A stretch of DNA of 64,000 nucleotides, taken from contig NZ_CANMUA010000008.1 of NCBI RefSeq assembly GCF_947500995.1, positions 186,001-250,000 of the forward strand. Reading direction: 5' to 3'. A model generated the notes under the pieces. That model did not search any database, was not told the DNA's origin, and was given only the letters and a program-made list of their open reading frames with translations. The stretch is from an uncultured Serinicoccus sp. Lineage in GTDB: Bacteria > Actinomycetota > Actinomycetes > Actinomycetales > Dermatophilaceae. The position numbers and the translations under genes are program-made. Positions 1-64,000 of the stretch are shown piece by piece; position 1 is the first letter of the stretch, and every line of letters begins with the position of its first letter.

Positions 1-46
1 GGTGGTCATGGGCCTGGGGGCCCTGGCGGGTGGGCGCGAGGCATGA
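1..46 (+). CDS. C-terminal end of an unidentified upstream gene (partial)
   Basis: An open frame enters the window at base 2 and ends at a TGA at 44-46, reading VVMGLGALAGGREA. The stop overlaps the cobC start in an ATGA arrangement, so this is probably the upstream member of the same cobalamin operon. Fourteen residues are too few to name it. CobB/CbiA or another cob gene would fit the context, but that is only inference. Confidence 0.45.
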   Translation, partial: VVMGLGALAGGREA

Positions 47-951
47 CGGCAGGTATGCCGTCGGTCCCGCCCGCGGGGTCGCACGGCGGGGACGGGCCGG
101 CGGTGGCCCGCGCGCTCGGGCTGGACCCGGCCGACCTGCTGGACCTCAGCCAGACGATGAACCCGTTCGCACCGCCCGCCGGGCCGATGCTGCAGCGACA
201 CCTGGACGCGCTGGGCCGCTATCCCGACCCGAGGGCGGCGACCGCCGAGCTCGCGGCGGCCCTCGGTGTGGAGCCCGAGCGGCTCCTGCTCACCAACGGC
301 GGCAGCGAGGCGATCCACCTGGTCGCGGCCGAGCTGGGCGGCGGCGTGCGCAGCGAGCCGGACTTCGGACTGCACCCGCGCTCCCCTGACGGCCCGCGCT
401 GGCGCAGCGACCCGCACAGCCCGAGCGGCCACCTCGCCGGACCGCACGACCGGGCCGACGTGTGGGACGAGGCGTTCTACGCGCTCGCCACCGGTCGCTG
501 GACCGCGGGCCGCGAGGACTGCCGGGTCACGGTCGGCTCGCTCACCAAGACCTTCGCCTGCCCCGGTCTGCGCCTGGGGTATGCCGTCGCCGACCCCGAC
601 CTCGTCGCCCGGCTCCGCACCCGGCAGCCGCACTGGTCGGTGAGCAGCCTCGCCCTCGCCGTGCTGCCCGACCTGCTCGCCGCCGCCGACCTGCGGGGGT
701 GGGCGGACGGCATACGGTCGCTGCGGGGGGAGCTCGCGGACCTGCTCGCCGCGCACGGGTTGCGGGTGGACGCGGCCGACGCGCCCTGGGTGCTCGTGCA
801 CCGGCCCGGGCTGCGCGAGGCGTTGGCCCCGCACGGGGTCCTGGTCCGCGACTGCACCAGCTTCGGTATGCCTGGCGTCGCCCGCGTCGCCGTCCCCGAC
901 GCCGGTGGGCTGGAGCGGCTGGAGCGGGCCCTCGACGCACCGCACCCGTGA
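43..951 (+). CDS. cobC: CobC-type threonine-phosphate decarboxylase (PLP)
   Basis: Fold-type I PLP enzyme of the CobC / threonine-phosphate decarboxylase / HisC-like family. In B12 synthesis it supplies aminopropanol phosphate for the lower arm. Of the 302 residues, one sees LTNGGSEAIHL near residue 84, DEAFYAL near 145 (Asp and Tyr that hold the cofactor) and SLTKTFACPGLRLGY with the Schiff-base lysine at about K169. The usual N-P-[ST]-G loop reads HSPSG, and the protein is somewhat shorter than typical CobC. The ATG at 43 overlaps the upstream stop (ATGA), which supports this start. It is followed by the cobalamin riboswitch and the Btu transporter, and the pathway assignment rests largely on that context. 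A histidinol-phosphate aminotransferase paralogue is the main alternative. Confidence 0.8.
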   Translation: MTAGMPSVPPAGSHGGDGPAVARALGLDPADLLDLSQTMNPFAPPAGPMLQRHLDALGRYPDPRAATAELAAALGVEPERLLLTNGGSEAIHLVAAELGGGVRSEPDFGLHPRSPDGPRWRSDPHSPSGHLAGPHDRADVWDEAFYALATGRWTAGREDCRVTVGSLTKTFACPGLRLGYAVADPDLVARLRTRQPHWSVSSLALAVLPDLLAAADLRGWADGIRSLRGELADLLAAHGLRVDAADAPWVLVHRPGLREALAPHGVLVRDCTSFGMPGVARVAVPDAGGLERLERALDAPHP

Positions 952-1012
952 CCGACCGCGCGTCCGGTGCGGCCCCGGCGCGCGTCCGGTGCGGGGAGGG
1001 GGGTGGGTGTCC

Positions 1013-1018
1013 TAGACT
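1013..1018 (+). promoter_or_regulatory. -10 element of the riboswitch transcript
   Basis: TAGACT sits just upstream of the conserved start of the cobalamin riboswitch, where a sigma-70-type -10 is expected. A 16-bp direct repeat (GCGCGTCCGGTGCGG core, near 957 and 979) lies upstream of it. No convincing -35 is seen. Confidence 0.4.
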
Positions 1019-1020
1019 GA

Positions 1021-1150
1021 CGCGCGTCGTGCAGACGAAGTCCGGTGAGAACCCGGCACTGTCCCGCAACGGTGGAGTCGCCCGAGCCTTCTGTCGAGGA
1101 GGCGTGTGGCGGCCGAGTCCGGTCGAACTGCCCGGCGATCCGACACCACA
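1021..1150 (+). promoter_or_regulatory. cobalamin (AdoCbl) riboswitch
   Basis: The leader carries hallmark cobalamin-riboswitch blocks in order: AAGTCCGGTGAGAACCCGG, CACTGTCCCGCAACGGT, then GAGTC, and a closing GTCGAACTGCCCGGC block near 1123-1137. About 90 bases of expression platform follow before the btuF Shine-Dalgarno (AGGAG at 1227) and ATG at 1238. Known members of this class bind adenosylcobalamin and turn off uptake or synthesis genes. Here it would control btuFCD and probably the coupled cob genes to 10.8 kb. The exact 3' boundary is approximate. Confidence 0.92.
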
Positions 1151-1237
1151 TGCCCTCGAGGACCTAGGGCCGGTTCGGACGGCGGACGCCCGTCCCGTCG
1201 CTCGAGCGGAACCTCCCTCGACCGACAGGAGACTTTC

Positions 1238-2266
1238 ATGAGCATCCGTCCCCCCTTCCGTCTGGCCGGCGCCCTCGCGCTCGGCCTGACCCTCGCCGCC
1301 TGCGGCGGGGACAGCACCGACAGCGCCTCCGAGGACACCGCGGCCGAGCAGAGCGACACCGGCGCCGAGGGCTCCGACGACGCCACCAGCGACGACGCCG
1401 CGTCGTCCGAGGACATGGACGACATGGATGACCCGGGCAGCTTCCCGGTCACCGTCGACACCGCCGCCGGTGAGGTGACGATCGAGGAGCAGCCGCAGCG
1501 GATCGTCTCGCTGTCCCCCTCGGCCACCGAGATCCTCTTCGCCATCGGCGCCGGCGACCAGGTCGTCGCCGCCGACGCCTTCTCCACCTACCCGGAGGAG
1601 GCGCCGACCACCGACCTGTCCGGGTACGAGCCCAACGTCGAGGCGATCGCCGGCTACGAGCCGGACCTCGTCGTCATCTCCGGGGACACCGCCGACCTCA
1701 CCGCCTCCCTCGAGGCGCTGGACATCCCGGTCATCGACAACCCGGCCCCGACGACGATCGAGGACGGCTGGGACGGCATGGCCGCCCTCGGCATCGCGAC
1801 CGGGCACCCGGACGAGACCGCCGACGCGGTCGCCGACCTGCGCCAGCAGGTGGAGGACGCCTTCGCCGACGCCCCCGAGGGCGTCGAGGGCCTGCGGGTC
1901 TACCACGAGCTGGACGACACCTTCTTCTCCGCGAGCAGCAACAGCTTCATCGGCGACGTCTACGCCCAGTTCGGCGCGGTCAACATCGCCGACGAGGCCG
2001 ACGCCGACGGCACCGGCTACCCGCAGCTGACCGAGGAGGCCATCATCGAGGCCGACCCGCAGCTCATCGTCATCACCGACCAGGTGTCCTACACCGCCGA
2101 GGACGTCGCGAACCGGCCCGGCTGGTCCGAGGTCGCCGCGGTCCAGAACGACAACATCGTCACCGTCTCGGCCGACATCTCCTCGCGCTGGGGGCCCCGC
2201 CTGCCGCAGCTGGTGAGCACCCTGGCCGACGCCATGACCCAGGTGGACGAGCCGGCGAACGGCTGA
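1238..2266 (+). CDS. btuF: cobalamin/corrinoid ABC transporter substrate-binding lipoprotein
   Basis: Class III periplasmic binding protein that would capture cobalamin or cobinamide outside the membrane for BtuCD. The 342-residue product starts with a lipoprotein signal (RPPFRLAGALALG, lipobox LAAC with Cys at residue 22), then an Asp/Ser-rich linker to about residue 70, which is typical of a cell-wall-spanning tether. The binding domain begins at PQRIVSLSPSATEILFAIG, the BtuF/FhuD signature. ATG at 1238 is chosen because AGGAG lies 7 bases upstream and the signal peptide begins there. It is the first gene behind the cobalamin riboswitch, which argues for corrinoid rather than siderophore or heme as ligand. 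Confidence 0.9.
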   Translation: MSIRPPFRLAGALALGLTLAACGGDSTDSASEDTAAEQSDTGAEGSDDATSDDAASSEDMDDMDDPGSFPVTVDTAAGEVTIEEQPQRIVSLSPSATEILFAIGAGDQVVAADAFSTYPEEAPTTDLSGYEPNVEAIAGYEPDLVVISGDTADLTASLEALDIPVIDNPAPTTIEDGWDGMAALGIATGHPDETADAVADLRQQVEDAFADAPEGVEGLRVYHELDDTFFSASSNSFIGDVYAQFGAVNIADEADADGTGYPQLTEEAIIEADPQLIVITDQVSYTAEDVANRPGWSEVAAVQNDNIVTVSADISSRWGPRLPQLVSTLADAMTQVDEPANG

Positions 2267-2279
2267 GACGGCATACCGG

Positions 2280-3359
2280 ATGACGACCCGCACCCACGCG
2301 CCCACCGATGCGCTCGACGAGGCCGCCGACCGCGCCTTCCGGCTCTCGGTGCCCGCGCTCCTGGGGTGCACGGCCCTGCTGCTCCTCGCGATCCTGGCCT
2401 CGGCCACGCAGGGGGCGGCAGGGCTGCCGGTCGAGGGGGTGGTCCGCGCTCTCGTCGGCGCCCTCCCCGGCGTCGAGCTGACGCAGACGCTCAGCACCGC
2501 CCAGGAGGCGGTGCTGTGGCAGATCCGGCTGCCCCGCACCATCCTCGCCGCGCTCGTCGGGGCCAGCCTGGCCATGGCGGGCGCCGGCTACCAGGGCGTG
2601 TTCCGCAACCCGCTGGCCGACCCCTACCTGCTCGGCGTCTCGGCCGGGGCGGGGCTCGGCGCGGTCCTCGCGCTGGGCTTCGGGCTCGACCTGGCGTGGG
2701 GGCCCATCGCCGCGCTGCCGATGGCCGCCTTCGTCGGGGCCGTGCTCGCGGTCGCCGGCTCGGTCCTGGTGGCGCGGGGGTCGTTCCGCGACCCGGCGAC
2801 CCTGCTGCTGGCCGGTGTCGCGATGGCGGCGCTCTTCTCCGCCACCCAGACGTATGCCCTCACCCGGCTCGACGAGACCCGCGCCCGCGAGGTCCTCTCC
2901 TGGCTCTTCGGCCGGCTCGCGACGCACGGCTGGGGCCCGGTGACGCTGCTGCTGCCCTACGTGCTGCTCGCCGGGGCGGTGCTGTGGCTGCACGCACGCC
3001 ACCTCGACGTGCTGCGCCTCGGTGACGACGAGGCCCGCTCGCTCGGCCTGTCCCCCGCGCGGTCCCGGCTCGTCGTGGTCGCCGCCGCGACGCTCATCAC
3101 GGCGGCTGCCGTGTCGGTGAGCGGGCTCATCGCCTTCGTCGGGCTGGTCACCCCGCACCTGGTCCGGCTGCTCGTGGGTCACTCCTACCGGCTCATCGTG
3201 CCGCTCTCGGCGATCCTCGGCGGGGCCTTCCTCGCGACCGTCGACATCGGCGCCCGCACCCTCGTCGCCCCGGCCGAGCTGCCGGTCGGCGTCATCACCG
3301 CCTTCGTCGGCGCCCCCTTCTTCTGCGTCGTCCTGTGGCGACGTAAGGCCGACTCGTGA
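2280..3359 (+). CDS. btuC: corrinoid ABC transporter permease
   Basis: FecCD/BtuC-family integral membrane permease, 359 residues with about ten hydrophobic segments. Family signatures are visible: FRNPLADPYLLGVSAGAGLG near residue 105, ARSLGLSPARSR near 252, and GLIAFVGLVTPHLVRLLVG near 282, the coupling region that contacts the ATPase. The ATG is 13 bases after the btuF stop, and the 3' end overlaps btuD by four bases (GTGA). The N-terminal 25 residues are hydrophilic. Iron-siderophore permeases share this fold, so the B12 role comes from the riboswitch and neighbours. Confidence 0.9.
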   Translation: MTTRTHAPTDALDEAADRAFRLSVPALLGCTALLLLAILASATQGAAGLPVEGVVRALVGALPGVELTQTLSTAQEAVLWQIRLPRTILAALVGASLAMAGAGYQGVFRNPLADPYLLGVSAGAGLGAVLALGFGLDLAWGPIAALPMAAFVGAVLAVAGSVLVARGSFRDPATLLLAGVAMAALFSATQTYALTRLDETRAREVLSWLFGRLATHGWGPVTLLLPYVLLAGAVLWLHARHLDVLRLGDDEARSLGLSPARSRLVVVAAATLITAAAVSVSGLIAFVGLVTPHLVRLLVGHSYRLIVPLSAILGGAFLATVDIGARTLVAPAELPVGVITAFVGAPFFCVVLWRRKADS

Positions 3360-4285
3360 GCACCCAGCGGTTGCACCCGGCCCACGCCCTGCGCACCCGC
3401 GACGTGCGGGTCTCCTTCGCCGGCACCGAGGTCGTCGCCGGGGTCGACCTCGACCTGCGGGCCGGCGAGTGGCTCGGGCTCATCGGGCCCAACGGCTCGG
3501 GCAAGTCGACCTTCCTGCGCTCCCTCGTGCGGCTCGTGCCTCGCACCGGCACCGTGGAGCGCGGCGACGGCACCCCGCCGGGGCCCACCGACCTCTCCCT
3601 CATGCCCCAGTCGCCCGAGCTCCCGCCGGGGATGCCCGTGGTGGAGTACGTCCTCCTCGGTCGCACCGCCCACCTGGGCTGGCTCTCCATGGAGTCGCGG
3701 ACCGACCGGCGCATCGCCACCGACGTGCTGCGCCGCCTCGGGCTCGCGTCCTTCGCCGGCCGACCGGTCCGCAGCCTCTCCGGCGGGGAGGCCCAGCGGG
3801 TCGTCATCGCCCGCGCCCTGGTGCAGCAGAGCCCGGTCCTGCTGCTCGACGAGCCGACCAGCGCGCTCGACGTGGGCCACCAGGTCGAGGTGCTCGAGCT
3901 GGTCGACGAGCTGCGCCGCGAGGACGGCCTGACGGTGGTGGCGGCCATGCACGACCTCGGGATGGCGGCGCGGTACGCCGACCGGCTCCTCCTCCTCGAG
4001 CGCGGCGCCCCGGTGGCGCTCGGCACCCCCGACGACGTCCTCGAGGACAGCCTGCTCAGCCGGGTCTACCACCACCCGGTGCGCGTCCACCGGCTCGACG
4101 GCCACCTCGTCGTGCTCCCGCAGGCGCGGGCACCGCATACCCCGGTCTCGGCGCCCATCCCCCTGCCCGACCGGGCCAACCCGCCACCCCACGCCCGTTC
4201 TGGACATAGAGATCTGGGCGACGGGTCCCAGAAACCTACGTCCAGAAGGCGTGGTCCCGCAGGTCCCCACGAGGAGGTCTCATGA
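3356..4285 (+). CDS. btuD: corrinoid ABC transporter ATP-binding protein
   Basis: ABC ATPase energising BtuC. Visible: Walker A GPNGSGKST near residue 43, signature LSGGEAQRV near 141, Walker B VLLLDEPTSALD near 160 and the switch histidine in AAMHDLG near 202. The GTG start overlaps the btuC stop (GTGA) and the stop overlaps cobO (ATGA), so translation is probably coupled. The family usually ends near residue 255. Here about 50 extra residues rich in Pro, Arg and Ser follow, and the DNA encoding them carries nested inverted repeats at 4198-4247. That tail looks like formerly intergenic sequence that has become coding. Confidence 0.9.
   Translation: MSTQRLHPAHALRTRDVRVSFAGTEVVAGVDLDLRAGEWLGLIGPNGSGKSTFLRSLVRLVPRTGTVERGDGTPPGPTDLSLMPQSPELPPGMPVVEYVLLGRTAHLGWLSMESRTDRRIATDVLRRLGLASFAGRPVRSLSGGEAQRVVIARALVQQSPVLLLDEPTSALDVGHQVEVLELVDELRREDGLTVVAAMHDLGMAARYADRLLLLERGAPVALGTPDDVLEDSLLSRVYHHPVRVHRLDGHLVVLPQARAPHTPVSAPIPLPDRANPPPHARSGHRDLGDGSQKPTSRRRGPAGPHEEVS
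4198..4247 (+). repeat. nested inverted repeat inside the 3' end of btuD
   Basis: The outer arms TTCTGGAC (4198-4205) and GTCCAGAA (4240-4247) are perfect complements. The inner arms TCTGGG (4213-4218) and CCCAGA (4227-4232) pair inside them. The stretch is more AT-rich than its surroundings. It could be an RNA hairpin or a protein-binding site just before cobO. No function is established. Confidence 0.5.
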
Positions 4286-4902
4286 GCCAGAGCGGCAGCG
4301 ACGAGCAGGAAGCGCGGGCGGGCGCGAGCGAGGAGCACGGCGAGCCGCGGACGGAGCGGCCCTACGACCGCCGCAAGCTGCGCTCGGCGCCCTCGCTCGT
4401 GCTCGTCAACACCGGGCACGGCAAGGGCAAGTCCATCGCGGCCTTCGGCACGCTGCTGCGCAGCCGGGGCCGCGACTGGCCCACCGCGTGCGTGCAGTTC
4501 CTCAAGTCCGGAAAGTGGCGGACCGGCGAGGAGGCCATGCTGCGCCACCTGGGGGTGGAGTGGTTCAGCGCGGGCGACGGCTTCTCCTGGGACAGCACCG
4601 ACCTCGACGAGAGCCGCGCCAAGGCGGTCGCGGCGTGGGACTTCAGCGCCGGGCTCATCGCCGCCGGGGAGCACAGGATGGTCTTGCTCGACGAGATCTC
4701 CTACCCGATGAACTGGGGCTGGATCGAGGTGGACGCCGTCGTCGACGCGCTGCGCGGCCGGCCGCAGGACGTCAGCGTCTTCCTCACCGGCCGGGAGATG
4801 CCGCAGCCGGTCATCGACGTCGCCGACACGGTCACGGAGATGGTGGCGGTGAAGCACGCCTTCCAGCAGGGGATCCGGGCTCGGCGCGGGATCGACTACT
4901 AG
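4282..4902 (+). CDS. cobO: cob(I)yrinic acid a,c-diamide adenosyltransferase (CobO/BtuR)
   Basis: ATP:corrinoid adenosyltransferase of the CobO/CobA/BtuR family, which attaches the 5'-deoxyadenosyl group to reduced cobalt. At 206 residues it is the usual length. The P-loop reads GHGKGKS (about residue 49), followed by VQFLKSGKW, the acidic LLDEISYPMNWGW near 135 and the characteristic C-terminal FQQGIRARRGIDY. The first 35 residues are charged and poorly conserved. ATG overlaps the btuD stop. It acts between import and amidation and makes the adenosylated substrate used by CobQ and by CbiZ. Confidence 0.95.
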   Translation: MSQSGSDEQEARAGASEEHGEPRTERPYDRRKLRSAPSLVLVNTGHGKGKSIAAFGTLLRSRGRDWPTACVQFLKSGKWRTGEEAMLRHLGVEWFSAGDGFSWDSTDLDESRAKAVAAWDFSAGLIAAGEHRMVLLDEISYPMNWGWIEVDAVVDALRGRPQDVSVFLTGREMPQPVIDVADTVTEMVAVKHAFQQGIRARRGIDY

Positions 4903-6531
4903 GTGGGCGCGCTGCTCGTCGCCGGTGCCACGAGCGGCGCCGGCAAGTCCACGGTCACCGCGGCGCTGTGCCGCGCCCTGGCCCGGCGCGGCGTGGACGT
5001 CGCGCCGTTCAAGGCGCAGAACATGTCCAACCACAGCGCCGTCACCCCCGACGGCGGTGAGATCGGTCGGGCGCAGGCGATGCAGGCGCTCGCCGCCCGG
5101 ATCGAGACCGACCGCCGCATGGGGCCGGTCCTGCTCAAGCCCTCCGGCATGCGCTCGCACGTCGTCGTGCTCGGCGACGAGGTCGCCGTCGACGACGCGG
5201 TGGGGTATGGCGCCCGCGCCCGCTCCCTGCGACCGACCGTCCTCGAGGCGCTCACCTCGCTGCGGCGCGAGCACGCGGTCGTCGTCGCCGAGGGCGCCGG
5301 CGGGGCGGCCGAGCCGAACCTGCTCGACCGCGACGTCGTCAACCTGCCGCTCGCCGCGGCGGCCGGGATGCCGGCCGTGCTCGTGGTCGACATCGACCGC
5401 GGCGGCGCCTTCGCCGCGGCCTACGGCACCTGGGCGCTGCTGCCGGAACGGCTGCGGTCCTGCCTGCGCGGGGTCGTCCTCAACGGGATGCGCGGCGACG
5501 TCTCCCTGCTCGACCCGGCGGTGCGCGACCTCGAGGCGCGCACCGGCATCCCCGTCCTCGGCGTGCTCCCCCACCTGGGCGAGCACCTCATGCTCGGCGT
5601 CGAGGACTCCCTGGACCTGCGCGCAGCGGGCCGGCCCTCGCCCGGGGAGGGGTCGGGCGAGGGCCGCCCGCTGCGCGTGGGCGTGGTCGCGCTGCCGCAC
5701 CTGGCCAACCCCTCCGACCTGGACCCGCTCGTCCTGGAGCCCTCGGTGGAGCTGCGGTGGGCCTCGCGCCCGGGCGACCTGCTGGACGTCGACCTGGTCC
5801 TCGTCCCCGGCACGCGGGCCACGCTCGCCGACCTCGCCTGGCTCCGCGAGAGGGGGCTCGCCGAGGCGATCGTGCGCCTGGCCCGGGAGGAGGGCGGGCC
5901 GCACGTGGTCGGCATCTGCGGGGGCTACCAGATGCTCGGGGTGGAGATCGAGGACGACGGCGTCGAGGCGACCTCCCCTCACCCCGACCGAGCGCCGCAG
6001 ACGGTGGGCCCCGACCCCGACCGAGCGCCGCAGATGGTGAACCCCCACCCCGACCGAGCGCCGCAAATGGTGGGCCCTGCCCAGGCCGTGCCGGGGCTCG
6101 GCCTGCTGCCCGTGTCGACCCGCTTCACCCGGCCCAAGGTGGTGTGCCGGGTACTCGGCCGGGTCGCGGGCGGGTCCTCGGCGGTGTCCGGCTACCAGAT
6201 CCACCTCGGCCGCGTGACCCCGCACGAGGGCGCCGCGCCCTGGCTGGACCTCCACGGCACCGGGGACGAGGGGTGCCTCACCCCGGACCACCGGGTGCGC
6301 GGCACCACCGTGCACGGCGTGCTCGACGAGGACGCCCTGCGGCACGCCCTCCTCGGCGCGGTCGCCACCGTCCGGGGCCGGGACGTCGACCCCTCGCCGG
6401 TGCCCTACGCCGACGCCCTGGACGCCCACCTGGAGCATCTCGCCGACTGGGTCGAGGCGCATCTCGACCTCGACGCCGTGCTGGCGCTGGCCACGGAGGC
6501 CGCGCCCGTCGGCCAGGAGCCCGGGTGGTGA
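4903..6531 (+). CDS. cobQ: adenosylcobyric acid synthase (glutamine-hydrolysing)
   Basis: CobQ/CbiP amidates four side chains of adenosylcobyrinic acid a,c-diamide, using glutamine and ATP. The N-terminal ATPase domain shows ATSGAGKST and PFKAQNMSNHS with DIDRGGAFAA near residue 165. The C-terminal class I amidotransferase domain shows VGICGGYQMLG with the catalytic Cys near residue 339, GYQIHLGR and a closing HGVLDED. GTG at 4903 directly abuts the cobO stop, giving 542 residues, slightly long. The excess is a loop of three 11-residue repeats (consensus PHPDRAPQMVG) near residues 360-392, encoded by 33-bp tandem repeats. Confidence 0.93.
   Translation: MGALLVAGATSGAGKSTVTAALCRALARRGVDVAPFKAQNMSNHSAVTPDGGEIGRAQAMQALAARIETDRRMGPVLLKPSGMRSHVVVLGDEVAVDDAVGYGARARSLRPTVLEALTSLRREHAVVVAEGAGGAAEPNLLDRDVVNLPLAAAAGMPAVLVVDIDRGGAFAAAYGTWALLPERLRSCLRGVVLNGMRGDVSLLDPAVRDLEARTGIPVLGVLPHLGEHLMLGVEDSLDLRAAGRPSPGEGSGEGRPLRVGVVALPHLANPSDLDPLVLEPSVELRWASRPGDLLDVDLVLVPGTRATLADLAWLRERGLAEAIVRLAREEGGPHVVGICGGYQMLGVEIEDDGVEATSPHPDRAPQTVGPDPDRAPQMVNPHPDRAPQMVGPAQAVPGLGLLPVSTRFTRPKVVCRVLGRVAGGSSAVSGYQIHLGRVTPHEGAAPWLDLHGTGDEGCLTPDHRVRGTTVHGVLDEDALRHALLGAVATVRGRDVDPSPVPYADALDAHLEHLADWVEAHLDLDAVLALATEAAPVGQEPGW
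5980..6078 (+). repeat. 33-bp tandem repeat x3 within cobQ
   Basis: The core CCGAGCGCCGCAG starts at 5988, 6021 and 6054, an exact 33-base period. The copies differ at only a few bases and stay in frame, adding 11 residues each. They lie in a surface loop of the amidotransferase domain, just after the nucleophile segment. Confidence 0.85.
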
Positions 6532-7289
6532 GCGCCGGTGGGATGGGCGCCTCCCAGGAGAGCGCCGACGGGCCGGGCTACCGGGTCGAGGACGCCGCGC
6601 GGGCTCTGGTCTGGGAGGTCCCGGCCGGCTGGGTGGCGCTGAGCTCGGCGTCCGTCGGCGGCGGGCTCGTGCGGCCGCGGTGGGTGACCAACCTCATGGT
6701 GGACGACGGCTTCGACCGGACCGACCTGGCCGCGTATGCCGACGAGCGGGCGGCCGAGCTGGGCCTCACCGGACCCGGCACGACCCTCCTGACGGCGGCG
6801 GACGTGCGGCAGGTCGCGACGGCCGAGGTGGAGGGGGTGCGGTGCTGGGCGACCGTGGGCGTGACCAAGCCGACCTGGGCGGTGGCTCCCGCCGCAGGAC
6901 CGGGCTCACCCGCCGAGCGCGTCGGCGAGGCGCCCCCACCTCCGGGGACGATCAACGTCGTCGTCGCGCTGCCGGTGGCGCTCAGCACGTCCGCGCTGGT
7001 CCAGGCGCTCGGGACGATCACCGAGGCCAAGGCGCAGGTCCTCGTGCAGGCCGGGGTGCCGGGGACGGGCACCGCCAGCGACGCCGTCGCGATCCTGTGC
7101 CCGGAGGTCCCGGAGGGGGTCCTCGACGATCCCTGCGGGCCCGCCGAGGCGTTCGCCGGCGTGCGCTCGGCGTGGGGGCAGCGGGTCGCCCGGGCCGTGC
7201 ACGCCGCGGTGGCCGCCGGGCTGGCGGCACACCCCTGGCGAGCGGACTCCGTGGCCGGTGGTGCGGGCGGGGCCGGAGTGGTGTGGTGA
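6528..7289 (+). CDS. cbiZ: adenosylcobinamide amidohydrolase (CbiZ)
   Basis: CbiZ family. Known members hydrolyse the aminopropanol amide of adenosylcobinamide to give cobyric acid, so that foreign corrinoids can be rebuilt. The 253-residue product shows LSSASVGGGLVRPRWVTNLM near residue 43, ATVGVTKPTWAV near 108, GTINVVVALP near 139, ITEAKAQVL near 164 and GTGTASDAVAI near 179, all family blocks. GTG overlaps the cobQ stop (GTGA), and the TGA overlaps the predicted GTG of cbiB. Placement between cobQ and cbiB fits a salvage route entering at cobyric acid. Confidence 0.88.
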   Translation: MSAGGMGASQESADGPGYRVEDAARALVWEVPAGWVALSSASVGGGLVRPRWVTNLMVDDGFDRTDLAAYADERAAELGLTGPGTTLLTAADVRQVATAEVEGVRCWATVGVTKPTWAVAPAAGPGSPAERVGEAPPPPGTINVVVALPVALSTSALVQALGTITEAKAQVLVQAGVPGTGTASDAVAILCPEVPEGVLDDPCGPAEAFAGVRSAWGQRVARAVHAAVAAGLAAHPWRADSVAGGAGGAGVVW

Positions 7290-8377
7290 GCATCCCTCCT
7301 GACCGCCGGTCGGCCACTCCTACCCAGAAGGTGCTCCTGTGCGGTGATGCATCACGACACAGGAACACCTTCTGCGCAGGAGTCGCGAGGGACGGCTCGG
7401 ACCTGGCGCGCCGCGGGCTCGGCGTCGCGGCCGGACTGCTCCTCGACCGGGCCCTCGGTGAGCCGCCGGACGCATGGCACCCGGTGGCGTGGTTCGGGAC
7501 GGCCATGGGTCGCGTCGAGCACCTCACCTACGCCGACCGTCGCACCGCCGGGGCGGGGTATGCCGTCGTCGGCGCCGGCCTCGGCGCTCTCGCCGGCGCG
7601 GCGCTGGCCCGGCTCGGCCGGGCGGGCCTGGCCACCGCGGTCGGGGTGGCGAGCGCCGGCCGGATGCTGCGGCACACCTCCCGGCAGGTCGAGGCGAGGC
7701 TCGTCGCCGGGGACCTGGAGGGCGCCCGGGAGCGCCTCCCCTGGCTGGTCGGGCGCGACCCGCGCGGTCTGGACGAGGCCGGCGTCAGCGCCGCCGTCGC
7801 CGAGTCGCTCGCGGAGAACACCGTCGACGCCGTCGTCGCCCCGGCGGTCTGGGGGCTGCTGGCCGGGGCACCGGGGGTCCTCGTGCACCGGGCGGTCAAC
7901 ACGATGGACGCCATGGTCGGGCACCGCAGCCCGAGGTATGCCCGCTTCGGCACTGTCGCCGCGCGCGCCGACGACGTCATGGCCTGGGTGCCGGCCCGCG
8001 TCTTCGCGGGGCTGGTGGCGCTGGACACCGGGCTGCTCACCCTCGTCGGGGCCCTGCGCGGGCTGCCGCCCGTGGGACCGTCGGCCCGCACGGTCCTGGC
8101 GACCGTGCGGCGGGACGCACCCGCCCACCCCTCCCCGAACGCCGGGGTCGCCGAGAGCGCGGTCGCGGGGGCGCTCGGCGTCGAGCTCGGCGGTCCGCTG
8201 GTGTATGCCGGTCGCCGCGAGGAGCGGCCCACCCTCGGCTCCGGACCGCGGCCCGGTCCGGCGGACATCGCCCGGGCGCGCCGGCTCGTCGACCGGGTGG
8301 AGGGCGCCGTCGTGCTCCTCGCCGTGGCACTGTGGGCAGCGGACCGTGACCGAGCCTCGAGGAGGGGATCCCGATGA
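7286..8377 (+). CDS. cbiB: adenosylcobinamide-phosphate synthase (CbiB/CobD), N-terminus encoded by a palindromic repeat
   Basis: Membrane enzyme joining cobyric acid to aminopropanol (phosphate). Recognisable blocks are LLLDRALGEPPDAWHPVAWF, ESLAENTVDAVVAP, FGTVAARADDVMAWVPARV and HPSPNAGVAESAVAGALGV, over several hydrophobic segments. The start is unusual. GTG at 7286 overlaps the cbiZ stop (GTGA), but the next 40 or so residues are read through a 68-bp palindromic element (7316-7383) and resemble no CbiB N-terminus. No ATG, GTG or TTG lies in frame between the element and the conserved domain, so translation apparently crosses the element (from 7286, or from the in-frame GTG at 7331 inside it), unless a CTG is used. 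The stop overlaps cobU (ATGA). Confidence 0.9.
   Translation: MSIPPDRRSATPTQKVLLCGDASRHRNTFCAGVARDGSDLARRGLGVAAGLLLDRALGEPPDAWHPVAWFGTAMGRVEHLTYADRRTAGAGYAVVGAGLGALAGAALARLGRAGLATAVGVASAGRMLRHTSRQVEARLVAGDLEGARERLPWLVGRDPRGLDEAGVSAAVAESLAENTVDAVVAPAVWGLLAGAPGVLVHRAVNTMDAMVGHRSPRYARFGTVAARADDVMAWVPARVFAGLVALDTGLLTLVGALRGLPPVGPSARTVLATVRRDAPAHPSPNAGVAESAVAGALGVELGGPLVYAGRREERPTLGSGPRPGPADIARARRLVDRVEGAVVLLAVALWAADRDRASRRGSR
7316..7383. repeat. 68-bp palindromic element, copy A (cbiZ/cbiB junction)
   Basis: Two 34-base arms meet at GTGATG|CATCAC (7344-7355). The left arm begins ACTCCTACCCAGAAGGTG and the right arm ends CACCTTCTGCGCAGGAGT, with four mismatches over 34 pairs. It starts 27 bases after the cbiZ stop and is read through as the N-terminus of CbiB. 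See the matching copies at 37452, 38052 and 61141. Confidence 0.9.
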
Positions 8378-8898
8378 CGCTCACCTTCCTCACCGGCGGC
8401 GCGCGCAGCGGCAAGTCGGCGCTCGCCGTCCGTCGCGCGCGGCGCAGCGGGCGGCCGGTGGTCTTCGTCGCCACCGGGCAGGCCGGCGACGAGGAGATGG
8501 CCGACCGGATCGCCCGCCACCAGGCCGAACGCCCCGAGGGGTGGAGCACCGTCGAGGCACCCGTCGACCTGGTCGACGCCTGCGCGGCGCTCGACCCCGG
8601 GGCCTGCGTCGTCGTCGACTGCCTCAGCCTGTGGGTCTCCAACCTCATGGAGCACGGCGACGACGAGGCGGCCACCCTCGACCGGGCCCGGGCCCTGGCG
8701 GGGTGGGCGGCGGCCTACGACGGCATGGTCCTCGTCGTGACCAACGAGGTCGGCCTCGGGATCGTCCCCATGCACCCCGTGTCGAGGGGATACCGTGACC
8801 GTCTGGGTCGGGTCAACGCCGTCCTGGCCCGGGATGCCGGTCTGGCCCAGCTGGTCGTGGCCGGACGGACCCTGACCCTCGACCCGCAGGAGGACTGA
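8374..8898 (+). CDS. cobU: adenosylcobinamide kinase / adenosylcobinamide-phosphate guanylyltransferase
   Basis: Bifunctional CobU/CobP enzyme. It phosphorylates adenosylcobinamide and transfers GMP to give AdoCbi-GDP. At 174 residues it is standard. The P-loop GGARSGKSA is at residue 6, VVDCLSLWVSNLM near 84 is the Walker B region, and VTNEVGLGIVP with SRGYRDRLGRVN near 126-150 is the diagnostic C-terminal block. ATG overlaps the cbiB stop, and six bases separate it from cobT. It provides the activated upper part for CobS. Confidence 0.95.
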   Translation: MTLTFLTGGARSGKSALAVRRARRSGRPVVFVATGQAGDEEMADRIARHQAERPEGWSTVEAPVDLVDACAALDPGACVVVDCLSLWVSNLMEHGDDEAATLDRARALAGWAAAYDGMVLVVTNEVGLGIVPMHPVSRGYRDRLGRVNAVLARDAGLAQLVVAGRTLTLDPQED

Positions 8899-8903
8899 AC
8901 CCC

Positions 8904-10052
8904 ATGGCCGACACCGAGCAGAGCGCCGACCGCGCCCTGATCGAGCGCACGATCGCCGCGATCGGAGGCCCGGACCACGAGAGCTCGGCGGCGGTCGCCC
9001 GCGCCTTCGACGGCAAGGTGAAGCCGCTGCACAGCCTGGGCCGGCTCGAGGCCCTGGCCGCGCGGGTCGCGGGCATCCAGCGGACCACGACCCCCCGGGT
9101 CGACTCGCCGGTCGTCCTCGTCTGCGCCGCCGACCACGGGATCGCGCGGACCGGGGTCAGCGCCTACCCCCAGGAGGTCACGGCGCAGATGCTCGCCGCC
9201 TTCACCGGCGGGCGCGCGGCCGTGTCGATCCTCGCGCACCAGGCCGACGCGCAGCTCGTCGTCGCAGACCTCGGGGTGATCGAGCCGCCGCAGCTGCACC
9301 CCCCGCACACATATGCCGCCGTGCTGGACCGGCGGGTGCGCGCCGGCACCGACAACAGCGCCGAGGGCCCGGCGATGACCCGTGCCGAGGCCGAGCAGGC
9401 GGTCGCGGCGGGGATCCGGCTGGCCGAGGAGCTCATCGAGGGTGGCGCCGACCTCATCGCCCTCGGCGAGATGGGGATCGGCAGCACGACCACCGCCAGC
9501 GTCCTGACCTCCGCCATCCTCGACCGCGACCCGGCCCGCGTCGTCGGGGCCGGCACCGGCGTGGAGGGCGAGGCGCTCGCGCACAAGGTCGAGATGGTCG
9601 ACGCCGTGCTGGCGCGGCACGAGGACGTCGAGGACCCGTGGGACGTGCTGGCCGCCATGGGCGGGCTGGAGATCGCCGCGCTTGCGGGGGTGGCCCTCGG
9701 CTGCGCCTCGCGCCAGGTGCCCGCGCTGCTGGACGGCTTCATCAGCACCGCAGGCGCCCTGGTGGCCTGGCGGCTGGCCCCGGCCGCGGCGGACGCCATG
9801 ATCGCCGCGCACCGCTCCACCGAGCCCGGCCACACCATGCAGCTGCAGGAGATGGGGCTGACCCCGCTGCTCGACCTGGAGATGCGGCTCGGGGAGGCCA
9901 GCGGCGCGGCCCTGGCGATCCCGCTCGTCCGCTCCAGCCTGGCGCTGCTGCAGGACATGGGCGACCTGGCCGACCTCGGGCGGGACGACGCCGCGCCCGA
10001 CGACGCGCCGCCCCTCGGTGCACCCGACGGCGCGCCGCCGCACGGCGGCTGA
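8904..10052 (+). CDS. cobT: nicotinate-nucleotide-dimethylbenzimidazole phosphoribosyltransferase
   Basis: CobT makes alpha-ribazole phosphate from a base and nicotinate mononucleotide for the lower ligand. Family blocks are present: LGRLEALAARVAGIQ near residue 36, AADHGIARTGVSAYPQEVTA near 75, LIALGEMGIGSTTTAS near 183, GTGVEGEALAHK near 216, and the C-terminal EMRLGEASGAALAIPL, which carries the catalytic Glu. The 382 residues include a non-conserved tail after QDMG (about 30 residues, Asp/Ala/Pro rich). AGGAGGA... precedes the ATG closely, and the next gene, cobS, follows after six bases. Confidence 0.95.
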   Translation: MADTEQSADRALIERTIAAIGGPDHESSAAVARAFDGKVKPLHSLGRLEALAARVAGIQRTTTPRVDSPVVLVCAADHGIARTGVSAYPQEVTAQMLAAFTGGRAAVSILAHQADAQLVVADLGVIEPPQLHPPHTYAAVLDRRVRAGTDNSAEGPAMTRAEAEQAVAAGIRLAEELIEGGADLIALGEMGIGSTTTASVLTSAILDRDPARVVGAGTGVEGEALAHKVEMVDAVLARHEDVEDPWDVLAAMGGLEIAALAGVALGCASRQVPALLDGFISTAGALVAWRLAPAAADAMIAAHRSTEPGHTMQLQEMGLTPLLDLEMRLGEASGAALAIPLVRSSLALLQDMGDLADLGRDDAAPDDAPPLGAPDGAPPHGG

Positions 10053-10058
10053 CGACCG

Positions 10059-10808
10059 ATGATCGGCGGGCTGCGGGACGCGACGAGCTTCCTCACCCGG
10101 GTGCCGGTGCCGGCGCGTCAGGGCTTCGACCTGGCCGGCGCCGCGTGGGCGTTCCCCGTGGTGGGCGCCGGGGTCGGGGCGGTCGTGGGTCTCGTCGCCT
10201 GGTCCGGCCACCTGCTGCTGCCGACGCTCGTGGCGGCGACCCTCGCCGTGCTCGTCGAGGTCTTGCTCACCGGGGCGCTGCACCTGGACGGCCTGGCGGA
10301 CTGCGCCGACGGCTGCGGCGGGCACGACCGGGCCACCCGGCTGCGCATCATGAAGGACCACGCCGTCGGGGTCTACGGCGCGGCGGCGGTCGTGCTGGCG
10401 CTGCTGCTGCAGGTCGCCGCGGTGCACGCGCTGCTGGGGGCGCTCGACGGGTGGGGTGTCGTCGCCGTCCTCGCCTCGGTCGGCGCTCTCTCGCGCTCGG
10501 CCATGCTCCCCGTGGCGCTGCGGCTGCCCTCGGCCCGGCCGGAGGGGACCGCGGGGCCGCTCGTGCGCGGGTTGCTGCCCGGCCAGGTCCTGGTGGCCGG
10601 TGTCCTGGGCGCGCTGTCGACGGTGCTGCTCTGGCCGGTGGGGGCGTGGGTCGCCCTGGCCGTCCTGCTCGCCGCGTTCACCACCCCGTGGCTCGTCGAG
10701 GTGTGGGCGGACCGGATGCTCGGCGGGGCCACCGGGGACGTGCTCGGCGCCACGGCGGTGCTCACCCAGGTGGCCGGGTTGCTCGCCGCGCTCGCGGTGC
10801 TGGGCTGA
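10059..10808 (+). CDS. cobS: adenosylcobinamide-GDP ribazoletransferase (cobalamin synthase)
   Basis: Polytopic membrane enzyme that joins AdoCbi-GDP to alpha-ribazole (phosphate), the last assembly step. Of 249 residues, TRVPVPA at the N-terminus, HLDGLADCADGCGGHDRA near residue 74 (the acidic metal-binding block) and IMKDHAVGVYG near 97 are diagnostic. Five to seven hydrophobic segments follow. It is the last gene of the block. A short tandem repeat follows the stop, and the next gene has its own leaderless promoter, so the operon probably ends here. Confidence 0.95.
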   Translation: MIGGLRDATSFLTRVPVPARQGFDLAGAAWAFPVVGAGVGAVVGLVAWSGHLLLPTLVAATLAVLVEVLLTGALHLDGLADCADGCGGHDRATRLRIMKDHAVGVYGAAAVVLALLLQVAAVHALLGALDGWGVVAVLASVGALSRSAMLPVALRLPSARPEGTAGPLVRGLLPGQVLVAGVLGALSTVLLWPVGAWVALAVLLAAFTTPWLVEVWADRMLGGATGDVLGATAVLTQVAGLLAALAVLG

Positions 10809-10852
10809 CCGGGCTGACCCCGGGCTGACCCCGGGCTGACCCGGGCTGACGA
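10803..10852 (+). repeat. short tandem repeat after cobS
   Basis: Four to five copies of an 11-base unit (GGGCTGACCCC, last copies slightly shorter) begin at the cobS stop codon. They could form GGG/CCC pairings at the transcript 3' end. There is no T-run, so classical intrinsic termination is uncertain. Confidence 0.6.
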
Positions 10853-10894
10853 CCTGGGGTCGTGGCGCCGGGTCGACGTGGGCCGCGCACGGCA

Positions 10895-10900
10895 TACATT
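10895..10900 (+). promoter_or_regulatory. -10 for a leaderless transcript (TACATT)
   Basis: TACATT lies six bases before GTG 10907 with no Shine-Dalgarno between them, the spacing expected when transcription starts at the start codon. Confidence 0.6.
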
Positions 10901-10906
10901 GGCGGC

Positions 10907-11830
10907 GTGAGCACACCCCTGTTCGGCCAGTACCCGGCCCCCCTGCGCACCGTCGCGCACGTCAGCGACACCCACCTGCTGGGCGACGGTGCCCGCCAGT
11001 TCGGCGCCATCGACACCACCGCCCACGCCCGGGAGGCCCTCGAGCGGCTCACCCGGCTCGACCCCGCGCCGGACGCGATCGTGGTCACCGGCGACCTCGC
11101 CGACCAGGGCGAGGCGGGGGCATACCGCGAGCTCCGGGCGATGACGGAGCCGCTCGCGACCGACCTGGGCGCGCAGGTCGTCTGGGTCATGGGCAACCAC
11201 GACGAGCGCACGGTCTACGCCGCCGAGCTCTTCGGTCGCGAGGCCGGGGTCGACGAGCCGCAGGACGCGGTCTACGACGTCGGCGGCCTGCGGGTGGTCT
11301 CCCTCGACACGACGGTGCCCGGCTACCACCACGGCGAGCTGCGCGAGGAGCAGCTGCACTGGCTGGCCGAGGTGCTCGCCACGCCCGCCGAGCACGGCAC
11401 GATCCTGGCGCTGCACCACCCGCCGATCCCGGTGCCGATGGTGCCCGCCGCCGCCATCATCGAGCTGCTCGACCAGGACCGGCTGGCCGCCGTGCTGGAG
11501 GGCAGCGACGTCGTCAGCATCCTCGGCGGGCACTTCCACTTCTCCTCGCACTCCACCTTCGCCGGGATCCCGGTGAGCGTGGCCGCGGCGACGTGCTACC
11601 TCGAGGACCCGGCGCCGCTCGGTCGCTTCACCTCGGCGATCGACGCGCACCAGTCCGTCAACGTCGTGCACGTGTATGCCGACCGCGTCGTCCACACGAT
11701 CGTGCCCGTCGCGGCGGCACCGGAGGTCAAGGGGCACCCGCTCGAGGTGGTCGAACAGCTCGCCGCGCTGACCCCCGAGCAGCGACGCGAGATGATCTCG
11801 CGCAAGGGCGCGCGGAGCGCGGAGGACTGA
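10907..11830 (+). CDS. class III cyclic nucleotide phosphodiesterase-like metallophosphoesterase
   Basis: Calcineurin-type dinuclear metal phosphodiesterase resembling CpdA and mycobacterial Rv0805. The metal-binding blocks appear in order: HVSDTHL (about residue 18), TGDLADQG near 61, MGNHDE near 94, LALHHPPIP near 166 and GGHFHFSS near 207. Length 307 residues. GTG 10907 is preferred because it starts a compact N-terminus and has a -10 six bases upstream. Activity could be on cAMP or other phosphodiesters. No neighbour narrows the substrate. Confidence 0.8.
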   Translation: MSTPLFGQYPAPLRTVAHVSDTHLLGDGARQFGAIDTTAHAREALERLTRLDPAPDAIVVTGDLADQGEAGAYRELRAMTEPLATDLGAQVVWVMGNHDERTVYAAELFGREAGVDEPQDAVYDVGGLRVVSLDTTVPGYHHGELREEQLHWLAEVLATPAEHGTILALHHPPIPVPMVPAAAIIELLDQDRLAAVLEGSDVVSILGGHFHFSSHSTFAGIPVSVAAATCYLEDPAPLGRFTSAIDAHQSVNVVHVYADRVVHTIVPVAAAPEVKGHPLEVVEQLAALTPEQRREMISRKGARSAED

Positions 11831-11845
11831 GCCGGGCGGGCGACC

Positions 11846-11851
11846 TAGGGT
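11846..11851 (+). promoter_or_regulatory. -10 for a leaderless transcript (TAGGGT)
   Basis: TAGGGT lies six bases before GTG 11858, and no ribosome binding site is visible. Confidence 0.6.
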
Positions 11852-11857
11852 GGGCCG

Positions 11858-12820
11858 GTGCCCGACCTCATCCCCGCCGCCTTCGCCGACCTGGTCCGCG
11901 ACCGGCCCGCCGACGAGGTGCTGGGTGCGCTGCCCGACCGGGCCGGGCTGCCCCGTGCCGTCGACGGCGCCAGCTGGCTCGACGACCTGCCCGGGCTGGT
12001 CCACCGGCTGCTCGCCGACTGGCGGCTGAGCGTCACCGGGGCCAGCCGGCACGGCGAGTGCGCGCTCGTGGTGCCGGTGCGACGGCACACCGGGGAGACG
12101 GCGGCGCTCAAGGTGACCTGGCCGCACGCCGAGTCCCGCCACGAGCACCTGGCGCTGCGGGCCTGGGACGGCCGGGGTGCCGTCCGTCTGCTGGCCGCGG
12201 AACCCTCCTCCTCCGCGCTGCTCCTCGAGGGTCTGGACGCGGACCGGTGCCTGCGCGAGCGGCCGCTGCTCGAGGCGTGCGAGGTCGTCGGCCTGCTGAT
12301 GCGCGAGCTGGACCAGCCGGCCCTGCCGCGGATCGACGCGGTGGCGACGAAGGCGCAGCGGTGGGCCGAGCAGCTCGCCCGCCCCACCCCGAGCGTCCCC
12401 CGGCGGCTCACCGAGCAGGCGGCCGGGACCCTGCCCGACCTGCTCGCCTCACCCGGCCCGCCGTCGCTGGTGCACGAGGACCTGCACGACCTCAACGTCC
12501 TCGCGCCGCTGCCAGGTGCGTCGGACCGTGGCGACTGGCTGGCGATCGACCCCAAGCCGGTCGCCGGAGAGTGGGCGTATGCCGTCGCGCCGGTCGTCTG
12601 GAACCGCGCCGAGGAGGCCGCCCGGGCGAGCAACCTGCGCATTCACGCCCGGCTGCGCGCCGACGTCGTCGCCGAGGCGGCCGGCCTGGACGAGGACCGG
12701 GTGCGCGCCTGGACCTTCGTCCGGCTGGTGCTCAACGCGGTGTGGGCCGCGCCGTACGCGCCCGCCTCCGACGGCTTCCGGGCGCGGATGATCGCCCTGG
12801 CCAAGGCCTTCACCGACTGA
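11858..12820 (+). CDS. aminoglycoside phosphotransferase-like kinase
   Basis: Kinase-like fold of the APH(6)/streptomycin-hydroxyurea phosphotransferase group, 320 residues. The catalytic segment reads VHEDLHDLNVL (near residue 206, usual H-G-D-x-x-x-x-N, with Glu in place of Gly), followed by AIDPKPVAGEWAYAVAPVVW, the DxD/E magnesium region of this subgroup. The N-lobe lysine is probably in ALKVTWPHAESRHEHLAL near 88. Resistance cannot be claimed from sequence, because many such proteins phosphorylate other small molecules. Single leaderless gene. Confidence 0.75.
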   Translation: MPDLIPAAFADLVRDRPADEVLGALPDRAGLPRAVDGASWLDDLPGLVHRLLADWRLSVTGASRHGECALVVPVRRHTGETAALKVTWPHAESRHEHLALRAWDGRGAVRLLAAEPSSSALLLEGLDADRCLRERPLLEACEVVGLLMRELDQPALPRIDAVATKAQRWAEQLARPTPSVPRRLTEQAAGTLPDLLASPGPPSLVHEDLHDLNVLAPLPGASDRGDWLAIDPKPVAGEWAYAVAPVVWNRAEEAARASNLRIHARLRADVVAEAAGLDEDRVRAWTFVRLVLNAVWAAPYAPASDGFRARMIALAKAFTD

Positions 12821-12865
12821 GGCCACGCCGCGGTGACTGGCTGAGCGCCCGGGCGGCCACCGGCA

Positions 12866-12871
12866 TACGCT
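12866..12871 (+). promoter_or_regulatory. -10 for a leaderless transcript (TACGCT)
   Basis: TACGCT lies six bases before ATG 12878. It overlaps one copy of the GGCATAC motif. Confidence 0.55.
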
Positions 12872-12877
12872 CGAGGG

Positions 12878-13756
12878 ATGCACACACGGACTATCGGCAA
12901 CCCCACCGTCGGCGAGCACCAGGTCGGCGCGATCGGCCTCGGGCTGATGACCTTCGACCAGAGCGGGGAGCAGCCCCGCGAGCAGCTGCTCGACACGGTG
13001 CGCGCGGCGCTGGACGCGGGGGTGACCCTGTTTGACACCGCGGACGCCTACGGCCCGGGCGACAAGGGTGCCGGCGCCCAGGGGGAGAACGAGCGCCTCA
13101 TCGCCTCGCTGCTCGACGAGCTGGACGTGCGCGACCAGGTGCTGCTCGCGACCAAGGGTGGGCACGTGCGCACCGACGGCGGCGCCTGGGAGACCGACAG
13201 CAGCCACGCCTACCTCGTCTCCACGGTCGACGCCAGCCTCGACCGGCTCGGGGTCGAGCAGATCGCCCTGTGGCAGCACCACCGGCCCGACCCGGACACC
13301 CCGGACGAGGAGGTCTTCGCGACGCTCAAGGAGATCGCCGACTCCGGGAAGGTCGCCATGGTCGGACTGTCCAACGCCGACCCCGCGCAGATCCGCGCCG
13401 CGCACGCCGTGCTCGGGGACGCGCTGGTGAGCGTGCAGAACCAGTTCAGCCCGAAGTTCCGCAGCAGCTACCCCGAGATCGAGGTGTGCGCCGAGCTGGG
13501 CCTCGCCTTCCTGCCCTGGTCACCGCTGGGCGGGCTCAACGACGCCAAGCAGCTGGCCGAGCACCACCCGGCCTTCGCCGAGGTCGCGCAGGAGCGTGGC
13601 GCCAGCCCGCAGCAGGTGGCGCTCGCCTGGGAGCTGGCCCAGTCGCCGGTCGTCATCCCCATCCCCGGGGCCAAGCGTCCCCAGTCGGTCACGGACTCGG
13701 CCGCGGCCGCCGACCTGCGGCTGACCGACGAGGAGCTGGCGCGCCTGGAGGGCTGA
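12878..13756 (+). CDS. aldo/keto reductase
   Basis: NADPH-dependent (beta/alpha)8 oxidoreductase, 292 residues. Typical blocks are GVTLFDTADAYGPGD near residue 47 (catalytic Asp and Tyr), VLLATKGG near 88 (Lys), WQHHRPDP near 131 (the His position) and the cofactor segment VVIPIPGAKRPQSV near 258. The most similar group is AKR proteins of the YdhF/perakine-reductase type. Its 3' end overlaps the convergent epimerase gene by 68 bases. Substrate unknown; proximity to the polyol locus may be coincidental. Confidence 0.85.
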   Translation: MHTRTIGNPTVGEHQVGAIGLGLMTFDQSGEQPREQLLDTVRAALDAGVTLFDTADAYGPGDKGAGAQGENERLIASLLDELDVRDQVLLATKGGHVRTDGGAWETDSSHAYLVSTVDASLDRLGVEQIALWQHHRPDPDTPDEEVFATLKEIADSGKVAMVGLSNADPAQIRAAHAVLGDALVSVQNQFSPKFRSSYPEIEVCAELGLAFLPWSPLGGLNDAKQLAEHHPAFAEVAQERGASPQQVALAWELAQSPVVIPIPGAKRPQSVTDSAAAADLRLTDEELARLEG

Positions 13757-14387
13757 CCCTCGTCAGCAGGTCGCCCCAGCGGGCGGCGCCGTCGTCGGAG
13801 AACAGGTCGGTGCCAACCACCATCCAGGTGACCCCCGCGGCGAGCGCCCGGTCCGCGTGCTCGCGGCGCACGCCGCCGTCCAGGCCGATCGGGCGGTGCG
13901 GGTCGCGGTCGCGCAGCCGCGCGACCTTGACCAGCGCGCCCAGGTCGAACGCCGTGCCAGCGCGGCCCGGCACGACCGACATCACCAGCACCGCCATGCC
14001 GTCCGGGACGACGTCGACCGACGTCCCCGGGGAGATGGCGAGCCCGGGGCGGGTGCCGCGACGCTCGAGGCGGCGCGTCGCGCCCTGCCAGTCCTGCGAC
14101 TCGGCGTGGACGAAGACGGTGCCGCACACGTCGGCCCAGGCGTCGACCACCGCGCTCGGGTGGTGAGCCATGACGTGCGCCTCCGCCTCGGTGCCGGTGG
14201 CCTCGGAGATGCGGGCCGCCTCGGCCGGGCCGAACCCACCGGGCGCCGCGAACCTGCCGTCCGTGGTGTCCCAGTGCAGACGCCGCAGGCCTGCGGGACG
14301 GCGGGCCAGCACCGCCGGCACCTGCTTGTCGGCAGGCACCGACCAGAGCGAGCCTGCGACCAGTGCGGGGGCCGAGCCGTCACCCAT
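13689..14387 (-). CDS. ribulose-phosphate 3-epimerase-like protein
   Basis: TIM-barrel protein of the RPE family, 232 residues. Visible: ALVAGSLWSVPADKQ at the N-terminus (usual start of RPE, S near residue 13), LHWDTTDGRFA near 35 replacing the standard H-x-D-x-M-D-G-x-F, EAHVMAHHP near 75 for the substrate His, and IGLDGGVRREHADRALAAG near 166 with the phosphate-binding GVTWMVVGTDLF. ATG 14387 lies inside the end of the regulator gene (overlap 14380-14387), so the two are co-transcribed. The His-Asp metal positions are only partly conserved, so the substrate may be another ketose phosphate. The last 20 or so residues are unconserved and overlap the reductase gene. Confidence 0.72.
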   Translation of the reverse strand: MGDGSAPALVAGSLWSVPADKQVPAVLARRPAGLRRLHWDTTDGRFAAPGGFGPAEAARISEATGTEAEAHVMAHHPSAVVDAWADVCGTVFVHAESQDWQGATRRLERRGTRPGLAISPGTSVDVVPDGMAVLVMSVVPGRAGTAFDLGALVKVARLRDRDPHRPIGLDGGVRREHADRALAAGVTWMVVGTDLFSDDGAARWGDLLTRVSPPGAPAPRRSAAGRRPRPSP

Positions 14388-15336
14388 CGAGGCCCGCCAG
14401 CGCCGCCTCGGCGAGCTCGTGGTCGACGACCGCGCTCGTGATGAGACCTGCCCGGACGACCGCCCGGAGGGCGTCCGCCTTCTCCGGCCCGCCCGCGACC
14501 CCGATGACCCGGGGCACGGCCGTGAGCTGGTCGTAGGAGATGGAGACGCACCGCCGCTGGAACTCCGGGTCCACGAGCTCCCCGTCGGCGCGCACCAGGA
14601 TGCCGGCGATGTCGGCCACGCACCCCATCCGCACGAACCGCTCCACCTCCTCCGGCGGCAGGACCTCACGCACCTGCGTGATGGGCGGGTCCCAGCTGCC
14701 GAACGACAGGATGGCGGTGGTCACGGCCGGGAAGAGGTTCATCGCCATCGCGATGTCCGGGTGCTGCTTGAGGTTCTCCGCGGTGTCGGCGTCCTGGACG
14801 AAGAGCGGGGAGAAGATGGGACGCACGCTGCCACCGACCCGCTGGGCCGTGTGGCGCACGATCTCGATCGGCGAGGCCCCGAGGTCTCCGCTGACGAAGC
14901 CGGTGAGCTGCACCACGGTCACCCGGGGCAGCCGGGTGAGCTGGCTGGTCGTCGACGTCAGCGTGCGACCCCAGGTCATGCCCAGCACCTCGCCCTCCCG
15001 GACGGTGGAGCTGAGCAGCTCGGCGGCCGCCGCACCGACCTGCTGGCGCACGTCGTCCTGGTCGCCGTGCGAGCGGATGACGACGCACTCCTTCAGGCCG
15101 AGGGCATCTGCGAGCCGGGTCGACAGACCCGGGTCGGGCAGTCCGACGTCCTTGATGGTGATGGTGACGACCCCCTCCTCGCGCGCCCGGGCGAGGTAGC
15201 GGGCGACCTTAAACCTCGAGATCCCGAGCTCGCGGCCGATCTCGGTGTGCGGTCGGTCCTCGAGGTAGCTCAGCCGCGCGACCTGGGCCATGAGGATGCG
15301 GTCGCTGGCCGCGATCTCCTGGGCATCTTTGCTCAC
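14380..15336 (-). CDS. SorC-family sugar-sensing transcriptional regulator
   Basis: 318 residues. The N-terminal HTH (RPHTEIGRELGISRFKVARY, about residues 28-47) is joined to a SorC/DeoR-like sugar-phosphate binding domain (GMTWGRTLTS near 119, VQLTGFVSGD near 142, FSPLFVQDA near 174, GVAGGPEKADAL near 282). Family members are tetrameric and respond to phosphorylated sugars. GTG at 15336 is used because the HTH follows at once and a -10 (TAGTAT) lies six bases upstream, so the mRNA is probably leaderless. A 14-bp palindrome covers the start codon, which implies autorepression. It is divergent from the catabolic genes. Confidence 0.9.
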   Translation of the reverse strand: MSKDAQEIAASDRILMAQVARLSYLEDRPHTEIGRELGISRFKVARYLARAREEGVVTITIKDVGLPDPGLSTRLADALGLKECVVIRSHGDQDDVRQQVGAAAAELLSSTVREGEVLGMTWGRTLTSTTSQLTRLPRVTVVQLTGFVSGDLGASPIEIVRHTAQRVGGSVRPIFSPLFVQDADTAENLKQHPDIAMAMNLFPAVTTAILSFGSWDPPITQVREVLPPEEVERFVRMGCVADIAGILVRADGELVDPEFQRRCVSISYDQLTAVPRVIGVAGGPEKADALRAVVRAGLITSAVVDHELAEAALAGLDG

Positions 15337-15343
15337 CTGAGCA
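15330..15343. promoter_or_regulatory. SorC-type operator O1, over the regulator start
   Basis: TGCTCACCTGAGCA, a perfect 14-bp inverted repeat, covers the regulator GTG (15334-15336) and the six bases separating it from its -10. The same palindrome in reverse complement occurs at 15426-15439. Two such sites flanking a divergent promoter suggest repression by looping. Confidence 0.75.
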
Positions 15344-15348
15344 TACTA
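15343..15348 (-). promoter_or_regulatory. -10 of the leaderless regulator transcript (TAGTAT)
   Basis: On the - strand TAGTAT is followed by six bases and then GTG 15336. It adjoins operator O1. Confidence 0.65.
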
Positions 15349-15403
15349 GTCACATTCTGGTCACAGATGTGAAATCTGGATGAAATGAAGTCTCCGCGCC
15401 GCT

Positions 15404-15409
15404 TACGCT
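15404..15409 (+). promoter_or_regulatory. candidate -10 of the polyol operon (TACGCT)
   Basis: TACGCT would place the transcript start about 10 bases before operator O2 (15426-15439), so a bound repressor would block elongation. No clear -35 is seen. The upstream stretch at 15361-15390 is comparatively AT-rich. Confidence 0.4.
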
Positions 15410-15425
15410 CAGATGCGTTAGCCAT

Positions 15426-15439
15426 TGCTCAGGTGAGCA
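15426..15439. promoter_or_regulatory. SorC-type operator O2, upstream of the catabolic operon
   Basis: TGCTCAGGTGAGCA is the reverse complement of O1, centre-to-centre 96 bases away. It lies 34 bases before the GTG of the SIS gene and upstream of its AAGGAG. Confidence 0.75.
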
Positions 15440-15472
15440 CTCGCGCGCCCTGACGAAGGAGTTTTCCGACCC

Positions 15473-16126
15473 GTGACTGTCGACGACGACGTGCTGGGAG
15501 TCGCGCGTGCCCGCCTGCTCTCCGAGGCCGACGCCATCCACCGTCTCGCACCCCGGCTGGACGAGACCTTCGAGCGTGCCGCCGCCACTCTGCTGGGATG
15601 CACCGGCAAGGTCCTCGTCGGCGGATCCGGCACGTCCGGCGCGGTGGCGCGCCGCATGGCGCACGTGCTCTCCGTGACCGGCACCCCGGCGCTCTTCCTC
15701 GCCCCGATGGACAGCCTCCACGGCGCCTCCGGCGCGATCACCGAGGAGGACCTCATGCTGCTCGTCTCGCACGGCGGCTCCTCGCACGAGGTGGTGCAGA
15801 CCGCCGAGATCGCGCGGTCGCACGGCGCGAAGGTCATCGCGATGACCGGTCGCGCCGACAGCGACCTCGCCCGGCGGGCCGACCTCACCCTGCTGGTCAC
15901 CGTCCCGAGCGACGCCGACATCGGAGGGGTCATCGCCACCGGCATCACGCTGGCCCAGTCCGCCTACGGCGACGCCCTCGCCGAGGTCGTCATGCGCGCC
16001 CGCGGCTACACCTGGGAGCAGTTCATGCGCACGCACCCGGCAGGTGCCGTCGGCATGCGCGAGCAGCTGCCCGACGACCTGCCGCTCCTGCGGCTCGCCG
16101 AGCCCGCCCCTGGGGGTCTCTCGTGA
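15473..16126 (+). CDS. SIS-domain sugar-phosphate isomerase
   Basis: 217 residues, a single SIS fold as in hexulose-6-phosphate isomerase and the catalytic part of KpsF/GutQ arabinose-5-phosphate isomerases, but without CBS domains or an HTH. Visible: VLVGGSGTSGAVARRMAH near residue 46 (sugar-phosphate loop), LLVSHGGSSHEVVQTAEIA near 95 (second loop with Ser/Thr run) and IAMTGRADSDLARRAD near 123. AAGGAG is 11 bases upstream of GTG 15473. First gene of the catabolic operon, coupled to the kinase by GTGA. It would interconvert keto- and aldo-sugar phosphates. The exact substrate is unknown. Confidence 0.78.
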   Translation: MTVDDDVLGVARARLLSEADAIHRLAPRLDETFERAAATLLGCTGKVLVGGSGTSGAVARRMAHVLSVTGTPALFLAPMDSLHGASGAITEEDLMLLVSHGGSSHEVVQTAEIARSHGAKVIAMTGRADSDLARRADLTLLVTVPSDADIGGVIATGITLAQSAYGDALAEVVMRARGYTWEQFMRTHPAGAVGMREQLPDDLPLLRLAEPAPGGLS

Positions 16127-17589
16127 GCGCCGTCGTCATGGGCGTCGACAGCTCCACCCAGTCCTGCACGGTCGAGCTCCGTGACGTCGACAGCGGCGTG
16201 CTGCGGGCTCAGGGGCGGGCGGCGCACCCCCGCACCAGCCCTCCGGTGAGCGAGCAACACCCGGACCGGTGGTGGGCGGCCCTGGCCGAGGCCTCGCGGC
16301 AGGCTCTCGCCGCGCTGGACGCCCCCGCCGAGGTGGTCGGCGTGAGCGTCGGCGCCCAGTGCCACGGGATGGTCCTCACCGACGCCGCCGGCGAGGTGGT
16401 GCGACCCGCGAAGCTCTGGAACGACACCACCTCGGCACCGCAGGCCCGCTCCATGCTCGACTCGCGCGGCGCGGCCTGGTGGGCCAACCAGGTCGGCCTG
16501 CTCCCCTCGGCCGCCATCACCATCACCAAGCTGGCGTGGCTGGCCGAGCACGAGTCCTCCTCGATCGCGAGGGCGCACCGGCTGCACGTGCCGCACGACT
16601 GGCTGACCTTCCGCCTCACCGGCGAGCACGTCACCGACCGTTCCGACGCCTCGGGCACCGGCTACTACTCCTCGGACACCGGTCGGTGGCGTCCGGACCT
16701 CCTCGAGGAGTTCGTGGGGGAACGGGACTGGGCCGCCACCCTGCCGCACGTGCTGCAGCCCGAGGAGGCCGCCGGTCGCGTCACCGAGGAGGCCGCGGCG
16801 GCGCTCGGCATCCCCGCCGGGGCCGTCGTCGCCCCGGGCGGTGGCGACCAGCACCTTGCCGCGCAGGGAGTAGGGCTGCGCCCCGGCGACCGGGCATACA
16901 GCCTCGGCACCTCCGGCGTCGTCATCGCCCACTCCGGGGGGCCGGTCCACGACGTCTCGGGCGAGATCGACGGCGTGGCGGACGTCACCGGGCACTGGCT
17001 GCCCCTCGTCTGCACCCTCAACGCGACCAAGGTCACCGACACCGTCGCCAGCCTGCTGGCCGTCGACCACGCCACCCTCGGCGAGCTCGCGCTCGCCGCT
17101 CCTGTGACACCCCACCGGCCGGTGCTCGCCGCCTTCCTCGACGGTGAACGGTCGCCCCGCCTCCCGCACGCGCGCGGGATGCTGGCCGGGCTGACGGGCG
17201 ATCTCACTCGTGAGCAGCTGGCGCTGGCCGCGGTCGAGGGCGTCGTGCTCGGCCTGTGGCGCGGCGCGCGCCGCATCGCCGACTTCGGGGTGCCGGGCGG
17301 CGGACGCTCGATCGTCCTCGGCGGCGGTGCGCGATCAGCCGCCTACCGGCAGGTGATCGCCGACCTCTCGGGGACCGACACCATCACCGTGGACGCGCCC
17401 GAGGCGACCGCCCGTGGCGCCGCGGTGCAGGCCGCGGCACTCGTCCACGGCGAGACCGTGGCCGACATGACGCGTCGCTGGGAGCCGGGCACCGTGACGA
17501 CCGACCATCCCCGCGACGACCGAGCCGCCGGCCTCGTCGAACGCTACGAACGCCTGGCCTCCCTGCAGGCCGACGGCACCACCTTCTGA
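16123..17589 (+). CDS. xylB: FGGY-family kinase, xylulokinase-like
   Basis: 488-residue FGGY carbohydrate kinase closest in layout to xylulokinase. GVDSSTQSCTVEL at residue 7 is the first phosphate motif, VGVSVGAQCHGMVLTD near 71 matches the XylB catalytic region (xylulokinases read GQMHG), LWNDTT near 99 is the substrate loop, VAPGGGDQHLAAQGVGL near 228 the adenosine region with the catalytic Asp, and IVLGGGARSAAYRQVIAD near 395 the C-terminal ATP motif. GTG overlaps the isomerase stop. It should phosphorylate the ketose made by the downstream dehydrogenases. D-ribulokinase or another polyol kinase is possible. Confidence 0.82.
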   Translation: MSAVVMGVDSSTQSCTVELRDVDSGVLRAQGRAAHPRTSPPVSEQHPDRWWAALAEASRQALAALDAPAEVVGVSVGAQCHGMVLTDAAGEVVRPAKLWNDTTSAPQARSMLDSRGAAWWANQVGLLPSAAITITKLAWLAEHESSSIARAHRLHVPHDWLTFRLTGEHVTDRSDASGTGYYSSDTGRWRPDLLEEFVGERDWAATLPHVLQPEEAAGRVTEEAAAALGIPAGAVVAPGGGDQHLAAQGVGLRPGDRAYSLGTSGVVIAHSGGPVHDVSGEIDGVADVTGHWLPLVCTLNATKVTDTVASLLAVDHATLGELALAAPVTPHRPVLAAFLDGERSPRLPHARGMLAGLTGDLTREQLALAAVEGVVLGLWRGARRIADFGVPGGGRSIVLGGGARSAAYRQVIADLSGTDTITVDAPEATARGAAVQAAALVHGETVADMTRRWEPGTVTTDHPRDDRAAGLVERYERLASLQADGTTF

Positions 17590-17621
17590 CCCTGCCGACA
17601 TCCCACCACCGAGGAGACGAC

Positions 17622-18695
17622 ATGAGTGACACCCCCACCCTTCCCGCCGAGATGACCGCCAGCGTGCTGACGGGCGTCGGGTCCATCGTGCTGGAGCAGC
17701 GCCCCGTCCCCCAGCCCGCGCCGGACGAGGTGCTCGTCAAGGTCGCGAGCGTCGGCGTCTGCGGGTCGGACGTCCACTACTACGAGCACGGTCGCATCGG
17801 CGTGTACGTCGTCGAGGAGCCCCTGATCCTGGGCCACGAGCTGAGCGGCACGATCGTGGCGGTCGGCAGCGACGTCGACGCGGGCCGGGTCGGCGAGCGG
17901 GTTGCCGTGGAGCCGCAGCGCCCGTGCCGGGTCTGCGACTTCTGCAAGGCCGGGGACTACAACCTGTGCCCGTCGATGGAGTTCTACGCCACCCCACCGG
18001 TCGACGGGGCGTTCTGCGAGTACGTCGTCATCCAGGCCGACTTCGCCTTCGCGCTGCCCGACTCCATCAGCGACCACGCGGGCGCCCTGCTGGAGCCGCT
18101 GTCGGTCGGCATCGCGGCCGCGCAGAAGGGCGGCATCAAGGTCGGTGACCGCGTCCTCATCGCGGGAGGTGGCCCCATCGGCATCATCACCGCCCAGGTG
18201 GCCCGCGCGTACGGCGCCGCGGAGGTCGTGCTCACCGACATCAACCCCGCCCGCCGTGAGCTGGCGACCCGCTACGGCGTGACCCGCGTGGTCGACCCGG
18301 GGCAGGAGCCCCTCGAGGGCCTGGACGCACACGTCTTCGTCGACGCCACCGGAGCCATCCCCGCCATCAGCTCGGGCATCCGCGCGACCCGCCCCGGCGG
18401 CACCGTGGTGCTCGTCGGGAGCGCCGACGAGATCCCGCTCTCGGTGCCCGACGTGGCCATGCGCGAGCTCAACGTCACCGGCATCTTCCGCTACACCGGC
18501 ACCTGGCCCATCGCCCGCGAGCTGGTCCGCAGCGGCCAGGTCGAGCTCGACTCCCTCATCACCCACGTCTTCGGGCTGGAGCAGGTGGAGGAGGCGCTGT
18601 CGGGTGACGGCTCGCAGGACAGCCTCAAGCGCATCGTCCTGCCCGGCGTCGGTCGCGTGGAGGACCCGGTCGCCGCCGCCCAGGGGGACCGGTGA
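17622..18695 (+). CDS. zinc-dependent polyol dehydrogenase (sorbitol/xylitol dehydrogenase-like)
   Basis: Medium-chain dehydrogenase, 357 residues. CGSDVHYYEHGRIG near residue 43 is the sorbitol/xylitol dehydrogenase signature with the catalytic zinc Cys, GHELSGTI near 70 holds the His-Glu pair, and four cysteines in CRVCDFCKAGDYNLC near 98-112 bind structural zinc. VLIAGGGPIGIITAQ near 178 is the NAD(P) fold, with acidic VLTDIN after it favouring NAD+. RBS GAGGAG lies nine bases before ATG. It would oxidise a pentitol to the ketopentose that feeds the kinase. The 3' end overlaps the ABC gene (GTGA). Confidence 0.85.
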   Translation: MSDTPTLPAEMTASVLTGVGSIVLEQRPVPQPAPDEVLVKVASVGVCGSDVHYYEHGRIGVYVVEEPLILGHELSGTIVAVGSDVDAGRVGERVAVEPQRPCRVCDFCKAGDYNLCPSMEFYATPPVDGAFCEYVVIQADFAFALPDSISDHAGALLEPLSVGIAAAQKGGIKVGDRVLIAGGGPIGIITAQVARAYGAAEVVLTDINPARRELATRYGVTRVVDPGQEPLEGLDAHVFVDATGAIPAISSGIRATRPGGTVVLVGSADEIPLSVPDVAMRELNVTGIFRYTGTWPIARELVRSGQVELDSLITHVFGLEQVEEALSGDGSQDSLKRIVLPGVGRVEDPVAAAQGDR

Positions 18696-20209
18696 GCGCG
18701 GCTGTCGCGAGCGAGACCCCGCGCCTCACCGTGACGGGGGTGAGCAAGTCCTTCCCCGGCGTCATGGCCCTGCAGGACGTCACCTTCACGGTGCGCCCCG
18801 GCACCGTGCACGCCCTCTGCGGCGAGAACGGCGCGGGGAAGTCGACGCTCATGAAGATCATCAACGGCATCTACTCCCCCGACACCGGGGAGATGCGCAT
18901 CGACGACGAGCCGGTGCGGGTGCGCAACCCCATCGAGGCCCGCGCCAAGGGGATCGCCATGATCTCCCAGGAGCTCAACTACGTGCCGGACATGACCATC
19001 GCGGAGAGCTTCTTCATCGGGCGTCTCCCCACGCGGTTCGGCAAGGTCGACTGGGCGCACATGCGGCGCGAGGCCCGTCGGCTGCTGGCCGAGGAGGGCC
19101 TGGACTACTCGGTCAACCGCAAGCTGGGCAGCCTCACCGTCTCGGAGATCCAGACGCTGGAGATCCTGCGCGCCGTCTACCACGACGCCGACGTGCTCAT
19201 CATGGACGAGCCGACCTCGGCCATCGCCCACCGCGAGGTGGCCTCGCTGTTCGCCAAGATCCGTCGGCTGCGCGCCGAGGGCAAGGCGATCATCTACATC
19301 TCCCACAAGATGGACGAGGTCTTCGAGCTCGCCGACGACGTGACCGTCCTCCGCGACGGCACGGTGGTCAGCAGCCAGCCGGCCTCCGAGATCGGGCCGG
19401 AGACGGTGATCGCGCAGATGGTCGGGCGCGACCTGGACCACCAGTCCTACCCCAAGGAGCACGCCGAGATCGGCGACACGGTGCTCGAGGCACGCGGGTT
19501 GTCGAACTCCCAGCTCTTCGAGGACATCAGCCTGTCGGTCCGCAAGGGCGAGATCGTCGGCCTGGCCGGCCTCATCGGGGCCGGGCGCAGCGAGGTGGTG
19601 CGCGCCATCTTCGGGCTGGAGACGCTGGACGCCGGCGAGATCGAGGTCGACGGCCAGGCGGTCCGCCTGCGCAGCCCCAAGGCCGCCATCGACCAGGGCG
19701 TCGTCATGCTCTCCGAGGACCGCCGGCTCGTCGGGATCATCCCGCAGATGAGCATCAAGCAGAACGCCACGCTGGCCAGCCTGCGCAAGGTCATCCGTGG
19801 CGGCTTCACCCGCCGGCGGGAGGAAGAGACGATCGCGAAGGAGTACTTCGACCGGCTCTCGGTCAAGGCTCCCAGCAGCGAGACCCGCATCTCCTCCCTC
19901 AGCGGCGGCAACCAGCAGAAGGTCCTGCTCGCCCGGTGGCTCATCGCCGAGCCCAAGGTGCTGCTCCTCGACGAACCGACCCGCGGCATCGACGTCGGTG
20001 CCAAGTTCGAGATCTACAAGATCATGACCCAGCTCGCCCGTCAGGGCCGCGGGATCCTCATGATCTCCTCCGAGCTCCCCGAGCTCATCGGGATGTGCGA
20101 CCGCATCTACGTGATGGCGGCCGGCCGGCTCACGGCCGAGCTCACCCCCGATCAGTACTCCCAGGAAACGATCCTCACCCACGCCATGAACGACTCCGAG
20201 GTGGTATGA
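18692..20209 (+). CDS. sugar ABC transporter ATP-binding protein (RbsA/XylG type, two NBDs)
   Basis: 505 residues with two ABC cassettes. The first has GENGAGKSTLMKI near residue 43, a degenerate signature in LTVSEIQTLEIL and Walker B LIMDEPTSAI near 169. The second has GLIGAGRSEVVRAIFGLE near 294 in place of a canonical Walker A, SSLSGGNQQKVLLARWL near 400 and LLLDEPTRGIDVGAK near 425. That asymmetry is normal for this CUT2 class. It energises uptake of the pentose or polyol with the permease and binding protein that follow. Confidence 0.92.
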   Translation: MSAAVASETPRLTVTGVSKSFPGVMALQDVTFTVRPGTVHALCGENGAGKSTLMKIINGIYSPDTGEMRIDDEPVRVRNPIEARAKGIAMISQELNYVPDMTIAESFFIGRLPTRFGKVDWAHMRREARRLLAEEGLDYSVNRKLGSLTVSEIQTLEILRAVYHDADVLIMDEPTSAIAHREVASLFAKIRRLRAEGKAIIYISHKMDEVFELADDVTVLRDGTVVSSQPASEIGPETVIAQMVGRDLDHQSYPKEHAEIGDTVLEARGLSNSQLFEDISLSVRKGEIVGLAGLIGAGRSEVVRAIFGLETLDAGEIEVDGQAVRLRSPKAAIDQGVVMLSEDRRLVGIIPQMSIKQNATLASLRKVIRGGFTRRREEETIAKEYFDRLSVKAPSSETRISSLSGGNQQKVLLARWLIAEPKVLLLDEPTRGIDVGAKFEIYKIMTQLARQGRGILMISSELPELIGMCDRIYVMAAGRLTAELTPDQYSQETILTHAMNDSEVV

Positions 20210-21273
20210 CCATGCTGGCACGACTCAAGGCCCTCGACACGGGCCGCTACTCGATCTTCCTGATCCTGGGGGCGGTCGTCGTCGTGGCGAGCTTCCTCAG
20301 CGAGAACTTCATGACGACCAACAACGTCACGAACGTGCTCCGCCAGGTGGCCGTGATCACGATCCTCGCCTACGGCGCGATGACGCTCATCATCGCCGGG
20401 ATGATCGACCTCTCCGCGGGCGCGGTCATGGCCTTCGCCGGCGTGGTGTCGGTCATCGTCTATAAGGACACGAGCAGCATGCTGCTCGCGATCCTCGCCG
20501 GCATCGTCGTCGGTGTCGCCTGCAACCTGGTCAACGCGTTCCTCGTCGCCACGCTGCGCACGCCGGCCTTCATCGTCACCCTTGGGATGATGATGATCGC
20601 GCGCGGCGCGGTCCTCCAGCTCACCCAGGGCCAGAACGTCCTGCAGCTCGGTGACTTCGTCGTCCTCGGTCAGGGCTCGCTCGGGCCCATCCCCCTGCCG
20701 ACGCTCTTCCTCGTCATCATCACCGTCATCGTCTGGTACCTCATGAGCCAGACCCGCTACGGCCGGTCGCTGTACGCGGTGGGCGGCAACGAGGAGGCGG
20801 CCCGGGCCGCGGGGATCGCCGTCGAGCGGGTCAAGTACCAGGCCTTCATCGTCAACGGCGTGCTCGTCGGTTTCGCCGGCGTCATCTTCATGGCCCGGGT
20901 CAACGCCGGCCTGCCCAACGCCGGTGTCGGCTACGAGCTGCAGGCGATCACCGCCCCGATCATCGGTGGCACCAGCTTCTCCGGCGGCATCGGGACGACG
21001 GCCGGCACGCTGGCCGGGGCCCTCATCGTCGGCGTGCTGGGCAACATCATGAACCTGACCGGCGTGGGCTCCTACGTCCAGCAGATCGTCATGGGCGTCA
21101 TCATCGCCGTCGCCGTCGCGTATGACGTGTGGTCCAAGCGCGGCAAGCGCAAGACCGTGATCCTCAAGAACGACGGCGAGGCCGACGGCCAGCCCCCGGC
21201 CTCGGGGGAGGCACCGGTACCCGCCGGGTCCGGCACCGCCTCCGGTCGCCAGGGCAAGGGGGTGTCGCCGTAG
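20206..21273 (+). CDS. sugar ABC transporter permease (RbsC type)
   Basis: CUT2-family permease, 355 residues, eight to ten hydrophobic helices. Diagnostic segments are LIIAGMIDLSAGAVMAFAGV near residue 57, TLRTPAFIVTLGMMMIARG near 113, GGNEEAARAAGIAVERVK near 187 (ATPase contact) and IIGGTSFSGGIGT near 247. About 45 hydrophilic residues extend the C-terminus. ATG overlaps the ATPase stop, giving tight coupling. An 81-base gap containing short direct repeats follows before the binding-protein gene. Confidence 0.92.
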   Translation: MTMLARLKALDTGRYSIFLILGAVVVVASFLSENFMTTNNVTNVLRQVAVITILAYGAMTLIIAGMIDLSAGAVMAFAGVVSVIVYKDTSSMLLAILAGIVVGVACNLVNAFLVATLRTPAFIVTLGMMMIARGAVLQLTQGQNVLQLGDFVVLGQGSLGPIPLPTLFLVIITVIVWYLMSQTRYGRSLYAVGGNEEAARAAGIAVERVKYQAFIVNGVLVGFAGVIFMARVNAGLPNAGVGYELQAITAPIIGGTSFSGGIGTTAGTLAGALIVGVLGNIMNLTGVGSYVQQIVMGVIIAVAVAYDVWSKRGKRKTVILKNDGEADGQPPASGEAPVPAGSGTASGRQGKGVSP

Positions 21274-21354
21274 CCACCGACGTCTCGACTGCGACCCGAC
21301 CCGTCCCGTGAACCCCTGAACCCCTGAACCACACCTTCATCAAAGGAGAAGAAC

Positions 21355-22344
21355 GTGAGGAACCTTTCCCGCACGTACCTGACCATCGGTCTCGCCACCG
21401 CCGCCCTCGCCGTCACGGCCTGCTCGGGTGGCGGTGACGACGGCAGCTCCGAGGGCGACGGCGAGAGCTACCGCGTCGCCTACATCGCCCGCGCCCAGGT
21501 GGACTCCTTCGCCGCCTGGCTGGCCAACGAGATGCAGTCGGAGGCCGACACCTACGACGACATCACGCTCGACGTCTTCGACGGCCAGGCCAACGACGAG
21601 ATCGAGAACACCCAGATCGAGAACGCCATCGCCAACAACTACGACGCGATCATCGTGCAGGCCAACAACGGCGAGGCGCAGCGGCCCTACATCCAGCAGT
21701 CGGTCGACGCCGACATCGTGACGATCACGACGAACCCGAGGGTCGACGACATCGAGGGTGCCAGCTCGGTCGACGCCAGCCCGTACGACCAGGGCGCCGG
21801 CGTCGCGGAGCTCGCCGTCGAGGAGATCCCGGAGAACGCGCGCGTCGTCGTGCTCAACGGCCCCGGTGGCAACTTCCACTCCACCGAGCGCCGCAACGCC
21901 TGGGAGGAGGTCTTCTTCGCCGAGCGTCCGGACGTCGAGATCGTCGCGGAGGACATCGCCAACTGGAACAAGGACGAGGCCCTCACGCTCATGGAGGACT
22001 GGGTGCTCGCCAACGGCGAGATCGACGCGATCATCTCGATGAACGACAACATGGCCGCCGGCGCCCTGGAGGCCGTGCGCGGTGACTCCGCCTACGACGA
22101 CATCCTCGCCTACGGTGTCGACGGCACCCCCGAGGCGACGCTGCTCATCGAGGACGGTCTCATGACCGCCACCACCCTGCAGGACGCCTCGGAGCTCGCG
22201 GAGCTCAACATGAGCACCGTCCACGACCTGCTCACCGGCGCCGAGGACGAGGTCAACGTCGACATCGGCAACCCGGTCATCACGCAGGACAACGTGCAGG
22301 AGTACATCGACCTCTACACCGAGGCCGGCCTCATCGACGGCTGA
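21355..22344 (+). CDS. sugar ABC transporter substrate-binding lipoprotein (RbsB type)
   Basis: 329-residue type I periplasmic binding protein. The signal peptide has lipobox VTAC (Cys at residue 23), then a Gly/Asp/Ser linker. The domain starts YRVAYIARAQVDSFAAWLAN, with QIENAIANNYDAIIVQANN near 79, the inter-lobe VVVLNGPGGNFHS near 163 and ISMNDNMAAGALEA near 226, classic RbsB-like blocks. GTG 21355 has a strong AAAGGAGAA seven bases upstream. It determines transporter specificity, which cannot be read from sequence alone. Confidence 0.9.
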   Translation: MRNLSRTYLTIGLATAALAVTACSGGGDDGSSEGDGESYRVAYIARAQVDSFAAWLANEMQSEADTYDDITLDVFDGQANDEIENTQIENAIANNYDAIIVQANNGEAQRPYIQQSVDADIVTITTNPRVDDIEGASSVDASPYDQGAGVAELAVEEIPENARVVVLNGPGGNFHSTERRNAWEEVFFAERPDVEIVAEDIANWNKDEALTLMEDWVLANGEIDAIISMNDNMAAGALEAVRGDSAYDDILAYGVDGTPEATLLIEDGLMTATTLQDASELAELNMSTVHDLLTGAEDEVNVDIGNPVITQDNVQEYIDLYTEAGLIDG

Positions 22345-22357
22345 CCGCCGACCGACC

Positions 22358-22390
22358 CCGGGGGCGGGGCGCATCCCGCCCCGCCCCCGG
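22358..22390 (+). terminator. GC-rich hairpin between binding protein and SDR genes
   Basis: A 14-bp perfect stem (arms 22358-22371 and 22377-22390) with a five-base loop follows the binding-protein stop, with no T-run after it. In ABC operons such stems often give partial termination or protect the upstream mRNA, which would favour binding-protein excess over the SDR. Confidence 0.65.
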
Positions 22391-22428
22391 CCCCACCCCA
22401 CCCCACCCACCCTGACCCGGAAGGTCCC

Positions 22429-23196
<768 letters not shown>

Positions 23197-23279
23197 GCCG
23201 TCCTCCTGGACGCGCCCGTCCGGCCCGCCCGCGGCCCAGGGCCTGCGCCAGCTACCTGCCCGCCCGCGGCCGACCCTCC

Positions 23280-23315
23280 TGAGCGCCATCCCGCCGACCG
23301 GCGGGGTGGCGCTCA
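23280..23315. terminator. bidirectional hairpin between convergent SDR and photolyase genes
   Basis: Arms TGAGCGCCA (23280-23288) and TGGCGCTCA (23307-23315), extended inward by CCCGCC/GGCGGG, form a long stem with a short loop. The stem includes the photolyase stop codon. Confidence 0.8.
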
Positions 23316-24680
23316 GCGGCGTGCGGCGTCATACCTGCTCAGCGCCTCCTTGCGCTCCTCGGCGTGGTCGACGATGGGCTGGGGGTAGTCGTGGTCGTAG
23401 CCGTCGTCGGCCTTCCACGGCTGGTGCGCCGCCTTGCCGGAGAGGTGGCGCAGCTCGGGCACCCAGCGCCGCACGTAGTCACCGCTCGGGTCGAACTTCT
23501 CGCCCTGGGTGACCGGGTTGAAGACGCGGAAGTACGGCGAGGCGTCGGTGCCCGTCCCGGCGACCCACTGCCAGCCGTGGTTGTTGCTCGCGATGTCGCC
23601 GTCGACGAGCCGGTCGAGGAACCACCGGGCCCCGGTCGGCCACCAGACGTGCAGGTCCTTGGTGAGGAAGCTCGCGGTGATCATCCGCACCCGGTTGTGC
23701 ATCCAGCCGACCTCGCGCAGCTGCCGCATCCCCGCGTCGACGATCGGGTAGCCGGTGCGCCCGTCCTTCCACGCCTGGATCGCGTCCTGCGGCTCGTCGT
23801 AGCGCATACCGGGCAGGGCGTCGCGCAGGTCGTGCCAGGCGCTGCGGGGGTTCTCGGCGAGGACGTCGCCGTAGAACTCGCGCCAGGCGATCTCCTGCTC
23901 GAAGGTCTGTGCACCCTGCGAGCGCTTGTCGGCGAGGTCGGCCAGGATCGTCCGCGGGTGGATCGCGCCGATCTTGAGGTAGGCCGACAGCCGGCTCGTG
24001 CCGTCGACCGCCGGCTTGTCGCGGTCGCCGTCGTAGTCGTCCAGCGCCTCGTCGCGGAAGTCGCGCCAGCGGGCCAGCGCCGCCTTCTCCCCCGCCTCGG
24101 GCATCTGCGGCAGGTCGTCCTCGCGCAGCGCCGTGTCCAGCATGTCGAGCGCCTTCTGGTGGCTGTCGACGTCGACGAGGTCCAGGGAGCGGGGGTATGC
24201 CGCGGGCTCGGGCCACCCGTGCTCGCGCCACGCGCGGTGGAAGGGGGTGTAGACCTTGTAGGGGTCGCCCGAGCCGTTGCGCACCAGGCCGGGGCCGACG
24301 GCGTACGGGGTGCCGGTCTCGACCCACTCGACGTCCTTGTCGGCCAACGCGTCCTGCACCTCCTGGTCGCGCCGCCTCCCGGAGGGGGTGACCTCGCGGG
24401 TGACGTGCACCGAACCGGCCCCGACCTCGTGGGCTACGGCGGGCACGACCTTGGCGGGGTCGCCGTGCCGGACGACGAGGCGCCCCTCGAAGTCCTCCTG
24501 CGCGGCCTCGAGGCTCGCGGCCAGCCAGGCGCGACGCACCGGGCCGCCGCGCTCCCAGAGGTAGGGGTCGACGACGAAGAGCACGCAGACCCTGCCGTCG
24601 TCGGACGCGTCCCGGGCGGCGAGGAGCGCGGGGTGGTCGCCGCGGCGCAGGTCGCGGCGCAGCCAGAGCAGGGCGGTCAT
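23313..24680 (-). CDS. phr: deoxyribodipyrimidine photolyase
   Basis: Class I cyclobutane pyrimidine dimer photolyase/cryptochrome, 455 residues, repairing UV damage with light. The N-terminal antenna domain starts TALLWLRRDLRRGDHPALLA. The FAD domain shows TSRLSAYLKIGAIHPR near residue 228, QEIAWREFYGDVLAENP near 263, GYPIVDAGMRQLREVGWMHN near 313, and the DNA/FAD block ASFLTKDLHVWWPTGARWF near 341 with NNHGWQWVAGTGTDASPYFR. ATG 24680 overlaps the stop of an eight-residue upstream ORF. Single gene, convergent with the polyol operon. Confidence 0.95.
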   Translation of the reverse strand: MTALLWLRRDLRRGDHPALLAARDASDDGRVCVLFVVDPYLWERGGPVRRAWLAASLEAAQEDFEGRLVVRHGDPAKVVPAVAHEVGAGSVHVTREVTPSGRRRDQEVQDALADKDVEWVETGTPYAVGPGLVRNGSGDPYKVYTPFHRAWREHGWPEPAAYPRSLDLVDVDSHQKALDMLDTALREDDLPQMPEAGEKAALARWRDFRDEALDDYDGDRDKPAVDGTSRLSAYLKIGAIHPRTILADLADKRSQGAQTFEQEIAWREFYGDVLAENPRSAWHDLRDALPGMRYDEPQDAIQAWKDGRTGYPIVDAGMRQLREVGWMHNRVRMITASFLTKDLHVWWPTGARWFLDRLVDGDIASNNHGWQWVAGTGTDASPYFRVFNPVTQGEKFDPSGDYVRRWVPELRHLSGKAAHQPWKADDGYDHDYPQPIVDHAEERKEALSRYDAARR

Positions 24681-24703
24681 GTCGTCACCGGTGCCGAGGT
24701 CAT
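24677..24703 (-). CDS. leaderless 8-codon upstream ORF coupled to phr
   Basis: On the - strand a -10 TAGGGT is followed by six bases and then ATG of a short frame, MTSAPVTT, whose TGA overlaps the phr ATG (ATGA). The photolyase itself has no Shine-Dalgarno. This arrangement would allow translation to begin at the leaderless ORF and restart at phr. It may be chance, as no homology test is possible at this length. Confidence 0.4.
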   Translation of the reverse strand: MTSAPVTT

Positions 24704-24709
24704 ACGTCG

Positions 24710-24715
24710 ACCCTA
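24710..24715 (-). promoter_or_regulatory. -10 upstream of phr (TAGGGT)
   Basis: TAGGGT on the - strand, six bases before the upstream ORF ATG and 29 bases before the phr ATG. Confidence 0.55.
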
Positions 24716-24778
24716 GATCGGCGCCCCGACAGTGGCGACCTCGCGCGGGGGCGGGATGCGGCGGACCTGCGAGGACGG

Positions 24779-24784
24779 CATAGT
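24779..24784 (+). promoter_or_regulatory. -10 for leaderless ald (CATAGT)
   Basis: CATAGT is separated from ATG 24791 by six bases (GGCCCC). No Shine-Dalgarno is present. Confidence 0.5.
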
Positions 24785-24790
24785 GGCCCC

Positions 24791-25906
24791 ATGAAGATCG
24801 CCGTGCCGACCGAGGTCAAGAACAACGAGTTCCGGGTGGCCATCACCCCCGTGGGGGTGCACGAGCTGGTGCGCCGTGGGCACGAGGTCTTCGTGCAGCA
24901 GGGAGCGGGGCTCGGGTCCTCGATCAGCGACGAGGAGTACGTCGCGCAGGGCGCCACGATCGTCGACGGGCCGGACGCGACGTGGGCGGCCGGCGAGATG
25001 GTGCTCAAGGTCAAGGAGCCGATCGAGAGCGAGTACGCCTACCTCCGCGACGACCTGCTGCTCTTCACCTACCTGCACCTCGCGGCGGACGAGCCGCTGA
25101 CCCGGCGGCTGGTGGAGGCGGGCACGACGGCCGTGGCCTACGAGACGGTGCAGCTCGACAGCGGGATGCTGCCGCTGCTCTACCCCATGTCCGAGGTCGC
25201 CGGGTGCCTCGCGCCGCAGGTCGGGGCGCACACGATGATGAAGGCGCAGGGCGGCCGCGGCGTCCTCATGGGCGGCATCGGGGGCGTCGCCAACGCCAAG
25301 GTGCTCGTCCTCGGCGGCGGTGTCGCGGGGCAGAACGCGGCCAACATCGCGCTCGGCATGGGCGCCGACGTCACCATCCTCGACACCGACCTCGACAAGC
25401 TGCGCACCCTCTTCTGGCGCTTCGACAACCAGGTCAAGCAGCTGGCGTCCAACAACCTGACGATCACCCAGCTGGTCGCGGACGCCGACATGGTCATCGG
25501 CACGGTCCTCATCCCCGGCGCCAAGGCGCCCAAGCTCGTCACCGACGACATGGTCGCCACGATGAAGCCGGGCTCGGTGCTCGTGGACGTGGCCATCGAC
25601 CAGGGCGGCTGCTTCGAGGGCTCGCGCCCTACCACGCACGCCGAGCCGACCTTCCCCGTCCACAACTCGCTCTACTACTGCGTCGCCAACATGCCGGGCG
25701 CCGTCCCCCACACCTCCACCTGGGCGCTCACCAACGCGACCCTCCCGTATGCCGTGCAGCTCGCCGACAAGGGCTGGGAGCAGGCGCTGCGCGACAACGC
25801 GGCCCTGGCGAAGGGCCTCAACACGCACGCCGGCAGCCTCACCTACGGGGCCGTCGGTGAGGCGTTCGGTATGGAGTCGGTCACCGTGGAGGACGTGCTC
25901 GGCTGA
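24791..25906 (+). CDS. ald: alanine dehydrogenase
   Basis: NAD-dependent L-alanine dehydrogenase, 371 residues, the family length. MKIAVPTEVKNNEFRVAITP at the N-terminus holds the substrate Arg. KVKEPIESEYAYLR near residue 75 has the catalytic Lys region, LFTYLHLAA near 91 the catalytic His, GGGVAGQNAANIALGMGADV near 175 the NAD fold, and VAIDQGGCFEGSRPTTH near 268 the active-site Asp. It interconverts alanine with pyruvate and ammonia. Leaderless single gene with a hairpin just after its stop. Confidence 0.96.
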   Translation: MKIAVPTEVKNNEFRVAITPVGVHELVRRGHEVFVQQGAGLGSSISDEEYVAQGATIVDGPDATWAAGEMVLKVKEPIESEYAYLRDDLLLFTYLHLAADEPLTRRLVEAGTTAVAYETVQLDSGMLPLLYPMSEVAGCLAPQVGAHTMMKAQGGRGVLMGGIGGVANAKVLVLGGGVAGQNAANIALGMGADVTILDTDLDKLRTLFWRFDNQVKQLASNNLTITQLVADADMVIGTVLIPGAKAPKLVTDDMVATMKPGSVLVDVAIDQGGCFEGSRPTTHAEPTFPVHNSLYYCVANMPGAVPHTSTWALTNATLPYAVQLADKGWEQALRDNAALAKGLNTHAGSLTYGAVGEAFGMESVTVEDVLG

Positions 25907-25920
25907 GACGCGCGGTGGAG

Positions 25921-25939
25921 GGCCGGGACGGTCCCGGCC
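25921..25939 (+). terminator. hairpin after ald
   Basis: GGCCGGGAC and GTCCCGGCC form a nine-base stem closed by one base, 15 bases after the ald stop. There is no T-run. The remaining sequence to 26097 shows nothing further. Confidence 0.6.
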
Positions 25940-26085
25940 TACCCGACCATCGGATCGTCCTGAGGACCCGGTCGTCCACGAGGAGCCCGACCAACGCGGG
26001 ACACGCCAGGTCCAGTCGCAGGGTGACCGGTCGAGACGCCCGAGCCCGCCCGTGGGAGTCGGTGTCGCTATCAGAACCCTGGTGC

Positions 26086-26091
26086 CAGGAT
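26086..26091 (+). promoter_or_regulatory. possible -10 (CAGGAT) for the Imm5-like gene
   Basis: CAGGAT sits six bases before GTG 26098, the same spacing as the other leaderless genes here. It is a weak match (A2 and T6 only). Confidence 0.3.
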
Positions 26092-26097
26092 GGGCCG

Positions 26098-26607
26098 GTG
26101 ATCCTCCCCCGGGTGCGTGACCCTCGACTCGTCACGGTCAGACGTGGGGGGCTCCTCACCGACGCCGACCACGCCCTCCTCGCCCTGTGGGCAGCGGACT
26201 GCGCCAGCCACGTGCTACACCTCTTCGAGCAGCAGGTCCCGGACGACCACCGCCCTCGCGACGCCATCGCCGCCGCCCGCGCCTGGGCGGCGGGGGATCT
26301 GGGGATGATGCGGTCCAGGGCGGCGGGCGGACAGGCCATGGGTGCCGCCCGGGGTTTGCGAGGCGCTCCACGGCTCGCCGCCTACGCCGCCGGTCAGGCC
26401 GCCTGCGTCGGGCACGTCGCCGAGCACGACCTCGGCGCCGCCGCCTATGCCATCAAGGCCGTGCGGGCGGCATACCCGGGCAATCCTCGCGCGCGCCGTG
26501 CCGAACGAGACTGGCAGCGCGCCCAGGTCCCTGAGCACCTGTACGCCCTCGTGATCGAGGACCAGGCTCGGCGCAACGACATCTGCTGGTCGGTGTTCGA
26601 CGACTGA
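26098..26607 (+). CDS. Imm5-like putative immunity protein
   Basis: 169 residues, mostly alpha-helical and rich in Ala and Arg. It resembles the Imm-5-like 'putative immunity protein' family: LLTDADHALLALWAADCASH near residue 20, HRPRDAIAAARAWAAGD near 50, then ARAAGGQAMGAARGLRGAPR-type and AAYAAGQAACVGHVAEHDLG segments typical of the family. GTG 26098 is chosen by the first plausible -10 and because upstream sequence is unconserved. No toxin, effector or secretion gene is adjacent, so the immunity role is only by family name. Converges on the GNAT gene. Confidence 0.65.
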   Translation: MILPRVRDPRLVTVRRGGLLTDADHALLALWAADCASHVLHLFEQQVPDDHRPRDAIAAARAWAAGDLGMMRSRAAGGQAMGAARGLRGAPRLAAYAAGQAACVGHVAEHDLGAAAYAIKAVRAAYPGNPRARRAERDWQRAQVPEHLYALVIEDQARRNDICWSVFDD

Positions 26608-26661
26608 GACCGAGGCGCGGTGCCGCTCTGCATCGAGGGGGGCTCGACGGTCGGCGCCTCC

Positions 26662-27216
26662 TCAGAGCACGCGCTCGAACAGGTGGAACTGACTGAGGTC
26701 GGTGCCCTCGTAGTGCAGGGTGTGAACACCCAGGTCGGTGAACCCGCAGCGGGCGTAGAGCCCACGAGCCGCGACGTTCTCGACGTAGGTGTCCAGCCTG
26801 ACCGCGCGGCACCCCTGCTCCCTCGCCACCTGCAGGGTGGCGTCGACGAGGAAACGAGCGACACCCCGGCCCAGGAAGTCCGGGCACACCGCCAGGGCGT
26901 GCACCACGAGCACCCGGTCAGGAGATGCCTCGACGCCCCACGAGGCGCGCAGGTAGGCGTCGGGAGCCTCGTGGTTCAGCGCCACGACGCCGGCGATGCG
27001 CCCCTCCCCCTCATCGAGGGCGAGGTACAGCTCCCCCGCGTCGACCCACCCCGTGACCTCGGCTCTGGTCGGGCGGTTCTCGGTGTGCCAGTGCGGGAAG
27101 TCCACGGTCGCGGCCAGGTGGTCGCTGACCTGCCGGTAGGCGGCCTGTGCCGCGGCGACGTCCGCAGGCCCCGCCTGGCGGAACCTCAGGTGCACCGGCT
27201 CGTCGCGTCCCTCCAC
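26662..27216 (-). CDS. GNAT-family N-acetyltransferase
   Basis: 184-residue GNAT acetyltransferase. The acetyl-CoA motif is at VVHALAVCPDFLGRGVARFL (residues about 115-134), and the C-terminal VENVAARGLYARCGFTDLG near 156 is the standard motif B. The N-terminus LRFRQAGPADVAAAQAAYRQ is also typical. The acceptor is unknown. GTG 27216 is preferred since TAGGTT lies six bases upstream on the - strand with no RBS, i.e. leaderless. Confidence 0.85.
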   Translation of the reverse strand: MEGRDEPVHLRFRQAGPADVAAAQAAYRQVSDHLAATVDFPHWHTENRPTRAEVTGWVDAGELYLALDEGEGRIAGVVALNHEAPDAYLRASWGVEASPDRVLVVHALAVCPDFLGRGVARFLVDATLQVAREQGCRAVRLDTYVENVAARGLYARCGFTDLGVHTLHYEGTDLSQFHLFERVL

Positions 27217-27222
27217 CAGGGC

Positions 27223-27228
27223 AACCTA
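27223..27228 (-). promoter_or_regulatory. -10 of the leaderless GNAT gene (TAGGTT)
   Basis: TAGGTT on the - strand with a six-base spacer to GTG 27216. It overlaps the last codons of the upstream gene region (stop of the next gene at 27226). Confidence 0.55.
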
Positions 27229-27768
27229 GCGATGACTCTGAGGGGTTTCGACGTCGACCTCGAGCAGCACGCCGGTGCAGGCTTCCCAGCGAAGGACGTG
27301 GGGCTCTGGACCTCTCTCGAGAAGGGCGCCGCAGCGTGAGACCTCTACGTAGAGTGCGTCCGCAGACTCGGGAACCCACGTGCCCCCCTGAGCAGGGTCC
27401 TGCACGAGGGACCGGTGCTCGGTCCACAGTCGGACCACCACGCCGCTCGTCGTGGGCCAGTCGGGCGGAGCGAGGTAGGTATCGAGTCCCAGCACCCCGG
27501 TCACCGTTGTCGGTCCTGGCGGCACCCGCACGGGCGATTCCCAGTAGGCCGCGGCTGAGCCGATGTCCAACCGGTGCGCCTGCTGGTGAAGGCCCAGTCC
27601 CTCCCACTCCGGCAAGGGCGTCACCACCCCGTCGTAGGTTCTCCGCGCTGCGGCCGGCCAGTTCTCCTCACCGTGCAGCACCAACCACTCGGAGAACCAG
27701 TCTCCGACCGCCACCCCGTAGCCACGGTCGCCGAGCACCCACTCCTGACAGTGCACCCTCAGCCGCAT
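27226..27768 (-). CDS. hypothetical protein, possibly DUF6578
   Basis: 180 residues without transmembrane segments or a signal peptide. The start RLRVHCQEWVLGDRGYGVAV and a following VGDWFSEWLVLHG resemble DUF6578 proteins, small actinobacterial proteins of unknown role, but this is from memory of their pattern. The middle has WPTTSGVVVRLWTEHRS and the end VETPQSHR. Trp is frequent (about ten residues). ATG 27768 has no clear RBS. It sits 9 bases upstream of the GNAT gene on the same strand and may be co-transcribed. Confidence 0.55.
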   Translation of the reverse strand: MRLRVHCQEWVLGDRGYGVAVGDWFSEWLVLHGEENWPAAARRTYDGVVTPLPEWEGLGLHQQAHRLDIGSAAAYWESPVRVPPGPTTVTGVLGLDTYLAPPDWPTTSGVVVRLWTEHRSLVQDPAQGGTWVPESADALYVEVSRCGALLERGPEPHVLRWEACTGVLLEVDVETPQSHR

Positions 27769-27817
27769 CTGACGACTGTGTCACGTCGGTCGACGCGACG
27801 CCTCCGTCCACGACCGC

Positions 27818-27823
27818 TACGTT
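27818..27823 (+). promoter_or_regulatory. -10 for a leaderless transcript (TACGTT)
   Basis: TACGTT, seven bases before ATG 27831, with no Shine-Dalgarno. Confidence 0.55.
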
Positions 27824-27830
27824 CCAGGTC

Positions 27831-28241
27831 ATGGCCGAGTACCCCCAGCTGCTGCATACCGTCCTCGACGCCGTGGAGGTCCGAGAGCTGGCTGAGTTCT
27901 ACCGTCGCCTCATCGGTCTGCAGTACCGGCCCGGGGACGAGCCCCCGGCCGAGGGTGACGACGACGCAGACTGGTTGGTCCTCACCGACGCGCAGGGCAA
28001 CCGCACGCTGGCCTTCCAGGAGGTCGAGCGCCTCGAGCGGACGACGTGGCCGCGGCCCGACTTGCCGATGCAGCTGCACCTCGACCTCACCGTCCCTGAC
28101 CGGGAAGCGCTCGAGGCGCAGCACCGACGGGCCCTCGAGCTGGGCGCCCAGCTGCTCTTCGACCGCACGGACGACCAGGAGGAGCCCCTGTACGTCTACG
28201 CCGATCCGGCCGGGCACCCCTTCTGCATCTTCGTCGGCTGA
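27831..28241 (+). CDS. VOC-superfamily (glyoxalase-like) protein
   Basis: 136-residue vicinal oxygen chelate protein with two beta-alpha-beta modules. LHTVLDAVEVRELAEFYRRL is the typical first strand and helix, LQYRPGDE follows, then QLHLDLTVPDREALEAQHRR starts the second module, and VYADPAGHPFCIFVG closes with the usual Asp-Pro-x-Gly-His-x-x. Metal ligands seem incomplete (His in LHLDL, Glu absent at the last strand), as in many non-enzymatic members. Leaderless single gene. Confidence 0.8.
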   Translation: MAEYPQLLHTVLDAVEVRELAEFYRRLIGLQYRPGDEPPAEGDDDADWLVLTDAQGNRTLAFQEVERLERTTWPRPDLPMQLHLDLTVPDREALEAQHRRALELGAQLLFDRTDDQEEPLYVYADPAGHPFCIFVG

Positions 28242-28254
28242 CGCGGCCAGCCCG

Positions 28255-29553
28255 TCAGCGACCCCCGGCGTCCACGGCACGCGAGGAGGGATTTGGGCCG
28301 CCGTAGGTCACCCGGCGCAGCACCACCTCCGCCGGGCCCGGCCGGCCGATGCGGTCCAGCCAGGCACACAGACCGACGGAAGCCAGCCAGATGAGGACCG
28401 CGACTGCTGCCGCTCCGGCTGACCCGATGCGGCCGCCGAGCCCGAGCCCCCAGGCCGCCATCAGCGGCGCCATGACCACCGACTGCCAGAGGTAGGCCGA
28501 CAGCGAGCGCCGGCCCACGGCCGACAACGCCCCTGCCACCGGCCCCGGCGCAGCCCCGCCCGCGGCCTCGCGCTCGGCCGCCCCAGACCAGGACTGCAGG
28601 CGGACGGAGACCAGGCCGAAGACCGCGGCATACCCGAGGCCGCCGGCGAGCCCGGTGAGCATCTGGACGCCGATGAACATGAAGCTGAGCTCCGGGGTCA
28701 GCCAGGCCCCGGTGTGGACGAGCATCAGCGGCACCCCGCCGAGCCAAGCCAGGGGCAGCCCGAGCAGCGCGGTGCGTCGCAGCCGGGGCAGGTGCTCGGC
28801 GGGCCGGTCGAGCACCCCCTCCCGTGCCCAGATCCACCCGGTGAGGATCGCGGCCGGCACGCTGAACGAGAAGACGCTGAACCCGAGGATGAAGGCGTAC
28901 TCGCCCAGGCGCGGCAGGACGGACGCGTTGTAGGACGGGATCCCGTTCGCGTCCGTCGTCACCGGCATCCACATCGACGTGTCCCACGACTCCTGCGGCA
29001 CCGACAGCAGCGCCACGCCAGACGCCACCGACAACGCGGCGAAGACCGCGAGCAGGCCTACCAGCACGCCACGGACGATCTTGATGGTGCGGGTGCTGCG
29101 CCAGAAGAGCAGCGGCACCAGCACCAGCCCGAGGACGCCGTAGGGCCCGAGCACGTCGCCGTACCAGAGGAGCGCCGCGTGCAGCGTGCCGATGACGACC
29201 AGCGCCACGTGCCTGCGGCGCAGCATGGCCCGGAAGCCGGCGATCGGCGTCCCACGAGACTCCTGGGCGCGGGCGAACTGCACCATCCCGTAGCCGAAGA
29301 GCAGCGCGAACATCGGCAGCGCCCGGGCGTCGACGAGCATGATCATGAGGGTCTGGACCACCCGGTCCACCCCCGTCGCACCCACCGGGTGGCCGACCGA
29401 CAACCCGTGCTGAGCGCCGTAGAGGAACCACGGGATGTTGGCCAGCACGATGAGCAGGAGCATGAACCCCCGCGCCAGGTCCGGGGCCAGGGCCCGCCGT
29501 GGCCCTACCCGGGCGGCGCCCGCCAACGGCACCTCGCCAGTCGCGTCCGTCAT
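28255..29553 (-). CDS. DUF418-domain membrane protein
   Basis: 432 residues with about ten hydrophobic segments. The N-terminus APDLARGFMLLLIVLANIPW resembles acyltransferase-3/YeiB starts (R-G-x-x-x-x-x-I-x-x-x-N). The C-terminal half is the DUF418 region ending in RRSLSAYLWQSVVMAPLMAA near 345. YeiB/DUF418 proteins are predicted transporters or membrane acyl carriers of unknown substrate. ATG 29553 has no obvious RBS. Converges with the VOC gene, the two stops being 13 bases apart. Confidence 0.85.
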   Translation of the reverse strand: MTDATGEVPLAGAARVGPRRALAPDLARGFMLLLIVLANIPWFLYGAQHGLSVGHPVGATGVDRVVQTLMIMLVDARALPMFALLFGYGMVQFARAQESRGTPIAGFRAMLRRRHVALVVIGTLHAALLWYGDVLGPYGVLGLVLVPLLFWRSTRTIKIVRGVLVGLLAVFAALSVASGVALLSVPQESWDTSMWMPVTTDANGIPSYNASVLPRLGEYAFILGFSVFSFSVPAAILTGWIWAREGVLDRPAEHLPRLRRTALLGLPLAWLGGVPLMLVHTGAWLTPELSFMFIGVQMLTGLAGGLGYAAVFGLVSVRLQSWSGAAEREAAGGAAPGPVAGALSAVGRRSLSAYLWQSVVMAPLMAAWGLGLGGRIGSAGAAAVAVLIWLASVGLCAWLDRIGRPGPAEVVLRRVTYGGPNPSSRAVDAGGR

Positions 29554-29672
29554 ACGTCCTAGAGTGGCACCGGCGGCCTCCGGTCGGGGTCGATGTCTGT
29601 CACGAGATCGGCCAGGACGCCCGCTGGGCCGTCCGGATGCGGACTCCCTCGGTCCACACGTATGCCCTCGCC

Positions 29673-30704
29673 TCAGGGGCTGTCGGTGTCCCGGGCGTCC
29701 TCGTCCAGCCCGGAGCGGTCGGTCGACTGGATCTCGCCGATGTGGACGAGGGCGTCACCCCGGTTGACCAGGGGCGCCTCGGCCCGGCCGATGACGACGC
29801 CGTCGCGGTCCGCCTTGACGATCGCCAGGCGCTTGCCGAAGGAGTTGAAGAGCTCACCGAGCTTCTCCCCCTCGCTCACCCGCTGCCCCAGCGCGACGTC
29901 CATGTGCACGATGCCGGTGCGGCGCGCCCGGACCCACCCGCTGCGCCAGCAGATGTCGCTCGGGCTCTCGGCCGGCTCCACGACGACCTCCTCGGGGTCG
30001 ATCATCCCGAGGTGCGCCAGCACGCGCATGACCCCGTCGACGCCGGCGACGATCGCCCACTCGTCGAAGCGCCAGGCCTCACCCCCCTCGTAGAGGAGCA
30101 CGCGCGCGCCCCGCTCGCGGGCGGCATACCGCAGGGAGCCGTCGCGGAGCTTGGCGTGGTAGGCCACCGGCGCCCCGAACGCCTCGGCGAGCGCCCGCGT
30201 CTGCTCGTCCTCGAGGTCGCAGCGGATCTGCGGCAGGTTGGAGCGGCGGTCGGCCCCGGTGTGCAGGTCGATGCCGACGTCGGAAGGGCCGATGACCTCC
30301 ATCATCATGAGGTGCGCGATCCGGCCGGCGAGCGACCCGCGGGCCGAGCCGGGGAAGCTCCGGTTGAGGTCGCGCCGGTCCGGCAGGTAGCGATCGCCCG
30401 ACATCACCCCGAGCACGTTGACGATGGGCACGGCGAGCACGGTGCCCCGGATGGTCTTCGGGTCGAGGCGGGCCAGCACCCGCCGCACCACCTCGATGCC
30501 GACGACCTCGTCACCGTGGATCGCGGCGCTCATCCACAGCGTCGGCCCGCCCTCGCGACCGTGCAGCACGTGGACCGGCAGGCTCACCTCGGCCCCGGTG
30601 ACCAGGCGCGAGATCGGCAGGGACACCTCGCGGCGGCTGCCGGCGCGCACCTTGACGGTGCCGATGGGGAAGGACGGGCGCAGGGTGCGTCGCGCGGCGC
30701 TCAC
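29673..30704 (-). CDS. succinylglutamate desuccinylase/aspartoacylase-family zinc hydrolase
   Basis: 343-residue M14-like carboxypeptidase fold of the AstE/AspA family. The zinc ligands appear as AAIHGDEVVGIEVVRR near residue 60 (H-x-x-E) and GIDLHTGAD near 145 (His), with RDLNRSFPGS near 110 the substrate Arg block. About 100 C-terminal residues after DPEEVVVEP form a beta-rich lipoyl/biotinyl-like segment (GIVHMDVALGQRVSEGEKLG), common in this subfamily. GTG 30704 overlaps the protease stop (GTGA). Its linkage to the protease and RimK genes suggests removal or processing of the modification RimK adds. That is inference. Confidence 0.85.
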   Translation of the reverse strand: MSAARRTLRPSFPIGTVKVRAGSRREVSLPISRLVTGAEVSLPVHVLHGREGGPTLWMSAAIHGDEVVGIEVVRRVLARLDPKTIRGTVLAVPIVNVLGVMSGDRYLPDRRDLNRSFPGSARGSLAGRIAHLMMMEVIGPSDVGIDLHTGADRRSNLPQIRCDLEDEQTRALAEAFGAPVAYHAKLRDGSLRYAARERGARVLLYEGGEAWRFDEWAIVAGVDGVMRVLAHLGMIDPEEVVVEPAESPSDICWRSGWVRARRTGIVHMDVALGQRVSEGEKLGELFNSFGKRLAIVKADRDGVVIGRAEAPLVNRGDALVHIGEIQSTDRSGLDEDARDTDSP

Positions 30705-31195
30705 CGCTTGCCCCAGTTGCGTCGCCGCACCGCGCGGTCGGGCCGGCCCCCGGCGTAGCTCAGCGCCGGGTCGACGAGGAAGCCCTGCACCAGCGCCTCC
30801 CGCCCGACGAGCATCCGGAAGCCCATCTCGTCCCGGTCGGTCAGCGTCACCTCCGCACGCACGTCGCGGCCACCGAGGACCAACGGGAGCAGCACGACAT
30901 ACCTCTGCTCCTCGTGCCCGGAGGAGGAGCGGACCGAGCGCGAGTCGTGGACCGGGAGCTCGACCGCGACCGAGTCCTCCGCGCTCGCCTGCCACGGGTG
31001 GACGCTGAAGCTCACCCAGTCGCGCCCGCCGCGGTCGAAGCCGCGCAGGTCGAAGGCGTGGACCGCCGAGGTCTTGGCGCCGGTGTCGATCTTGGCCTTG
31101 ATCCACGGGACGTCGATCTGCGGGATCTGCACCCACTCCCGCCATCCGACGACGGCGCGATCTGTGGTGAGATGGTTCGACCCTGTCACCCGCAC
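30701..31195 (-). CDS. retropepsin-like 'ATP-dependent zinc protease' family protein (RimB-like)
   Basis: 164 residues, PF05618-type. VVGWREWVQIPQIDVPWIKA leads into KIDTGAKTSAVHA near residue 37, where the D-T-G is the aspartic-protease-like triad of a single-domain retropepsin. GFRMLVGREALVQGFLVD near 128 is the second conserved block. In Pseudomonas the related RimB works with RimK on ribosomal protein S6. GTG 31195 is the longest start. GTG 31189, with GAGGAT six bases upstream, is also possible. The start lies only 19 bases from the divergent rimK ATG. Confidence 0.85.
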   Translation of the reverse strand: MRVTGSNHLTTDRAVVGWREWVQIPQIDVPWIKAKIDTGAKTSAVHAFDLRGFDRGGRDWVSFSVHPWQASAEDSVAVELPVHDSRSVRSSSGHEEQRYVVLLPLVLGGRDVRAEVTLTDRDEMGFRMLVGREALVQGFLVDPALSYAGGRPDRAVRRRNWGKR

Positions 31196-31214
31196 ATCCT
31201 CTCAGGACGCCCCG

Positions 31215-32417
31215 ATGAAGCTCGCCATCCTGTCCCGTTCGCTGCGCGCCTACTCCACCCAGCGGCTGCGGACCGCCGCGCTGGAGCGCGGCCACCAGGT
31301 CAAGGTGCTCGACACGCTGCGCTTCGGCATCGACCTGTCGGGGGACGAACCCGACCTGCACTTCCGCGGCCGGCCGCTGTCGACGTACGACGCCGTGCTG
31401 CCCCGCGTCGGCGCGTCGGTGACCTACTTCGGGACGGCGGTGGTGCGCCAGTTCGAGCAGATGGACGTCTACACGCCCAACACCGCCAACGGCATCATGA
31501 ACAGCCGCGACAAGCTGCGCGCCACCCAGATCCTGTCGCGGCACAACATCGGTATGCCGGCCACCGCCTTCGTGCGCAACCGCGCGGAGATCCCGCACGC
31601 CATCGAAATGGTCGGCGGGGCGCCCGTGGTCGTCAAGCTGCTCGAGGGCACCCAGGGGATCGGGGTCATCCTCGCCCCGACGATGAAGGTGGCCGAGGCG
31701 ATCATCGAGACCCTGCACGGCACCAACCAGCAGGTCCTCATCCAGCGCTTCGTCAAGGAGTCCAAGGGCAAGGACGTGCGGGCCCTCGTCGTCGGCGACC
31801 GGGTCGTCGCGGCGATGCGGCGGCGGGCACAGGGCGATGAGTTCCGCTCCAACGTGCACCGCGGCGGGACGGTGGAGCGCGTCGAGCTGGACCCGGAGTA
31901 CGAGGAGATCGCCGTCCGAGCCGCCCACATCATGGGCCTCCGCGTCGCCGGCGTCGACATGTTGGAGGGCAACGACGGCCCGCTCGTCATGGAGGTCAAC
32001 TCCTCGCCGGGCCTGCAGGGCATCGAGGCCGCCACCAAGCTCGACGTCGCCGGCGCCATCGTCGACTACATCGCCGACCAGTCCGGCTTCCCCGACATCG
32101 ACGTGCGCCAGCGGCTCGCGGTGTCGACGGGGTATGGCGTCGCCGAGATCGCGGTCATGTCCGGCTCGGACATGGTCGGGCAGGCGCTCCAGGACTCCGG
32201 CCTGTGGGAGAAGGACATCCAGGTGCTCACCCTGCACCGCGGCACCCGCGTCGTGCCCAACCCCTCGGGCCAGAAGGTGCTCGAGGACGGCGACCGGCTG
32301 CTCTGCTTCGGCAAGCACGAGCACATGCGCTCGCTCATCCCCGCCCGGTCGCGGCGCCCCCGGCGGGTCCGCACGCTGCCGAAGACGCCGATCCTCGAGG
32401 ACCTGCCCACGGGCTGA
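31215..32417 (+). CDS. rimK: RimK-family ATP-grasp ligase with C-terminal RCK_C domain
   Basis: ATP-grasp alpha-L-glutamate ligase (RimK adds glutamates to the C-terminus of S6 in E. coli), 400 residues against about 300 usual. The N-terminal preATP-grasp domain is MKLAILSRSLRAYSTQRLRT. ATP-grasp blocks are SRDKLRATQILSRHNIGMPA near 96, VVVKLLEGTQGIGVILA near 138, KGKDVRALVVGDRVVAAMRR near 187 and VMEVNSSPGLQGIEAATK near 258. Residues about 300-375 (GYGVAEIAVMSGSDMVGQAL ... DRLLCFGKHEHM) form an RCK_C/TrkA-C ligand-binding domain, suggesting control by a nucleotide. Divergent from the protease/AstE pair. A repeat-rich noncoding stretch follows. Confidence 0.9.
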   Translation: MKLAILSRSLRAYSTQRLRTAALERGHQVKVLDTLRFGIDLSGDEPDLHFRGRPLSTYDAVLPRVGASVTYFGTAVVRQFEQMDVYTPNTANGIMNSRDKLRATQILSRHNIGMPATAFVRNRAEIPHAIEMVGGAPVVVKLLEGTQGIGVILAPTMKVAEAIIETLHGTNQQVLIQRFVKESKGKDVRALVVGDRVVAAMRRRAQGDEFRSNVHRGGTVERVELDPEYEEIAVRAAHIMGLRVAGVDMLEGNDGPLVMEVNSSPGLQGIEAATKLDVAGAIVDYIADQSGFPDIDVRQRLAVSTGYGVAEIAVMSGSDMVGQALQDSGLWEKDIQVLTLHRGTRVVPNPSGQKVLEDGDRLLCFGKHEHMRSLIPARSRRPRRVRTLPKTPILEDLPTG

Positions 32418-32480
32418 GGGCTGGTGGCCGCGCGCGCCGGCCAGGGGATGCCCGGGCACGCCTTTCCGGGGCGCGTCTCA

Positions 32481-32660
32481 CTCAGGCTGTGCGCGTCTAC
32501 GCAGGCTGTGCACCCCCGCGCAGCCTGTTCTCCCCGCGCAGGCAGTGCATGTCTCACGCAGCCTGTGCACGTCTATGCAGGCTGTGCATGTCTCGTGCAG
32601 CCTGTGCACGCGGTAGACCGCACGCACAGGCTGCATTTCCGTGCACAGGTGACGAGCGCG
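32481..32660. repeat. 19-bp tandem array with an inverted centre (intergenic)
   Basis: Units of 18-20 bases with cores GCAGGCTG or GCAGCCTG start at 32482, 32501, 32520, 32538, 32558, 32577 and 32597. The last unit runs into a 38-bp near-palindrome (32597-32634), after which the cores continue in the opposite orientation (CACAGGCTGC, then GTGCACAGACTGC). Because GCAGGCTG and GCAGCCTG are nearly complementary, neighbouring units can pair. No believable gene covers it. Confidence 0.85.
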
Positions 32661-32692
32661 TGCACAGACTGCATTTGCCGTGCACAGACAAC

Positions 32693-32775
32693 AGCCGACG
32701 GGCGGCCGAGCGCAGAGCTGACGAGCCGACGAGCCGACGGGCAGCCCAGCGTAGAGCTGACGAGCCGACGAGCCC
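32693..32775. repeat. 39-bp tandem repeat x2 (intergenic)
   Basis: AGCCGACGGG begins at 32693 and again at 32732, followed in both by GC..AGAGCTGACGAGCCG-type sequence. A partial third copy reaches about 32775. It occupies the gap between the 19-bp array and the next gene's 3' end at 32794. Confidence 0.75.
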
Positions 32776-32793
32776 GGCCGTGCGTGGGGCGCC

Positions 32794-33468
32794 TCAGGCC
32801 TTGCCGGCCACCGCGTCCAAGGCCTCGGCGATCGGGGTCGACCCGCCGAGGAACTCGATCATCCGGCCGGTGAGGTCGTCACGGTCCAGCGCGAGCGCGA
32901 GGACCGCGGCGACGTCGGCGCGGGGCACGTCCCGGCCCTCGGCACCCTCGACCGTGCCGGCGCCGTCGCCCATGACCTCGATCTGACCCGTGCCGGCGTC
33001 CAGGCTCAGGGCGCCCGGCGCGACGATCGTCCAGTCGAGCTGCGAGGCCCGCAGGTGCTCGTCCGCGGCGGCCTTGGCCTCGGCGTAGGCGAAGAAGGGG
33101 TTGTCCTCGGGCACCCCGTGGTCGGTCCGGGCGCCCAGGTAGCTGACCATGAGGTAGCGCTCGGCGCCGGCCTCCTGGGCGGCGTCCATGGAGCGGATGG
33201 CGGCGTCCCGGTCCACGGCGTAGGTGCGGTCCGGGTCACCGCCCCCGGCGCCGGCCGTCCACACGACGGCGTCGTGCCCGCGCAGCAGCTCGGTGAGCTG
33301 CTCGCGGCTCATGCTCTCGACGTCTGCAACGACCGGTCGCATGCCGGCGGCGTCGACGTCCGCCCCGTGGTCCGGGTTACGGACCACCGCGTCGACGTCG
33401 TGCCCGGCCAGCAGGGGTCCCAGCTGCAGGGCGATCTTGCCGTGTCCTCCGATGATGGCGATACGCAT
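32794..33468 (-). CDS. NAD(P)-binding protein, NmrA/atypical SDR (YwnB-like)
   Basis: 224-residue atypical SDR. RIAIIGGHGKIALQLGPLLA at the N-terminus is the glycine-rich dinucleotide motif (G-x-x-G-x-x-A type), VVRNPDHGADV is the second strand, VVWTAGAGGGDPDRTYAVD near 68 matches the N-A-A-G region, and YLMVSYLGA with a following FFAYAEAKAAADEHLRAS near 115 carries Tyr/Lys-like positions. The family binds NAD(P)H and may act on flavins, quinones or as redox sensors. ATG 33468, single gene. No RBS seen. Confidence 0.85.
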   Translation of the reverse strand: MRIAIIGGHGKIALQLGPLLAGHDVDAVVRNPDHGADVDAAGMRPVVADVESMSREQLTELLRGHDAVVWTAGAGGGDPDRTYAVDRDAAIRSMDAAQEAGAERYLMVSYLGARTDHGVPEDNPFFAYAEAKAAADEHLRASQLDWTIVAPGALSLDAGTGQIEVMGDGAGTVEGAEGRDVPRADVAAVLALALDRDDLTGRMIEFLGGSTPIAEALDAVAGKA

Positions 33469-33537
33469 ACCGGGGCCAACACCGCGCCGACCGGTGCTGT
33501 TCCTCCGCAGCAGGCCGCGGTGACGATCCGAGCTGCC

Positions 33538-35826
33538 TCAGGCGCGGGCGCGCAGCTCCACGACCACGGACTTGCTGGCCGGGGTGCCGCTGCGCCTGGA
33601 GCGCTGCCCCAGCGGCACGAGCACGTTGGTCTCCGGGTAGTAGGCGGCTGCACATCCGCGGGCGGTGTCGTAGGACACGATCCGGAACTCCTCGGCGACT
33701 CGCTCGCCGTCCTCCCAGTGGCTCACGAGGTCGACGTGCTGACCGTCGCGCAGACCGCGCTCCTCGAGGTCGGCGGGGTGGACGAAGACGACCCGCCGAC
33801 CGTTCTCGATGCCGCGGTAGCGGTCGTCGAGCCCGTAGATCGTGGTGTTGAACTGGTCGTGGCTGCGCAGCGTCTGCAGCAGCAGCCGGCCCTCCGGGAC
33901 CTCGGGGTACACGAGGTCGTTGGAGCTGAACTGCGCCTTGCCGATCGTGGTGTCCCCCCACTCCCGCGTGCGGGCCGCGTGCGGCAGCACGAAGCCGCCG
34001 GGGTCGTTGATCTTCTCCTCGTAGTCCTCGAAGCCGGGGATCACCCGGGAGACCGCGTCGCGGATGGTGCTGTAGTCGTCCTCGAAGGCCTGCCAGTCGG
34101 CCACCGCGGCGACCCGCTCGATCGAGCGCGCCAGGCGGCAGACGATGGCCACCTCGCTCAGCAGGTGGGGGGAGGCCGGCGGCAGCGGCCCGTGGCTGGC
34201 GTGCACGGCAGACATCGAGTCCTCGACCGTGATCCGTTGCGGCCCGCTGGCCTGCTGGTCCCGCTCGGAGCGCACCAGGACCGGCAGGATGAGGGCCGTC
34301 TCACCGGTGACGGCGTGCGACCGGTTGAGCTTGGTGGAGATCTGCACCGTCATCGCGCAGGAGCGCAGCGCCTCCTCGGTCACGTCCGTGTCCGGCGCGG
34401 CCCTGACGAAGTTGCCGCCCATGCCCATGAAGAACCTCGCGTGCCCGTCACGGAGCGCCTCGACGGCGGACGCGGTGTCGTAGCCGTGCTCCCGCGGGCT
34501 GGCGAACGAGAACTCCGCGTCGAGCCGGTCGTGGAAGTCGTCGGGCATCTGCTCCCAGATCCCCATCGTCCGGTCGCCCTGCACGTTGCTGTGGCCCCGG
34601 ACGGGGCACAGCCCGGCACCGTCCCGACCGATGTTGCCCTGCAGGAGGATGACGTTGACGATCTCGGTGAGCATGGCCACCGAGTGCTCGTGCTGGGTCA
34701 GCCCCATCGCCCAGCAGACGATGGTCCGGCGGCTGCGGGCGAGGCGGTCGGCGAGGGCCTCGATCTGCTCCCGCTCCAGGCCGGTCGCGACGAGCACCTC
34801 GTCCCAGTCGAGGTCGGCGAGGTGCTCGCGGTATGCCTCGAAGCCCTCGGTGTGGTCGGCGAGGAAGTCCTGGTCCAGCACCGAGCCCGGGTCGGCGGCC
34901 TCCCGCTCCAGCAGCAGCGCGCCCAGCGCCTGGAAGAGCGCCATGTCGCCGCCGAGCCGGATCTGCAGGAAGTCGTCGGCGAGGTCGGTGCCCGGGCCGA
35001 CGGCCCTGATGGGGTTCTGCGGGTTCTTGAACCGCTGGAGCCCGGCCTCGGGCAGCGGGTTCACGGCGACGATGGCGGCGCCGTTCTCCTTGGCCCGCTC
35101 GAGCGCGCTGAGCATGCGGGGGTGGTTGGTGCCCGGGTTCTGCCCGGCGATGATGATGAGCTCGGACTCGTGCAGGTCCTCGAGCAGGACGGTGCCCTTG
35201 CCCAGCCCGATGGTGTCGCCGAGCGCCGCCCCGGAGGCCTCGTGGCACATGTTGGAGCAGTCCGGCAGGTTGTTGGTGCCGTAGGCGCGCACCATGAGCT
35301 GATAGACGAAGGCCGCCTCGTTGGACGTGCGCCCCGAGGTGTAGAAGATGGCCTCGTCCGGGTCGTCGAGCGAGGTCAGCTGCTCGGCGACCATCCGGAA
35401 CGCGTCGTCCCAGCTGATCGGCTCGTACCTGGTGCTGCCGGCCACCTTGACGACCGGGTGGACCAGCCGCCCCTGCTGACCCAGCCACCAGTCGCTGCGG
35501 GTGGCGAGGTCGGCCAGGTCGTGCTCCTCGAAGAAGTCAGGGCCGATGGTCCGCAGCGTGGCCTCCTCGGCCACCGCCTTCGCGCCGTTCTCGCAGAACT
35601 CGGCGGGTGAGCGGTGGTCCGGGTCAGGCCACGCGCAGCCGGAGCAGTCGAAGCCGTGCTTCTGGTTGAGCCGGGTCAGCGTGCGCAGCGTGCGCACCGT
35701 GCCCATCTGCTCCTGGGAGATCTTCAGCGCGTGGTAGACACCGGGGATCCCCGCCGCCCAGTCCTTGCGCCGGCCGACCTCCAGGTCGTCGTCGGTGAAG
35801 TCCTGCTTCGGTGCGTCGGTCGCCAC
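33538..35826 (-). CDS. FdhF/YdeP-family molybdopterin oxidoreductase
   Basis: 762-residue bis-MGD oxidoreductase of the FdhF/YdeP ('alpha subunit of formate dehydrogenase-like') family. The N-terminus has DCSGCAWPDPDH near residue 60 and a following FCENGAK that may hold an Fe-S centre. DDAFRMVAEQL, FYTSGRTSNEAAFVYQLM near 150, DCSNMCHEASGAALGDTIG near 178 and GQNPGTNHPRML near 216 are family motifs around the cofactor. The C-terminal molybdopterin-dinucleotide domain ends in ETNVLVPLGQRS. GTG 35826 has AGGAGG eight bases upstream. Such proteins relate to acid stress or formate/oxalate metabolism. True formate dehydrogenase activity is not shown by sequence. Confidence 0.9.
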   Translation of the reverse strand: MATDAPKQDFTDDDLEVGRRKDWAAGIPGVYHALKISQEQMGTVRTLRTLTRLNQKHGFDCSGCAWPDPDHRSPAEFCENGAKAVAEEATLRTIGPDFFEEHDLADLATRSDWWLGQQGRLVHPVVKVAGSTRYEPISWDDAFRMVAEQLTSLDDPDEAIFYTSGRTSNEAAFVYQLMVRAYGTNNLPDCSNMCHEASGAALGDTIGLGKGTVLLEDLHESELIIIAGQNPGTNHPRMLSALERAKENGAAIVAVNPLPEAGLQRFKNPQNPIRAVGPGTDLADDFLQIRLGGDMALFQALGALLLEREAADPGSVLDQDFLADHTEGFEAYREHLADLDWDEVLVATGLEREQIEALADRLARSRRTIVCWAMGLTQHEHSVAMLTEIVNVILLQGNIGRDGAGLCPVRGHSNVQGDRTMGIWEQMPDDFHDRLDAEFSFASPREHGYDTASAVEALRDGHARFFMGMGGNFVRAAPDTDVTEEALRSCAMTVQISTKLNRSHAVTGETALILPVLVRSERDQQASGPQRITVEDSMSAVHASHGPLPPASPHLLSEVAIVCRLARSIERVAAVADWQAFEDDYSTIRDAVSRVIPGFEDYEEKINDPGGFVLPHAARTREWGDTTIGKAQFSSNDLVYPEVPEGRLLLQTLRSHDQFNTTIYGLDDRYRGIENGRRVVFVHPADLEERGLRDGQHVDLVSHWEDGERVAEEFRIVSYDTARGCAAAYYPETNVLVPLGQRSRRSGTPASKSVVVELRARA

Positions 35827-35858
35827 GGGGTTCCTCCTGGTATGTCGTGGGCGGCGGG

Positions 35859-36011
35859 TCAGCCGAAGAGCTGGGTGACCCGGGCGATGGTCTCGCCGAC
35901 GCCGTAGAGCAGGCCCGCGCCGACGATCACCCACAGGACGACGGCCGCGGTGCGCTCTGCCGCATCGGCTCCCTCGGGACGCCCGGCGGTGCTGGACGAG
36001 GACTCGCTCAT
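35859..36011 (-). CDS. MFS transporter small subunit (50 residues)
   Basis: A 50-residue protein: a hydrophilic Ser/Glu-rich start (SESSSSTAGRPEG), one membrane helix AAVVLWVIVGAGLLYGVGE and a short tail RVTQLFG. It matches the small membrane protein that accompanies OFA-type MFS transporters. ATG at 36011 overlaps the transporter stop (36008-36010) in an ATGA arrangement, so the two are translationally coupled. It is easily missed because the frame is also open in a long shadow reading. Confidence 0.8.
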   Translation of the reverse strand: MSESSSSTAGRPEGADAAERTAAVVLWVIVGAGLLYGVGETIARVTQLFG

Positions 36012-37362
36012 GCGGAGGCTCCTTCGCTCTCGAGCTGGTCGGGATCGGTCTCGTGATGGCGCTCGTCGACCGGCCTGACGAGCAGGTTCGCGATGAACCC
36101 GACGACGAGCACGCCGACCATGATGTAGAGGGACAGCAGGTAGAGGTCCGCGCCCTCCTCGCCGCGCGCGGTCTGCAGGTCCTGGATGCCGGAGACGATG
36201 AGCGGGCCGGCGATACCGGCCGCCGACCACGCGGTGAGCAGCCGGCCGTGGATGGCCCCGACCTGCAGCCCGCCGAAGAGGTCCTTGAGGTAGGCCGGGA
36301 TGGTGGCGAAGCCACCGCCGTAGAAGCTGAGGATGACCACGGACATGAGCACGAAGAGCAGCAGCGAGGAGCGGCCGAAGGTCGCGACCCCGAGGTAGAG
36401 CAGCGCACCCACACCCAGGTAGAGCATGTAGGTCGGCTTGCGCCCGATGACGTCGGAGGCCGAGGACCACACGAGCCGGCCGGCCATGTTGGCCAGGCTG
36501 AGGAGGCTCACGAAGCCCGCGGCCGCCGCGGCGCCGACGCCGGGGAAGAAGTTCTGCACGATGGGGGAGGCCTGCGCGAGGATGCCGATGCCGGCCGTGA
36601 CGTTGCAGAAGAGCACCGTCCACAGCAGCCAGAACTGCGGGGTGCGCAGGGCGTTGCGGGCGGTCACGTCCGCGGTCGTGCGCATCGAGGTCTCGTCGGA
36701 CTTCTCCGGGGGCGTCCAACCCTCCGGCTTCCAGTCGTCCGCGGGCACCCGGATGACGTATGCGCCCAGGCCCATGAGCACGGCATACACCACGGCGAGG
36801 GTGAGGAAGGTCGGGACCAGGCCCGCCACCACGTCCTCGCCGCCGTAGAGACCGAGGAGCCGGTTGCTCAGCGGGCTGGCGATGAGCGCGCCGCCGCCGA
36901 AGCCCATGATCGCCAGGCCCGTCGCGAGACCGGGTCGGTCGGGGAACCACTTGATGAGCGTGGAGACCGGGGAGATGTAGCCCAGCCCGAGGCCGATGCC
37001 GCCGAGCACGCCGTAGCCGAGGTAGACGATCCACAGCTGACCGACCGAGACACCGAGCGCCGAGACGAGGAAGCCCGCCACCCACAGCGTCGCGGAGACG
37101 GCCATCGTCTTGCGCGGGCCGTTGCGCTCCACCCAGGTGCCCAGGACCGCGGCGGACAGACCGAGCATGACGATGGAGATGGAGAAGATGATCGAGACGG
37201 CCGTGGCCGAGGCGCCGAAGCGCTCCTCGAGGGGGATGTTGAGACGCTGAAGGCGTAGACCTGCCCGATGGACAGGTGCACGGCCAGCGCCGCCGGCGGC
37301 ACGAACCACCGGTTGAACCCTGGTCCGGCGACGGTGCGCTCGCGGTCGAGAGTGGCCAGCAT
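36008..37362 (-). pseudogene. OFA-family MFS transporter (oxalate/formate antiporter-like), interrupted by a -1 frameshift
   Basis: Two overlapping frames together make one OFA-family transporter. The N-terminal piece starts at ATG 37362 (LATLDRERTVAGPGFNRWFV, then AALAVHLSIGQVYAFSV). The rest continues in another frame from NIPLEERFGASATAVSIIFS to the stop at 36008. At about 37242 the - strand reads GTCTCAACATC where GTCTTCAACATC would restore the usual YAFSVFNIPLEERFG, so one T is missing. The remaining 12-helix layout is intact (MGFGGGALIASPLSNRL, GPLIVSGIQD). Either the gene is newly inactivated or the base is a sequencing error. Coupled to the small subunit and upstream of the YdeP gene. 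Confidence 0.85.
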
Positions 37363-37451
37363 GGAGCGCTCCTGGGGACGGGAGTGACGAGCGGGGACTC
37401 TCCTAACCTTTCACGTCCACGCCGTGAGGGCACGTCGGGCTGTCATCGACG

Positions 37452-37519
37452 ACTCCTGCGCGGAAGGTGCACCGATGCCGTGATGCATCACGGTGGAGGT
37501 GCCTCTTCTGCGGGTGAGT
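37452..37519. repeat. 68-bp palindromic element, copy B
   Basis: Centre GTGATG|CATCAC at 37480-37491. Left arm starts ACTCCTGCGCGGAAGGTG, right arm ends CTTCTGCGGGTGAGT. It lies five bases beyond the stop of the - strand SRPBCC gene (37525) and about 90 bases upstream of the transporter start. This is the most diverged of the four clear copies. Confidence 0.85.
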
Positions 37520-37524
37520 GCTCC

Positions 37525-38031
37525 TCAGGCGTGGTTGCCGCGCACCGCGGGCGGGGCCTCAGTGCGGCCGAGGCCGGTACGGGCCGAGCGCATCATCGCG
37601 GCGTGGTTGGCGCGCAGCACCCAGCGGGCGGGCGGCAGCGCGGCCAGGTGGCGCAGGCCGGGCTTGGCCAGCAGCACCCGTTGCTCCCAGACCACGCGGC
37701 AGCCGCCGGCGGCCGGGGTGACGTGCACCTCGACATACCCCTGCAGGTCGCCGTCGATGCCGACCCGCAGCCGCCCGTCCTCCCGGTCCTGCTGCTCGCG
37801 GCTGAGGACCAGGTCGAGGGGCACGGGCAGCACGGAGCGCGCCCGGACCCGCGCGCGGTCCGGGCTCAGCTGCTCGACCGAGCGCACCTGGCGCCACCAC
37901 GTCGGGTAGGCCCCGAGGTCGACGAGCCGGTCCAGCACCACCGCGGGCGCGACCGGCAGGGTCCAGTCCTCGCGGAAGGTGAACCAGCCGCCCCGGTCCG
38001 GGGCCTGCGGTGGCGTCGGCATACCCGTCAT
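37525..38031 (-). CDS. SRPBCC (START-like) family protein
   Basis: 168 residues with the helix-grip fold of polyketide cyclase/dehydrase-like SRPBCC proteins: WFTFREDWTLPVAPAVVLDR (first strand and helix), LGAYPTWWRQVRSVEQLS near residue 42, then alternating strands to GYVEVHVTPAAGGCRVVWEQ near 97 and a long C-terminal helix. These bind hydrophobic ligands; the role here is unknown. ATG 38031 is adopted. The third codon after it (GTATG) offers an alternative ATG three codons in. It is bracketed by palindromic copies B and C. Confidence 0.75.
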   Translation of the reverse strand: MTGMPTPPQAPDRGGWFTFREDWTLPVAPAVVLDRLVDLGAYPTWWRQVRSVEQLSPDRARVRARSVLPVPLDLVLSREQQDREDGRLRVGIDGDLQGYVEVHVTPAAGGCRVVWEQRVLLAKPGLRHLAALPPARWVLRANHAAMMRSARTGLGRTEAPPAVRGNHA

Positions 38032-38051
38032 CCTCGGACACGCCGCCGGGG

Positions 38052-38119
38052 TCTTCTACCCAGAAGCTGTACCGGTGTCGTGATGCATCACGGCAGAGGG
38101 ACACCTTCTGCGTGCGAGT
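38052..38119. repeat. 68-bp palindromic element, copy C (supplies the stop of the chelatase gene)
   Basis: Centre GTGATG|CATCAC at 38080-38091. Left arm TCTTCTACCCAGAAGCTG, right arm ending CACCTTCTGCGTGCGAGT. The right arm encodes the last nine residues (SHAEGVPLP) and the TGA of the - strand chelatase gene. Confidence 0.88.
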
Positions 38120-38807
38120 GGCCCGAGGACGGGGCCACGGCCTCCCGGTAGCGGCGGACGACCAGGTCGCGGAGCAGGTCGTGGGTGCCGAGCGGACCGG
38201 TGGCGACCACACCGCCGGCCTCGGCGACCCGCTGCGCCTTGGTGGCGAACCAGCCGGGCGACAGCAGGTGGGTGGCCAGCACGACGCGGGTATGCCCGGC
38301 GATCCGCAGCGCGGTGAGCGCACAGGCCGCGCGCGGCCCGGGGCCGCTGAGGAAGGCCGTGGCGGTGGCGGTGCCCAGCCGGGAGCCGACCAGCTCGGCG
38401 ACCCGGGCCACCTCGGCGCGGGCGGCCTCGACGCTGGAGCCGGCCCCCACCACCAGGACGGCGTCGGGCTCCGCGTCGACCTCGCGGACCCGGTCGGCCA
38501 GGGCGTCGACGACCTCGTCGGCGGCCCCGAGTGCCGGCGTGAGCGTGGAGCCCGGGAGCGCCTCGAGCGCCGAGGGCACGTCGTGCTTCACGTGGTAGCC
38601 CGAGGCGAGGAAGAACGGCACGACCACGGGGTCGGTGACATCGGCGAGCACCTCGTCCAGGGTCGGTCCGCAGACGTCGACGTAGCCGACCACGGCGGGC
38701 AGCGGCAGACCGAGGGCGGCGGCGGCACGGTCCGCGCACCCACGGACGACCGCCTGGCCCTCGGGGCTGGCGGTGCCGTGCGCGGCGACGACGAGGGGCC
38801 TGCTCAT
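38088..38807 (-). CDS. CbiX/SirB-type sirohydrochlorin chelatase
   Basis: 239-residue chelatase of the CbiX long form with two related halves. SRPLVVAAHGTASPEGQAVV at the N-terminus has the catalytic His of the family, PVVVPFFLASGYHVKHDVP near residue 63 is the metal-site block (second His), and the second half repeats it as VVLATHLLSPGWFATKAQR near 180. It probably inserts iron into sirohydrochlorin made by the adjacent CysG. The alternative ATG 38864 overlaps the cysG stop (ATGA) and adds 19 residues. I prefer 38807 because the family begins there. The C-terminal tail is supplied by palindromic copy C. Confidence 0.85.
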   Translation of the reverse strand: MSRPLVVAAHGTASPEGQAVVRGCADRAAAALGLPLPAVVGYVDVCGPTLDEVLADVTDPVVVPFFLASGYHVKHDVPSALEALPGSTLTPALGAADEVVDALADRVREVDAEPDAVLVVGAGSSVEAARAEVARVAELVGSRLGTATATAFLSGPGPRAACALTALRIAGHTRVVLATHLLSPGWFATKAQRVAEAGGVVATGPLGTHDLLRDLVVRRYREAVAPSSGHSHAEGVPLP

Positions 38808-38860
38808 GCGACGGTGCGGGTGAGCGGCCAGGTCGGACGGGCCGGCAGCAGGGACGGGGC

Positions 38861-40183
38861 TCATGCGACGGCGTGGGCGGCGAGGCGGGCCGACCGGGCG
38901 GCCGTGGGTGCGTCGAGGGGACCACCGGCCCGCTCGTCGAGGGCCGCGGCGTCGGACGCTTCCGCGCCGCCGACCTGGTCCGCCCATCCGTGGGCCAGGG
39001 TGACGACGTCACCGACGACGACGACGGCGGGCGAGGTGACGCCGACCTGCTCGGCCCGGTCCGCGATGTCGGCGAGGGTGCCGAGGGTCACCCGCTGCTC
39101 GGTGGTCCAGCCGCGCTCGACGATGCCCACCGGGCAGCCCGCCGGCCGCCCGGCCCCGACCAGCCGCGCGGCGGTCTCGCGCAGCCCGGCGACGCCCATG
39201 AGCACGACGAGGGTGTGGTCGGTGCCGGTGGGCAGCCCAGGCAGCTCCTCGTGGCCGGTCACCACGGTGAAGCCACGCGCCAGCCCGCGGTGGGTGACGG
39301 GGATGCCTGCGGCGGCGGGCACCGAGACGGCGCTGGTGATGCCCGGGACGACCTCGACCGGCACCCCTGCCTCCTCGCACGCGGCCCGCTCCTCGCCGCC
39401 GCGGCCGAGGACGTAGGGGTCGCCGCCCTTGAGCCGCACGACCCCGTGACCGCGCAGCGCCTCCTCGACGAGGATCCGGTTGATCTCCTGCTGCGGCACG
39501 GGGTGGTGGTGCGGCTGCTTGCCGACGTCGACGACGCGCACGGTCTCGGGCAGCCGGGCCAGCACCGCCTGCGGGACCAACCGGTCGGCGACGACGACGT
39601 CGGCCGCCGCGAGCAGGGTGGTGGCACGGCGGGTGAGCAGCTGCTCGTCGCCGGGGCCGGCGCCCACCAGCGCGACCCAGCCGCCGTGCGGGCGACGGGC
39701 GCGCAGGTCGACGACGCCACCGGTGAGGTGGCCGGCGAGGTCGGTGCGGATGCTCGCGGCGCGTCGCGGGTCGCCCCCGGCGTGCACGGCGACCCGGACC
39801 TCCCCGGCCGGGGTCGGCACGGCGGCGCGGGCCGGGACCTGCGCGCTGCCCGCGGCGCCGTCCCCGGCGCTCACGCAGAAGGTATGCCGCGCCTCGGCGT
39901 CCGCGGCGACCTGCCGGTCCACCTCGGCGTCGCCGGTCGCGGTGTGCACGAGGAAGGCGCCGCCGAGGTCGGGGGCACCGGCATACCGGCGCGGGGTCCA
40001 CGACAGGGTCGTGTCGTGGGACAGCAGGGCGGCCAGCGCGGGGCACAGCTCGGGGGCGACGACCTCGACGACCGCGCCCTCGGCGAGCAGGTCGGCGACC
40101 CGGCGGGCGGTGACGGGCCCGCCGCCCACGGCGACGACGCGCCGCCCGGACAGCGACAGGCCGAGCAGGAACGGTCCGCTCAT
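38861..40183 (-). CDS. cysG: siroheme synthase (precorrin-2 dehydrogenase fused to uroporphyrinogen-III C-methyltransferase)
   Basis: 440 residues in two parts. Residues 1-155 form the precorrin-2 dehydrogenase fold, with VVAVGGGPVTARRVADLLAE as the NAD motif and VSAGDGAAGSAQVPARA in place of the usual F-x-P-A region. Residues 165-410 form the SAM-dependent methyltransferase: VALVGAGPGDEQLLTRRA, DVVVADRLVP, VVRLKGGDPYVLGRGGEE near 262, VPVEVVPGITSAVSVPAAAG near 290 and VVLMGVAGL near 335 are diagnostic. It makes siroheme precursor for sulfite or nitrite reductase. ATG 40183 overlaps the cysH stop and the 3' end meets the chelatase gene. No reductase gene is in the window. Confidence 0.93.
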   Translation of the reverse strand: MSGPFLLGLSLSGRRVVAVGGGPVTARRVADLLAEGAVVEVVAPELCPALAALLSHDTTLSWTPRRYAGAPDLGGAFLVHTATGDAEVDRQVAADAEARHTFCVSAGDGAAGSAQVPARAAVPTPAGEVRVAVHAGGDPRRAASIRTDLAGHLTGGVVDLRARRPHGGWVALVGAGPGDEQLLTRRATTLLAAADVVVADRLVPQAVLARLPETVRVVDVGKQPHHHPVPQQEINRILVEEALRGHGVVRLKGGDPYVLGRGGEERAACEEAGVPVEVVPGITSAVSVPAAAGIPVTHRGLARGFTVVTGHEELPGLPTGTDHTLVVLMGVAGLRETAARLVGAGRPAGCPVGIVERGWTTEQRVTLGTLADIADRAEQVGVTSPAVVVVGDVVTLAHGWADQVGGAEASDAAALDERAGGPLDAPTAARSARLAAHAVA

Positions 40184-40941
40184 GACGCCTCCCTCTCGCG
40201 CTCGTCGGCTGCCGGACCGCCGTGCAGGCCGCACTCGGTCTTGGTGAAACCCGACCAGCGACCCGCCCTCGGGTCCTCGCCCGGGGCGACCCTGCGGGTG
40301 CACGGGCCGCACCCGATCGAAGGGTAGCCCTGGTCCAGCAGCGGGTTGGCCGGCAGGTCGTGGAGCTCGGCGTAGAGCGCGACCTCGGCGTCGCTCCAGG
40401 CCGCCAGCGGGTTGACCTTGACGATGCCGAACGACTCGTCGAAGGCCACCAGCGGCGTGCCCGCCCGGGTCGGGCTCTCGGCCCGGCGCACGCCGGTGAC
40501 CCAGGCGTCGTACCCGGCCAGCGCCCGGCGCAGCGGCTCGACCTTGCGCAGGGCGCAGCAGGCGCCGGGGTCACGGTCGTGCAGCCGGGGCCCGAGCTCG
40601 GCGTCCTGCTCGAGGACGGTGCGCCGGGGCCGCACGTCGACGACGGTGACGTCGAGCTGCTCGGCCACCCGGTCACGGGTCTGCAGGGTCTGCTCGAAGT
40701 GGTAGCCGGTGTCGAGGAACAGCACGTCGACGCCGGGCCGGTGCCGTGAGGCCAGGTGCGGCAGCACCGACTCGGCCATGCTCGAGGTCACCGCCAACCG
40801 GTCGCCGAAGGTCCGCGCGGCCCAGGCCAGCACGGCGTCGGCGTCGGCCAGCTCCGCCGCGGCGTCGGCGGCGAGGGCCCGCAGCCGCGCGTGCTCGTCG
40901 CGCTCGGAAGGGGACGCCAGGTGCAGGGCGGTCGTGCTCAT
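40180..40941 (-). CDS. cysH: adenylyl-sulfate (APS) reductase, assimilatory, 4Fe-4S type
   Basis: 253 residues. PAPS/APS reductase domain with AVTSSMAESVLPHLASRHRP near residue 50 (phosphate loop), VLFLDTGYHFEQTL near 73 and VTGVRRAESPTR near 146. The paired cysteines CCALRKVEPL near 128 plus CGPCTRRVAPGEDPRAGRW near 213 are the 4Fe-4S ligands marking APS rather than PAPS specificity, and the C-terminal KTECGLH holds the catalytic Cys. ATG 40941 is chosen for the GAGGTG eight bases upstream; the longer reading frame is Pro/Arg-rich noise. First structural gene of a cysH-cysG-chelatase operon preceded by a cysteine-rich leader ORF. Confidence 0.94.
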   Translation of the reverse strand: MSTTALHLASPSERDEHARLRALAADAAAELADADAVLAWAARTFGDRLAVTSSMAESVLPHLASRHRPGVDVLFLDTGYHFEQTLQTRDRVAEQLDVTVVDVRPRRTVLEQDAELGPRLHDRDPGACCALRKVEPLRRALAGYDAWVTGVRRAESPTRAGTPLVAFDESFGIVKVNPLAAWSDAEVALYAELHDLPANPLLDQGYPSIGCGPCTRRVAPGEDPRAGRWSGFTKTECGLHGGPAADEREREAS

Positions 40942-41054
40942 GGTCACCTCGGGGTAGGTCGCTGGGCTGGGTCGCGCGTCGGGGCGCGGGCGAGGCCGTG
41001 GTCGGGCTCGGCGCCGCGCTGGGTCCGCGGCGACCCGGTGGGGCGGGGTGGGGG

Positions 41055-41141
41055 TCAGCGACAGGGGCACATCAGCATGCTGCTGACGCGCAGGAGGTCC
41101 ACTTCGTGGCAGGTCGTGAGGTGCCAACCCCGAGAGAGCAT
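41055..41141 (-). CDS. cysteine-rich leader peptide (cys operon attenuator)
   Basis: A 28-codon ORF, MLSRGWHLTTCHEVDLLRVS then SMLMCPCR, ends 114 bases before the cysH start. The HEVDLLRVSS core and the Cys-containing C-terminus match the actinobacterial 'putative leader peptide' class found before sulfur-assimilation genes, and recall mycobacterial polycysteine leader ORFs that act as cysteine attenuators. Slow translation of the terminal Cys codons (TGC and TGT around one Pro) under cysteine shortage would open cysH. The start ATG 41141 is an estimate, with no clear RBS. The rest of 40942-41307 holds the operon promoter and nothing else recognisable. Confidence 0.75.
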   Translation of the reverse strand: MLSRGWHLTTCHEVDLLRVSSMLMCPCR

Positions 41142-41274
41142 GGATTCATCATGCCCAGTTATCCGTACGATCACAAGCCGTTGGGAAGACTCACGCCACC
41201 GCCCCCCTGCCGCACCGGACGCACACCCGGCATGCCTCACCCGACTTGACGCCCGCCCACGTCCTGTGGTTCCT

Positions 41275-41290
41275 TAGTTAAGTAATGAAC
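41275..41290. promoter_or_regulatory. probable GntR operator/promoter (TTAGTTAAGTAATG)
   Basis: TTAGTTAAGTAA is nearly symmetric and is the only AT-rich block before the GntR gene, 18-33 bases upstream of ATG 41308. YtrA-type GntR repressors bind comparable TTA-containing palindromes at their own promoters, so this is likely the operator overlapping the -10. Confidence 0.55.
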
Positions 41291-41307
41291 CCAAGAAGCG
41301 AGGTCCG

Positions 41308-41679
41308 ATGTTCGAGGGACGGGACCCGATCTACCTGCAGATCGCCGAGGCGATCCGTGGCGAGATCCTCACCGGCGCCCTGCAGGAGGGGAACCAGGTG
41401 ATGTCCACCACGCAGTACGCCACGACCTACCGCATCAACCCCGCCACCGCCGCCAAGGCGTTCGCCGAGCTGGTCGCCGAGGAGATCCTCGTCAAGCAGC
41501 GCGGCGTCGGCATGTTCGTCGCCGAGGGCGCGACGGACCGGTTGCGCGCCGCCCGGAGGGAGGCGTTCTTCGACGAGCGCCTCGCCCCCGTCGTGCGCGA
41601 GGCCGCCGCCCTCGGGATCACCGCTGCCGAGCTGACGGCATACCTGCACACCCACCTCGACCAGGAGGACGACCGATGA
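41308..41679 (+). CDS. GntR-family regulator, YtrA subfamily
   Basis: 123 residues. The winged-helix HTH DPIYLQIAEAIRGEILTGAL then QVMSTTQYATTYRINPATAA covers residues 5-55, with ELVAEEILVKQRGVGMFVAE as the wing. There is only a short C-terminal helical region and no effector domain, which defines the YtrA group; these are typically encoded with, and repress, ABC exporter operons. ATG has AGCGAGGT upstream. The 3' end overlaps the ABC ATPase start (ATGA), so it heads its own operon. Confidence 0.9.
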   Translation: MFEGRDPIYLQIAEAIRGEILTGALQEGNQVMSTTQYATTYRINPATAAKAFAELVAEEILVKQRGVGMFVAEGATDRLRAARREAFFDERLAPVVREAAALGITAAELTAYLHTHLDQEDDR

Positions 41680-42557
41680 CCGGCCTCTCCGTGACCACCC
41701 GGGACGTCAGCGTCCGGTATGGCGCCGCGCGCGCCCTCGACGGCGTGACCCTCGACCTCGCGCCGGGACGCATCCACGGCCTGCTCGGCCGCAACGGCGC
41801 CGGCAAGACGACGTTGCTGTCGCTGCTCGCGAGCTTCCAGCGCCCGGACTCGGGTGACGTCGCCCTCGACGGGCGCGACCCCTTCGAGGACGCGCGCCTC
41901 ATGCAGGACACCAGCCTCATGCGGGCCACCGGCGACCTCGCGGCGGACCTCAAGATCCGCGACATCCTGCGCCTGCACCGGACGGGCCGAGCCCACTTCG
42001 ACCGGGACCTGGCCGACCACCTGCTGGACCGGTTCGACATCCCGCGCCGCCGCAGCCTCGCCAGGCTCTCCCGAGGACAGCAGTCGGTGGTGGCGGCGAC
42101 GATCGGCCTGGCCAGCCGTGCCCCGCTCACCATGCTCGACGAGGTGCACCTGGGCATGGACGCCCCGACGCGGCAGGAGTTCACCGAGGCGCTGCTGGCG
42201 GACTTCGCCGAGCACCCGCGGACGATCATCGTCTCCAGCCACCTCATCCACGAGATCGAGCACGTGCTCGAGACCGTCACGATCCTGCACCGTGGTCGGG
42301 TGGTCCTCTCCGAGGAGGCGGACGACCTGCGCACCCAGGGGACCACCGTCACCGGCCGCGCCGACCGCGTCGAGGTGATGACCCGCGACCTGCGGGTCGT
42401 CGGCCGACGCGACCTCGGCCCGACCCGGGAGGCCACCGTGCTGGGCCGACCTCACCCCGCGTGGGTCACCGAGGCCGAGCGGCAGGGTCTGCAGCTGGGG
42501 GCCGCTCCCCTGCAGGACCTCTTCATCCACCTCACGAGCGACAGGGACGCAGCATGA
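41676..42557 (+). CDS. ABC transporter ATP-binding protein
   Basis: 293 residues. Walker A GRNGAGKTTLLSLL near residue 38, signature-like LARLSRGQQSVVAATIGLAS near 134, Walker B LTMLDEVHLGMD near 158, where the usual D-E-P reads DEV, and H-loop VSSHLIHEIEHV near 188. After residue 230 a small domain follows (GTTVTGRADRVEVMTRDLRV). Resembles YtrB-type exporters. ATG overlaps the gntR stop and its own stop overlaps the membrane gene. Confidence 0.88.
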   Translation: MTGLSVTTRDVSVRYGAARALDGVTLDLAPGRIHGLLGRNGAGKTTLLSLLASFQRPDSGDVALDGRDPFEDARLMQDTSLMRATGDLAADLKIRDILRLHRTGRAHFDRDLADHLLDRFDIPRRRSLARLSRGQQSVVAATIGLASRAPLTMLDEVHLGMDAPTRQEFTEALLADFAEHPRTIIVSSHLIHEIEHVLETVTILHRGRVVLSEEADDLRTQGTTVTGRADRVEVMTRDLRVVGRRDLGPTREATVLGRPHPAWVTEAERQGLQLGAAPLQDLFIHLTSDRDAA

Positions 42558-43423
42558 ACGCCCCCACCAGCCCACGACGGTCCGGCAGCTCGGGCCCGCC
42601 CACCGACTCCCTCACGGACACCTCGGTGCGGGCGGGCTCACCCGCCGGGTCGGCGCCGGGCATGACGCACGATGACACCGCCATGACCCCGACGACGGCC
42701 GAGCCCTGGGTGCGCCTCACCCGCTACGTCCTGCGGTGCATGCTCGGGATCACGGCCGGCACCGTGGCCGTGCTGGCCGTCGCGTGGGCGGTCGCGGTCG
42801 TCCTGGCGTCCACCGCCGGGGTGGAGCTGCTGGCCCAGATCACGCACTACGCCACCGTCTCGACCGTGCCGTGGGTCGCCTTCACCGCCCTGGTCATCTG
42901 CGTCGGGGTTCAGGTGCGTCACTACGTCCACGCCGGGTTCACCCGCCGCGCGGTGACGGCGGCGGGGCTGCTCGGGTCGCTGGTCGTGGGGGTGGTCTTC
43001 GCCGTGGCCGCGACGGCCCTGGACCGCGTCGGGCTCGGGCTCGTGGCGGCGTCGCTGGGGGTCGAGCTCTCCATGACGCTGGCACCCTGGTGGGCGCTGC
43101 TCGGTGCCATGCTCATGGTCTGCCTGACGGGGGCGGTCTGCGGTGTGCTCGTCGGCGCCAGCTTCGTCCGGTGGGGCGGGTGGGCCACGCTGCTGCTGCC
43201 GCTGACGGTGGGCCTGCCGTACTTCGCCCAGGACGTCCTCGCGCGGTCGGTCACACTGCGCGGCGAGGGGCCCGGAGGCCCGCCGAGCTGGCTGGAGCAG
43301 GTGCAGGCTGCCCTCCCGACCGTGCCGACGGCGGCCCTTTCGCTGCTCGCCCTCGGACTCACCGTCGCCGGGGCCTGGCTGATCCTGCGGCGCCTCCCAC
43401 TCCCCCCTCGCGCCAACCCCTGA
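42554..43423 (+). CDS. ABC transporter membrane protein (putative permease)
   Basis: 289 residues. A polar, Ser/Thr-rich N-terminus of about 50 residues, then six hydrophobic segments (for example CMLGITAGTVAVLAVAWAVA, VPWVAFTALVICVG, AAGLLGSLVVGVVFAVAATA). No named domain is recognised. Position after a GntR regulator and a lone ATPase, with ATGA overlap, makes it the probable membrane partner. Substrate unknown; such operons often respond to cell-envelope antibiotics. Confidence 0.7.
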   Translation: MNAPTSPRRSGSSGPPTDSLTDTSVRAGSPAGSAPGMTHDDTAMTPTTAEPWVRLTRYVLRCMLGITAGTVAVLAVAWAVAVVLASTAGVELLAQITHYATVSTVPWVAFTALVICVGVQVRHYVHAGFTRRAVTAAGLLGSLVVGVVFAVAATALDRVGLGLVAASLGVELSMTLAPWWALLGAMLMVCLTGAVCGVLVGASFVRWGGWATLLLPLTVGLPYFAQDVLARSVTLRGEGPGGPPSWLEQVQAALPTVPTAALSLLALGLTVAGAWLILRRLPLPPRANP

Positions 43424-43498
43424 GGCGCCGCGGGCCGCTCCAGGGCCTGGTCTGGGCGCGGTCTCGTCGGAAGCTCCCCCGCGTCCGGACCCCGGGGC

Positions 43499-43570
43499 CT
43501 GCCTGGGCAGAGAAGGAGTCCCGGCTCGGGGTTGTAGGACCTGCGTGGAGCACCTTCCTCTGCTCAGGGT
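43499..43570. repeat. probable decayed copy of the palindromic element
   Basis: Arms CCTGGGCAGAGAAGG (from 43502) and CACCTTCCTCTGCTCAGG (43551-43568) are imperfectly complementary and resemble the ends of the 68-bp element, but the GTGATGCATCAC centre is lost. It lies 18 bases beyond the stop of the - strand EamA gene, between two convergent genes, and could serve as their terminator. Confidence 0.45.
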
Positions 43571-43588
43571 GATCCCCGCCCGGGCCAG

Positions 43589-44224
43589 CTAGGGTCGCGG
43601 CGCGCCGGGCGCCCCGCCCACGACGAGCGCCCCGCCGCCGAGCTCGAGCACCGTCGGACGCTCGCCGAGCGCCCACCACGCCGCCGAGATGCCGACCACC
43701 GGCACCAGCATCGAGAAGGGCGCGACGACGCCGGCCGGGTGGCGGGCCATGAGCCATACCCAGATCCCCGAGCCGACGACCGTGCCGAGCACGACGGTGT
43801 AGGCCAGCCCCAGCCAGGCCGGCAGCGCCGCGGCGGTGCCGGACGTCGCGAGCGCGGCCCCGATCTCCGCCGGACCCTCCACCAGCAACGACACCGCGAG
43901 CATGGGCAGCGGCGGCACGACCGACATCCACAGCGTGAGGTGCAGCGGGTTCGGCGGGGCGGCGAGCCGGCTGGAGAGGTTGCCGATGGCCCAGCCGAAG
44001 GCGCCGAGGACGACGAGCAGGAACGGCACGAGCTGCCCGGCGCTCCCGTCGGCCCGGCTCGCCCCGACGACGACCAGCCCCAGCACCGCGACACCGACCC
44101 CGAGCGCCCGGCGCGGGGTGAGGCGCTCCCCCAGCAGCAGCACGCCCAGCAGCACGGTGAAGGGCGCCGACGCCTGCAGCACGAGCGAGGCCAGCCCGGC
44201 GGGGAAGCCGGCCACGCTCGGCAT
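43589..44224 (-). CDS. EamA/DMT-family permease, N-terminally truncated
   Basis: 211 residues covering the C-terminal two thirds of an EamA (RhtA/YdcZ-like) transporter. The start SVAGFPAGLASLVLQASAPF is normally near residue 80-90, and ALLLGERLTPRRALGV-type sequence follows, then the second EamA repeat with PFSMLVPVVGISAAWWALGE. The first three helices are missing. ATG 44224 lies four bases after the stop of the SRPBCC gene with GGGTG before it. Longer readings upstream are unrelated to the family. Likely a remnant left by a deletion, now in the ArsR-SRPBCC operon. Function doubtful. Confidence 0.75.
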   Translation of the reverse strand: MPSVAGFPAGLASLVLQASAPFTVLLGVLLLGERLTPRRALGVGVAVLGLVVVGASRADGSAGQLVPFLLVVLGAFGWAIGNLSSRLAAPPNPLHLTLWMSVVPPLPMLAVSLLVEGPAEIGAALATSGTAAALPAWLGLAYTVVLGTVVGSGIWVWLMARHPAGVVAPFSMLVPVVGISAAWWALGERPTVLELGGGALVVGGAPGAPRP

Positions 44225-44228
44225 CACC

Positions 44229-44786
44229 CTACGTCCGCGGGGGTCCGTCCTCCCGGGGCGTCCCGGCCGGTGCATCGGGCTGCGCCGCGTCCGGGAGGCC
44301 GAACGCCACGGCATACTCGCGACCGAGGTCCAGGTAGCCCTCCCAGGCGACGGTCGCCTGCTGCCCGGTCCGCACGGACTCCTCGAGCCGGTCGAGGTAG
44401 TACTCCCAGCCGGGGCCCACGTCGGTCACGAGCGACCGGTCGGTCAGCACCTGGGCGAAGCGCAGGGTCGTCACGCCGGCCGCCTCGGTGAGGCGCAGGT
44501 CGAGGGTCCACTCCTGTGCGGGGTCGTCGTTCTCGTTGCGGACGCGCAGCCGGGTGGGCTCCTCGCAGACCTCGATGACGTAGGTCTCCGTGGGCATCTC
44601 CTCCTCGTAGGCCCAGGTCACCCGCATCCGGCCCGAGCCCGGGTCGCCGGTCCAGGTGGCGAACCACCGGCCGAGGCGCTCGCTCTCGGTCACGGACGCC
44701 CACACGTCCTCGACCGGCGCGCGGAAGGTGCGGGTGAGCACGAGGTGCTCCTGCCCGTCGATGGTCTCGGGTCCTCCGGTGATCAT
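44229..44786 (-). CDS. SRPBCC family protein (AHSA1-like)
   Basis: 185 residues, Aha1/START-like fold: EHLVLTRTFRAPVEDVWASV (residues 12-31), SERLGRWFATWTGDPGSGRM near 34, ALTE-type strands and a late DRLEESVRTGQQATVAWEGY helix near 140. AHSA1-type SRPBCC proteins commonly sit beside an ArsR repressor, as here, and are regulated by it. ATG 44786 overlaps the arsR stop (ATGA). A Pro/Asp-rich tail ends the protein. Confidence 0.85.
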   Translation of the reverse strand: MITGGPETIDGQEHLVLTRTFRAPVEDVWASVTESERLGRWFATWTGDPGSGRMRVTWAYEEEMPTETYVIEVCEEPTRLRVRNENDDPAQEWTLDLRLTEAAGVTTLRFAQVLTDRSLVTDVGPGWEYYLDRLEESVRTGQQATVAWEGYLDLGREYAVAFGLPDAAQPDAPAGTPREDGPPRT

Positions 44787-45193
44787 GCGGTCTCCTCGGT
44801 GTCGTCGGTCGTCGCGGTATGCCGTGCCTCGCCCGGGCGGCGCTCGCGCACCGTGCGGCGCACCTCGAGGTCGAGGGCGTCCAGGGCGTGCGCGCCGACC
44901 GGAGGGGTGGGGGCCGTGCCGACGGGAGGGGCGAGGCCCGCGCCGGCCAGCCGACGGGCGTAGTCGACGACCTCGCCCAACGGGGCCGCCTCCAGCCGGT
45001 AGTGCCGCTCGCGGCCGACGTCCTGCGCCTGCACCAGCCCGGCCTCGCCGAGCACCCGCAGGTGCCGACTCACGGCGGGGCGGGAGATCCCGCGGCCGGC
45101 GGTGAGGTCGGCCACTCGGCAGGCCCCCTCGTCCGCCAGCTGCACCAGCAGCGAGCGCCGCACGGGGTCGGCGAGCGCGGCATACACGTCCAT
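44783..45193 (-). CDS. ArsR-family winged-helix repressor
   Basis: 136 residues. MDVYAALADPVRRSLLVQLA then CRVADLTAGRGISRPAVSRH form the ArsR HTH (residues 1-50), with LRVLGEAGLVQAQDVGRERH and YRLEAAPLGEVVDYARRL completing the dimer interface. No metal-binding CxCxxC is present, so it is probably the SRPBCC-associated non-metal type. A perfect 24-bp palindrome begins four bases before ATG 45193, with no room for a Shine-Dalgarno, so translation may be leaderless and binding would block transcription directly. Confidence 0.92.
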   Translation of the reverse strand: MDVYAALADPVRRSLLVQLADEGACRVADLTAGRGISRPAVSRHLRVLGEAGLVQAQDVGRERHYRLEAAPLGEVVDYARRLAGAGLAPPVGTAPTPPVGAHALDALDLEVRRTVRERRPGEARHTATTDDTEETA

Positions 45194-45197
45194 GGAG

Positions 45198-45221
45198 ATA
45201 GGTAACCACGTGGTTACCTAT
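45198..45221. promoter_or_regulatory. 24-bp perfect palindromic ArsR operator
   Basis: ATAGGTAACCAC at 45198-45209 is followed immediately by its exact reverse complement to 45221. It stands out from the GC-rich surroundings and adjoins the arsR start codon, fitting an autoregulatory site. Confidence 0.85.
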
Positions 45222-45246
45222 CGCGCAACCCCCGAAACCCGGGCTG

Positions 45247-46359
45247 TCAGGCGGAGTCGCCCAGGCCCTTGATGTGCTCGGGGAGGCGGGCGTGGTCGCC
45301 GTACATGAAGTGGTTCTGCATCTTCTCCGAGAAGCGGCTGGCTTCCGTCTCGAGCCCGACCGCCTCGGCCACCTGGCGGATGAGCATCGGGGAGGCGCCG
45401 CAGCAGACCCCGAGGTAGCTGACGCCGAGCGCGTAGGCCTCCGCGGCGAAGGCGCCGACCTCGTAGCGGTTGCAGGCGAGCGGGTCCAGGGCCGTCGGGA
45501 AGGTCCGCCCGTGCGGCGAGGGCACGAGGACGCCGTTGTCGTCGGTGAGGTTGAAGAAGGTGGGCTCCGCGTCGGTGGTGCGGTAGGGCACCGGCAGCGC
45601 CGCCACGTGGCAGCTCACCGCCTCCCGGATCTGCCGCAGCCAGGGCAGCATCGTGGCCGGGCCGCGGAAGCAGTTCATCCCCACGACGTCGGCCCCGCCC
45701 TGCTCCAGCCGCTGGCACACCTCGACGATGCCCACCCCGTCGCGCATCTGCTCACCGGCCATCGGCGCGACGGTGAGCACCACCGGCAGCCCGCTGGCCC
45801 GGGCGATCTCCAGGGCGGCCTCGGCCTCGCCGGCGTAGTAGAAGGTCTCGCCGATGATGAGGTCGGCGCCCTCCTCGACGGCCCACCCGACCATCTCCTC
45901 GAACATCCCGCGCACCTCGCGCTGGGCGTCCGGGCTGTCCGGGTCCCACACGTTGCTGTTGGAGATGTTGCCGGCGACGAGGTTGCCGGGCTTCTCGTCG
46001 GCGACCTCGCGGGCGATCTGCAGCGCGGCCCGGTTGAGCGGCTCGAGCAGCTCCTCCTTGCCGATGATCCGCATCTTCTCGCGGTGGCCGTTGTAGGTGA
46101 AGGCCTCGACGATGTCGCTGCCGGCGCGCTGGACGTCGCGGTGCAGCGTGCGCAGCGCGTCGGGGAACTCCAGCGCCACCTCGGGGACGAACTCCCCTGC
46201 GGTGAGGTAGCCGCGGCGCTCCAGCTCGAAGAGGAACCCCTCCGCGCAGATCACCGGCCCCTGGTCGAGGCGCTCGACGAGCCCGGTGGCCGTGGTCGTG
46301 GCGCGGGGATCCTCGGTCGCGGCGGTCTGCGTGGTCTGCGTGATCTGCGGGTCGCTCAT
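45247..46359 (-). CDS. homocysteine S-methyltransferase family protein (BHMT-like)
   Basis: 370 residues. GLVERLDQGPVICAEGFLFE near residue 26, GSDIVEAFTYNGHREKMRII near 82, ADLIIGETFYYAGEAEAALE near 165, VVGMNCFRGPATMLPWLRQI near 225 (first zinc Cys) and YLGVCCGASPMLIRQVAEAV near 325 (paired zinc Cys) match the betaine/S-methylmethionine homocysteine methyltransferase family. The product would be methionine. ATG 46359 follows a Gln/Thr-rich N-terminus with no clear RBS. The gene is preceded by a leader with three consecutive hairpins. Confidence 0.88.
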   Translation of the reverse strand: MSDPQITQTTQTAATEDPRATTTATGLVERLDQGPVICAEGFLFELERRGYLTAGEFVPEVALEFPDALRTLHRDVQRAGSDIVEAFTYNGHREKMRIIGKEELLEPLNRAALQIAREVADEKPGNLVAGNISNSNVWDPDSPDAQREVRGMFEEMVGWAVEEGADLIIGETFYYAGEAEAALEIARASGLPVVLTVAPMAGEQMRDGVGIVEVCQRLEQGGADVVGMNCFRGPATMLPWLRQIREAVSCHVAALPVPYRTTDAEPTFFNLTDDNGVLVPSPHGRTFPTALDPLACNRYEVGAFAAEAYALGVSYLGVCCGASPMLIRQVAEAVGLETEASRFSEKMQNHFMYGDHARLPEHIKGLGDSA

Positions 46360-46391
46360 CGCTGCCCATCCCTCGCGAGCTCGTCGGTCAC

Positions 46392-46460
46392 CGGGTCTGG
46401 GAAGACCCGCAGGTCACGACCGTTCTCCCCGCACAGGTGCGGGGCGGTGCCGCGACACCG
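46392..46460 (-). promoter_or_regulatory. structured leader upstream of the homocysteine methyltransferase gene
   Basis: Three stems in a row precede the gene on the - strand: CGGGTCT/AGACCCG (46392-46409, 4-base loop), CCCCGCA/TGCGGGG (46427-46444, 4-base loop) and CGGTG/CACCG (46445-46460). Their closeness suggests a folded 5' leader or attenuator. I could not match it to SAM-I, SAM-IV or SAH riboswitch consensus. The middle stem could alternatively be the terminator of the upstream YcaQ gene. Confidence 0.4.
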
Positions 46461-46501
46461 CGATGCTACTCCCGCACGGTCCACCCCTCAGGGCTTCGAC
46501 G

Positions 46502-47635
46502 TCAGCCACCCAGGTGCGCGGGCAGCGCGGGGTCCAGCCCCAGCCAGTCGGCCAGGTCGTGGACCTCGGCGAGCACGCGGTCGCGGCGGGCATCGCTCCA
46601 CACCCCGTCCTCGTGGAGGGCGTCGACCCGCAGCACGCCACGCCGACGATCGGCGGTGGCGTCGAGCTTGCCGACGAGCTGGTCCCCGTCCAGGACGGGC
46701 AGGGCGTAGTAGCCGAACCGCCGCTGCGCCTTCGGCTTGTACATCTCCAGCACGTAGTCGAAGTCGAAGAGCTCGGCCATCCGCGCCCGGTCGAAGACCA
46801 GCCGGTCGATCGGGCACAGCAGCGCCGCGCGGCCCGCGAACGCCTCGGCCGGGTCGAGGTATGCCGGGTGCACCCGCCAGCTGCCCCGCACCCCCTCGAC
46901 GACCGCCTCCTCGCCCGCGGCGCGGGCGTCGGCCGGCTCCGTGGGGCACTCCGGGCCGCGGGCGCGCAGCAGTCCCAGCGCGGCCAGGCGCCGCTCGTCC
47001 AGCTCGGCCCGCGCCTGCTCCAGCGGCACGGCGGGGACGTCGGGGTAGACCCGCTCGGCGAGGTCCCACAGCCGCTGGCCCCCGTCGCGGCCGCAGACGG
47101 CGACCTCGCCGCGGGCGACCATGAGGTCCAGCAGCCGTTGCACGTTCTTGTCGTTCGTCCACCCGCTGGAGCGCCACGGCACCTCGGTGGAGTCCGGCAG
47201 CGCCGCTGTCGGCGTGGGACCGTCGGCCGCGAGGTGGGCGACGATGTCGCGGCGTCCCCGGTCGTTGGCCTCGACCCACCGCGCCTGACCCTCCTGCCAG
47301 GGTCGCAGGGTGCCGTCCCGGCGCGACGGGGCCGGCCAGGCCTCCATCTCGGCGCGCCACAGGGCGACGTCCTCGGCGGGCCGGACGAAGCCCAGCACCT
47401 CGACGAGGGTCCGGTCGGCGAGCAGCCGGTCCAGCTCGCCGGTGTCGTAGGCGCTGCCCAGCCGGCTCCACAGCACGAGGTGCTGGGCGGGCGCCACCGC
47501 GGTGACCGGGTCGATCTGCAGCAGCGTCAGCTCGCGGACCGTCTCGACGACGTCGCCGGGGCGCTGCCGGGTGAGCAGCTGGGCCCGCACGGCGACCCGC
47601 CGGGCGTCCCGGGGGGAGAGCCGGTGCACGCTCAC
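46502..47635 (-). CDS. YcaQ-like winged-helix DNA-binding / interstrand crosslink glycosylase family protein
   Basis: 377 residues of the DUF1006/HTH_42 family that includes E. coli YcaQ, a DNA glycosylase unhooking interstrand crosslinks. LSPRDARRVAVRAQLL at the N-terminus, LTLLQIDPVTAVAPAQHLVL near residue 35 (Q-x-D, where the family has the catalytic Q-x-D/Q), LGFVRPAEDVALWRAEM near 80 and FDFDYVLEMYKPKAQRRFGY near 287 are the conserved blocks. GTG 47635 overlaps the tfoX-like stop. Activity is by family only; many actinobacterial members are uncharacterised. Confidence 0.85.
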   Translation of the reverse strand: MSVHRLSPRDARRVAVRAQLLTRQRPGDVVETVRELTLLQIDPVTAVAPAQHLVLWSRLGSAYDTGELDRLLADRTLVEVLGFVRPAEDVALWRAEMEAWPAPSRRDGTLRPWQEGQARWVEANDRGRRDIVAHLAADGPTPTAALPDSTEVPWRSSGWTNDKNVQRLLDLMVARGEVAVCGRDGGQRLWDLAERVYPDVPAVPLEQARAELDERRLAALGLLRARGPECPTEPADARAAGEEAVVEGVRGSWRVHPAYLDPAEAFAGRAALLCPIDRLVFDRARMAELFDFDYVLEMYKPKAQRRFGYYALPVLDGDQLVGKLDATADRRRGVLRVDALHEDGVWSDARRDRVLAEVHDLADWLGLDPALPAHLGG

Positions 47636-47970
47636 GGCTGCGGCGGCTGCGCCCGGGCGCGAGCCAGCCCGAGCGCCACCAGCTCGGCGAGGAGCGCGTC
47701 GTCCACGCCGTCCCCCGTGCCCTGCGTGTGCACCCACTCCCGCATCGGCCGCCCGCGCATGACCATCCGCTCCAGCCCGTCCCGCCCGACCAGCTCGGCG
47801 GCCAGGGCCTCGTCCACGTGCACCATCACGCCCTGACCACCGGTCGCGGCGACGGCCATGTGCCCACCCACGAGGAACGCCAGCCCCCCGAACATCCGTT
47901 GCTCCACCACCGCGGGCTCCCCGGCCATGAGCTCCCGGATCCGCTGCGCCAGCCCCTCGTCATACGCCAT
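47632..47970 (-). CDS. TfoX/Sxy N-terminal domain protein
   Basis: 112 residues. MAYDEGLAQRIRELMA then VVEQRMFGGLAFLVGGHMAV with VMVHVDEALAAELVGRDG is the TfoX N-terminal domain (PF04993). REWVHTQGTGDGVDDALLAE follows. In gamma-proteobacteria the longer TfoX is a competence regulator; stand-alone domains like this are common in actinobacteria with unknown role. ATG 47970. Overlaps the YcaQ gene and likely forms an operon with it. Confidence 0.85.
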   Translation of the reverse strand: MAYDEGLAQRIRELMAGEPAVVEQRMFGGLAFLVGGHMAVAATGGQGVMVHVDEALAAELVGRDGLERMVMRGRPMREWVHTQGTGDGVDDALLAELVALGLARARAQPPQP

Positions 47971-47989
47971 GGCTCGAGTATGCCGCCGC

Positions 47990-48559
47990 TCACGTCCACG
48001 CCGCCGGCGGCGACCAGTCCTCGGGCGGGTCCTCGCCGACCCGGCCGTCCACCGCCTCCCGGAGCAGATCCGCGTGACCGGTGTGGCGGCCGTACTCCTC
48101 GAGCAGGTCGAAGAGCATCCGGCGCAGGCTGAGCTCGATGCCCCACTCCTGGCCCCAGGTGATGACCCGGTCCAGCCCGTCGGCCGCGATCACCTCGCGG
48201 TGCCGGGCCCGGGTCGTGGCGACCGCCTCGACGTAGCGCGCGTAGAGCTCCTCCGGCAGGTCGTCCGCCGCGCTCTCGAAGTCCCAGGACGGCGTGGCCT
48301 GCCAGTCGACCTCCGCCCACGGGCTGCCGGGCGAGGAGCCGTCCAGCCGCCACGTCCCGGCGACCGCCTCCACGCCGGCGAGGTGCTTGAGCAGACCGCC
48401 CAGGGTCAGCGAGGAGGCCCCGATCCGGGCGGCCAGCCCGGCGGCGTCCAGGCCCTCGACCTTCCACCAGAAGGTCATCCGCTGCCGGTCGAGCGCGCCG
48501 AGCAGGTGCGCGGTCTCGTCGCCGGTGCGCGGCGGCTCCCACACGGGTGAGGTGTTCAT
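47990..48559 (-). CDS. DinB-family protein (DUF664)
   Basis: 189 residues, four-helix DinB/YfiT-like fold. ETAHLLGALDRQRMTFWWKV near residue 16, SSLTLGGLLKHLAGVEAVAG near 50 with the first metal His, and SLRRMLFDLLEEYGRHTGHA near 145 with the H-x-x-x-H-x metal pair. Such enzymes often use mycothiol or bacillithiol. ATG 48559 has TAGCGT seven bases upstream and no RBS, so it is probably leaderless. The longer start at 48589 reads into the promoter. Confidence 0.85.
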   Translation of the reverse strand: MNTSPVWEPPRTGDETAHLLGALDRQRMTFWWKVEGLDAAGLAARIGASSLTLGGLLKHLAGVEAVAGTWRLDGSSPGSPWAEVDWQATPSWDFESAADDLPEELYARYVEAVATTRARHREVIAADGLDRVITWGQEWGIELSLRRMLFDLLEEYGRHTGHADLLREAVDGRVGEDPPEDWSPPAAWT

Positions 48560-48566
48560 GACCGCG

Positions 48567-48572
48567 ACGCTA
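48567..48572 (-). promoter_or_regulatory. -10 of the leaderless DinB gene (TAGCGT)
   Basis: TAGCGT on the - strand, seven bases before ATG 48559. Confidence 0.6.
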
Positions 48573-48626
48573 GCCCTCGCGGCGGACACCCGGTGTCCGC
48601 CACGAGGGCCGGTGCGTCCGCTCCGC

Positions 48627-49841
48627 TCAGGCGACCATGCCGTGCGGGTCGATGACGAACTTCGTCGCCGCGCCCTGGTCGAACTCGGCGTAACCGCGCG
48701 GCGCGTCGTCCAGGCTGATCGTCTGGGCGTTGACGGCCTTCGCGATGTGCGCCCGGTCGTGCAGGATCATGTTCATCAGCTGCCGGTTGTAGCGCTTGAC
48801 CGGGCACTGACCCGTGGTGAAGTGCTGCGACTTGGCCCAGCCCAGACCGAGCCGCACCCCGAGGGTGCCCTCCTTGGCGGCGTCGTCGACGGCACCGGGG
48901 TCGCCGGTGACGTAGAGCCCCGGTATGCCGATCCCGCCGGCCGCGCGGGTGACCGTCATGGCGTCGTTGAGCACGGTGGCGGGCGCCTCGTCGGCGCCCT
49001 GACCGTGACCGCGCGCCTCGAAGCCCACCGCGTCGACGGCCGCGTCGACCTCGGGCTCCCCGACGATCTGCTCGATCTTCTCGACGAGGGTGCCGTCGGT
49101 GCTCAGGTCGATCCCGACGCAGCCGAAGCTCTCCGCCTGCCTCAGCCGCTCGGGGTTCATGTCGCCCACCATGACCACCGCCGCGCCCAGCAGCTGCGCA
49201 CCGTGCGCGGCGGCCAGGCCCACCGGGCCGGCCCCCGCGACGTACACCGTCGACCCGGTGGTCACCCCGGCGGTGTAGGCGCCGTGGTACCCGGTCGGGA
49301 AGATGTCGGAGAGCATCGTCAGGTCGAGGATCTTCTCCAGCGCCTGGTCCCGGTCGGGGAACTTCAGCAGGTTGAAGTCGGCGTAGGGGATCATGACGTA
49401 CTCCGCCTGACCGCCGATCCAGCCGCCCATGTCGACGTAGCCGTACGCCGCCCCGGCGCGGGCCGGGTTGACGTTGAGGCACACGCCGGTGTGACCGGCG
49501 TTGCACATCCGGCAGCGCCCGCAGGCGATGTTGAACGGCACCGAGCAGATGTCGCCCTCGTCGACGAAGAGCACGTCCTCGCCCTTCTCGACCACCTCGC
49601 CGGTGATCTCGTGCCCGAGGCTCTGCCCGACCGGGGCGGTGGTGCGGCCGCGCACCATGTGCTGGTCCGAGCCGCAGATGTTGGTGGTGACCAGCTTGAG
49701 GATCACCGCGTGCGGTGCCGCCTTGGCGATGCCGAAGTGGTCGGCCACCTCGCCGGGGATCTCCAGCGTCGGGTAGTCGACCGACTCGACGGCCACCTCC
49801 CCCGGGCCCTTGTAGACGACGACGCGATTCCCTGATGCCAT
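48627..49841 (-). CDS. fdhA: glutathione-independent formaldehyde dehydrogenase
   Basis: 404-residue zinc MDR of the Pseudomonas putida FdhA type, which oxidises formaldehyde with tightly bound NAD. GNRVVVYKGPGEVAVESVDY starts the protein. TTNICGSDQHMVRGRT near residue 52 has the catalytic zinc Cys, GHEITGEV near 75, CGRCRMCNAGHTGVC near 107-121 the structural zinc cluster, and VYVAGAGPVGLAAAHGAQLL near 192 the NAD motif; the insert FGCVGIDLSTDGTLVEKIEQ is typical. AAGGAG is ten bases before ATG 49841. Single gene. Confidence 0.93.
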   Translation of the reverse strand: MASGNRVVVYKGPGEVAVESVDYPTLEIPGEVADHFGIAKAAPHAVILKLVTTNICGSDQHMVRGRTTAPVGQSLGHEITGEVVEKGEDVLFVDEGDICSVPFNIACGRCRMCNAGHTGVCLNVNPARAGAAYGYVDMGGWIGGQAEYVMIPYADFNLLKFPDRDQALEKILDLTMLSDIFPTGYHGAYTAGVTTGSTVYVAGAGPVGLAAAHGAQLLGAAVVMVGDMNPERLRQAESFGCVGIDLSTDGTLVEKIEQIVGEPEVDAAVDAVGFEARGHGQGADEAPATVLNDAMTVTRAAGGIGIPGLYVTGDPGAVDDAAKEGTLGVRLGLGWAKSQHFTTGQCPVKRYNRQLMNMILHDRAHIAKAVNAQTISLDDAPRGYAEFDQGAATKFVIDPHGMVA

Positions 49842-50022
49842 GGCGCTCGACTCCTTTGTCCGCTGACTGCGCGCCGGACGGCGCACCCGATGCAGCCACG
49901 GCAGGCCGTCGGACGGGAGCGGTCCTCGCTCCCCTCGTGCGGCATACCGTCCGCACCTCATCCATGCTGGCCCCGCCCCGCGTTCCCCGCAAGCGCCCAG
50001 CCGGACCTGGCAGGCTCGTGCC

Positions 50023-50730
50023 GTGCTCCTCGACCTGTGGGACCGTGCCACCACGACCCAGCCGCCGCTGACCTGGCCGGTCAGCCTGCTGCTGGGGGTC
50101 CTCGCACTCGCGCTCACGTGGAGCCCCGCGGGCTACCGGCTCGTCCGTCACCTCGTCACGCTGGTGCACGAGGCCGGGCACGCGCTGGTGGCGGCGCTGG
50201 TCGGTCGGCGCCTGACCGGGATCCGGCTGCACTCGGACACCTCGGGTGTCACCGTCTCCCGAGGGAGACCACGCGGGCCCGGCATGGTCGCGACCGTCCT
50301 CGCCGGCTACCCGGCGCCCGCGCTCGTGGGGCTCGCCGGGGCCTACCTCCTGGGGGCGGGGTATGCCGCGGGCCTGCTCTGGGGGCTCGTCCTCACCTGT
50401 GCGCTCATGCTCGTGCTCATCCGCAACCTCTACGGGCTGTGGGTCGTGCTCGCGACCGGCGCCAGCGTCGCCCTGCTGTCCTGGTCGGTCAGCGGGCGGA
50501 TGCTCTCGGCGGTGGCCTACCTCGTCGTCTGGTCGCTGCTGCTCGCGGCCCCACGCTCGGTGGTCGAGCTGCAGCGGCAGCGCCGCCGGCGCGGCGAGCG
50601 GGGCAGCGACGCCGACCAGCTGGCCCGACTGACGGGGGTGCCGGCGGGCATGTGGATCGTGCTGTTTTGGCTGGTCTGCGCGGTGTGCCTGGTGCTCGGT
50701 GCCCGGGAGCTGACTCAGGGCCTCGGGTAG
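50023..50730 (+). CDS. M50 family membrane metallopeptidase-like protein
   Basis: 235 residues with five to six hydrophobic helices. The zinc motif HEAGH is at residue 50 (LVTLVHEAGHALVAALVGRR), as in peptidase M50B-like proteins. The second motif is not clear; NLYGLWVVLATG near 142 may take its place. LAGYPAPALVGLAGAYLLGA near 93 is a G-Y-x-x-P helix. GTG 50023 is the first start after the divergent fdhA promoter region. It overlaps the convergent sulfotransferase gene by 16 bases. Substrate unknown. Confidence 0.8.
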   Translation: MLLDLWDRATTTQPPLTWPVSLLLGVLALALTWSPAGYRLVRHLVTLVHEAGHALVAALVGRRLTGIRLHSDTSGVTVSRGRPRGPGMVATVLAGYPAPALVGLAGAYLLGAGYAAGLLWGLVLTCALMLVLIRNLYGLWVVLATGASVALLSWSVSGRMLSAVAYLVVWSLLLAAPRSVVELQRQRRRRGERGSDADQLARLTGVPAGMWIVLFWLVCAVCLVLGARELTQGLG

Positions 50731-51347
50731 TCGAACGTGCTGAAGTCGCGCTTGTAGAACCGGCGGACCATCCGCCGGGTGGCGCGGGAGATCTCCACGT
50801 CGGCGGAGCGCCGCGGTCCCGAGCCGCTGTCCTTGAACTGCTCCGGGCCTCCCTCGAGGCCGAGCCCGTGGGCGTCGCTCAGCCGGCGCAGCCCCTCGGC
50901 CAGCCCGTCCTCCAGCCGCAGGACCTCGGTGCCCGGGACGAGGAACTCGTGCTGGGGGCGCAGGTGGTTGTCGAAGAGGTAGGGGTTCGCCCGGGAGCGG
51001 CGCACCGACCGGCGGAACCACGACGCCACGGCCGACCCGCTCATGTCAACCTGCTCCTTCTTACGGTGCCGCCAGACGTACTCCGAGCGCAGCCGCGCGA
51101 CCGGCTCGCGGACGACCGTGAAGACGAGGTCGAAGCGCTCGAGCCGGAAGAGCTGCTGCAGGGGATCGCCGTGCAGGTGCTGGGGCCCGCAGACCATGAG
51201 GTGGTTGAGGGTGCCCTGGCCGTACCTCGCGCTGAAGAAGCCCTGCTCCCAGCCGTTGGCGCGGAAGAGGTGCTCGACCGAGGTGCCGCCGGTCTTGGGC
51301 ACGTGGATGAACAGCACGGAGCGGCCGTCCTTGCGGTAGACGGGCAC
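50715..51347 (-). CDS. sulfotransferase family 2 protein
   Basis: 210 residues. VLFIHVPKTGGTSVEHLFRA near residue 11 is the PAPS 5'-phosphosulfate loop (P-K-T-G-G-T-S), and LVFTVVREPVARLRSEYVWR near 74 the 3'-phosphate-binding R-x-P-x-x-R-x-x-S. LVPGTEVLRLEDGLAEGLRR follows near 137. Such enzymes sulfate carbohydrates or lipids at the envelope. GTG 51347 has GAGGAG nine bases upstream. The start codon is GTG, then PVYRKDGRS. Confidence 0.85.
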   Translation of the reverse strand: MPVYRKDGRSVLFIHVPKTGGTSVEHLFRANGWEQGFFSARYGQGTLNHLMVCGPQHLHGDPLQQLFRLERFDLVFTVVREPVARLRSEYVWRHRKKEQVDMSGSAVASWFRRSVRRSRANPYLFDNHLRPQHEFLVPGTEVLRLEDGLAEGLRRLSDAHGLGLEGGPEQFKDSGSGPRRSADVEISRATRRMVRRFYKRDFSTFDYPRP

Positions 51348-51417
51348 GGGAGGCTCCTCACGGGTCGGGGTCGGGCGTGATCAGGCTACGACGACCCCGG
51401 CCCCGGCCGGGTGCGGC

Positions 51418-51603
51418 TCACTCGGACGGCATGATGACCCAGAGCACGAGGTAGGCCAGGATCTGCGGGCCCGGCAGCAGCATCGACAGCAGGAAGAGCA
51501 GCCGGACGAGCGTGGGGCTCATGCCGAAGCGGCGGGCGAGACCGGCGCAGACGCCCGCGAGGAGGCGCTGGCGGGGGCGGACGAGGGCGGGGGAGGAAGC
51601 CAT
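51418..51603 (-). CDS. PspC-domain small membrane protein
   Basis: 61 residues. PRQRLLAGVCAGLARRFGMS and PTLVRLLFLLSMLLPGPQIL then AYLVLWVIMPSE is a complete PspC domain (PF04024) with one to two membrane segments. PspC proteins act in membrane stress or as small envelope proteins. ATG 51603 has TAGCGT seven bases upstream, hence leaderless. Confidence 0.92.
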   Translation of the reverse strand: MASSPALVRPRQRLLAGVCAGLARRFGMSPTLVRLLFLLSMLLPGPQILAYLVLWVIMPSE

Positions 51604-51610
51604 GTCCCCC

Positions 51611-51616
51611 ACGCTA
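51611..51616 (-). promoter_or_regulatory. -10 of the leaderless pspC-like gene (TAGCGT)
   Basis: TAGCGT on the - strand, seven bases before ATG 51603. The following stretch to 51719 contains GGGGGCGCCAC direct repeats near 51680-51710 and no gene. Confidence 0.55.
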
Positions 51617-51719
51617 GGCCGCCTCGGGGCCGGGGACCAGAGGGGCTCCACCCGGGCACCCGGGGGGCTGACCCCCCGTGGGGTCGCCACGGGGGCGCCA
51701 CGGGGGCGCCACCCCGCCC

Positions 51720-52250
51720 TCAGCCCGGGTGGCGCGGCACCCGGGCGAACCGGGCCACCTCGTCGGTCGGCACCTCCTGCGCCTCGCTGGGGAAGCGCGC
51801 CGGCACCTCCTCGGCGACGCGGTAGACCCCGTCGGCCCGCTGCAGCCACCGGTAGTCGACGAGCTCGCGGCGCAGCGAGGCGACATCCTCGTTCGCGGTG
51901 GCGAGGAGGGCGTTGACCTCGGGCTCGGCATACTCCCGGCCCCGCTCGAAGCGCAGCAGCAGGTGCATGAGCACCGCCGCCCGCGGGCGGCGGCGGGTGG
52001 GGATGGAGCGCAGCCGGTCGCCGTCGACGAAGGTGGCGACGGCCCGGTCGGCGGCCAGGTCGGTCTCGACCACGAGGGCACGCAGCGGCGGGTCCTCTGG
52101 GTCGGGCCGGGTCCCGGCGCGGGGCGGGTGCGCCGGTGGCGGCTCGGCGAGCAGCGCCTCCCGGGCAGCGGTGTAGGTCTCGCCGGTGCGGGTCATCCGC
52201 TCGCGCACCCGCGCCTTGAGGTCGGCGTCGGTGGTCATGGTCGTGCTCAC
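51720..52250 (-). CDS. DUF2087-domain protein
   Basis: 176 residues. The N-terminal DADLKARVRERMTRTGETYT (residues 8-27) resembles a short ribbon-helix-like helix pair. The C-terminal PTRRRPRAAVLMHLLLRFER then AEPEVNALLATANEDVASLR and ELVDYRWLQRADGVYRVAEE is DUF2087, a small winged-helix-like domain often attached to GntR/MarR regulators. It is likely a DNA- or RNA-binding protein of unknown target. GTG 52250 has AAGGA six bases upstream. ATG 52238 is the alternative. Confidence 0.75.
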   Translation of the reverse strand: MSTTMTTDADLKARVRERMTRTGETYTAAREALLAEPPPAHPPRAGTRPDPEDPPLRALVVETDLAADRAVATFVDGDRLRSIPTRRRPRAAVLMHLLLRFERGREYAEPEVNALLATANEDVASLRRELVDYRWLQRADGVYRVAEEVPARFPSEAQEVPTDEVARFARVPRHPG

Positions 52251-52587
52251 GCATCCTTCGCGGACCGCACGCCCCAGCCGCGGCAGGTCCTGGTGCGGTG
52301 CTCGACAGGTATGCCGGGTGATCGCCGCGAGGATCTGCTCCCCTCCACCCTGGTGACCGGCCGGCTGGGGGCGGGTCGGGCTCGGCGCTGCGGCGGCGCC
52401 GGGGCCAGCATACCGGCTCTCCCCTCTCGCTCCGAGCCCGAGATGCCACGTGACACATGGATCACACAGGCCACACCCTGCGGGGATATCGCTGCTGGCG
52501 CGGGGTATATCCCTGCATTCTGTGCACATCCCCGCACCATGGTGCTGGCGAGGCCTGTGGTGCTGCAGGGCCGTGGCACGCCCTCGG
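52251..52587. other. noncoding gap with an AT-rich inverted repeat
   Basis: 337 bases without a credible gene. At 52479-52536 the arms TGCGGGGAT and ATCCCCGCA flank GGGGTATATCCC, a rare AT-rich patch that could be the promoter/operator of the DUF2087 gene or a hairpin after the HTH-citrate synthase gene (stop 52588). One GGTATGCC and one GCATACC copy are also here. Confidence 0.4.
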
Positions 52588-53817
52588 TCAGCCGCCGCGC
52601 GGACCGGTGTAGACCCCCCGCAGCCGGAACCGCATGCCCGGCTCGGCGAGCTCCTCGACGGCGTGCGCGGTCCACCCCGCGGTGCGGGCGCACGCGAAGA
52701 CCGCCGACCCCGTCTCGCGCGGGAGGTCGTGGGCCAGCACGAGCGCGGCCAGGGCGACGTCGACGGTGAGCACCCAGCCGCGCCGCTCGGCCAGCTCCCC
52801 CTCGAGCAGCGCCACGGCCTCGCGCAGGTCACGACCGGCGTCCGGCAGCACGCGGTCCAGCAGCAGCCGGGCCCGCGGGTCGACCTCGGTGTAGACCACG
52901 TGCCCGAAGCCGGGCGGCGGCCCGTCGGCGAGCGCGGCGGCCAAGGCCCCCCGCGGGTCCTCGACCGCGCCGCGCAGCCAGTCCAGGACCCGCACCGAGG
53001 CCCCGATGTGCACCGGGCTGTCCGCGGCGGCCAGCCCGGCCAGCAGCGCGGAGTAGCCGTCGGCACCCGCCGAGACCGCCACCCGCACCGCGGTCGTCGA
53101 CACCGCGAGGTCGTGGTCGGCCAGCAGGACCAGGGCCAGGTCGACGAGGTCGACCGGCAGGCCGAGGTATGCCGCCAGCACCGGGGCGAGAGCACCGTCA
53201 CCGGACGCGTCGCCCCTGACACGGGTCGGCGCCCCCGCCCCTCGGGTCCCCTCCCCCGCCTCCCCGGCCCCGCCGAGGGCAGCGCCCACCGCCGCCACCA
53301 TCGCCTGCGCCGACCGGGCACCGGCCGTGGCGAACGCCCCTGGGCTGCGGTCGTGCCGCCCCAGGTCGCCCGCCCCGGCGACGAGGACCGCGTGCTTGCA
53401 GAGGTCGAGGACGCGCGTCCCCGGCGGGAGCGCGGCCAGGACCGCGTCGACGGACGCCCGCGGCGACGTCGGCACCGTCGGCGCCGGCTCCCCGCCCACC
53501 CCCGTGAGCAGGTCGCGCACCTCCTCGAAGGTCCAGCTGCCGGCGAGGTCGCGCACGTCGTGCCCCCGGTAGGCCAGGGTGCCCGGTCCGACCTGCGTGA
53601 TCGCCGTGCGCACGTCGTCGCTGGTGGCCCGGGTGGAGGCGCGCCGCCCCGACCGGCCGCCCCCGAGCGCCTGCACGTGCTCGAGCGCGAAGATGCTCCC
53701 CGCGCCCGGCTCGCGCCGCAGCGGTGAGAGCGCCCCGCGGCTGACGTAGGCATACACCGTCTGCGTCTTGACACCGAGGTAGTCGGCCACCTGGGCGGTG
53801 GTCAGCTCGCCGCTCAT
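52588..53817 (-). CDS. citrate synthase-like protein with N-terminal HTH domain
   Basis: 409 residues. A MerR/excisionase-type HTH, LTTAQVADYLGVKTQTVYAY (residues 5-24), leads to a citrate synthase fold. Recognisable: GPGTLAYRGHDVRDLAGSWT near 79, SPVHIGASVRVLDW near 272 at the first catalytic His position, PPPGFGHVVYTEVDPRA near 305 with the second His and the Arg, and VLTVDVALAALVLAHDLP near 350 with the Asp. A low-complexity insert (GAGEAGEGTRGAGAPT) lies near 178. It may be a citrate synthase, a metabolite-sensing repressor, or both. Divergent from the canonical citrate synthase across twin operators. Confidence 0.82.
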   Translation of the reverse strand: MSGELTTAQVADYLGVKTQTVYAYVSRGALSPLRREPGAGSIFALEHVQALGGGRSGRRASTRATSDDVRTAITQVGPGTLAYRGHDVRDLAGSWTFEEVRDLLTGVGGEPAPTVPTSPRASVDAVLAALPPGTRVLDLCKHAVLVAGAGDLGRHDRSPGAFATAGARSAQAMVAAVGAALGGAGEAGEGTRGAGAPTRVRGDASGDGALAPVLAAYLGLPVDLVDLALVLLADHDLAVSTTAVRVAVSAGADGYSALLAGLAAADSPVHIGASVRVLDWLRGAVEDPRGALAAALADGPPPGFGHVVYTEVDPRARLLLDRVLPDAGRDLREAVALLEGELAERRGWVLTVDVALAALVLAHDLPRETGSAVFACARTAGWTAHAVEELAEPGMRFRLRGVYTGPRGG

Positions 53818-53849
53818 GTTGACTCGATCAACGTTGACACGACATCAAC
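53818..53849. promoter_or_regulatory. twin GTTGA-TCAAC operators between the citrate synthase genes
   Basis: Two adjacent inverted repeats fill the 52-base divergent gap: GTTGACTCGATCAAC (53818-53832) and GTTGACACGACATCAAC (53833-53849). The first begins at the base next to the HTH-citrate synthase ATG. The HTH protein itself is the obvious candidate to bind here. Confidence 0.72.
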
Positions 53850-53869
53850 CCTAGCGGAACGCTCGGCGC

Positions 53870-55006
53870 ATGAGCACGCAGATCGCCCCGCCCGGCCTCA
53901 AGGGCCTCGTCGTCGCCCGCACGCAGACCGGGGACGTCCGGGGCCAGGAGGGGTTCTACCACTTCCGCGAGTACTCCGCGGTCGACCTGGCGCGGCACCG
54001 CAGCTTCGAGGACGTCGCGCACCTCATGGTCGAGGGGCGTCTGCCGGACGAGCGGGAGTCCGCCGCCTTCGCGGCCGAGCTCGCCTCCGCGTCGAGCCTG
54101 CCGCACGCGCTGCTGGAGCAGCTGCTGGCGATCGCGCGGTCCGGGCCCGACCGCGGCTCGCTGGCCCGGCTGCGCACCGCCGTCTCGCTGCTGGGGTCGG
54201 TCGAGGAGTTCCCCGCCACCTACGGCGCCAGCGCCGAGCAGGTGCGCGCCGGCGTCGTCCGGCTCATCGGGGTCGTGCCCGTGCTGCAGGCGGCGCTCTT
54301 CCGGCTGCGCGCAGGCCTGCCGCCGCTGGAGCCACGCCCCGAGCTCGGCGCCGGCGGGAGCTGGCTGTGGATGCTCACCGGGGAGGAACCGGCGCCGAAG
54401 CACGCGGCGGCGGTGACGGCATACCTCGTCAGCACCATCGACCACGGCTTCAGCGCGTCGACCTTCACCGCCCGGGTGGTGACGTCGGCCGGGGCCGACG
54501 TCGCCTCCGCCGTGTGCGGCGCGATCGGGACCTTCTCCGGGCCGCTGCACGGCGGGGCGCCGGACCGGGCGCTGGACTCCCTCGATGAGATCGGCACCCC
54601 GGACCGGGCGCGGGAGTGGGTGCGCGAGCGGGTGGTCGCCGGCGAGCGGATCATGGGCTTCGGGCACGCGGTCTACCGGACCACGGACCCGCGGGCGGTC
54701 CTGCTGCGCGAGCACGCGCAGGCGCTCGGCGGGCCGCTCGCCGAGCTGGCCGTGCAGGTGGAGCGCGAGGTGGTGGACGCCCTCGCCGAGCTCAAGCCGG
54801 GGCGCGAGCTGCACACCAACGTCGAGTACTACGCCGGCGTCGTCATGGAGCAGTGCGGGATCCCGCGGGAGATGTTCACCCCGACCTTCGCGACCGCCCG
54901 GATCGTGGGGTGGGGCGCCCATATCCTGGAGCAGGCGGGTGACCCGCGCATCATCCGACCGGCGGCGGAGTACGTCGGCCCGGAGGCCCCCGCGCCGCTG
55001 CCCTGA
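53870..55006 (+). CDS. citrate synthase (or 2-methylcitrate synthase)
   Basis: 378 residues, complete type-II-like short citrate synthase. GLVVARTQTGDVRGQEGFYH near residue 11, SFEDVAHLMVEGRLPDE near 45, IDHGFSASTFTARVVTSAGA near 193, FSGPLHGGAPDRALDSLDEI near 223 (catalytic His), IMGFGHAVYRTTDPRAVLLR near 260 (second His and substrate Arg), then ELHTNVEYYAGVVMEQCGIP near 311, where the third catalytic position is Glu in N-V-E rather than the common N-V-D. It condenses acetyl-CoA or propionyl-CoA with oxaloacetate. ATG 53870 directly follows the twin operators. Confidence 0.9.
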   Translation: MSTQIAPPGLKGLVVARTQTGDVRGQEGFYHFREYSAVDLARHRSFEDVAHLMVEGRLPDERESAAFAAELASASSLPHALLEQLLAIARSGPDRGSLARLRTAVSLLGSVEEFPATYGASAEQVRAGVVRLIGVVPVLQAALFRLRAGLPPLEPRPELGAGGSWLWMLTGEEPAPKHAAAVTAYLVSTIDHGFSASTFTARVVTSAGADVASAVCGAIGTFSGPLHGGAPDRALDSLDEIGTPDRAREWVRERVVAGERIMGFGHAVYRTTDPRAVLLREHAQALGGPLAELAVQVEREVVDALAELKPGRELHTNVEYYAGVVMEQCGIPREMFTPTFATARIVGWGAHILEQAGDPRIIRPAAEYVGPEAPAPLP

Positions 55007-55016
55007 GGAGGCGACC

Positions 55017-55094
55017 GTGACCGGACGCGACCTGCTCATGATGCGCCGGCAGCTGATGACCGTGCGCGACCTGGCCGAGGCCGCGCCCCGGTAG
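55017..55094 (+). CDS. 25-residue small ORF with strong ribosome binding site
   Basis: GTG 55017 is preceded by GAGGAGG seven bases upstream and starts 10 bases after the citrate synthase stop. The product is TGRDLLMMRRQLMTVRDLAE then AAPR, basic and amphipathic (three Met-Met/Arg-Arg clusters). The stop TAG is part of TAGTCT, a possible -10 for galM. It may be a real microprotein of the citrate synthase operon or a leader; no family is recognised. Confidence 0.45.
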   Translation: MTGRDLLMMRRQLMTVRDLAEAAPR

Positions 55095-55142
55095 TCTCTC
55101 GCCGACCGCCCGCGCCCCCTGTCGTCCCTCCCGAGGAGCCGC

Positions 55143-56150
55143 ATGCCCACGCCACCCCCCGGCCCCACCACCGTCACGCTCACGGCGTCCGGCATCCGCG
55201 TCGACCTCCTCAGCACCGGAGCGGCCATCGCCAGGGTGGAGCTCACCGACGGGCACGGGGACGGCCCGGTGGACGTCGTCCTGGGCCACGCCGACCTGGC
55301 GGACTACGGGCGGGTCCGGGACTTCCAGGGGGCCACGATCGGGCGGGTCGCCAACCGCATCGACGGCGGGCGGTTCCGCCTCGGAGACCGCGCGGTGGAG
55401 GTGCCGCTCGACCCGGACGAGCCGCACGCGCTGCACGGCGGGCCGGAGGGCTTCGACCGGCGCGAGTGGGCGCTCGTGGAGGCGACCGACGATCGCGCGA
55501 CGTGGTCGCTCACCTCCCCGGACGGTGACCAGGGGTTCCCGGGTGAGGTCGAGGTCGAGGTGAGGTATGCCGTCACGCCCGGCCGCCTCACCGTCGAGCA
55601 CCGCGCCACGACCTCGGCGCCGACGCCGGTCAGCCTGACCAACCACAGCTACTGGAACCTCGACGGGGAGGGTGCCGGCGAGATCCTCGACCACACCCTG
55701 CAGGTCGACGCCGACACCTACCTGCCGGTGCGCCCGGACCAGATCCCCACCGGCGAGGTGCGCGACGTCGCCGGCTCCCCCTTCGACCTGCGCCGCCCGG
55801 TCGTCCTGGGTGAGGCGCTGGCCGCCGACGACGCGCAGCTGCGGATCGGCCAGGGCTTCGACCACCACCTCGTCGTGCCGGGCGAGGGCCTGCGGCGGCA
55901 CGCGGTCCTGGTCGGCGGCTCCGGCCGGCGCATGGAGGTCTGGAGCGACCGGCCCGGGCTGCAGGTGTATGCCGGCGCCCACTTCGACGGCACGGTCACC
56001 GGGCCGCGCGGGGTCGCCTACGGCCCGCGCGCCGGGATCGCGCTGGAGACCCAGGCCTTCCCCGACGCGGTGAACCAGCCGCGCTTCCCGTCGGTCGTGC
56101 TGCACCCGGGCCAGACCTACGCCTCGACCACCGAGTGGCGGTTCTCCTGA
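55143..56150 (+). CDS. galM: aldose 1-epimerase (mutarotase)
   Basis: 335 residues of the galactose mutarotase fold. TIGRVANRIDGGRFRLGD near residue 65 has the N-R substrate block, HALHGGPEGFDRREWAL near 93 the first catalytic His, TNHSYWNLDGEGAGEILDHT near 165 the second His region, and GIALETQAFPDAVNQPRFPS near 298 the general-base Glu. It interconverts alpha and beta anomers of hexoses. GAGGAG precedes ATG at nine bases. Converges on the ABC permease gene (21 bases between stops). Confidence 0.94.
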   Translation: MPTPPPGPTTVTLTASGIRVDLLSTGAAIARVELTDGHGDGPVDVVLGHADLADYGRVRDFQGATIGRVANRIDGGRFRLGDRAVEVPLDPDEPHALHGGPEGFDRREWALVEATDDRATWSLTSPDGDQGFPGEVEVEVRYAVTPGRLTVEHRATTSAPTPVSLTNHSYWNLDGEGAGEILDHTLQVDADTYLPVRPDQIPTGEVRDVAGSPFDLRRPVVLGEALAADDAQLRIGQGFDHHLVVPGEGLRRHAVLVGGSGRRMEVWSDRPGLQVYAGAHFDGTVTGPRGVAYGPRAGIALETQAFPDAVNQPRFPSVVLHPGQTYASTTEWRFS

Positions 56151-56171
56151 CCCTCGGCGGGTCGCCGGGGG

Positions 56172-57782
56172 TCAGCCGGCCGGGACGTCGCGGCGTCGCA
56201 GGCCCACGAACCCGGCCGCCAGCAGGACGAGCCCCAGCACCGTGAGGACGGCGAGGGCCGCGGGCTGCGGGCCCTGCCCCACCACGTCCTGGCCGACGGC
56301 CAGGAACGGCGTGAGGTCGAGCAGCCAGGACGGCAGGCCGAGACCCGGGCCGAGGTAGGCCAGGACCGCGGCGACCGCGAAGGCCGCCCAGGCGAGAGCC
56401 TGGACCCGGGGGATCCACCCGAACAGCGCCGCGCCCAGACCGAGGAAGACCAGGACGGCGGGGAGCTGCGCGGCGCCCGCGCCGGTCACCTCGCCGAGCC
56501 AGGCGTCGTCCCCGAGCGAGGCGGCGGCGCCGGCCCCGAGGGCGAGGGCACCGACCCCACCGACCACGAGGGCGCCGAGGGCCACCACGAGCAGGCGCGG
56601 GCCGAGCCACCCGCTCCGCGAGCGGGGCGCCGAGAGCGCGACCTCCAGCCGGCCGCTCCCCTCCTCACGTCGCCAGGACCCGACGGCCACGAGGACGTAG
56701 GCGCTCATCAGCAGGGCCAGCATGACGAGGAAGGTGGACATCATCGGCGCCAGCACGAGGTCCGCGGCGCGCCCCTCCGCCTCGGGGCCGGCTCCGAGGA
56801 ACCCGCCGAGCTCGGGGTTGTCGAGCACGGCGTCGACGATCTCCTGGGCGAGCGACCCGAAGACGGCCATGAGGGCCGCAGCACCCAGGGCCCACCCCGC
56901 GACCACCGTCCGCTGCTGGCGCCAGGCCAGCCCCAGGGACGTCTGCAGGGCCGCCGAGGCGCGGGGAGGCGCCCGACGGGGCCGGAGCAGGCCACCACCG
57001 ACGTCGCGCCGGCCGCGCAGCACGACGGCGAGCGCGACCAGCCCGGCCCAGAGCACCACCGGCAGGGCCAGCGGCCACCACCGGGCGTCCTCGCCGAAGG
57101 CCCGAACCTCGTCCACCCAGCCGTGCGGGCTGACCCACACCAGGGCGCCCTCGCGCAGCGCCCCGACCCCGCGGAGGAGGAAGGACACCAGCGTCAGCGC
57201 GAGGCCGATCCCCCAGACGGCCCGGGCGTGCTCCACCACCTGGGCGGCCGCGGCGGTGACGCCCACGAAGACCAGCCCGAGCCCCGCGACCGCCAGACCG
57301 TAGCGCAGCGCACCCGCGGGGTCGGTACCGAAGGGCACCATCGCCGCACCCACCCCCGCCCCGGTGACGACCATCGCCGTGCTGATGAGGAGCACCGCCG
57401 CCGCGAGCGGGGCGTCGCGCCCGATCCGGGCCGCGAGCAGCAGCTCCAGCCTCCCGGTCTCCTCCTCCCGACGGGTGTGCCGGGTGGTGAGCGCGATCGC
57501 CATGACGGGCACGGCGAAGGACAGGACGAAGCCGAACTCGTTGGCCAGCACCCCGCCCAGGGTGTCGAGCCCGGCCACCCGGCCGTTGATGACGGCGAGG
57601 GCGTCGCCGCCGAGGCTCGCGGCATACCCCGCCAGCTTCTCCGGGGTGTCGTAGAGCGCGCTGATCGACGACCCGGTGAGCACCATGACGGCGACCAGGC
57701 CGACGACCCAGGCGAGCAGCGTCCGCCAGCCGGTCCGCAGCGCGATCCCGGTCATGGTCCCGACACCGGTCGCGGCGCTCAT
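56172..57782 (-). CDS. ABC-2-type exporter permease (large, two halves)
   Basis: 536 residues with about twelve hydrophobic helices in two similar halves, the layout of actinobacterial polyketide-antibiotic/tetronasin-type ABC exporter permeases. [20 protein letters not shown] begins the first half. The recurring motif [20 protein letters not shown] (near 105) is echoed as [20 protein letters not shown] (near 372), a hallmark of this family. ATG 57782 overlaps the ATPase stop (ATGA). With the TetR gene it forms an exporter operon probably induced by its substrate. Confidence 0.88.
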
Positions 57783-58708
57783 CGCGCGTCCACCCGCTCG
57801 TCGTGGCCGGCGTAGGCCCGCAGGAACAGGTCGTCCAGGCTCGGCGGGGTGACCGTCAGGGTGTGGATCCCGGCGTCATGCAGCGCCCCGACGAGCCGGC
57901 CGACGGCGTCCGGCTCGACGGAGGCGACCACCTCGGTGCGGCCCTGCTCGTCGGCGACCGTCTCGACGTCGCCCACCCCGGGCATGTCGTGCAGCGCCGG
58001 CGCGCGGTCGGTCACGGCCCGCACCGCGGAGCGGGTATGCCGTCGCAGGTCCGTGAGGGTGCCGGTCGTCACCGTCCGGCCGGCCCGGATGATCGAGACG
58101 CGGTCGGCCAGCGCCTCGACCTCGCCCAGGATGTGGCTGGAGAGCAGCACCGTGGTGCCCTGCTCGCGGCGCTCCCTGACGACCTGCTGGAAGACCTCCT
58201 CCATGAGCGGGTCGAGCCCCGAGGTGGGCTCGTCGAGGACGAGCAGCTCGGCGTCGGTGGCGAGGGCCGCGACCAGCGAGACCTTCTGCCGGTTGCCCTT
58301 GGAGTAGTCCCGGGCGCGCCGGGTCGGGTCCAGGTCGAAGCGCTCCACGAGGTCGGCGCGCCGGGACTCGTCGACCCGGCCGTGGGCCCGGGCGAGGATG
58401 TCGATGCACTGGCCACCGCTCAGACCGGGCCAGAGCGTGACGTCGCCGGGGACGTAGGCGACCCGGGAGTGCAGCTCGACGGCGTCCGCCCACGGGTCGC
58501 CGCCGAGGAGCCGCGCGGTGCCGCCGTCGGCGCGCACCAGGCCCAGCAGGACGCGGATGGTGGTGGACTTCCCGGCCCCGTTCGGGCCGAGGAAGCCGTG
58601 CACCTCGCCACGCTCGACGGCCAGGTCGAGGCCGTCCAGGGCCGCGACCGGACCGAAGGTCTTGCGGAGCCCGGAGATCTCGACGAGGCGGTCCGAGGAG
58701 GTGGTCAT
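57779..58708 (-). CDS. ABC exporter ATP-binding protein
   Basis: 309 residues. Walker [19 protein letters not shown] near residue 40, [20 protein letters not shown] as the signature region (YSKGNRQ in place of LSGGQ), Walker [18 protein letters not shown] near 160 and H-loop [13 protein letters not shown] near 193. A C-terminal domain with [20 protein letters not shown] and [17 protein letters not shown] is typical of drug-exporter ATPases (CcmA/DrrA-like). ATG overlaps the tetR stop. Confidence 0.92.
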
Positions 58709-59349
58709 GACGGGCGTCCTTCCGGTGCGGGTGGGTCGGTGAGCATGAGGGAGAAGAAGGAGTAGGCGTCCCGCCCCCACCGGTCGATGCCGCCGGAGCC
58801 GAGGGGGTCGAAGCCGAGCAGCTCGGTGAGCGGGTCGCGCAGCAGCACCCCGCCGAGGTCCATGGCCAGCAGCAGCGCGGCGCGCACCTCCGGGTCGGGG
58901 CCGGGGTCGAGGACGCCGGCGTCCCGCCACTGCGTGAGCAGGTCCACGGTCATCCGGTGCCACCCCCGCAGCACCTCGCGGGCGCGCTCGTCGTCGGCGA
59001 GGAGCATGCGGCGCAGGTAGGGCAGGACCGGTGAGTCGTCTGGGAAGACCTCGGCGAAGGACCCGAACTTCGCCTCGGCCGAGGCGTCGAACGTCTCCAC
59101 GGGCGAGAGTCCGGCCATCGCCCCGGACTCCTCCGGCGTGGGCATGAGCTCCTCGGTGAGACGCAGGATGTGGTCGTCGCACGCCGCCCGGAGCCCCTCC
59201 TTCGATCCGTAGTGGTGCAGCACCAGGGCCGGCGAGACCTCCGCCGTGGCGGCGATCCGGCGCACCGTCACCGCGTCGAAGCCCTCCTCGGCGAAGAGGC
59301 GCAGCGCCGCGTCCCTGATCCGCGCCTTGGGGGTGAGGTCTGAACGCAT
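58705..59349 (-). CDS. TetR-family repressor of the exporter operon
   Basis: 214 residues. [20 protein letters not shown] then [20 protein letters not shown] is the TetR HTH (residues 5-45), with [17 protein letters not shown] following. The C-terminal effector domain (TetR_C-like, with [20 protein letters not shown]) is variable. ATG 59349 is preferred; ATG 59358 lies three codons upstream in frame. Palindromes cover and precede the start codon, so it should be autoregulated. Co-transcribed with both ABC genes through ATGA overlaps. Confidence 0.92.
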
Positions 59350-59382
59350 GTTCAGCATGCTAAACGACTGTTCAGCATGCTG
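59341..59382. promoter_or_regulatory. complex TetR operator over the start codon
   Basis: TGAACGCATGTTCA (59341-59354) is an inverted repeat spanning the tetR ATG. GTTCAGCATGCTAAAC (59350-59365) is a second near-palindrome, and GTTCAGCATGCTG recurs at 59370-59382, 20 bases on. The repeated TTCA/TGAA half-sites suggest two or more dimers bound over the promoter. Confidence 0.75.
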
Positions 59383-59415
59383 TCCACACACCTACCGCCG
59401 CCGGGCACCCTGGGG

Positions 59416-59421
59416 GATACT
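59416..59421 (+). promoter_or_regulatory. -10 of the leaderless rhomboid gene (GATACT)
   Basis: GATACT, six bases before GTG 59428, no Shine-Dalgarno. Confidence 0.5.
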
Positions 59422-59427
59422 GGCGGG

Positions 59428-60024
59428 GTGAGCAGCTCGAGCCTGGCCACCTGGCGGCGCGACGCCCCCGCGTGGGCCCGTCGCGTCATACCCGTCGTGC
59501 TCCTGGTGGCCCTGATGTGGCTCACCGAGATCGTCGACCTGGTGCTGCCGCTGAGCCTCGACCAGTTCGGCATCCGGCCGCGCGACCTCGGCTCGCTGCC
59601 CGGCATCGTGCTCAGCCCGTTCCTGCACCTGGGCTTCGGCCACCTCATGGCCAACACGGTCGCCCTGCTCGTGCTCGGGTCGCTGCTGGCGCTGACCACC
59701 CGCCACCTGTGGCTCGTCACCGGGGGCGTGGTGCTCGTGAGCGGCCTCGGCGTCTGGCTCCTGGGCGCCCCGGGGACCGTGCACATCGGCGCCAGCGGCG
59801 TCGTCTACGGGTATGCCGCGTTCCTCGCCGTCTACGGCTTCGTCTCCCACCACCTGTGGCGGGCGCTGCTCGGGGTGCTGGTCATCCTGGTCTACGGCTC
59901 GATGATCTGGGGGGTGCTGCCGCTGCAGGAGGGGGTCTCCTGGCTCTCCCACCTCTTCGGCGCCGTCGGCGGCGTCGGGCTGGCCCTCTGGCTCGGCCGT
60001 CGCGACCGGGTCGCGCGCCGCTGA
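59428..60024 (+). CDS. rhomboid-family intramembrane serine protease
   Basis: 198 residues, six predicted helices. HIGASGVVYGYAAFLAVYGF near residue 128 carries the catalytic Ser in G-A-S-G, and SWLSHLFGAVGGVGLALWLG near 172 the catalytic His. FLHLGFGHLMANTVALLVLG near 69 holds the conserved H-x-x-x-N. Rhomboids cut membrane proteins; the substrate is unknown. GTG 59428 gives a short cytosolic N-terminus and has a leaderless-type -10. Confidence 0.9.
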   Translation: MSSSSLATWRRDAPAWARRVIPVVLLVALMWLTEIVDLVLPLSLDQFGIRPRDLGSLPGIVLSPFLHLGFGHLMANTVALLVLGSLLALTTRHLWLVTGGVVLVSGLGVWLLGAPGTVHIGASGVVYGYAAFLAVYGFVSHHLWRALLGVLVILVYGSMIWGVLPLQEGVSWLSHLFGAVGGVGLALWLGRRDRVARR

Positions 60025-60073
60025 CCGGCCGCTCGGCGGAATGCCCCGGGCCGTCGAGGTCGTTGACGTGTCC

Positions 60074-61090
60074 ATGAAACGCATCGGCTTCCTCTCCTTC
60101 GGGCACTGGACCCCGCACCCCCAGTCGGCCACGCAGTCGGCCTCCGACGTCCTCCTGCAGTCGATCGACCTGGCGGTCGCGGCGGAGGAGCTGGGCGCCG
60201 ACGGCGCCTACTACCGCGTGCACCACTTCGCCCGGCAGCTGGCCTCGCCGTTCCCGCTGCTCGCGGCGGTGGGCGCCCGCACGGAGCGCGTCGAGATCGG
60301 GACCGGCGTCATCGACATGCGCTACGAGAACCCGCTCTACATGGCCGAGGACGCCGGTGCGGCCGACCTCATCTCCGGCGGTCGCCTGCAGCTGGGGATC
60401 TCCCGCGGCAGCCCCGAGCAGGTGGTCGAGGGCTACCGGCACTTCGACCACCACCCCGCCGAGGGGGAGAGCGACGCCGACATGGCGCGACGGCATACCG
60501 CGCGCTTCCTCGAGGTGCTCTCGGGCGAGGGCTTCGCCCAGCCCAGCCCGCGCCCGATGTTCCCCAACCCGCCCGGGCTGCTGCGCGTCGAGCCCCACAG
60601 CGAGGGCCTGCGCGAGCGCATCTGGTGGGGCGCCGGGACCCGCGCGACCGCCGAGTGGGCGGGCACCCAGGGGATGAACCTCATGAGCTCGACGCTGCTC
60701 ACCGAGGACGCGGGCGTGCCCTTCCACCAGCTGCAGGCCGAGCAGATCCGCGTCTTCCACGAGGCGTGGCGGGCCGCCGGGCACCCCGGCACCCCGCGGA
60801 CGTCGGTCTCGCGCAGCATCTTCCCGCTGGTGGACGAGCGCGACCACGCCTACTTCGGGCTGGAACGGCGCAGCACCGACCAGGTGGGCGTCATCGACGG
60901 GTCACGGTCGACCTTCGGCAAGACGTATGCCGCGGAGCCGGACGAGCTGACCCGCCAGCTGGCCGACGACGAGGCGATCGCGGCGGCGGACACGCTGCTG
61001 CTGACGGTCCCCAACCAGCTGGGCGTCGACTACTGCGCGCACGTCATCGAGGGCGTGCTGGACGTCGCGACGGAGCTCGGCTGGCGCTGA
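60074..61090 (+). CDS. LLM-class flavin-dependent oxidoreductase
   Basis: 338 residues of the luciferase-like monooxygenase fold. KRIGFLSFGHWTPHPQSATQ at the start, VAAEELGADGAYYRVHHFAR near residue 36, EIGTGVIDMRYENPLYMAED near 75 and ADLISGGRLQLGISRGSPEQ near 97 are the flavin-binding blocks. The family uses FMN or F420; IGTGV with YMAED is compatible with either. ATG 60074 is used because homology starts there. The frame is open 11 codons further up without an RBS. Confidence 0.88.
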   Translation: MKRIGFLSFGHWTPHPQSATQSASDVLLQSIDLAVAAEELGADGAYYRVHHFARQLASPFPLLAAVGARTERVEIGTGVIDMRYENPLYMAEDAGAADLISGGRLQLGISRGSPEQVVEGYRHFDHHPAEGESDADMARRHTARFLEVLSGEGFAQPSPRPMFPNPPGLLRVEPHSEGLRERIWWGAGTRATAEWAGTQGMNLMSSTLLTEDAGVPFHQLQAEQIRVFHEAWRAAGHPGTPRTSVSRSIFPLVDERDHAYFGLERRSTDQVGVIDGSRSTFGKTYAAEPDELTRQLADDEAIAAADTLLLTVPNQLGVDYCAHVIEGVLDVATELGWR

Positions 61091-61140
61091 CCGGCTGGGC
61101 GGGCGCGGTCGAGTCGCGGCCTCCCCAGGGAGTTCCGAGG

Positions 61141-61208
61141 ACTCCTGCGCAGCAGGTGTTCCTCTGTCGTGATGCATCACCGCAGAGGAACACCTGCTGC
61201 ACACGAGT
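61141..61208. repeat. 68-bp palindromic element, copy D
   Basis: Centre GTGATG|CATCAC at 61169-61180. Left arm starts ACTCCTGCGCAGCAGGTG, right arm ends CACCTGCTGCACACGAGT. Compared with copy A, both arms carry AGCAGG for AGAAGG and CCTCTG for CCTGTG, i.e. matched changes that keep pairing. It lies four bases beyond the stop of the - strand MFS gene, between two convergent genes. Confidence 0.9.
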
Positions 61209-61212
61209 GCGG

Positions 61213-62637
61213 TCAGACGTCTCGGTCGCCGACGCGGAAGGCCGCCACCTCGCGGTGCGTCAGCGCGACCCAGGCCCCGACCGCCAGGCACCCCAGGGCC
61301 CCGAGCAGCGCCGACCAGGCGGGCGTGGTGAGCCCCGCGACCAACCCGGCGCGGGCGTTGCCGATGTCCGGACCGGACACGCCGATGACGTGCTCGACCG
61401 AGGACACCCGGCCCAGGTGGCTGTCCGGGGTCGCGAGCTGGACCATCGCGGCCCGGCTGGTCACCGAGACGGTGTCCGCCGCGCCGGCGACCACGAGGGT
61501 GGCCAGCGCCGCCCAGGCCACCCCGCCGAGCGCGGCGAGCCCGAAGCCGAGCAGGGCCAGGCCCCAGACCGCGACCGCCCCCAGCTGGACCACGCCCAGC
61601 CGGGCCCGACGGGTGACCAGCCCGGACGCCAGGCCGGCGCTCACCCCGCCGATGGCGACGCAGGTGAGGAAGAGGCCGAGGGTGCGCGGGTCGCCGCCGA
61701 AGAGCTCCTGGTTGACCATGGGGAAGAGCGCGACCGGGAAGGCCAGCAGCGTCGCGGCGAGGTCGAGCAGGAACGACCCGCGCAGCACGGGGTCGCGCCG
61801 CACCTGGTGCACACCCTCACCGAGCATGACCAGCGCGGTGCCCGTGCGACGGCGCAGCCGGGCGAGCGGTCTGGTCCGCGCCTGCGGGTATGCCGTCAGG
61901 GCCCGCCCGTGGCCGCCCGCGCGTCCGGTGCCGGTCCCCGTGGGCGCCGGCGCCGCGACGGTCGGCCGACGGTCCGGCGGCATCGGCGGCAGCGCTCGCA
62001 CGGTCCACCAGCTGATGCTCAGCGCGGCGGCGTTGACGAGGTAGCAGACCGCCGGGGAGGCGACCCCGAGCAGCAGCCCGCCCACGGCCGGGCCGACCAT
62101 CATCGCGGCCTGGAAGCTGATCATGTGCAGGGCGATCCCGGCGGCGACCTGCTCGCGCGGCATGAGCCGGGTGATGAAGGTGCGCCGTGACGGCGCCCCC
62201 AGGGCGTTGCACGCCGTCTGCACGCTGAGCAGCGCCAGCAGCAGCGGGAGCGGGTAGAAGCCCAGCACCAGCTGGGCACCCAGCGCGAGCGCGGCGACCG
62301 CCTGCCCACCGGTGGCGGCCAGCGCCACCCGCCGACGGTCGAGCACGTCCGCCAGGGGGCCCCCGAGCAGCCCGAGGACGATCATGGGCACCGCCTGGGC
62401 GATGCCGATCGCGGCCACCCAGAACGGGCTGCGCGTCATCTCCCACACCTGGAAGAGCACGGCGACGACGGCCACCTGGTGGCCCAGCCCCGACAGCGCA
62501 CCCCCGAGCCACAACCGGCGGTAGGTCGCGCTGATGCGCAGCGGCGTCAGGTCGAGGAACGCCCCTCGCGCCCCCCGCCCCCTCACCTCGCCCACCGGGC
62601 GTCGACCGTGGTGGTCGGCGACGTCATACCCGGTCAC
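61213..62637 (-). CDS. MFS transporter
   Basis: 474 residues, 11-12 helices, MFS_3/EntS-like exporter type. SATYRRLWLGGALSGLGHQV near residue 33 is the first helix, QAVPMIVLGLLGGPLADVLD then RRRVALAATGGQ near 75 the loop 2-3 motif, and ACNALGAPSRRTFITRLMPR near 130 the family block. A long cytoplasmic loop after helix 6 is Pro/Arg-rich. GTG 62637 overlaps the end of the marR gene by 14 bases, so the two are coupled. Palindromic copy D sits just after the stop. Likely drug or metabolite efflux under MarR control. Confidence 0.88.
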   Translation of the reverse strand: MTGYDVADHHGRRPVGEVRGRGARGAFLDLTPLRISATYRRLWLGGALSGLGHQVAVVAVLFQVWEMTRSPFWVAAIGIAQAVPMIVLGLLGGPLADVLDRRRVALAATGGQAVAALALGAQLVLGFYPLPLLLALLSVQTACNALGAPSRRTFITRLMPREQVAAGIALHMISFQAAMMVGPAVGGLLLGVASPAVCYLVNAAALSISWWTVRALPPMPPDRRPTVAAPAPTGTGTGRAGGHGRALTAYPQARTRPLARLRRRTGTALVMLGEGVHQVRRDPVLRGSFLLDLAATLLAFPVALFPMVNQELFGGDPRTLGLFLTCVAIGGVSAGLASGLVTRRARLGVVQLGAVAVWGLALLGFGLAALGGVAWAALATLVVAGAADTVSVTSRAAMVQLATPDSHLGRVSSVEHVIGVSGPDIGNARAGLVAGLTTPAWSALLGALGCLAVGAWVALTHREVAAFRVGDRDV

Positions 62638-63109
62638 CGCCGAGGTGGTCCTCCAGGCGCTCGGCGAACGACCGGCGCCCCAGGGCCTCGGCGAGGTCCG
62701 CGGCGACCGCACTGAGGGCGTACGGCAGCTCGTCCTCGAGCTCGGCGACCGCGGCCTCGGTGGCGCGCCACTCCGCCTCGGCCAGCGGGACGAGCGCGCG
62801 GCCGCGCTCGGTGAGGGTGACCACGCGGGTGCGGCCGTCCTCGCCGGCCTCGCTGGTCACGAGGTCGGCCTGGCGCATCTGGCCGATCGTCTGCGACAGC
62901 GCGGAGTGGGTCCGGTCGAGCTCGCTCGCGAGCTGGGTGATGGTCATCGGCCCGAGGTGGGCGAGGCGCACCAGCGGCAGCACGAAGCGGCTGCGCACCT
63001 GCCCCTGGCCGCGCTCCCGGTAGGCCTCGTTGATCGCCGCGTCCATGTCGGCGAGCACCGAGAAGAGCTGCCGCAGCCGGCTGCTGCGCGTCGGGTCGGT
63101 CGATGTCAC
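62624..63109 (-). CDS. MarR-family regulator
   Basis: 161 residues. LGPMTITQLASELDRTHSAL then SQTIGQMRQADLVTSEAGED form the winged helix (residues 50-90), with GRTRVVTLTERGRALVPLAE as wing. N- and C-terminal helices make the dimer interface. GTG 63109 lies six bases after TATATT with no RBS, hence leaderless. A direct repeat flanks the -10, where its repression could act. Upstream partner of the MFS gene. Confidence 0.92.
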   Translation of the reverse strand: MTSTDPTRSSRLRQLFSVLADMDAAINEAYRERGQGQVRSRFVLPLVRLAHLGPMTITQLASELDRTHSALSQTIGQMRQADLVTSEAGEDGRTRVVTLTERGRALVPLAEAEWRATEAAVAELEDELPYALSAVAADLAEALGRRSFAERLEDHLGGDRV

Positions 63110-63129
63110 AGCACTAATATAACAGCACT
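63107..63129 (-). promoter_or_regulatory. MarR promoter with flanking direct repeat
   Basis: On the - strand the -10 TATATT (63116-63121) is six bases from GTG 63109. AGTGCTG occurs on both sides of it (overlapping the spacer and start, and again upstream at 63123-63129), a direct repeat with a 14-base period, suggesting an operator over the promoter. Confidence 0.6.
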
Positions 63130-63199
63130 GTCAGGTATGCCTGCCCGTCGCCCGGCTCCGGGCCGATGACTCCGGCCCGCGCGGGCGGTCAGACCGTCC

Positions 63200-63622
63200 A
63201 TGGACACCGACACCACACCCCTCACCGACCTGGGCCGCGTCTTCAACGGCTTCTCGGTCGACGACCTGGACGCCGCCGAGGCGTTCTACCGCGACGTCCT
63301 CGGCGTGGCCGTCGCACGGGAGGCCGAGCCGATGGGCATGCTGCAGCTGCAGCTCGGCGACCGGCAGGTGCTGGTCTACCCCAAGGGCGAGGCGCACCAG
63401 CCGGCGTCCTACACGGTGCTCAACTTCCCCACCGCCGACGTCCGGGGCACGGTGCGGGCGCTCGCCGACCGCGGGGTCGAGTTCCTGCGCTACGACGGCG
63501 TGCCGCAGGACGACCTGGGCGTGGTGACGTCCGGGGACGGCCCGCCCATCGCGTGGTTCGCCGACCCGGCCGGCAACGTGCACTCGGTCATCGAGCTGGG
63601 CCCGGAGCCGGGCGAGGGGTAG
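63200..63622 (+). CDS. VOC-superfamily (glyoxalase-like) protein
   Basis: 140 residues. RVFNGFSVDDLDAAEAFYRD opens the first module, LQLQLGDRQVLVYPKG follows, and YTVLNFPTADVRGTVRALAD opens the second, closing with AWFADPAGNVHSVIEL (D-P-x-G-N and the last Glu). This resembles extradiol dioxygenase/bleomycin-resistance-like VOC proteins of unknown ligand. ATG 63200 lies about 90 bases from the divergent marR promoter. Confidence 0.85.
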   Translation: MDTDTTPLTDLGRVFNGFSVDDLDAAEAFYRDVLGVAVAREAEPMGMLQLQLGDRQVLVYPKGEAHQPASYTVLNFPTADVRGTVRALADRGVEFLRYDGVPQDDLGVVTSGDGPPIAWFADPAGNVHSVIELGPEPGEG

Positions 63623-63680
63623 GTCCGTGCGTGACGCCGCGGGCCGACGCGGCGGATCCCGTCGGTGGTAGACCTGCGGT

Positions 63681-64000
63681 ATGCGCATCCTCCTGCTGGG
63701 CGGCACCGCCTTCCTGTCCCACGCGACCGCGACCGAGGCGCTCCGCCGCGGTCACGACGTCACCTGCCTCGCTCGGGGCTCCGCCCCCGCGCCGGACGGG
63801 GTGCGTTTCGAGCGGGGCGACCGGGACGAGGCGGACGGGCTGGCGCCGGTCCGGGAGCAGCGGTGGGACGCGGTGGTCGACGTGTCGCGCCAGCCCGGGC
63901 AGGTGCGCCGGGCCGTCGCCGAGCTGGACACCCCGCACTGGGTCTTCGTCTCGACGGCCAACGTCTACGCCACGCCCGAGGAGGGGTCGGCAGGGGCGGC
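63681..64000 (+). CDS. NAD-dependent epimerase/dehydratase family protein (partial)
   Basis: First 106 residues of an extended SDR, cut by the window end. RILLLGGTAFLSHATATEAL is the Rossmann motif (G-G-T-x-F-L-S, as in chloroplast-stem-loop-binding/epimerase-like proteins), VTCLARGSAPAP follows, then FERGDRDEADGLAPVREQRW, VVDVSRQPGQVRRAVAEL and WVFVSTANVYATPEE near the cut. Reductase or epimerase activity cannot be specified. TAGACC upstream is a weak leaderless-type -10. Confidence 0.8.
   Translation, partial: MRILLLGGTAFLSHATATEALRRGHDVTCLARGSAPAPDGVRFERGDRDEADGLAPVREQRWDAVVDVSRQPGQVRRAVAELDTPHWVFVSTANVYATPEEGSAGA

What the first reader, a model, noticed from the sequence alone, without database searches (positions are those of the whole stretch)
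7316..61208. A dispersed 68-bp palindromic element with an invariant GTGATGCATCAC centre, always at gene 3' ends
Four copies (7316-7383, 37452-37519, 38052-38119, 61141-61208) share the same 68-base length, two 34-base arms and the identical 12-base centre. Comparing A with D, substitutions are matched on both arms (AGAAGG to AGCAGG, CCTGTG to CCTCTG), so the pairing is maintained. Each copy starts between 0 and 27 bases of a stop codon: cbiZ (A), the SRPBCC gene (B), the chelatase (C, which provides the stop) and the MFS gene (D). That behaviour resembles REP/BIME or transcript-end elements but I know of no named family with this core. No transposase is nearby.
Basis: partly seen in the sequence, partly recalled or inferred. 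Interest (0 to 1): 0.85.

Follow-up and report, generated by a model that had tools for sequence, protein, structure and literature searches.

The report
Dispersed palindromes paired with a nuclease
The four mirror-image DNA elements in this window belong to a small repeat family that also sits on both sides of one gene elsewhere in the same genome, a gene for a DNA-binding protein fused to what looks like a DNA-cutting domain, and relatives of that gene in other actinobacteria are mostly bracketed by their own, different repeats, which points to an undescribed pairing of selfish repeats and enzymes.

The parts
7316..7383 (.). copy A, 68-bp near-palindrome, 26 bp after the cbiZ stop
   Evidence: site shared with G007, G029, G030
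37452..37519 (.). copy B, 68-bp near-palindrome, 5 bp from the stop of an SRPBCC-like gene; the only copy at its site among the 70
   Evidence: orthologous site lacks it in G029 and G030
38052..38119 (.). copy C, 68-bp near-palindrome; the CbiX chelatase gene (minus strand, 38088-38987) ends inside it
   Evidence: site shared with G007, G027, G029, G030, lacking in G012
61141..61208 (.). copy D, 68-bp near-palindrome between convergent luciferase-like and MFS genes
   Evidence: site shared with G029 and G030, lacking in G012 and G018
32582..32649 (-). copy of a second nuclease-linked repeat family; its nuclease homologue is matched at G000:C9:29699-30610
   Evidence: 79% over 68 bp to the repeat that flanks that gene; 8 places in the own genome
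43501..43568 (+). weaker match (74% over 69 bp, E 2e-6) to a third family that flanks nuclease homologues in G012, G029 and G030
   Evidence: family

Best explanation
The 68-bp palindromes are the cis elements of a nuclease-palindrome pair. The palindrome-nuclease-palindrome unit lies at G000:C5:148731-149966. The protein's N-terminal AbiEi-like part (winged helix plus AbiEi C-domain) most likely binds its own palindrome. Its C-terminal Vsr-like nuclease domain most likely cuts there (double-stranded, or an extruded cruciform), so that repair or recombination copies the palindrome, or the whole unit, into other intergenic sites or into an allele that lacks it. Single palindromes, such as the four in the window, are non-autonomous copies or leftovers. 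They survive mostly between convergent genes, where a hairpin harms no promoter. SHOWN: copies and paired arms; nuclease gene flanked by its own family; the same layout in 40 repeat families; copies away from the gene in 5 searched families; purifying selection on the gene; presence/absence differences between species; one unit-long tract of low divergence. INFERRED: that the protein binds and cuts the palindrome and that this drives spread.
Confidence: 0.6

Rival explanations
1. Operator or binding-site network: the AbiEi-like part uses the flanking palindromes to control its own gene, and dispersed copies are binding sites for regulation, chromosome structure or self-marking in a defence system; the nuclease domain serves defence, not spread.
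For: AbiEi proteins autoregulate through inverted repeats (PMC7319586, passages); one PADLOC AbiEi model hits 21 of 22 members.
Against: The repeat brackets both ends of the gene, not only the promoter; dispersed copies sit mostly at gene 3' ends rather than promoters (1 divergent site of 24, plus a tied one).
Confidence: 0.15
2. Bidirectional transcript-end element: a hairpin that terminates or protects both convergent transcripts, with the nuclease as an unrelated neighbour.
For: 16 of 23 intergenic dispersed sites lie between convergent genes (p 9e-6 against 25% of intergenic bases in the window; 14 of 21 and p 7e-5 without the G001 and G005 subfamily); hairpins of -26 to -55 kcal/mol on six strands folded; paired changes.
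Against: No T-run terminator around the four copies; copy C folds hardly better than shuffles (z -2.0); does not explain why 58 of 81 nuclease homologues carry matched, family-specific repeats on both sides.
Confidence: 0.1
3. Non-autonomous copies (MITEs) of an ordinary transposon with a conventional transposase, the nuclease being a passenger between two copies.
For: Terminal, often inverted repeats around a single gene; dispersed single copies.
Against: No target duplication; the repeats lie a median of 97 and 92.5 bp from the nuclease match, which leaves little room for another gene, and this over 40 families.
Confidence: 0.08
4. REP elements spread by a RAYT tyrosine transposase elsewhere in the genome.
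For: General resemblance only.
Against: Length and end tag do not fit; the bracketed protein matches no HuH family in Pfam. RAYT presence genome-wide was not searched.
Confidence: 0.03

Closest known systems
REP/BIME elements with RAYT (TnpAREP), the REPtron
   Same: Short dispersed palindromes; a dedicated nuclease gene bordered by the same palindromes; species with several repeat families have repeat-specific units (PMC3733652, passages; PMC8266576, abstract and one section).
   Different: Protein is AbiEi-like plus Vsr-like instead of HuH; repeats here 68 bp (median 70 over families) instead of 20-40 bp; no GTAG tag; 4 to 13 copies in the seven genomes with more than one instead of often over 100 (PMC2817692, listing).
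AbiEi antitoxin (type IV toxin-antitoxin AbiE; S. agalactiae AbiEi, M. tuberculosis Rv2827c)
   Different: Extra Vsr-like domain; no second gene between the palindromes of the own unit.
Vsr / homing endonuclease I-Bth0305I
   Different: No intron or intein seen; bracketed by palindromes, which also occur alone.
IS200/IS605 insertion sequences
   Same: Coding sequence bordered by palindromes (PMC8266576, section seen).
   Different: Unrelated enzyme; whole-unit multiplication in a genome not seen for this family.

Membership tests
REP element | 20-40 bp palindrome (PMC3733652, listing) | tested here: not met
   69 of 70 model hits span exactly 68 bp, one 67
REP element | GTAG (or CGTC) tetranucleotide at one end | tested here: not met
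   Consensus ends are ACTC...GAGT
REP element | cognate HuH tyrosine transposase (RAYT) bordered by the repeat | tested here: not met
   The bordered gene is AbiEi_4 plus Vsr-like, no HuH family hit in 22 members; RAYT elsewhere in the genome was not searched
AbiE type IV toxin-antitoxin | AbiEi fold | tested here: met
AbiE type IV toxin-antitoxin | AbiEii toxin in the same operon | tested here: not met
   Own unit only: no room for a second gene between E and F (ORF lists; gene caller); neighbours beyond the palindromes were not searched for AbiEii
Vsr-like (PD-(D/E)XK) nuclease | fold and conserved acidic/lysine residues | tested here: met
Vsr-like (PD-(D/E)XK) nuclease | DNA cleavage | not testable with these tools
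   needs biochemistry
homing endonuclease system | gene copied into alleles lacking it at the same site | tested here: inconclusive
   Presence/absence at one site and one unit-long tract of low divergence; ordinary recombination not excluded
insertion sequence / MITE | target-site duplication | tested here: not met
   0 of 70 for k = 4 to 10; some IS types lack it (recalled)
intrinsic terminator | hairpin followed by T-run | tested here: not met
   none found around A, B, C and D; copies outside the window not scanned
any Rfam family | match above gathering score | tested here: not met
   0 matches in the window

The most novel reading that the evidence does not exclude
A new class of bacterial mobile or homing element: AbiEi-Vsr fusion nucleases, matched by models named AbiEi antitoxin or DUF559, are the enzymes of selfish palindromes. 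Each nuclease lineage has evolved its own palindrome family, recognises it through an antitoxin-like DNA-binding domain, and spreads it by cutting, in dozens of independent families across Actinobacteria.
Probability: 0.5. Interest if true: 0.93.

Novelty: new variant of a known kind. Interest (0 to 1): 0.83.

Why it matters
REP/RAYT is the well-studied case of dispersed palindromes bound to a dedicated bacterial nuclease. A second, enzymatically unrelated case would show that this organisation evolved more than once, would give a role to a set of proteins now matched only by AbiEi-antitoxin and DUF559 models, and would explain some palindromic repeats at gene ends in high-GC genomes. The 40 nuclease-repeat pairs make recognition and coevolution directly testable.

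Tried and rejected
Rfam families: none in the window. Viral relatives: 0 confirmed of 11 pattern matches; plasmids and phages: no match by tblastn at E 1e-5 with the G030 protein, so no sign of carriage on those. Target-site duplication: none. Clean empty sites at B, C and D: flanks too worn. T-run terminators: none around A-D. Recent transfer of the 68-bp-family nuclease between G000 and G030: not seen. PDB sequence search: only weak hits, best E 0.16. Cross-pair control: 3 of 60 pairs scored above 15.5 (23.5, 27.5, 141.5); I did not look up which pairs these were, and used the random-interval null (550-bp flanks; its 4 positives come from two places in the window). Dropped rows: L223 and L231 (match at or near a contig end) were left out, so 18 of 20 loci were tested there, 15 positive, at least 6 of the 18 being loci of my other sets under another name. 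The 68-row alignment A6 leaves out the G001 and G005 copies as another subfamily. One search leaves out the unit ends and the G012 unit site (3 of 27 groups). Background genes were limited to pN under 0.08. The last allowed paper search was not used.

Full report
OBSERVATION. The four elements exist as described. A covariance model from 11 own copies finds 12 distinct places in the own 3.8 Mb genome; one further hit at E 0.63 was ignored. In 58 genomes searched with strict filters, 9 have hits, all among the 31 of the same genus (own included); the 27 others have none. That gives 70 copies; 69 of the 70 hits span exactly 68 bp and one 67. The single copies in G001 and G005 are a related subfamily. 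On the 68 others, 81% of cells form pairs, 113 cells have both sides changed against 65 in shuffles, and the covariation score is 0.171 against 0.109, with 0 of 500 shuffles as high; sliding the partner by 1-3 columns gives at most 0.089. The number of pairs with a double change (21) was reached by 25 of 500 shuffles, and orthologous copies are not independent. At site D, G000 and G030 differ by matched changes on both arms while their 600-bp flanks are 93-96% identical. Consensus over both strands: ACTCnTACGCAGAAGGTGTTCCTCTGCnGTGATG and its mirror.

PLACEMENT. With my own codon-usage gene caller, the 70 copies fall 41 convergent, 22 tandem, 4 divergent, 3 inside a called gene. Grouped by site, leaving out the unit ends and the G012 unit site, 24 dispersed sites give 16, 6, 1 and 1, one of the tandem ones being a tie. 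16 of 23 intergenic sites are convergent where 25% of the window's intergenic bases are (p 9e-6; 14 of 21, p 7e-5, without the subfamily). Divergent sites are under-represented (p 0.005, or 0.04 if the tie counts as divergent and the subfamily is left out). By flanks, 62 of 70 copies fall into 17 sites shared by two to six genomes and 8 copies stand alone; some links rest on one flank only. So the family is old and mostly inherited, with gains or losses: B is missing in G029 and G030, C in G012, D in G012 and G018.

THE LINKED GENE. Two copies (E and F; G000:C5:148731 and 149899) start 1,168 bp apart around one gene on the minus strand, 148767-149795. A pair 1,157-1,168 bp apart recurs in G007, G022, G027 and G030, the same genomes that have close orthologues of that gene, 74-95% identical. 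In all five the gene's frame ends inside the downstream palindrome, 32 bases in, in the own genome at the central TGA. In G007 the match runs over three frames, so that copy looks broken or misassembled. Between intact copies dN/dS is 0.22-0.25. At the same site G012 has a single palindrome and no gene; its left half resembles E and its right half F (read by eye), as expected if E and F recombined, or if the unit entered a palindrome. G018 has neither. G029 has no close orthologue either, yet 10 copies.

GENERALITY. Aligning about 500 bp upstream with 500 bp downstream of each homologue, 21 of 30 loci in the first set carry a matching repeat (score 18 or more, my count), 15 of 18 among loci with named organisms (some of them the same loci), and 29 of 40 in a further set picked by hand from the list. 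Four of those 40 had shown repeats before; the rest give 25 of 36. Over 81 loci (30 + 40 + 11 of the named ones; orthologues in different genomes counted apart) 58 are positive; 300 random intervals of the window give 4, from two places. Window genes give 1 of 63, the gene between B and C. The 58 fall into 40 families by sequence; median length 70 bp, median distance 97 and 92.5 bp from the match, 39 of 58 self-complementary beyond 59 of 60 shuffles, and many inverted with respect to each other. Nocardioides, Phytoactinopolyspora, Curtobacterium, Labedella and an actinomycetote MAG are among them. 23 of 81 have no such repeat.

COPIES OF OTHER FAMILIES. The L067 repeat occurs at 6 places in G004, two of them the flanks, and beside homologues in G027 and G002. 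The L079 repeat occurs at more than ten places in G019, two of them the flanks, and beside a homologue in G024. The L262 repeat, from another homologue of the own genome, occurs at 8 places there, two of them the flanks and one at window 32582-32649, and flanks the corresponding gene in G012, G029 and G030. The L228 repeat of Nocardioides litoris has one copy beyond the two flanking ones. L067 and L079 also have stray hits in genomes where I saw no homologue next to them.

MOBILITY. No target duplication. In the L063 family, G029 and G012 have nearly identical nucleases: synonymous difference 0.049, against a median of 0.194 and a minimum of 0.168 for six other genes. Neighbouring ORFs give 0.179 and 0.162, and an ORF on the opposite strand of one of them 0.080. 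Low divergence begins in the upstream repeat and stops at the end of the downstream repeat: 27 mismatches in 1,250 bp (limits set after seeing them), against 78.7 and 52.0 per kb outside. This suits homing or unit-level conversion, but ordinary recombination is not excluded. Other pairs of the L063 family and the G000-G030 pair of the 68-bp family show no such effect.

COMPARISON. REPtrons have the same layout: coding sequence bordered by palindromes, co-varying repeat and enzyme (PMC8266576, abstract and one section; PMC3733652, passages). Enzyme, repeat length and end tag all differ, so this is not a REP. Nine literature searches listed no paper whose title or abstract links AbiEi, DUF559 or Vsr-type proteins to dispersed palindromes; the library lacks most subscription journals and all preprints, so absence is weak evidence.

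VERDICT. The pairing of nuclease gene and flanking repeat is well supported; I would put it above 0.95. That the nuclease acts on its repeat is likely (about 0.8). That it spreads the repeat is the best but unproven reading (about 0.6).

Noticed in passing
window 32582-32649: Copy of a second nuclease-linked repeat family (homologue matched at G000:C9:29699-30610); the surrounding 32540-32690 holds further repeats of the same letters.
   Followed up: partly
window 43501-43568: 74% match to a third family that flanks nuclease homologues in G012, G029 and G030; I saw no homologue of that family among the five own-genome matches.
   Followed up: no
L082:315-500: Another dispersed repeat of about 70-180 bp, with many hits in G018 and several in G000, G012 and G029.
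   Followed up: no
L201 and L202 (site D in G027 and G007): The intergenic site that holds copy D elsewhere carries different, repeat-like sequence here (CGCCATGGCGACG), as if the spot attracts repeats.
   Followed up: no
L155:966-1033, L175:1046-1113, L186:976-1043: One orthologous copy lies inside an apparent gene in three genomes; could be a caller error or an in-gene copy.
   Followed up: no
L282: A further homologue in the own genome (G000:C11) is flanked by tandem, non-palindromic TTCCCACCGGGCGTCGTGA-type repeats, inverted between the two sides.
   Followed up: no
L217 / G005: The record titled Acidobacteria bacterium ATN4 has a contig of the same length (24,599) as G005:C112, a genome held under the window's actinobacterial genus; the record's name looks wrong.
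   Followed up: no
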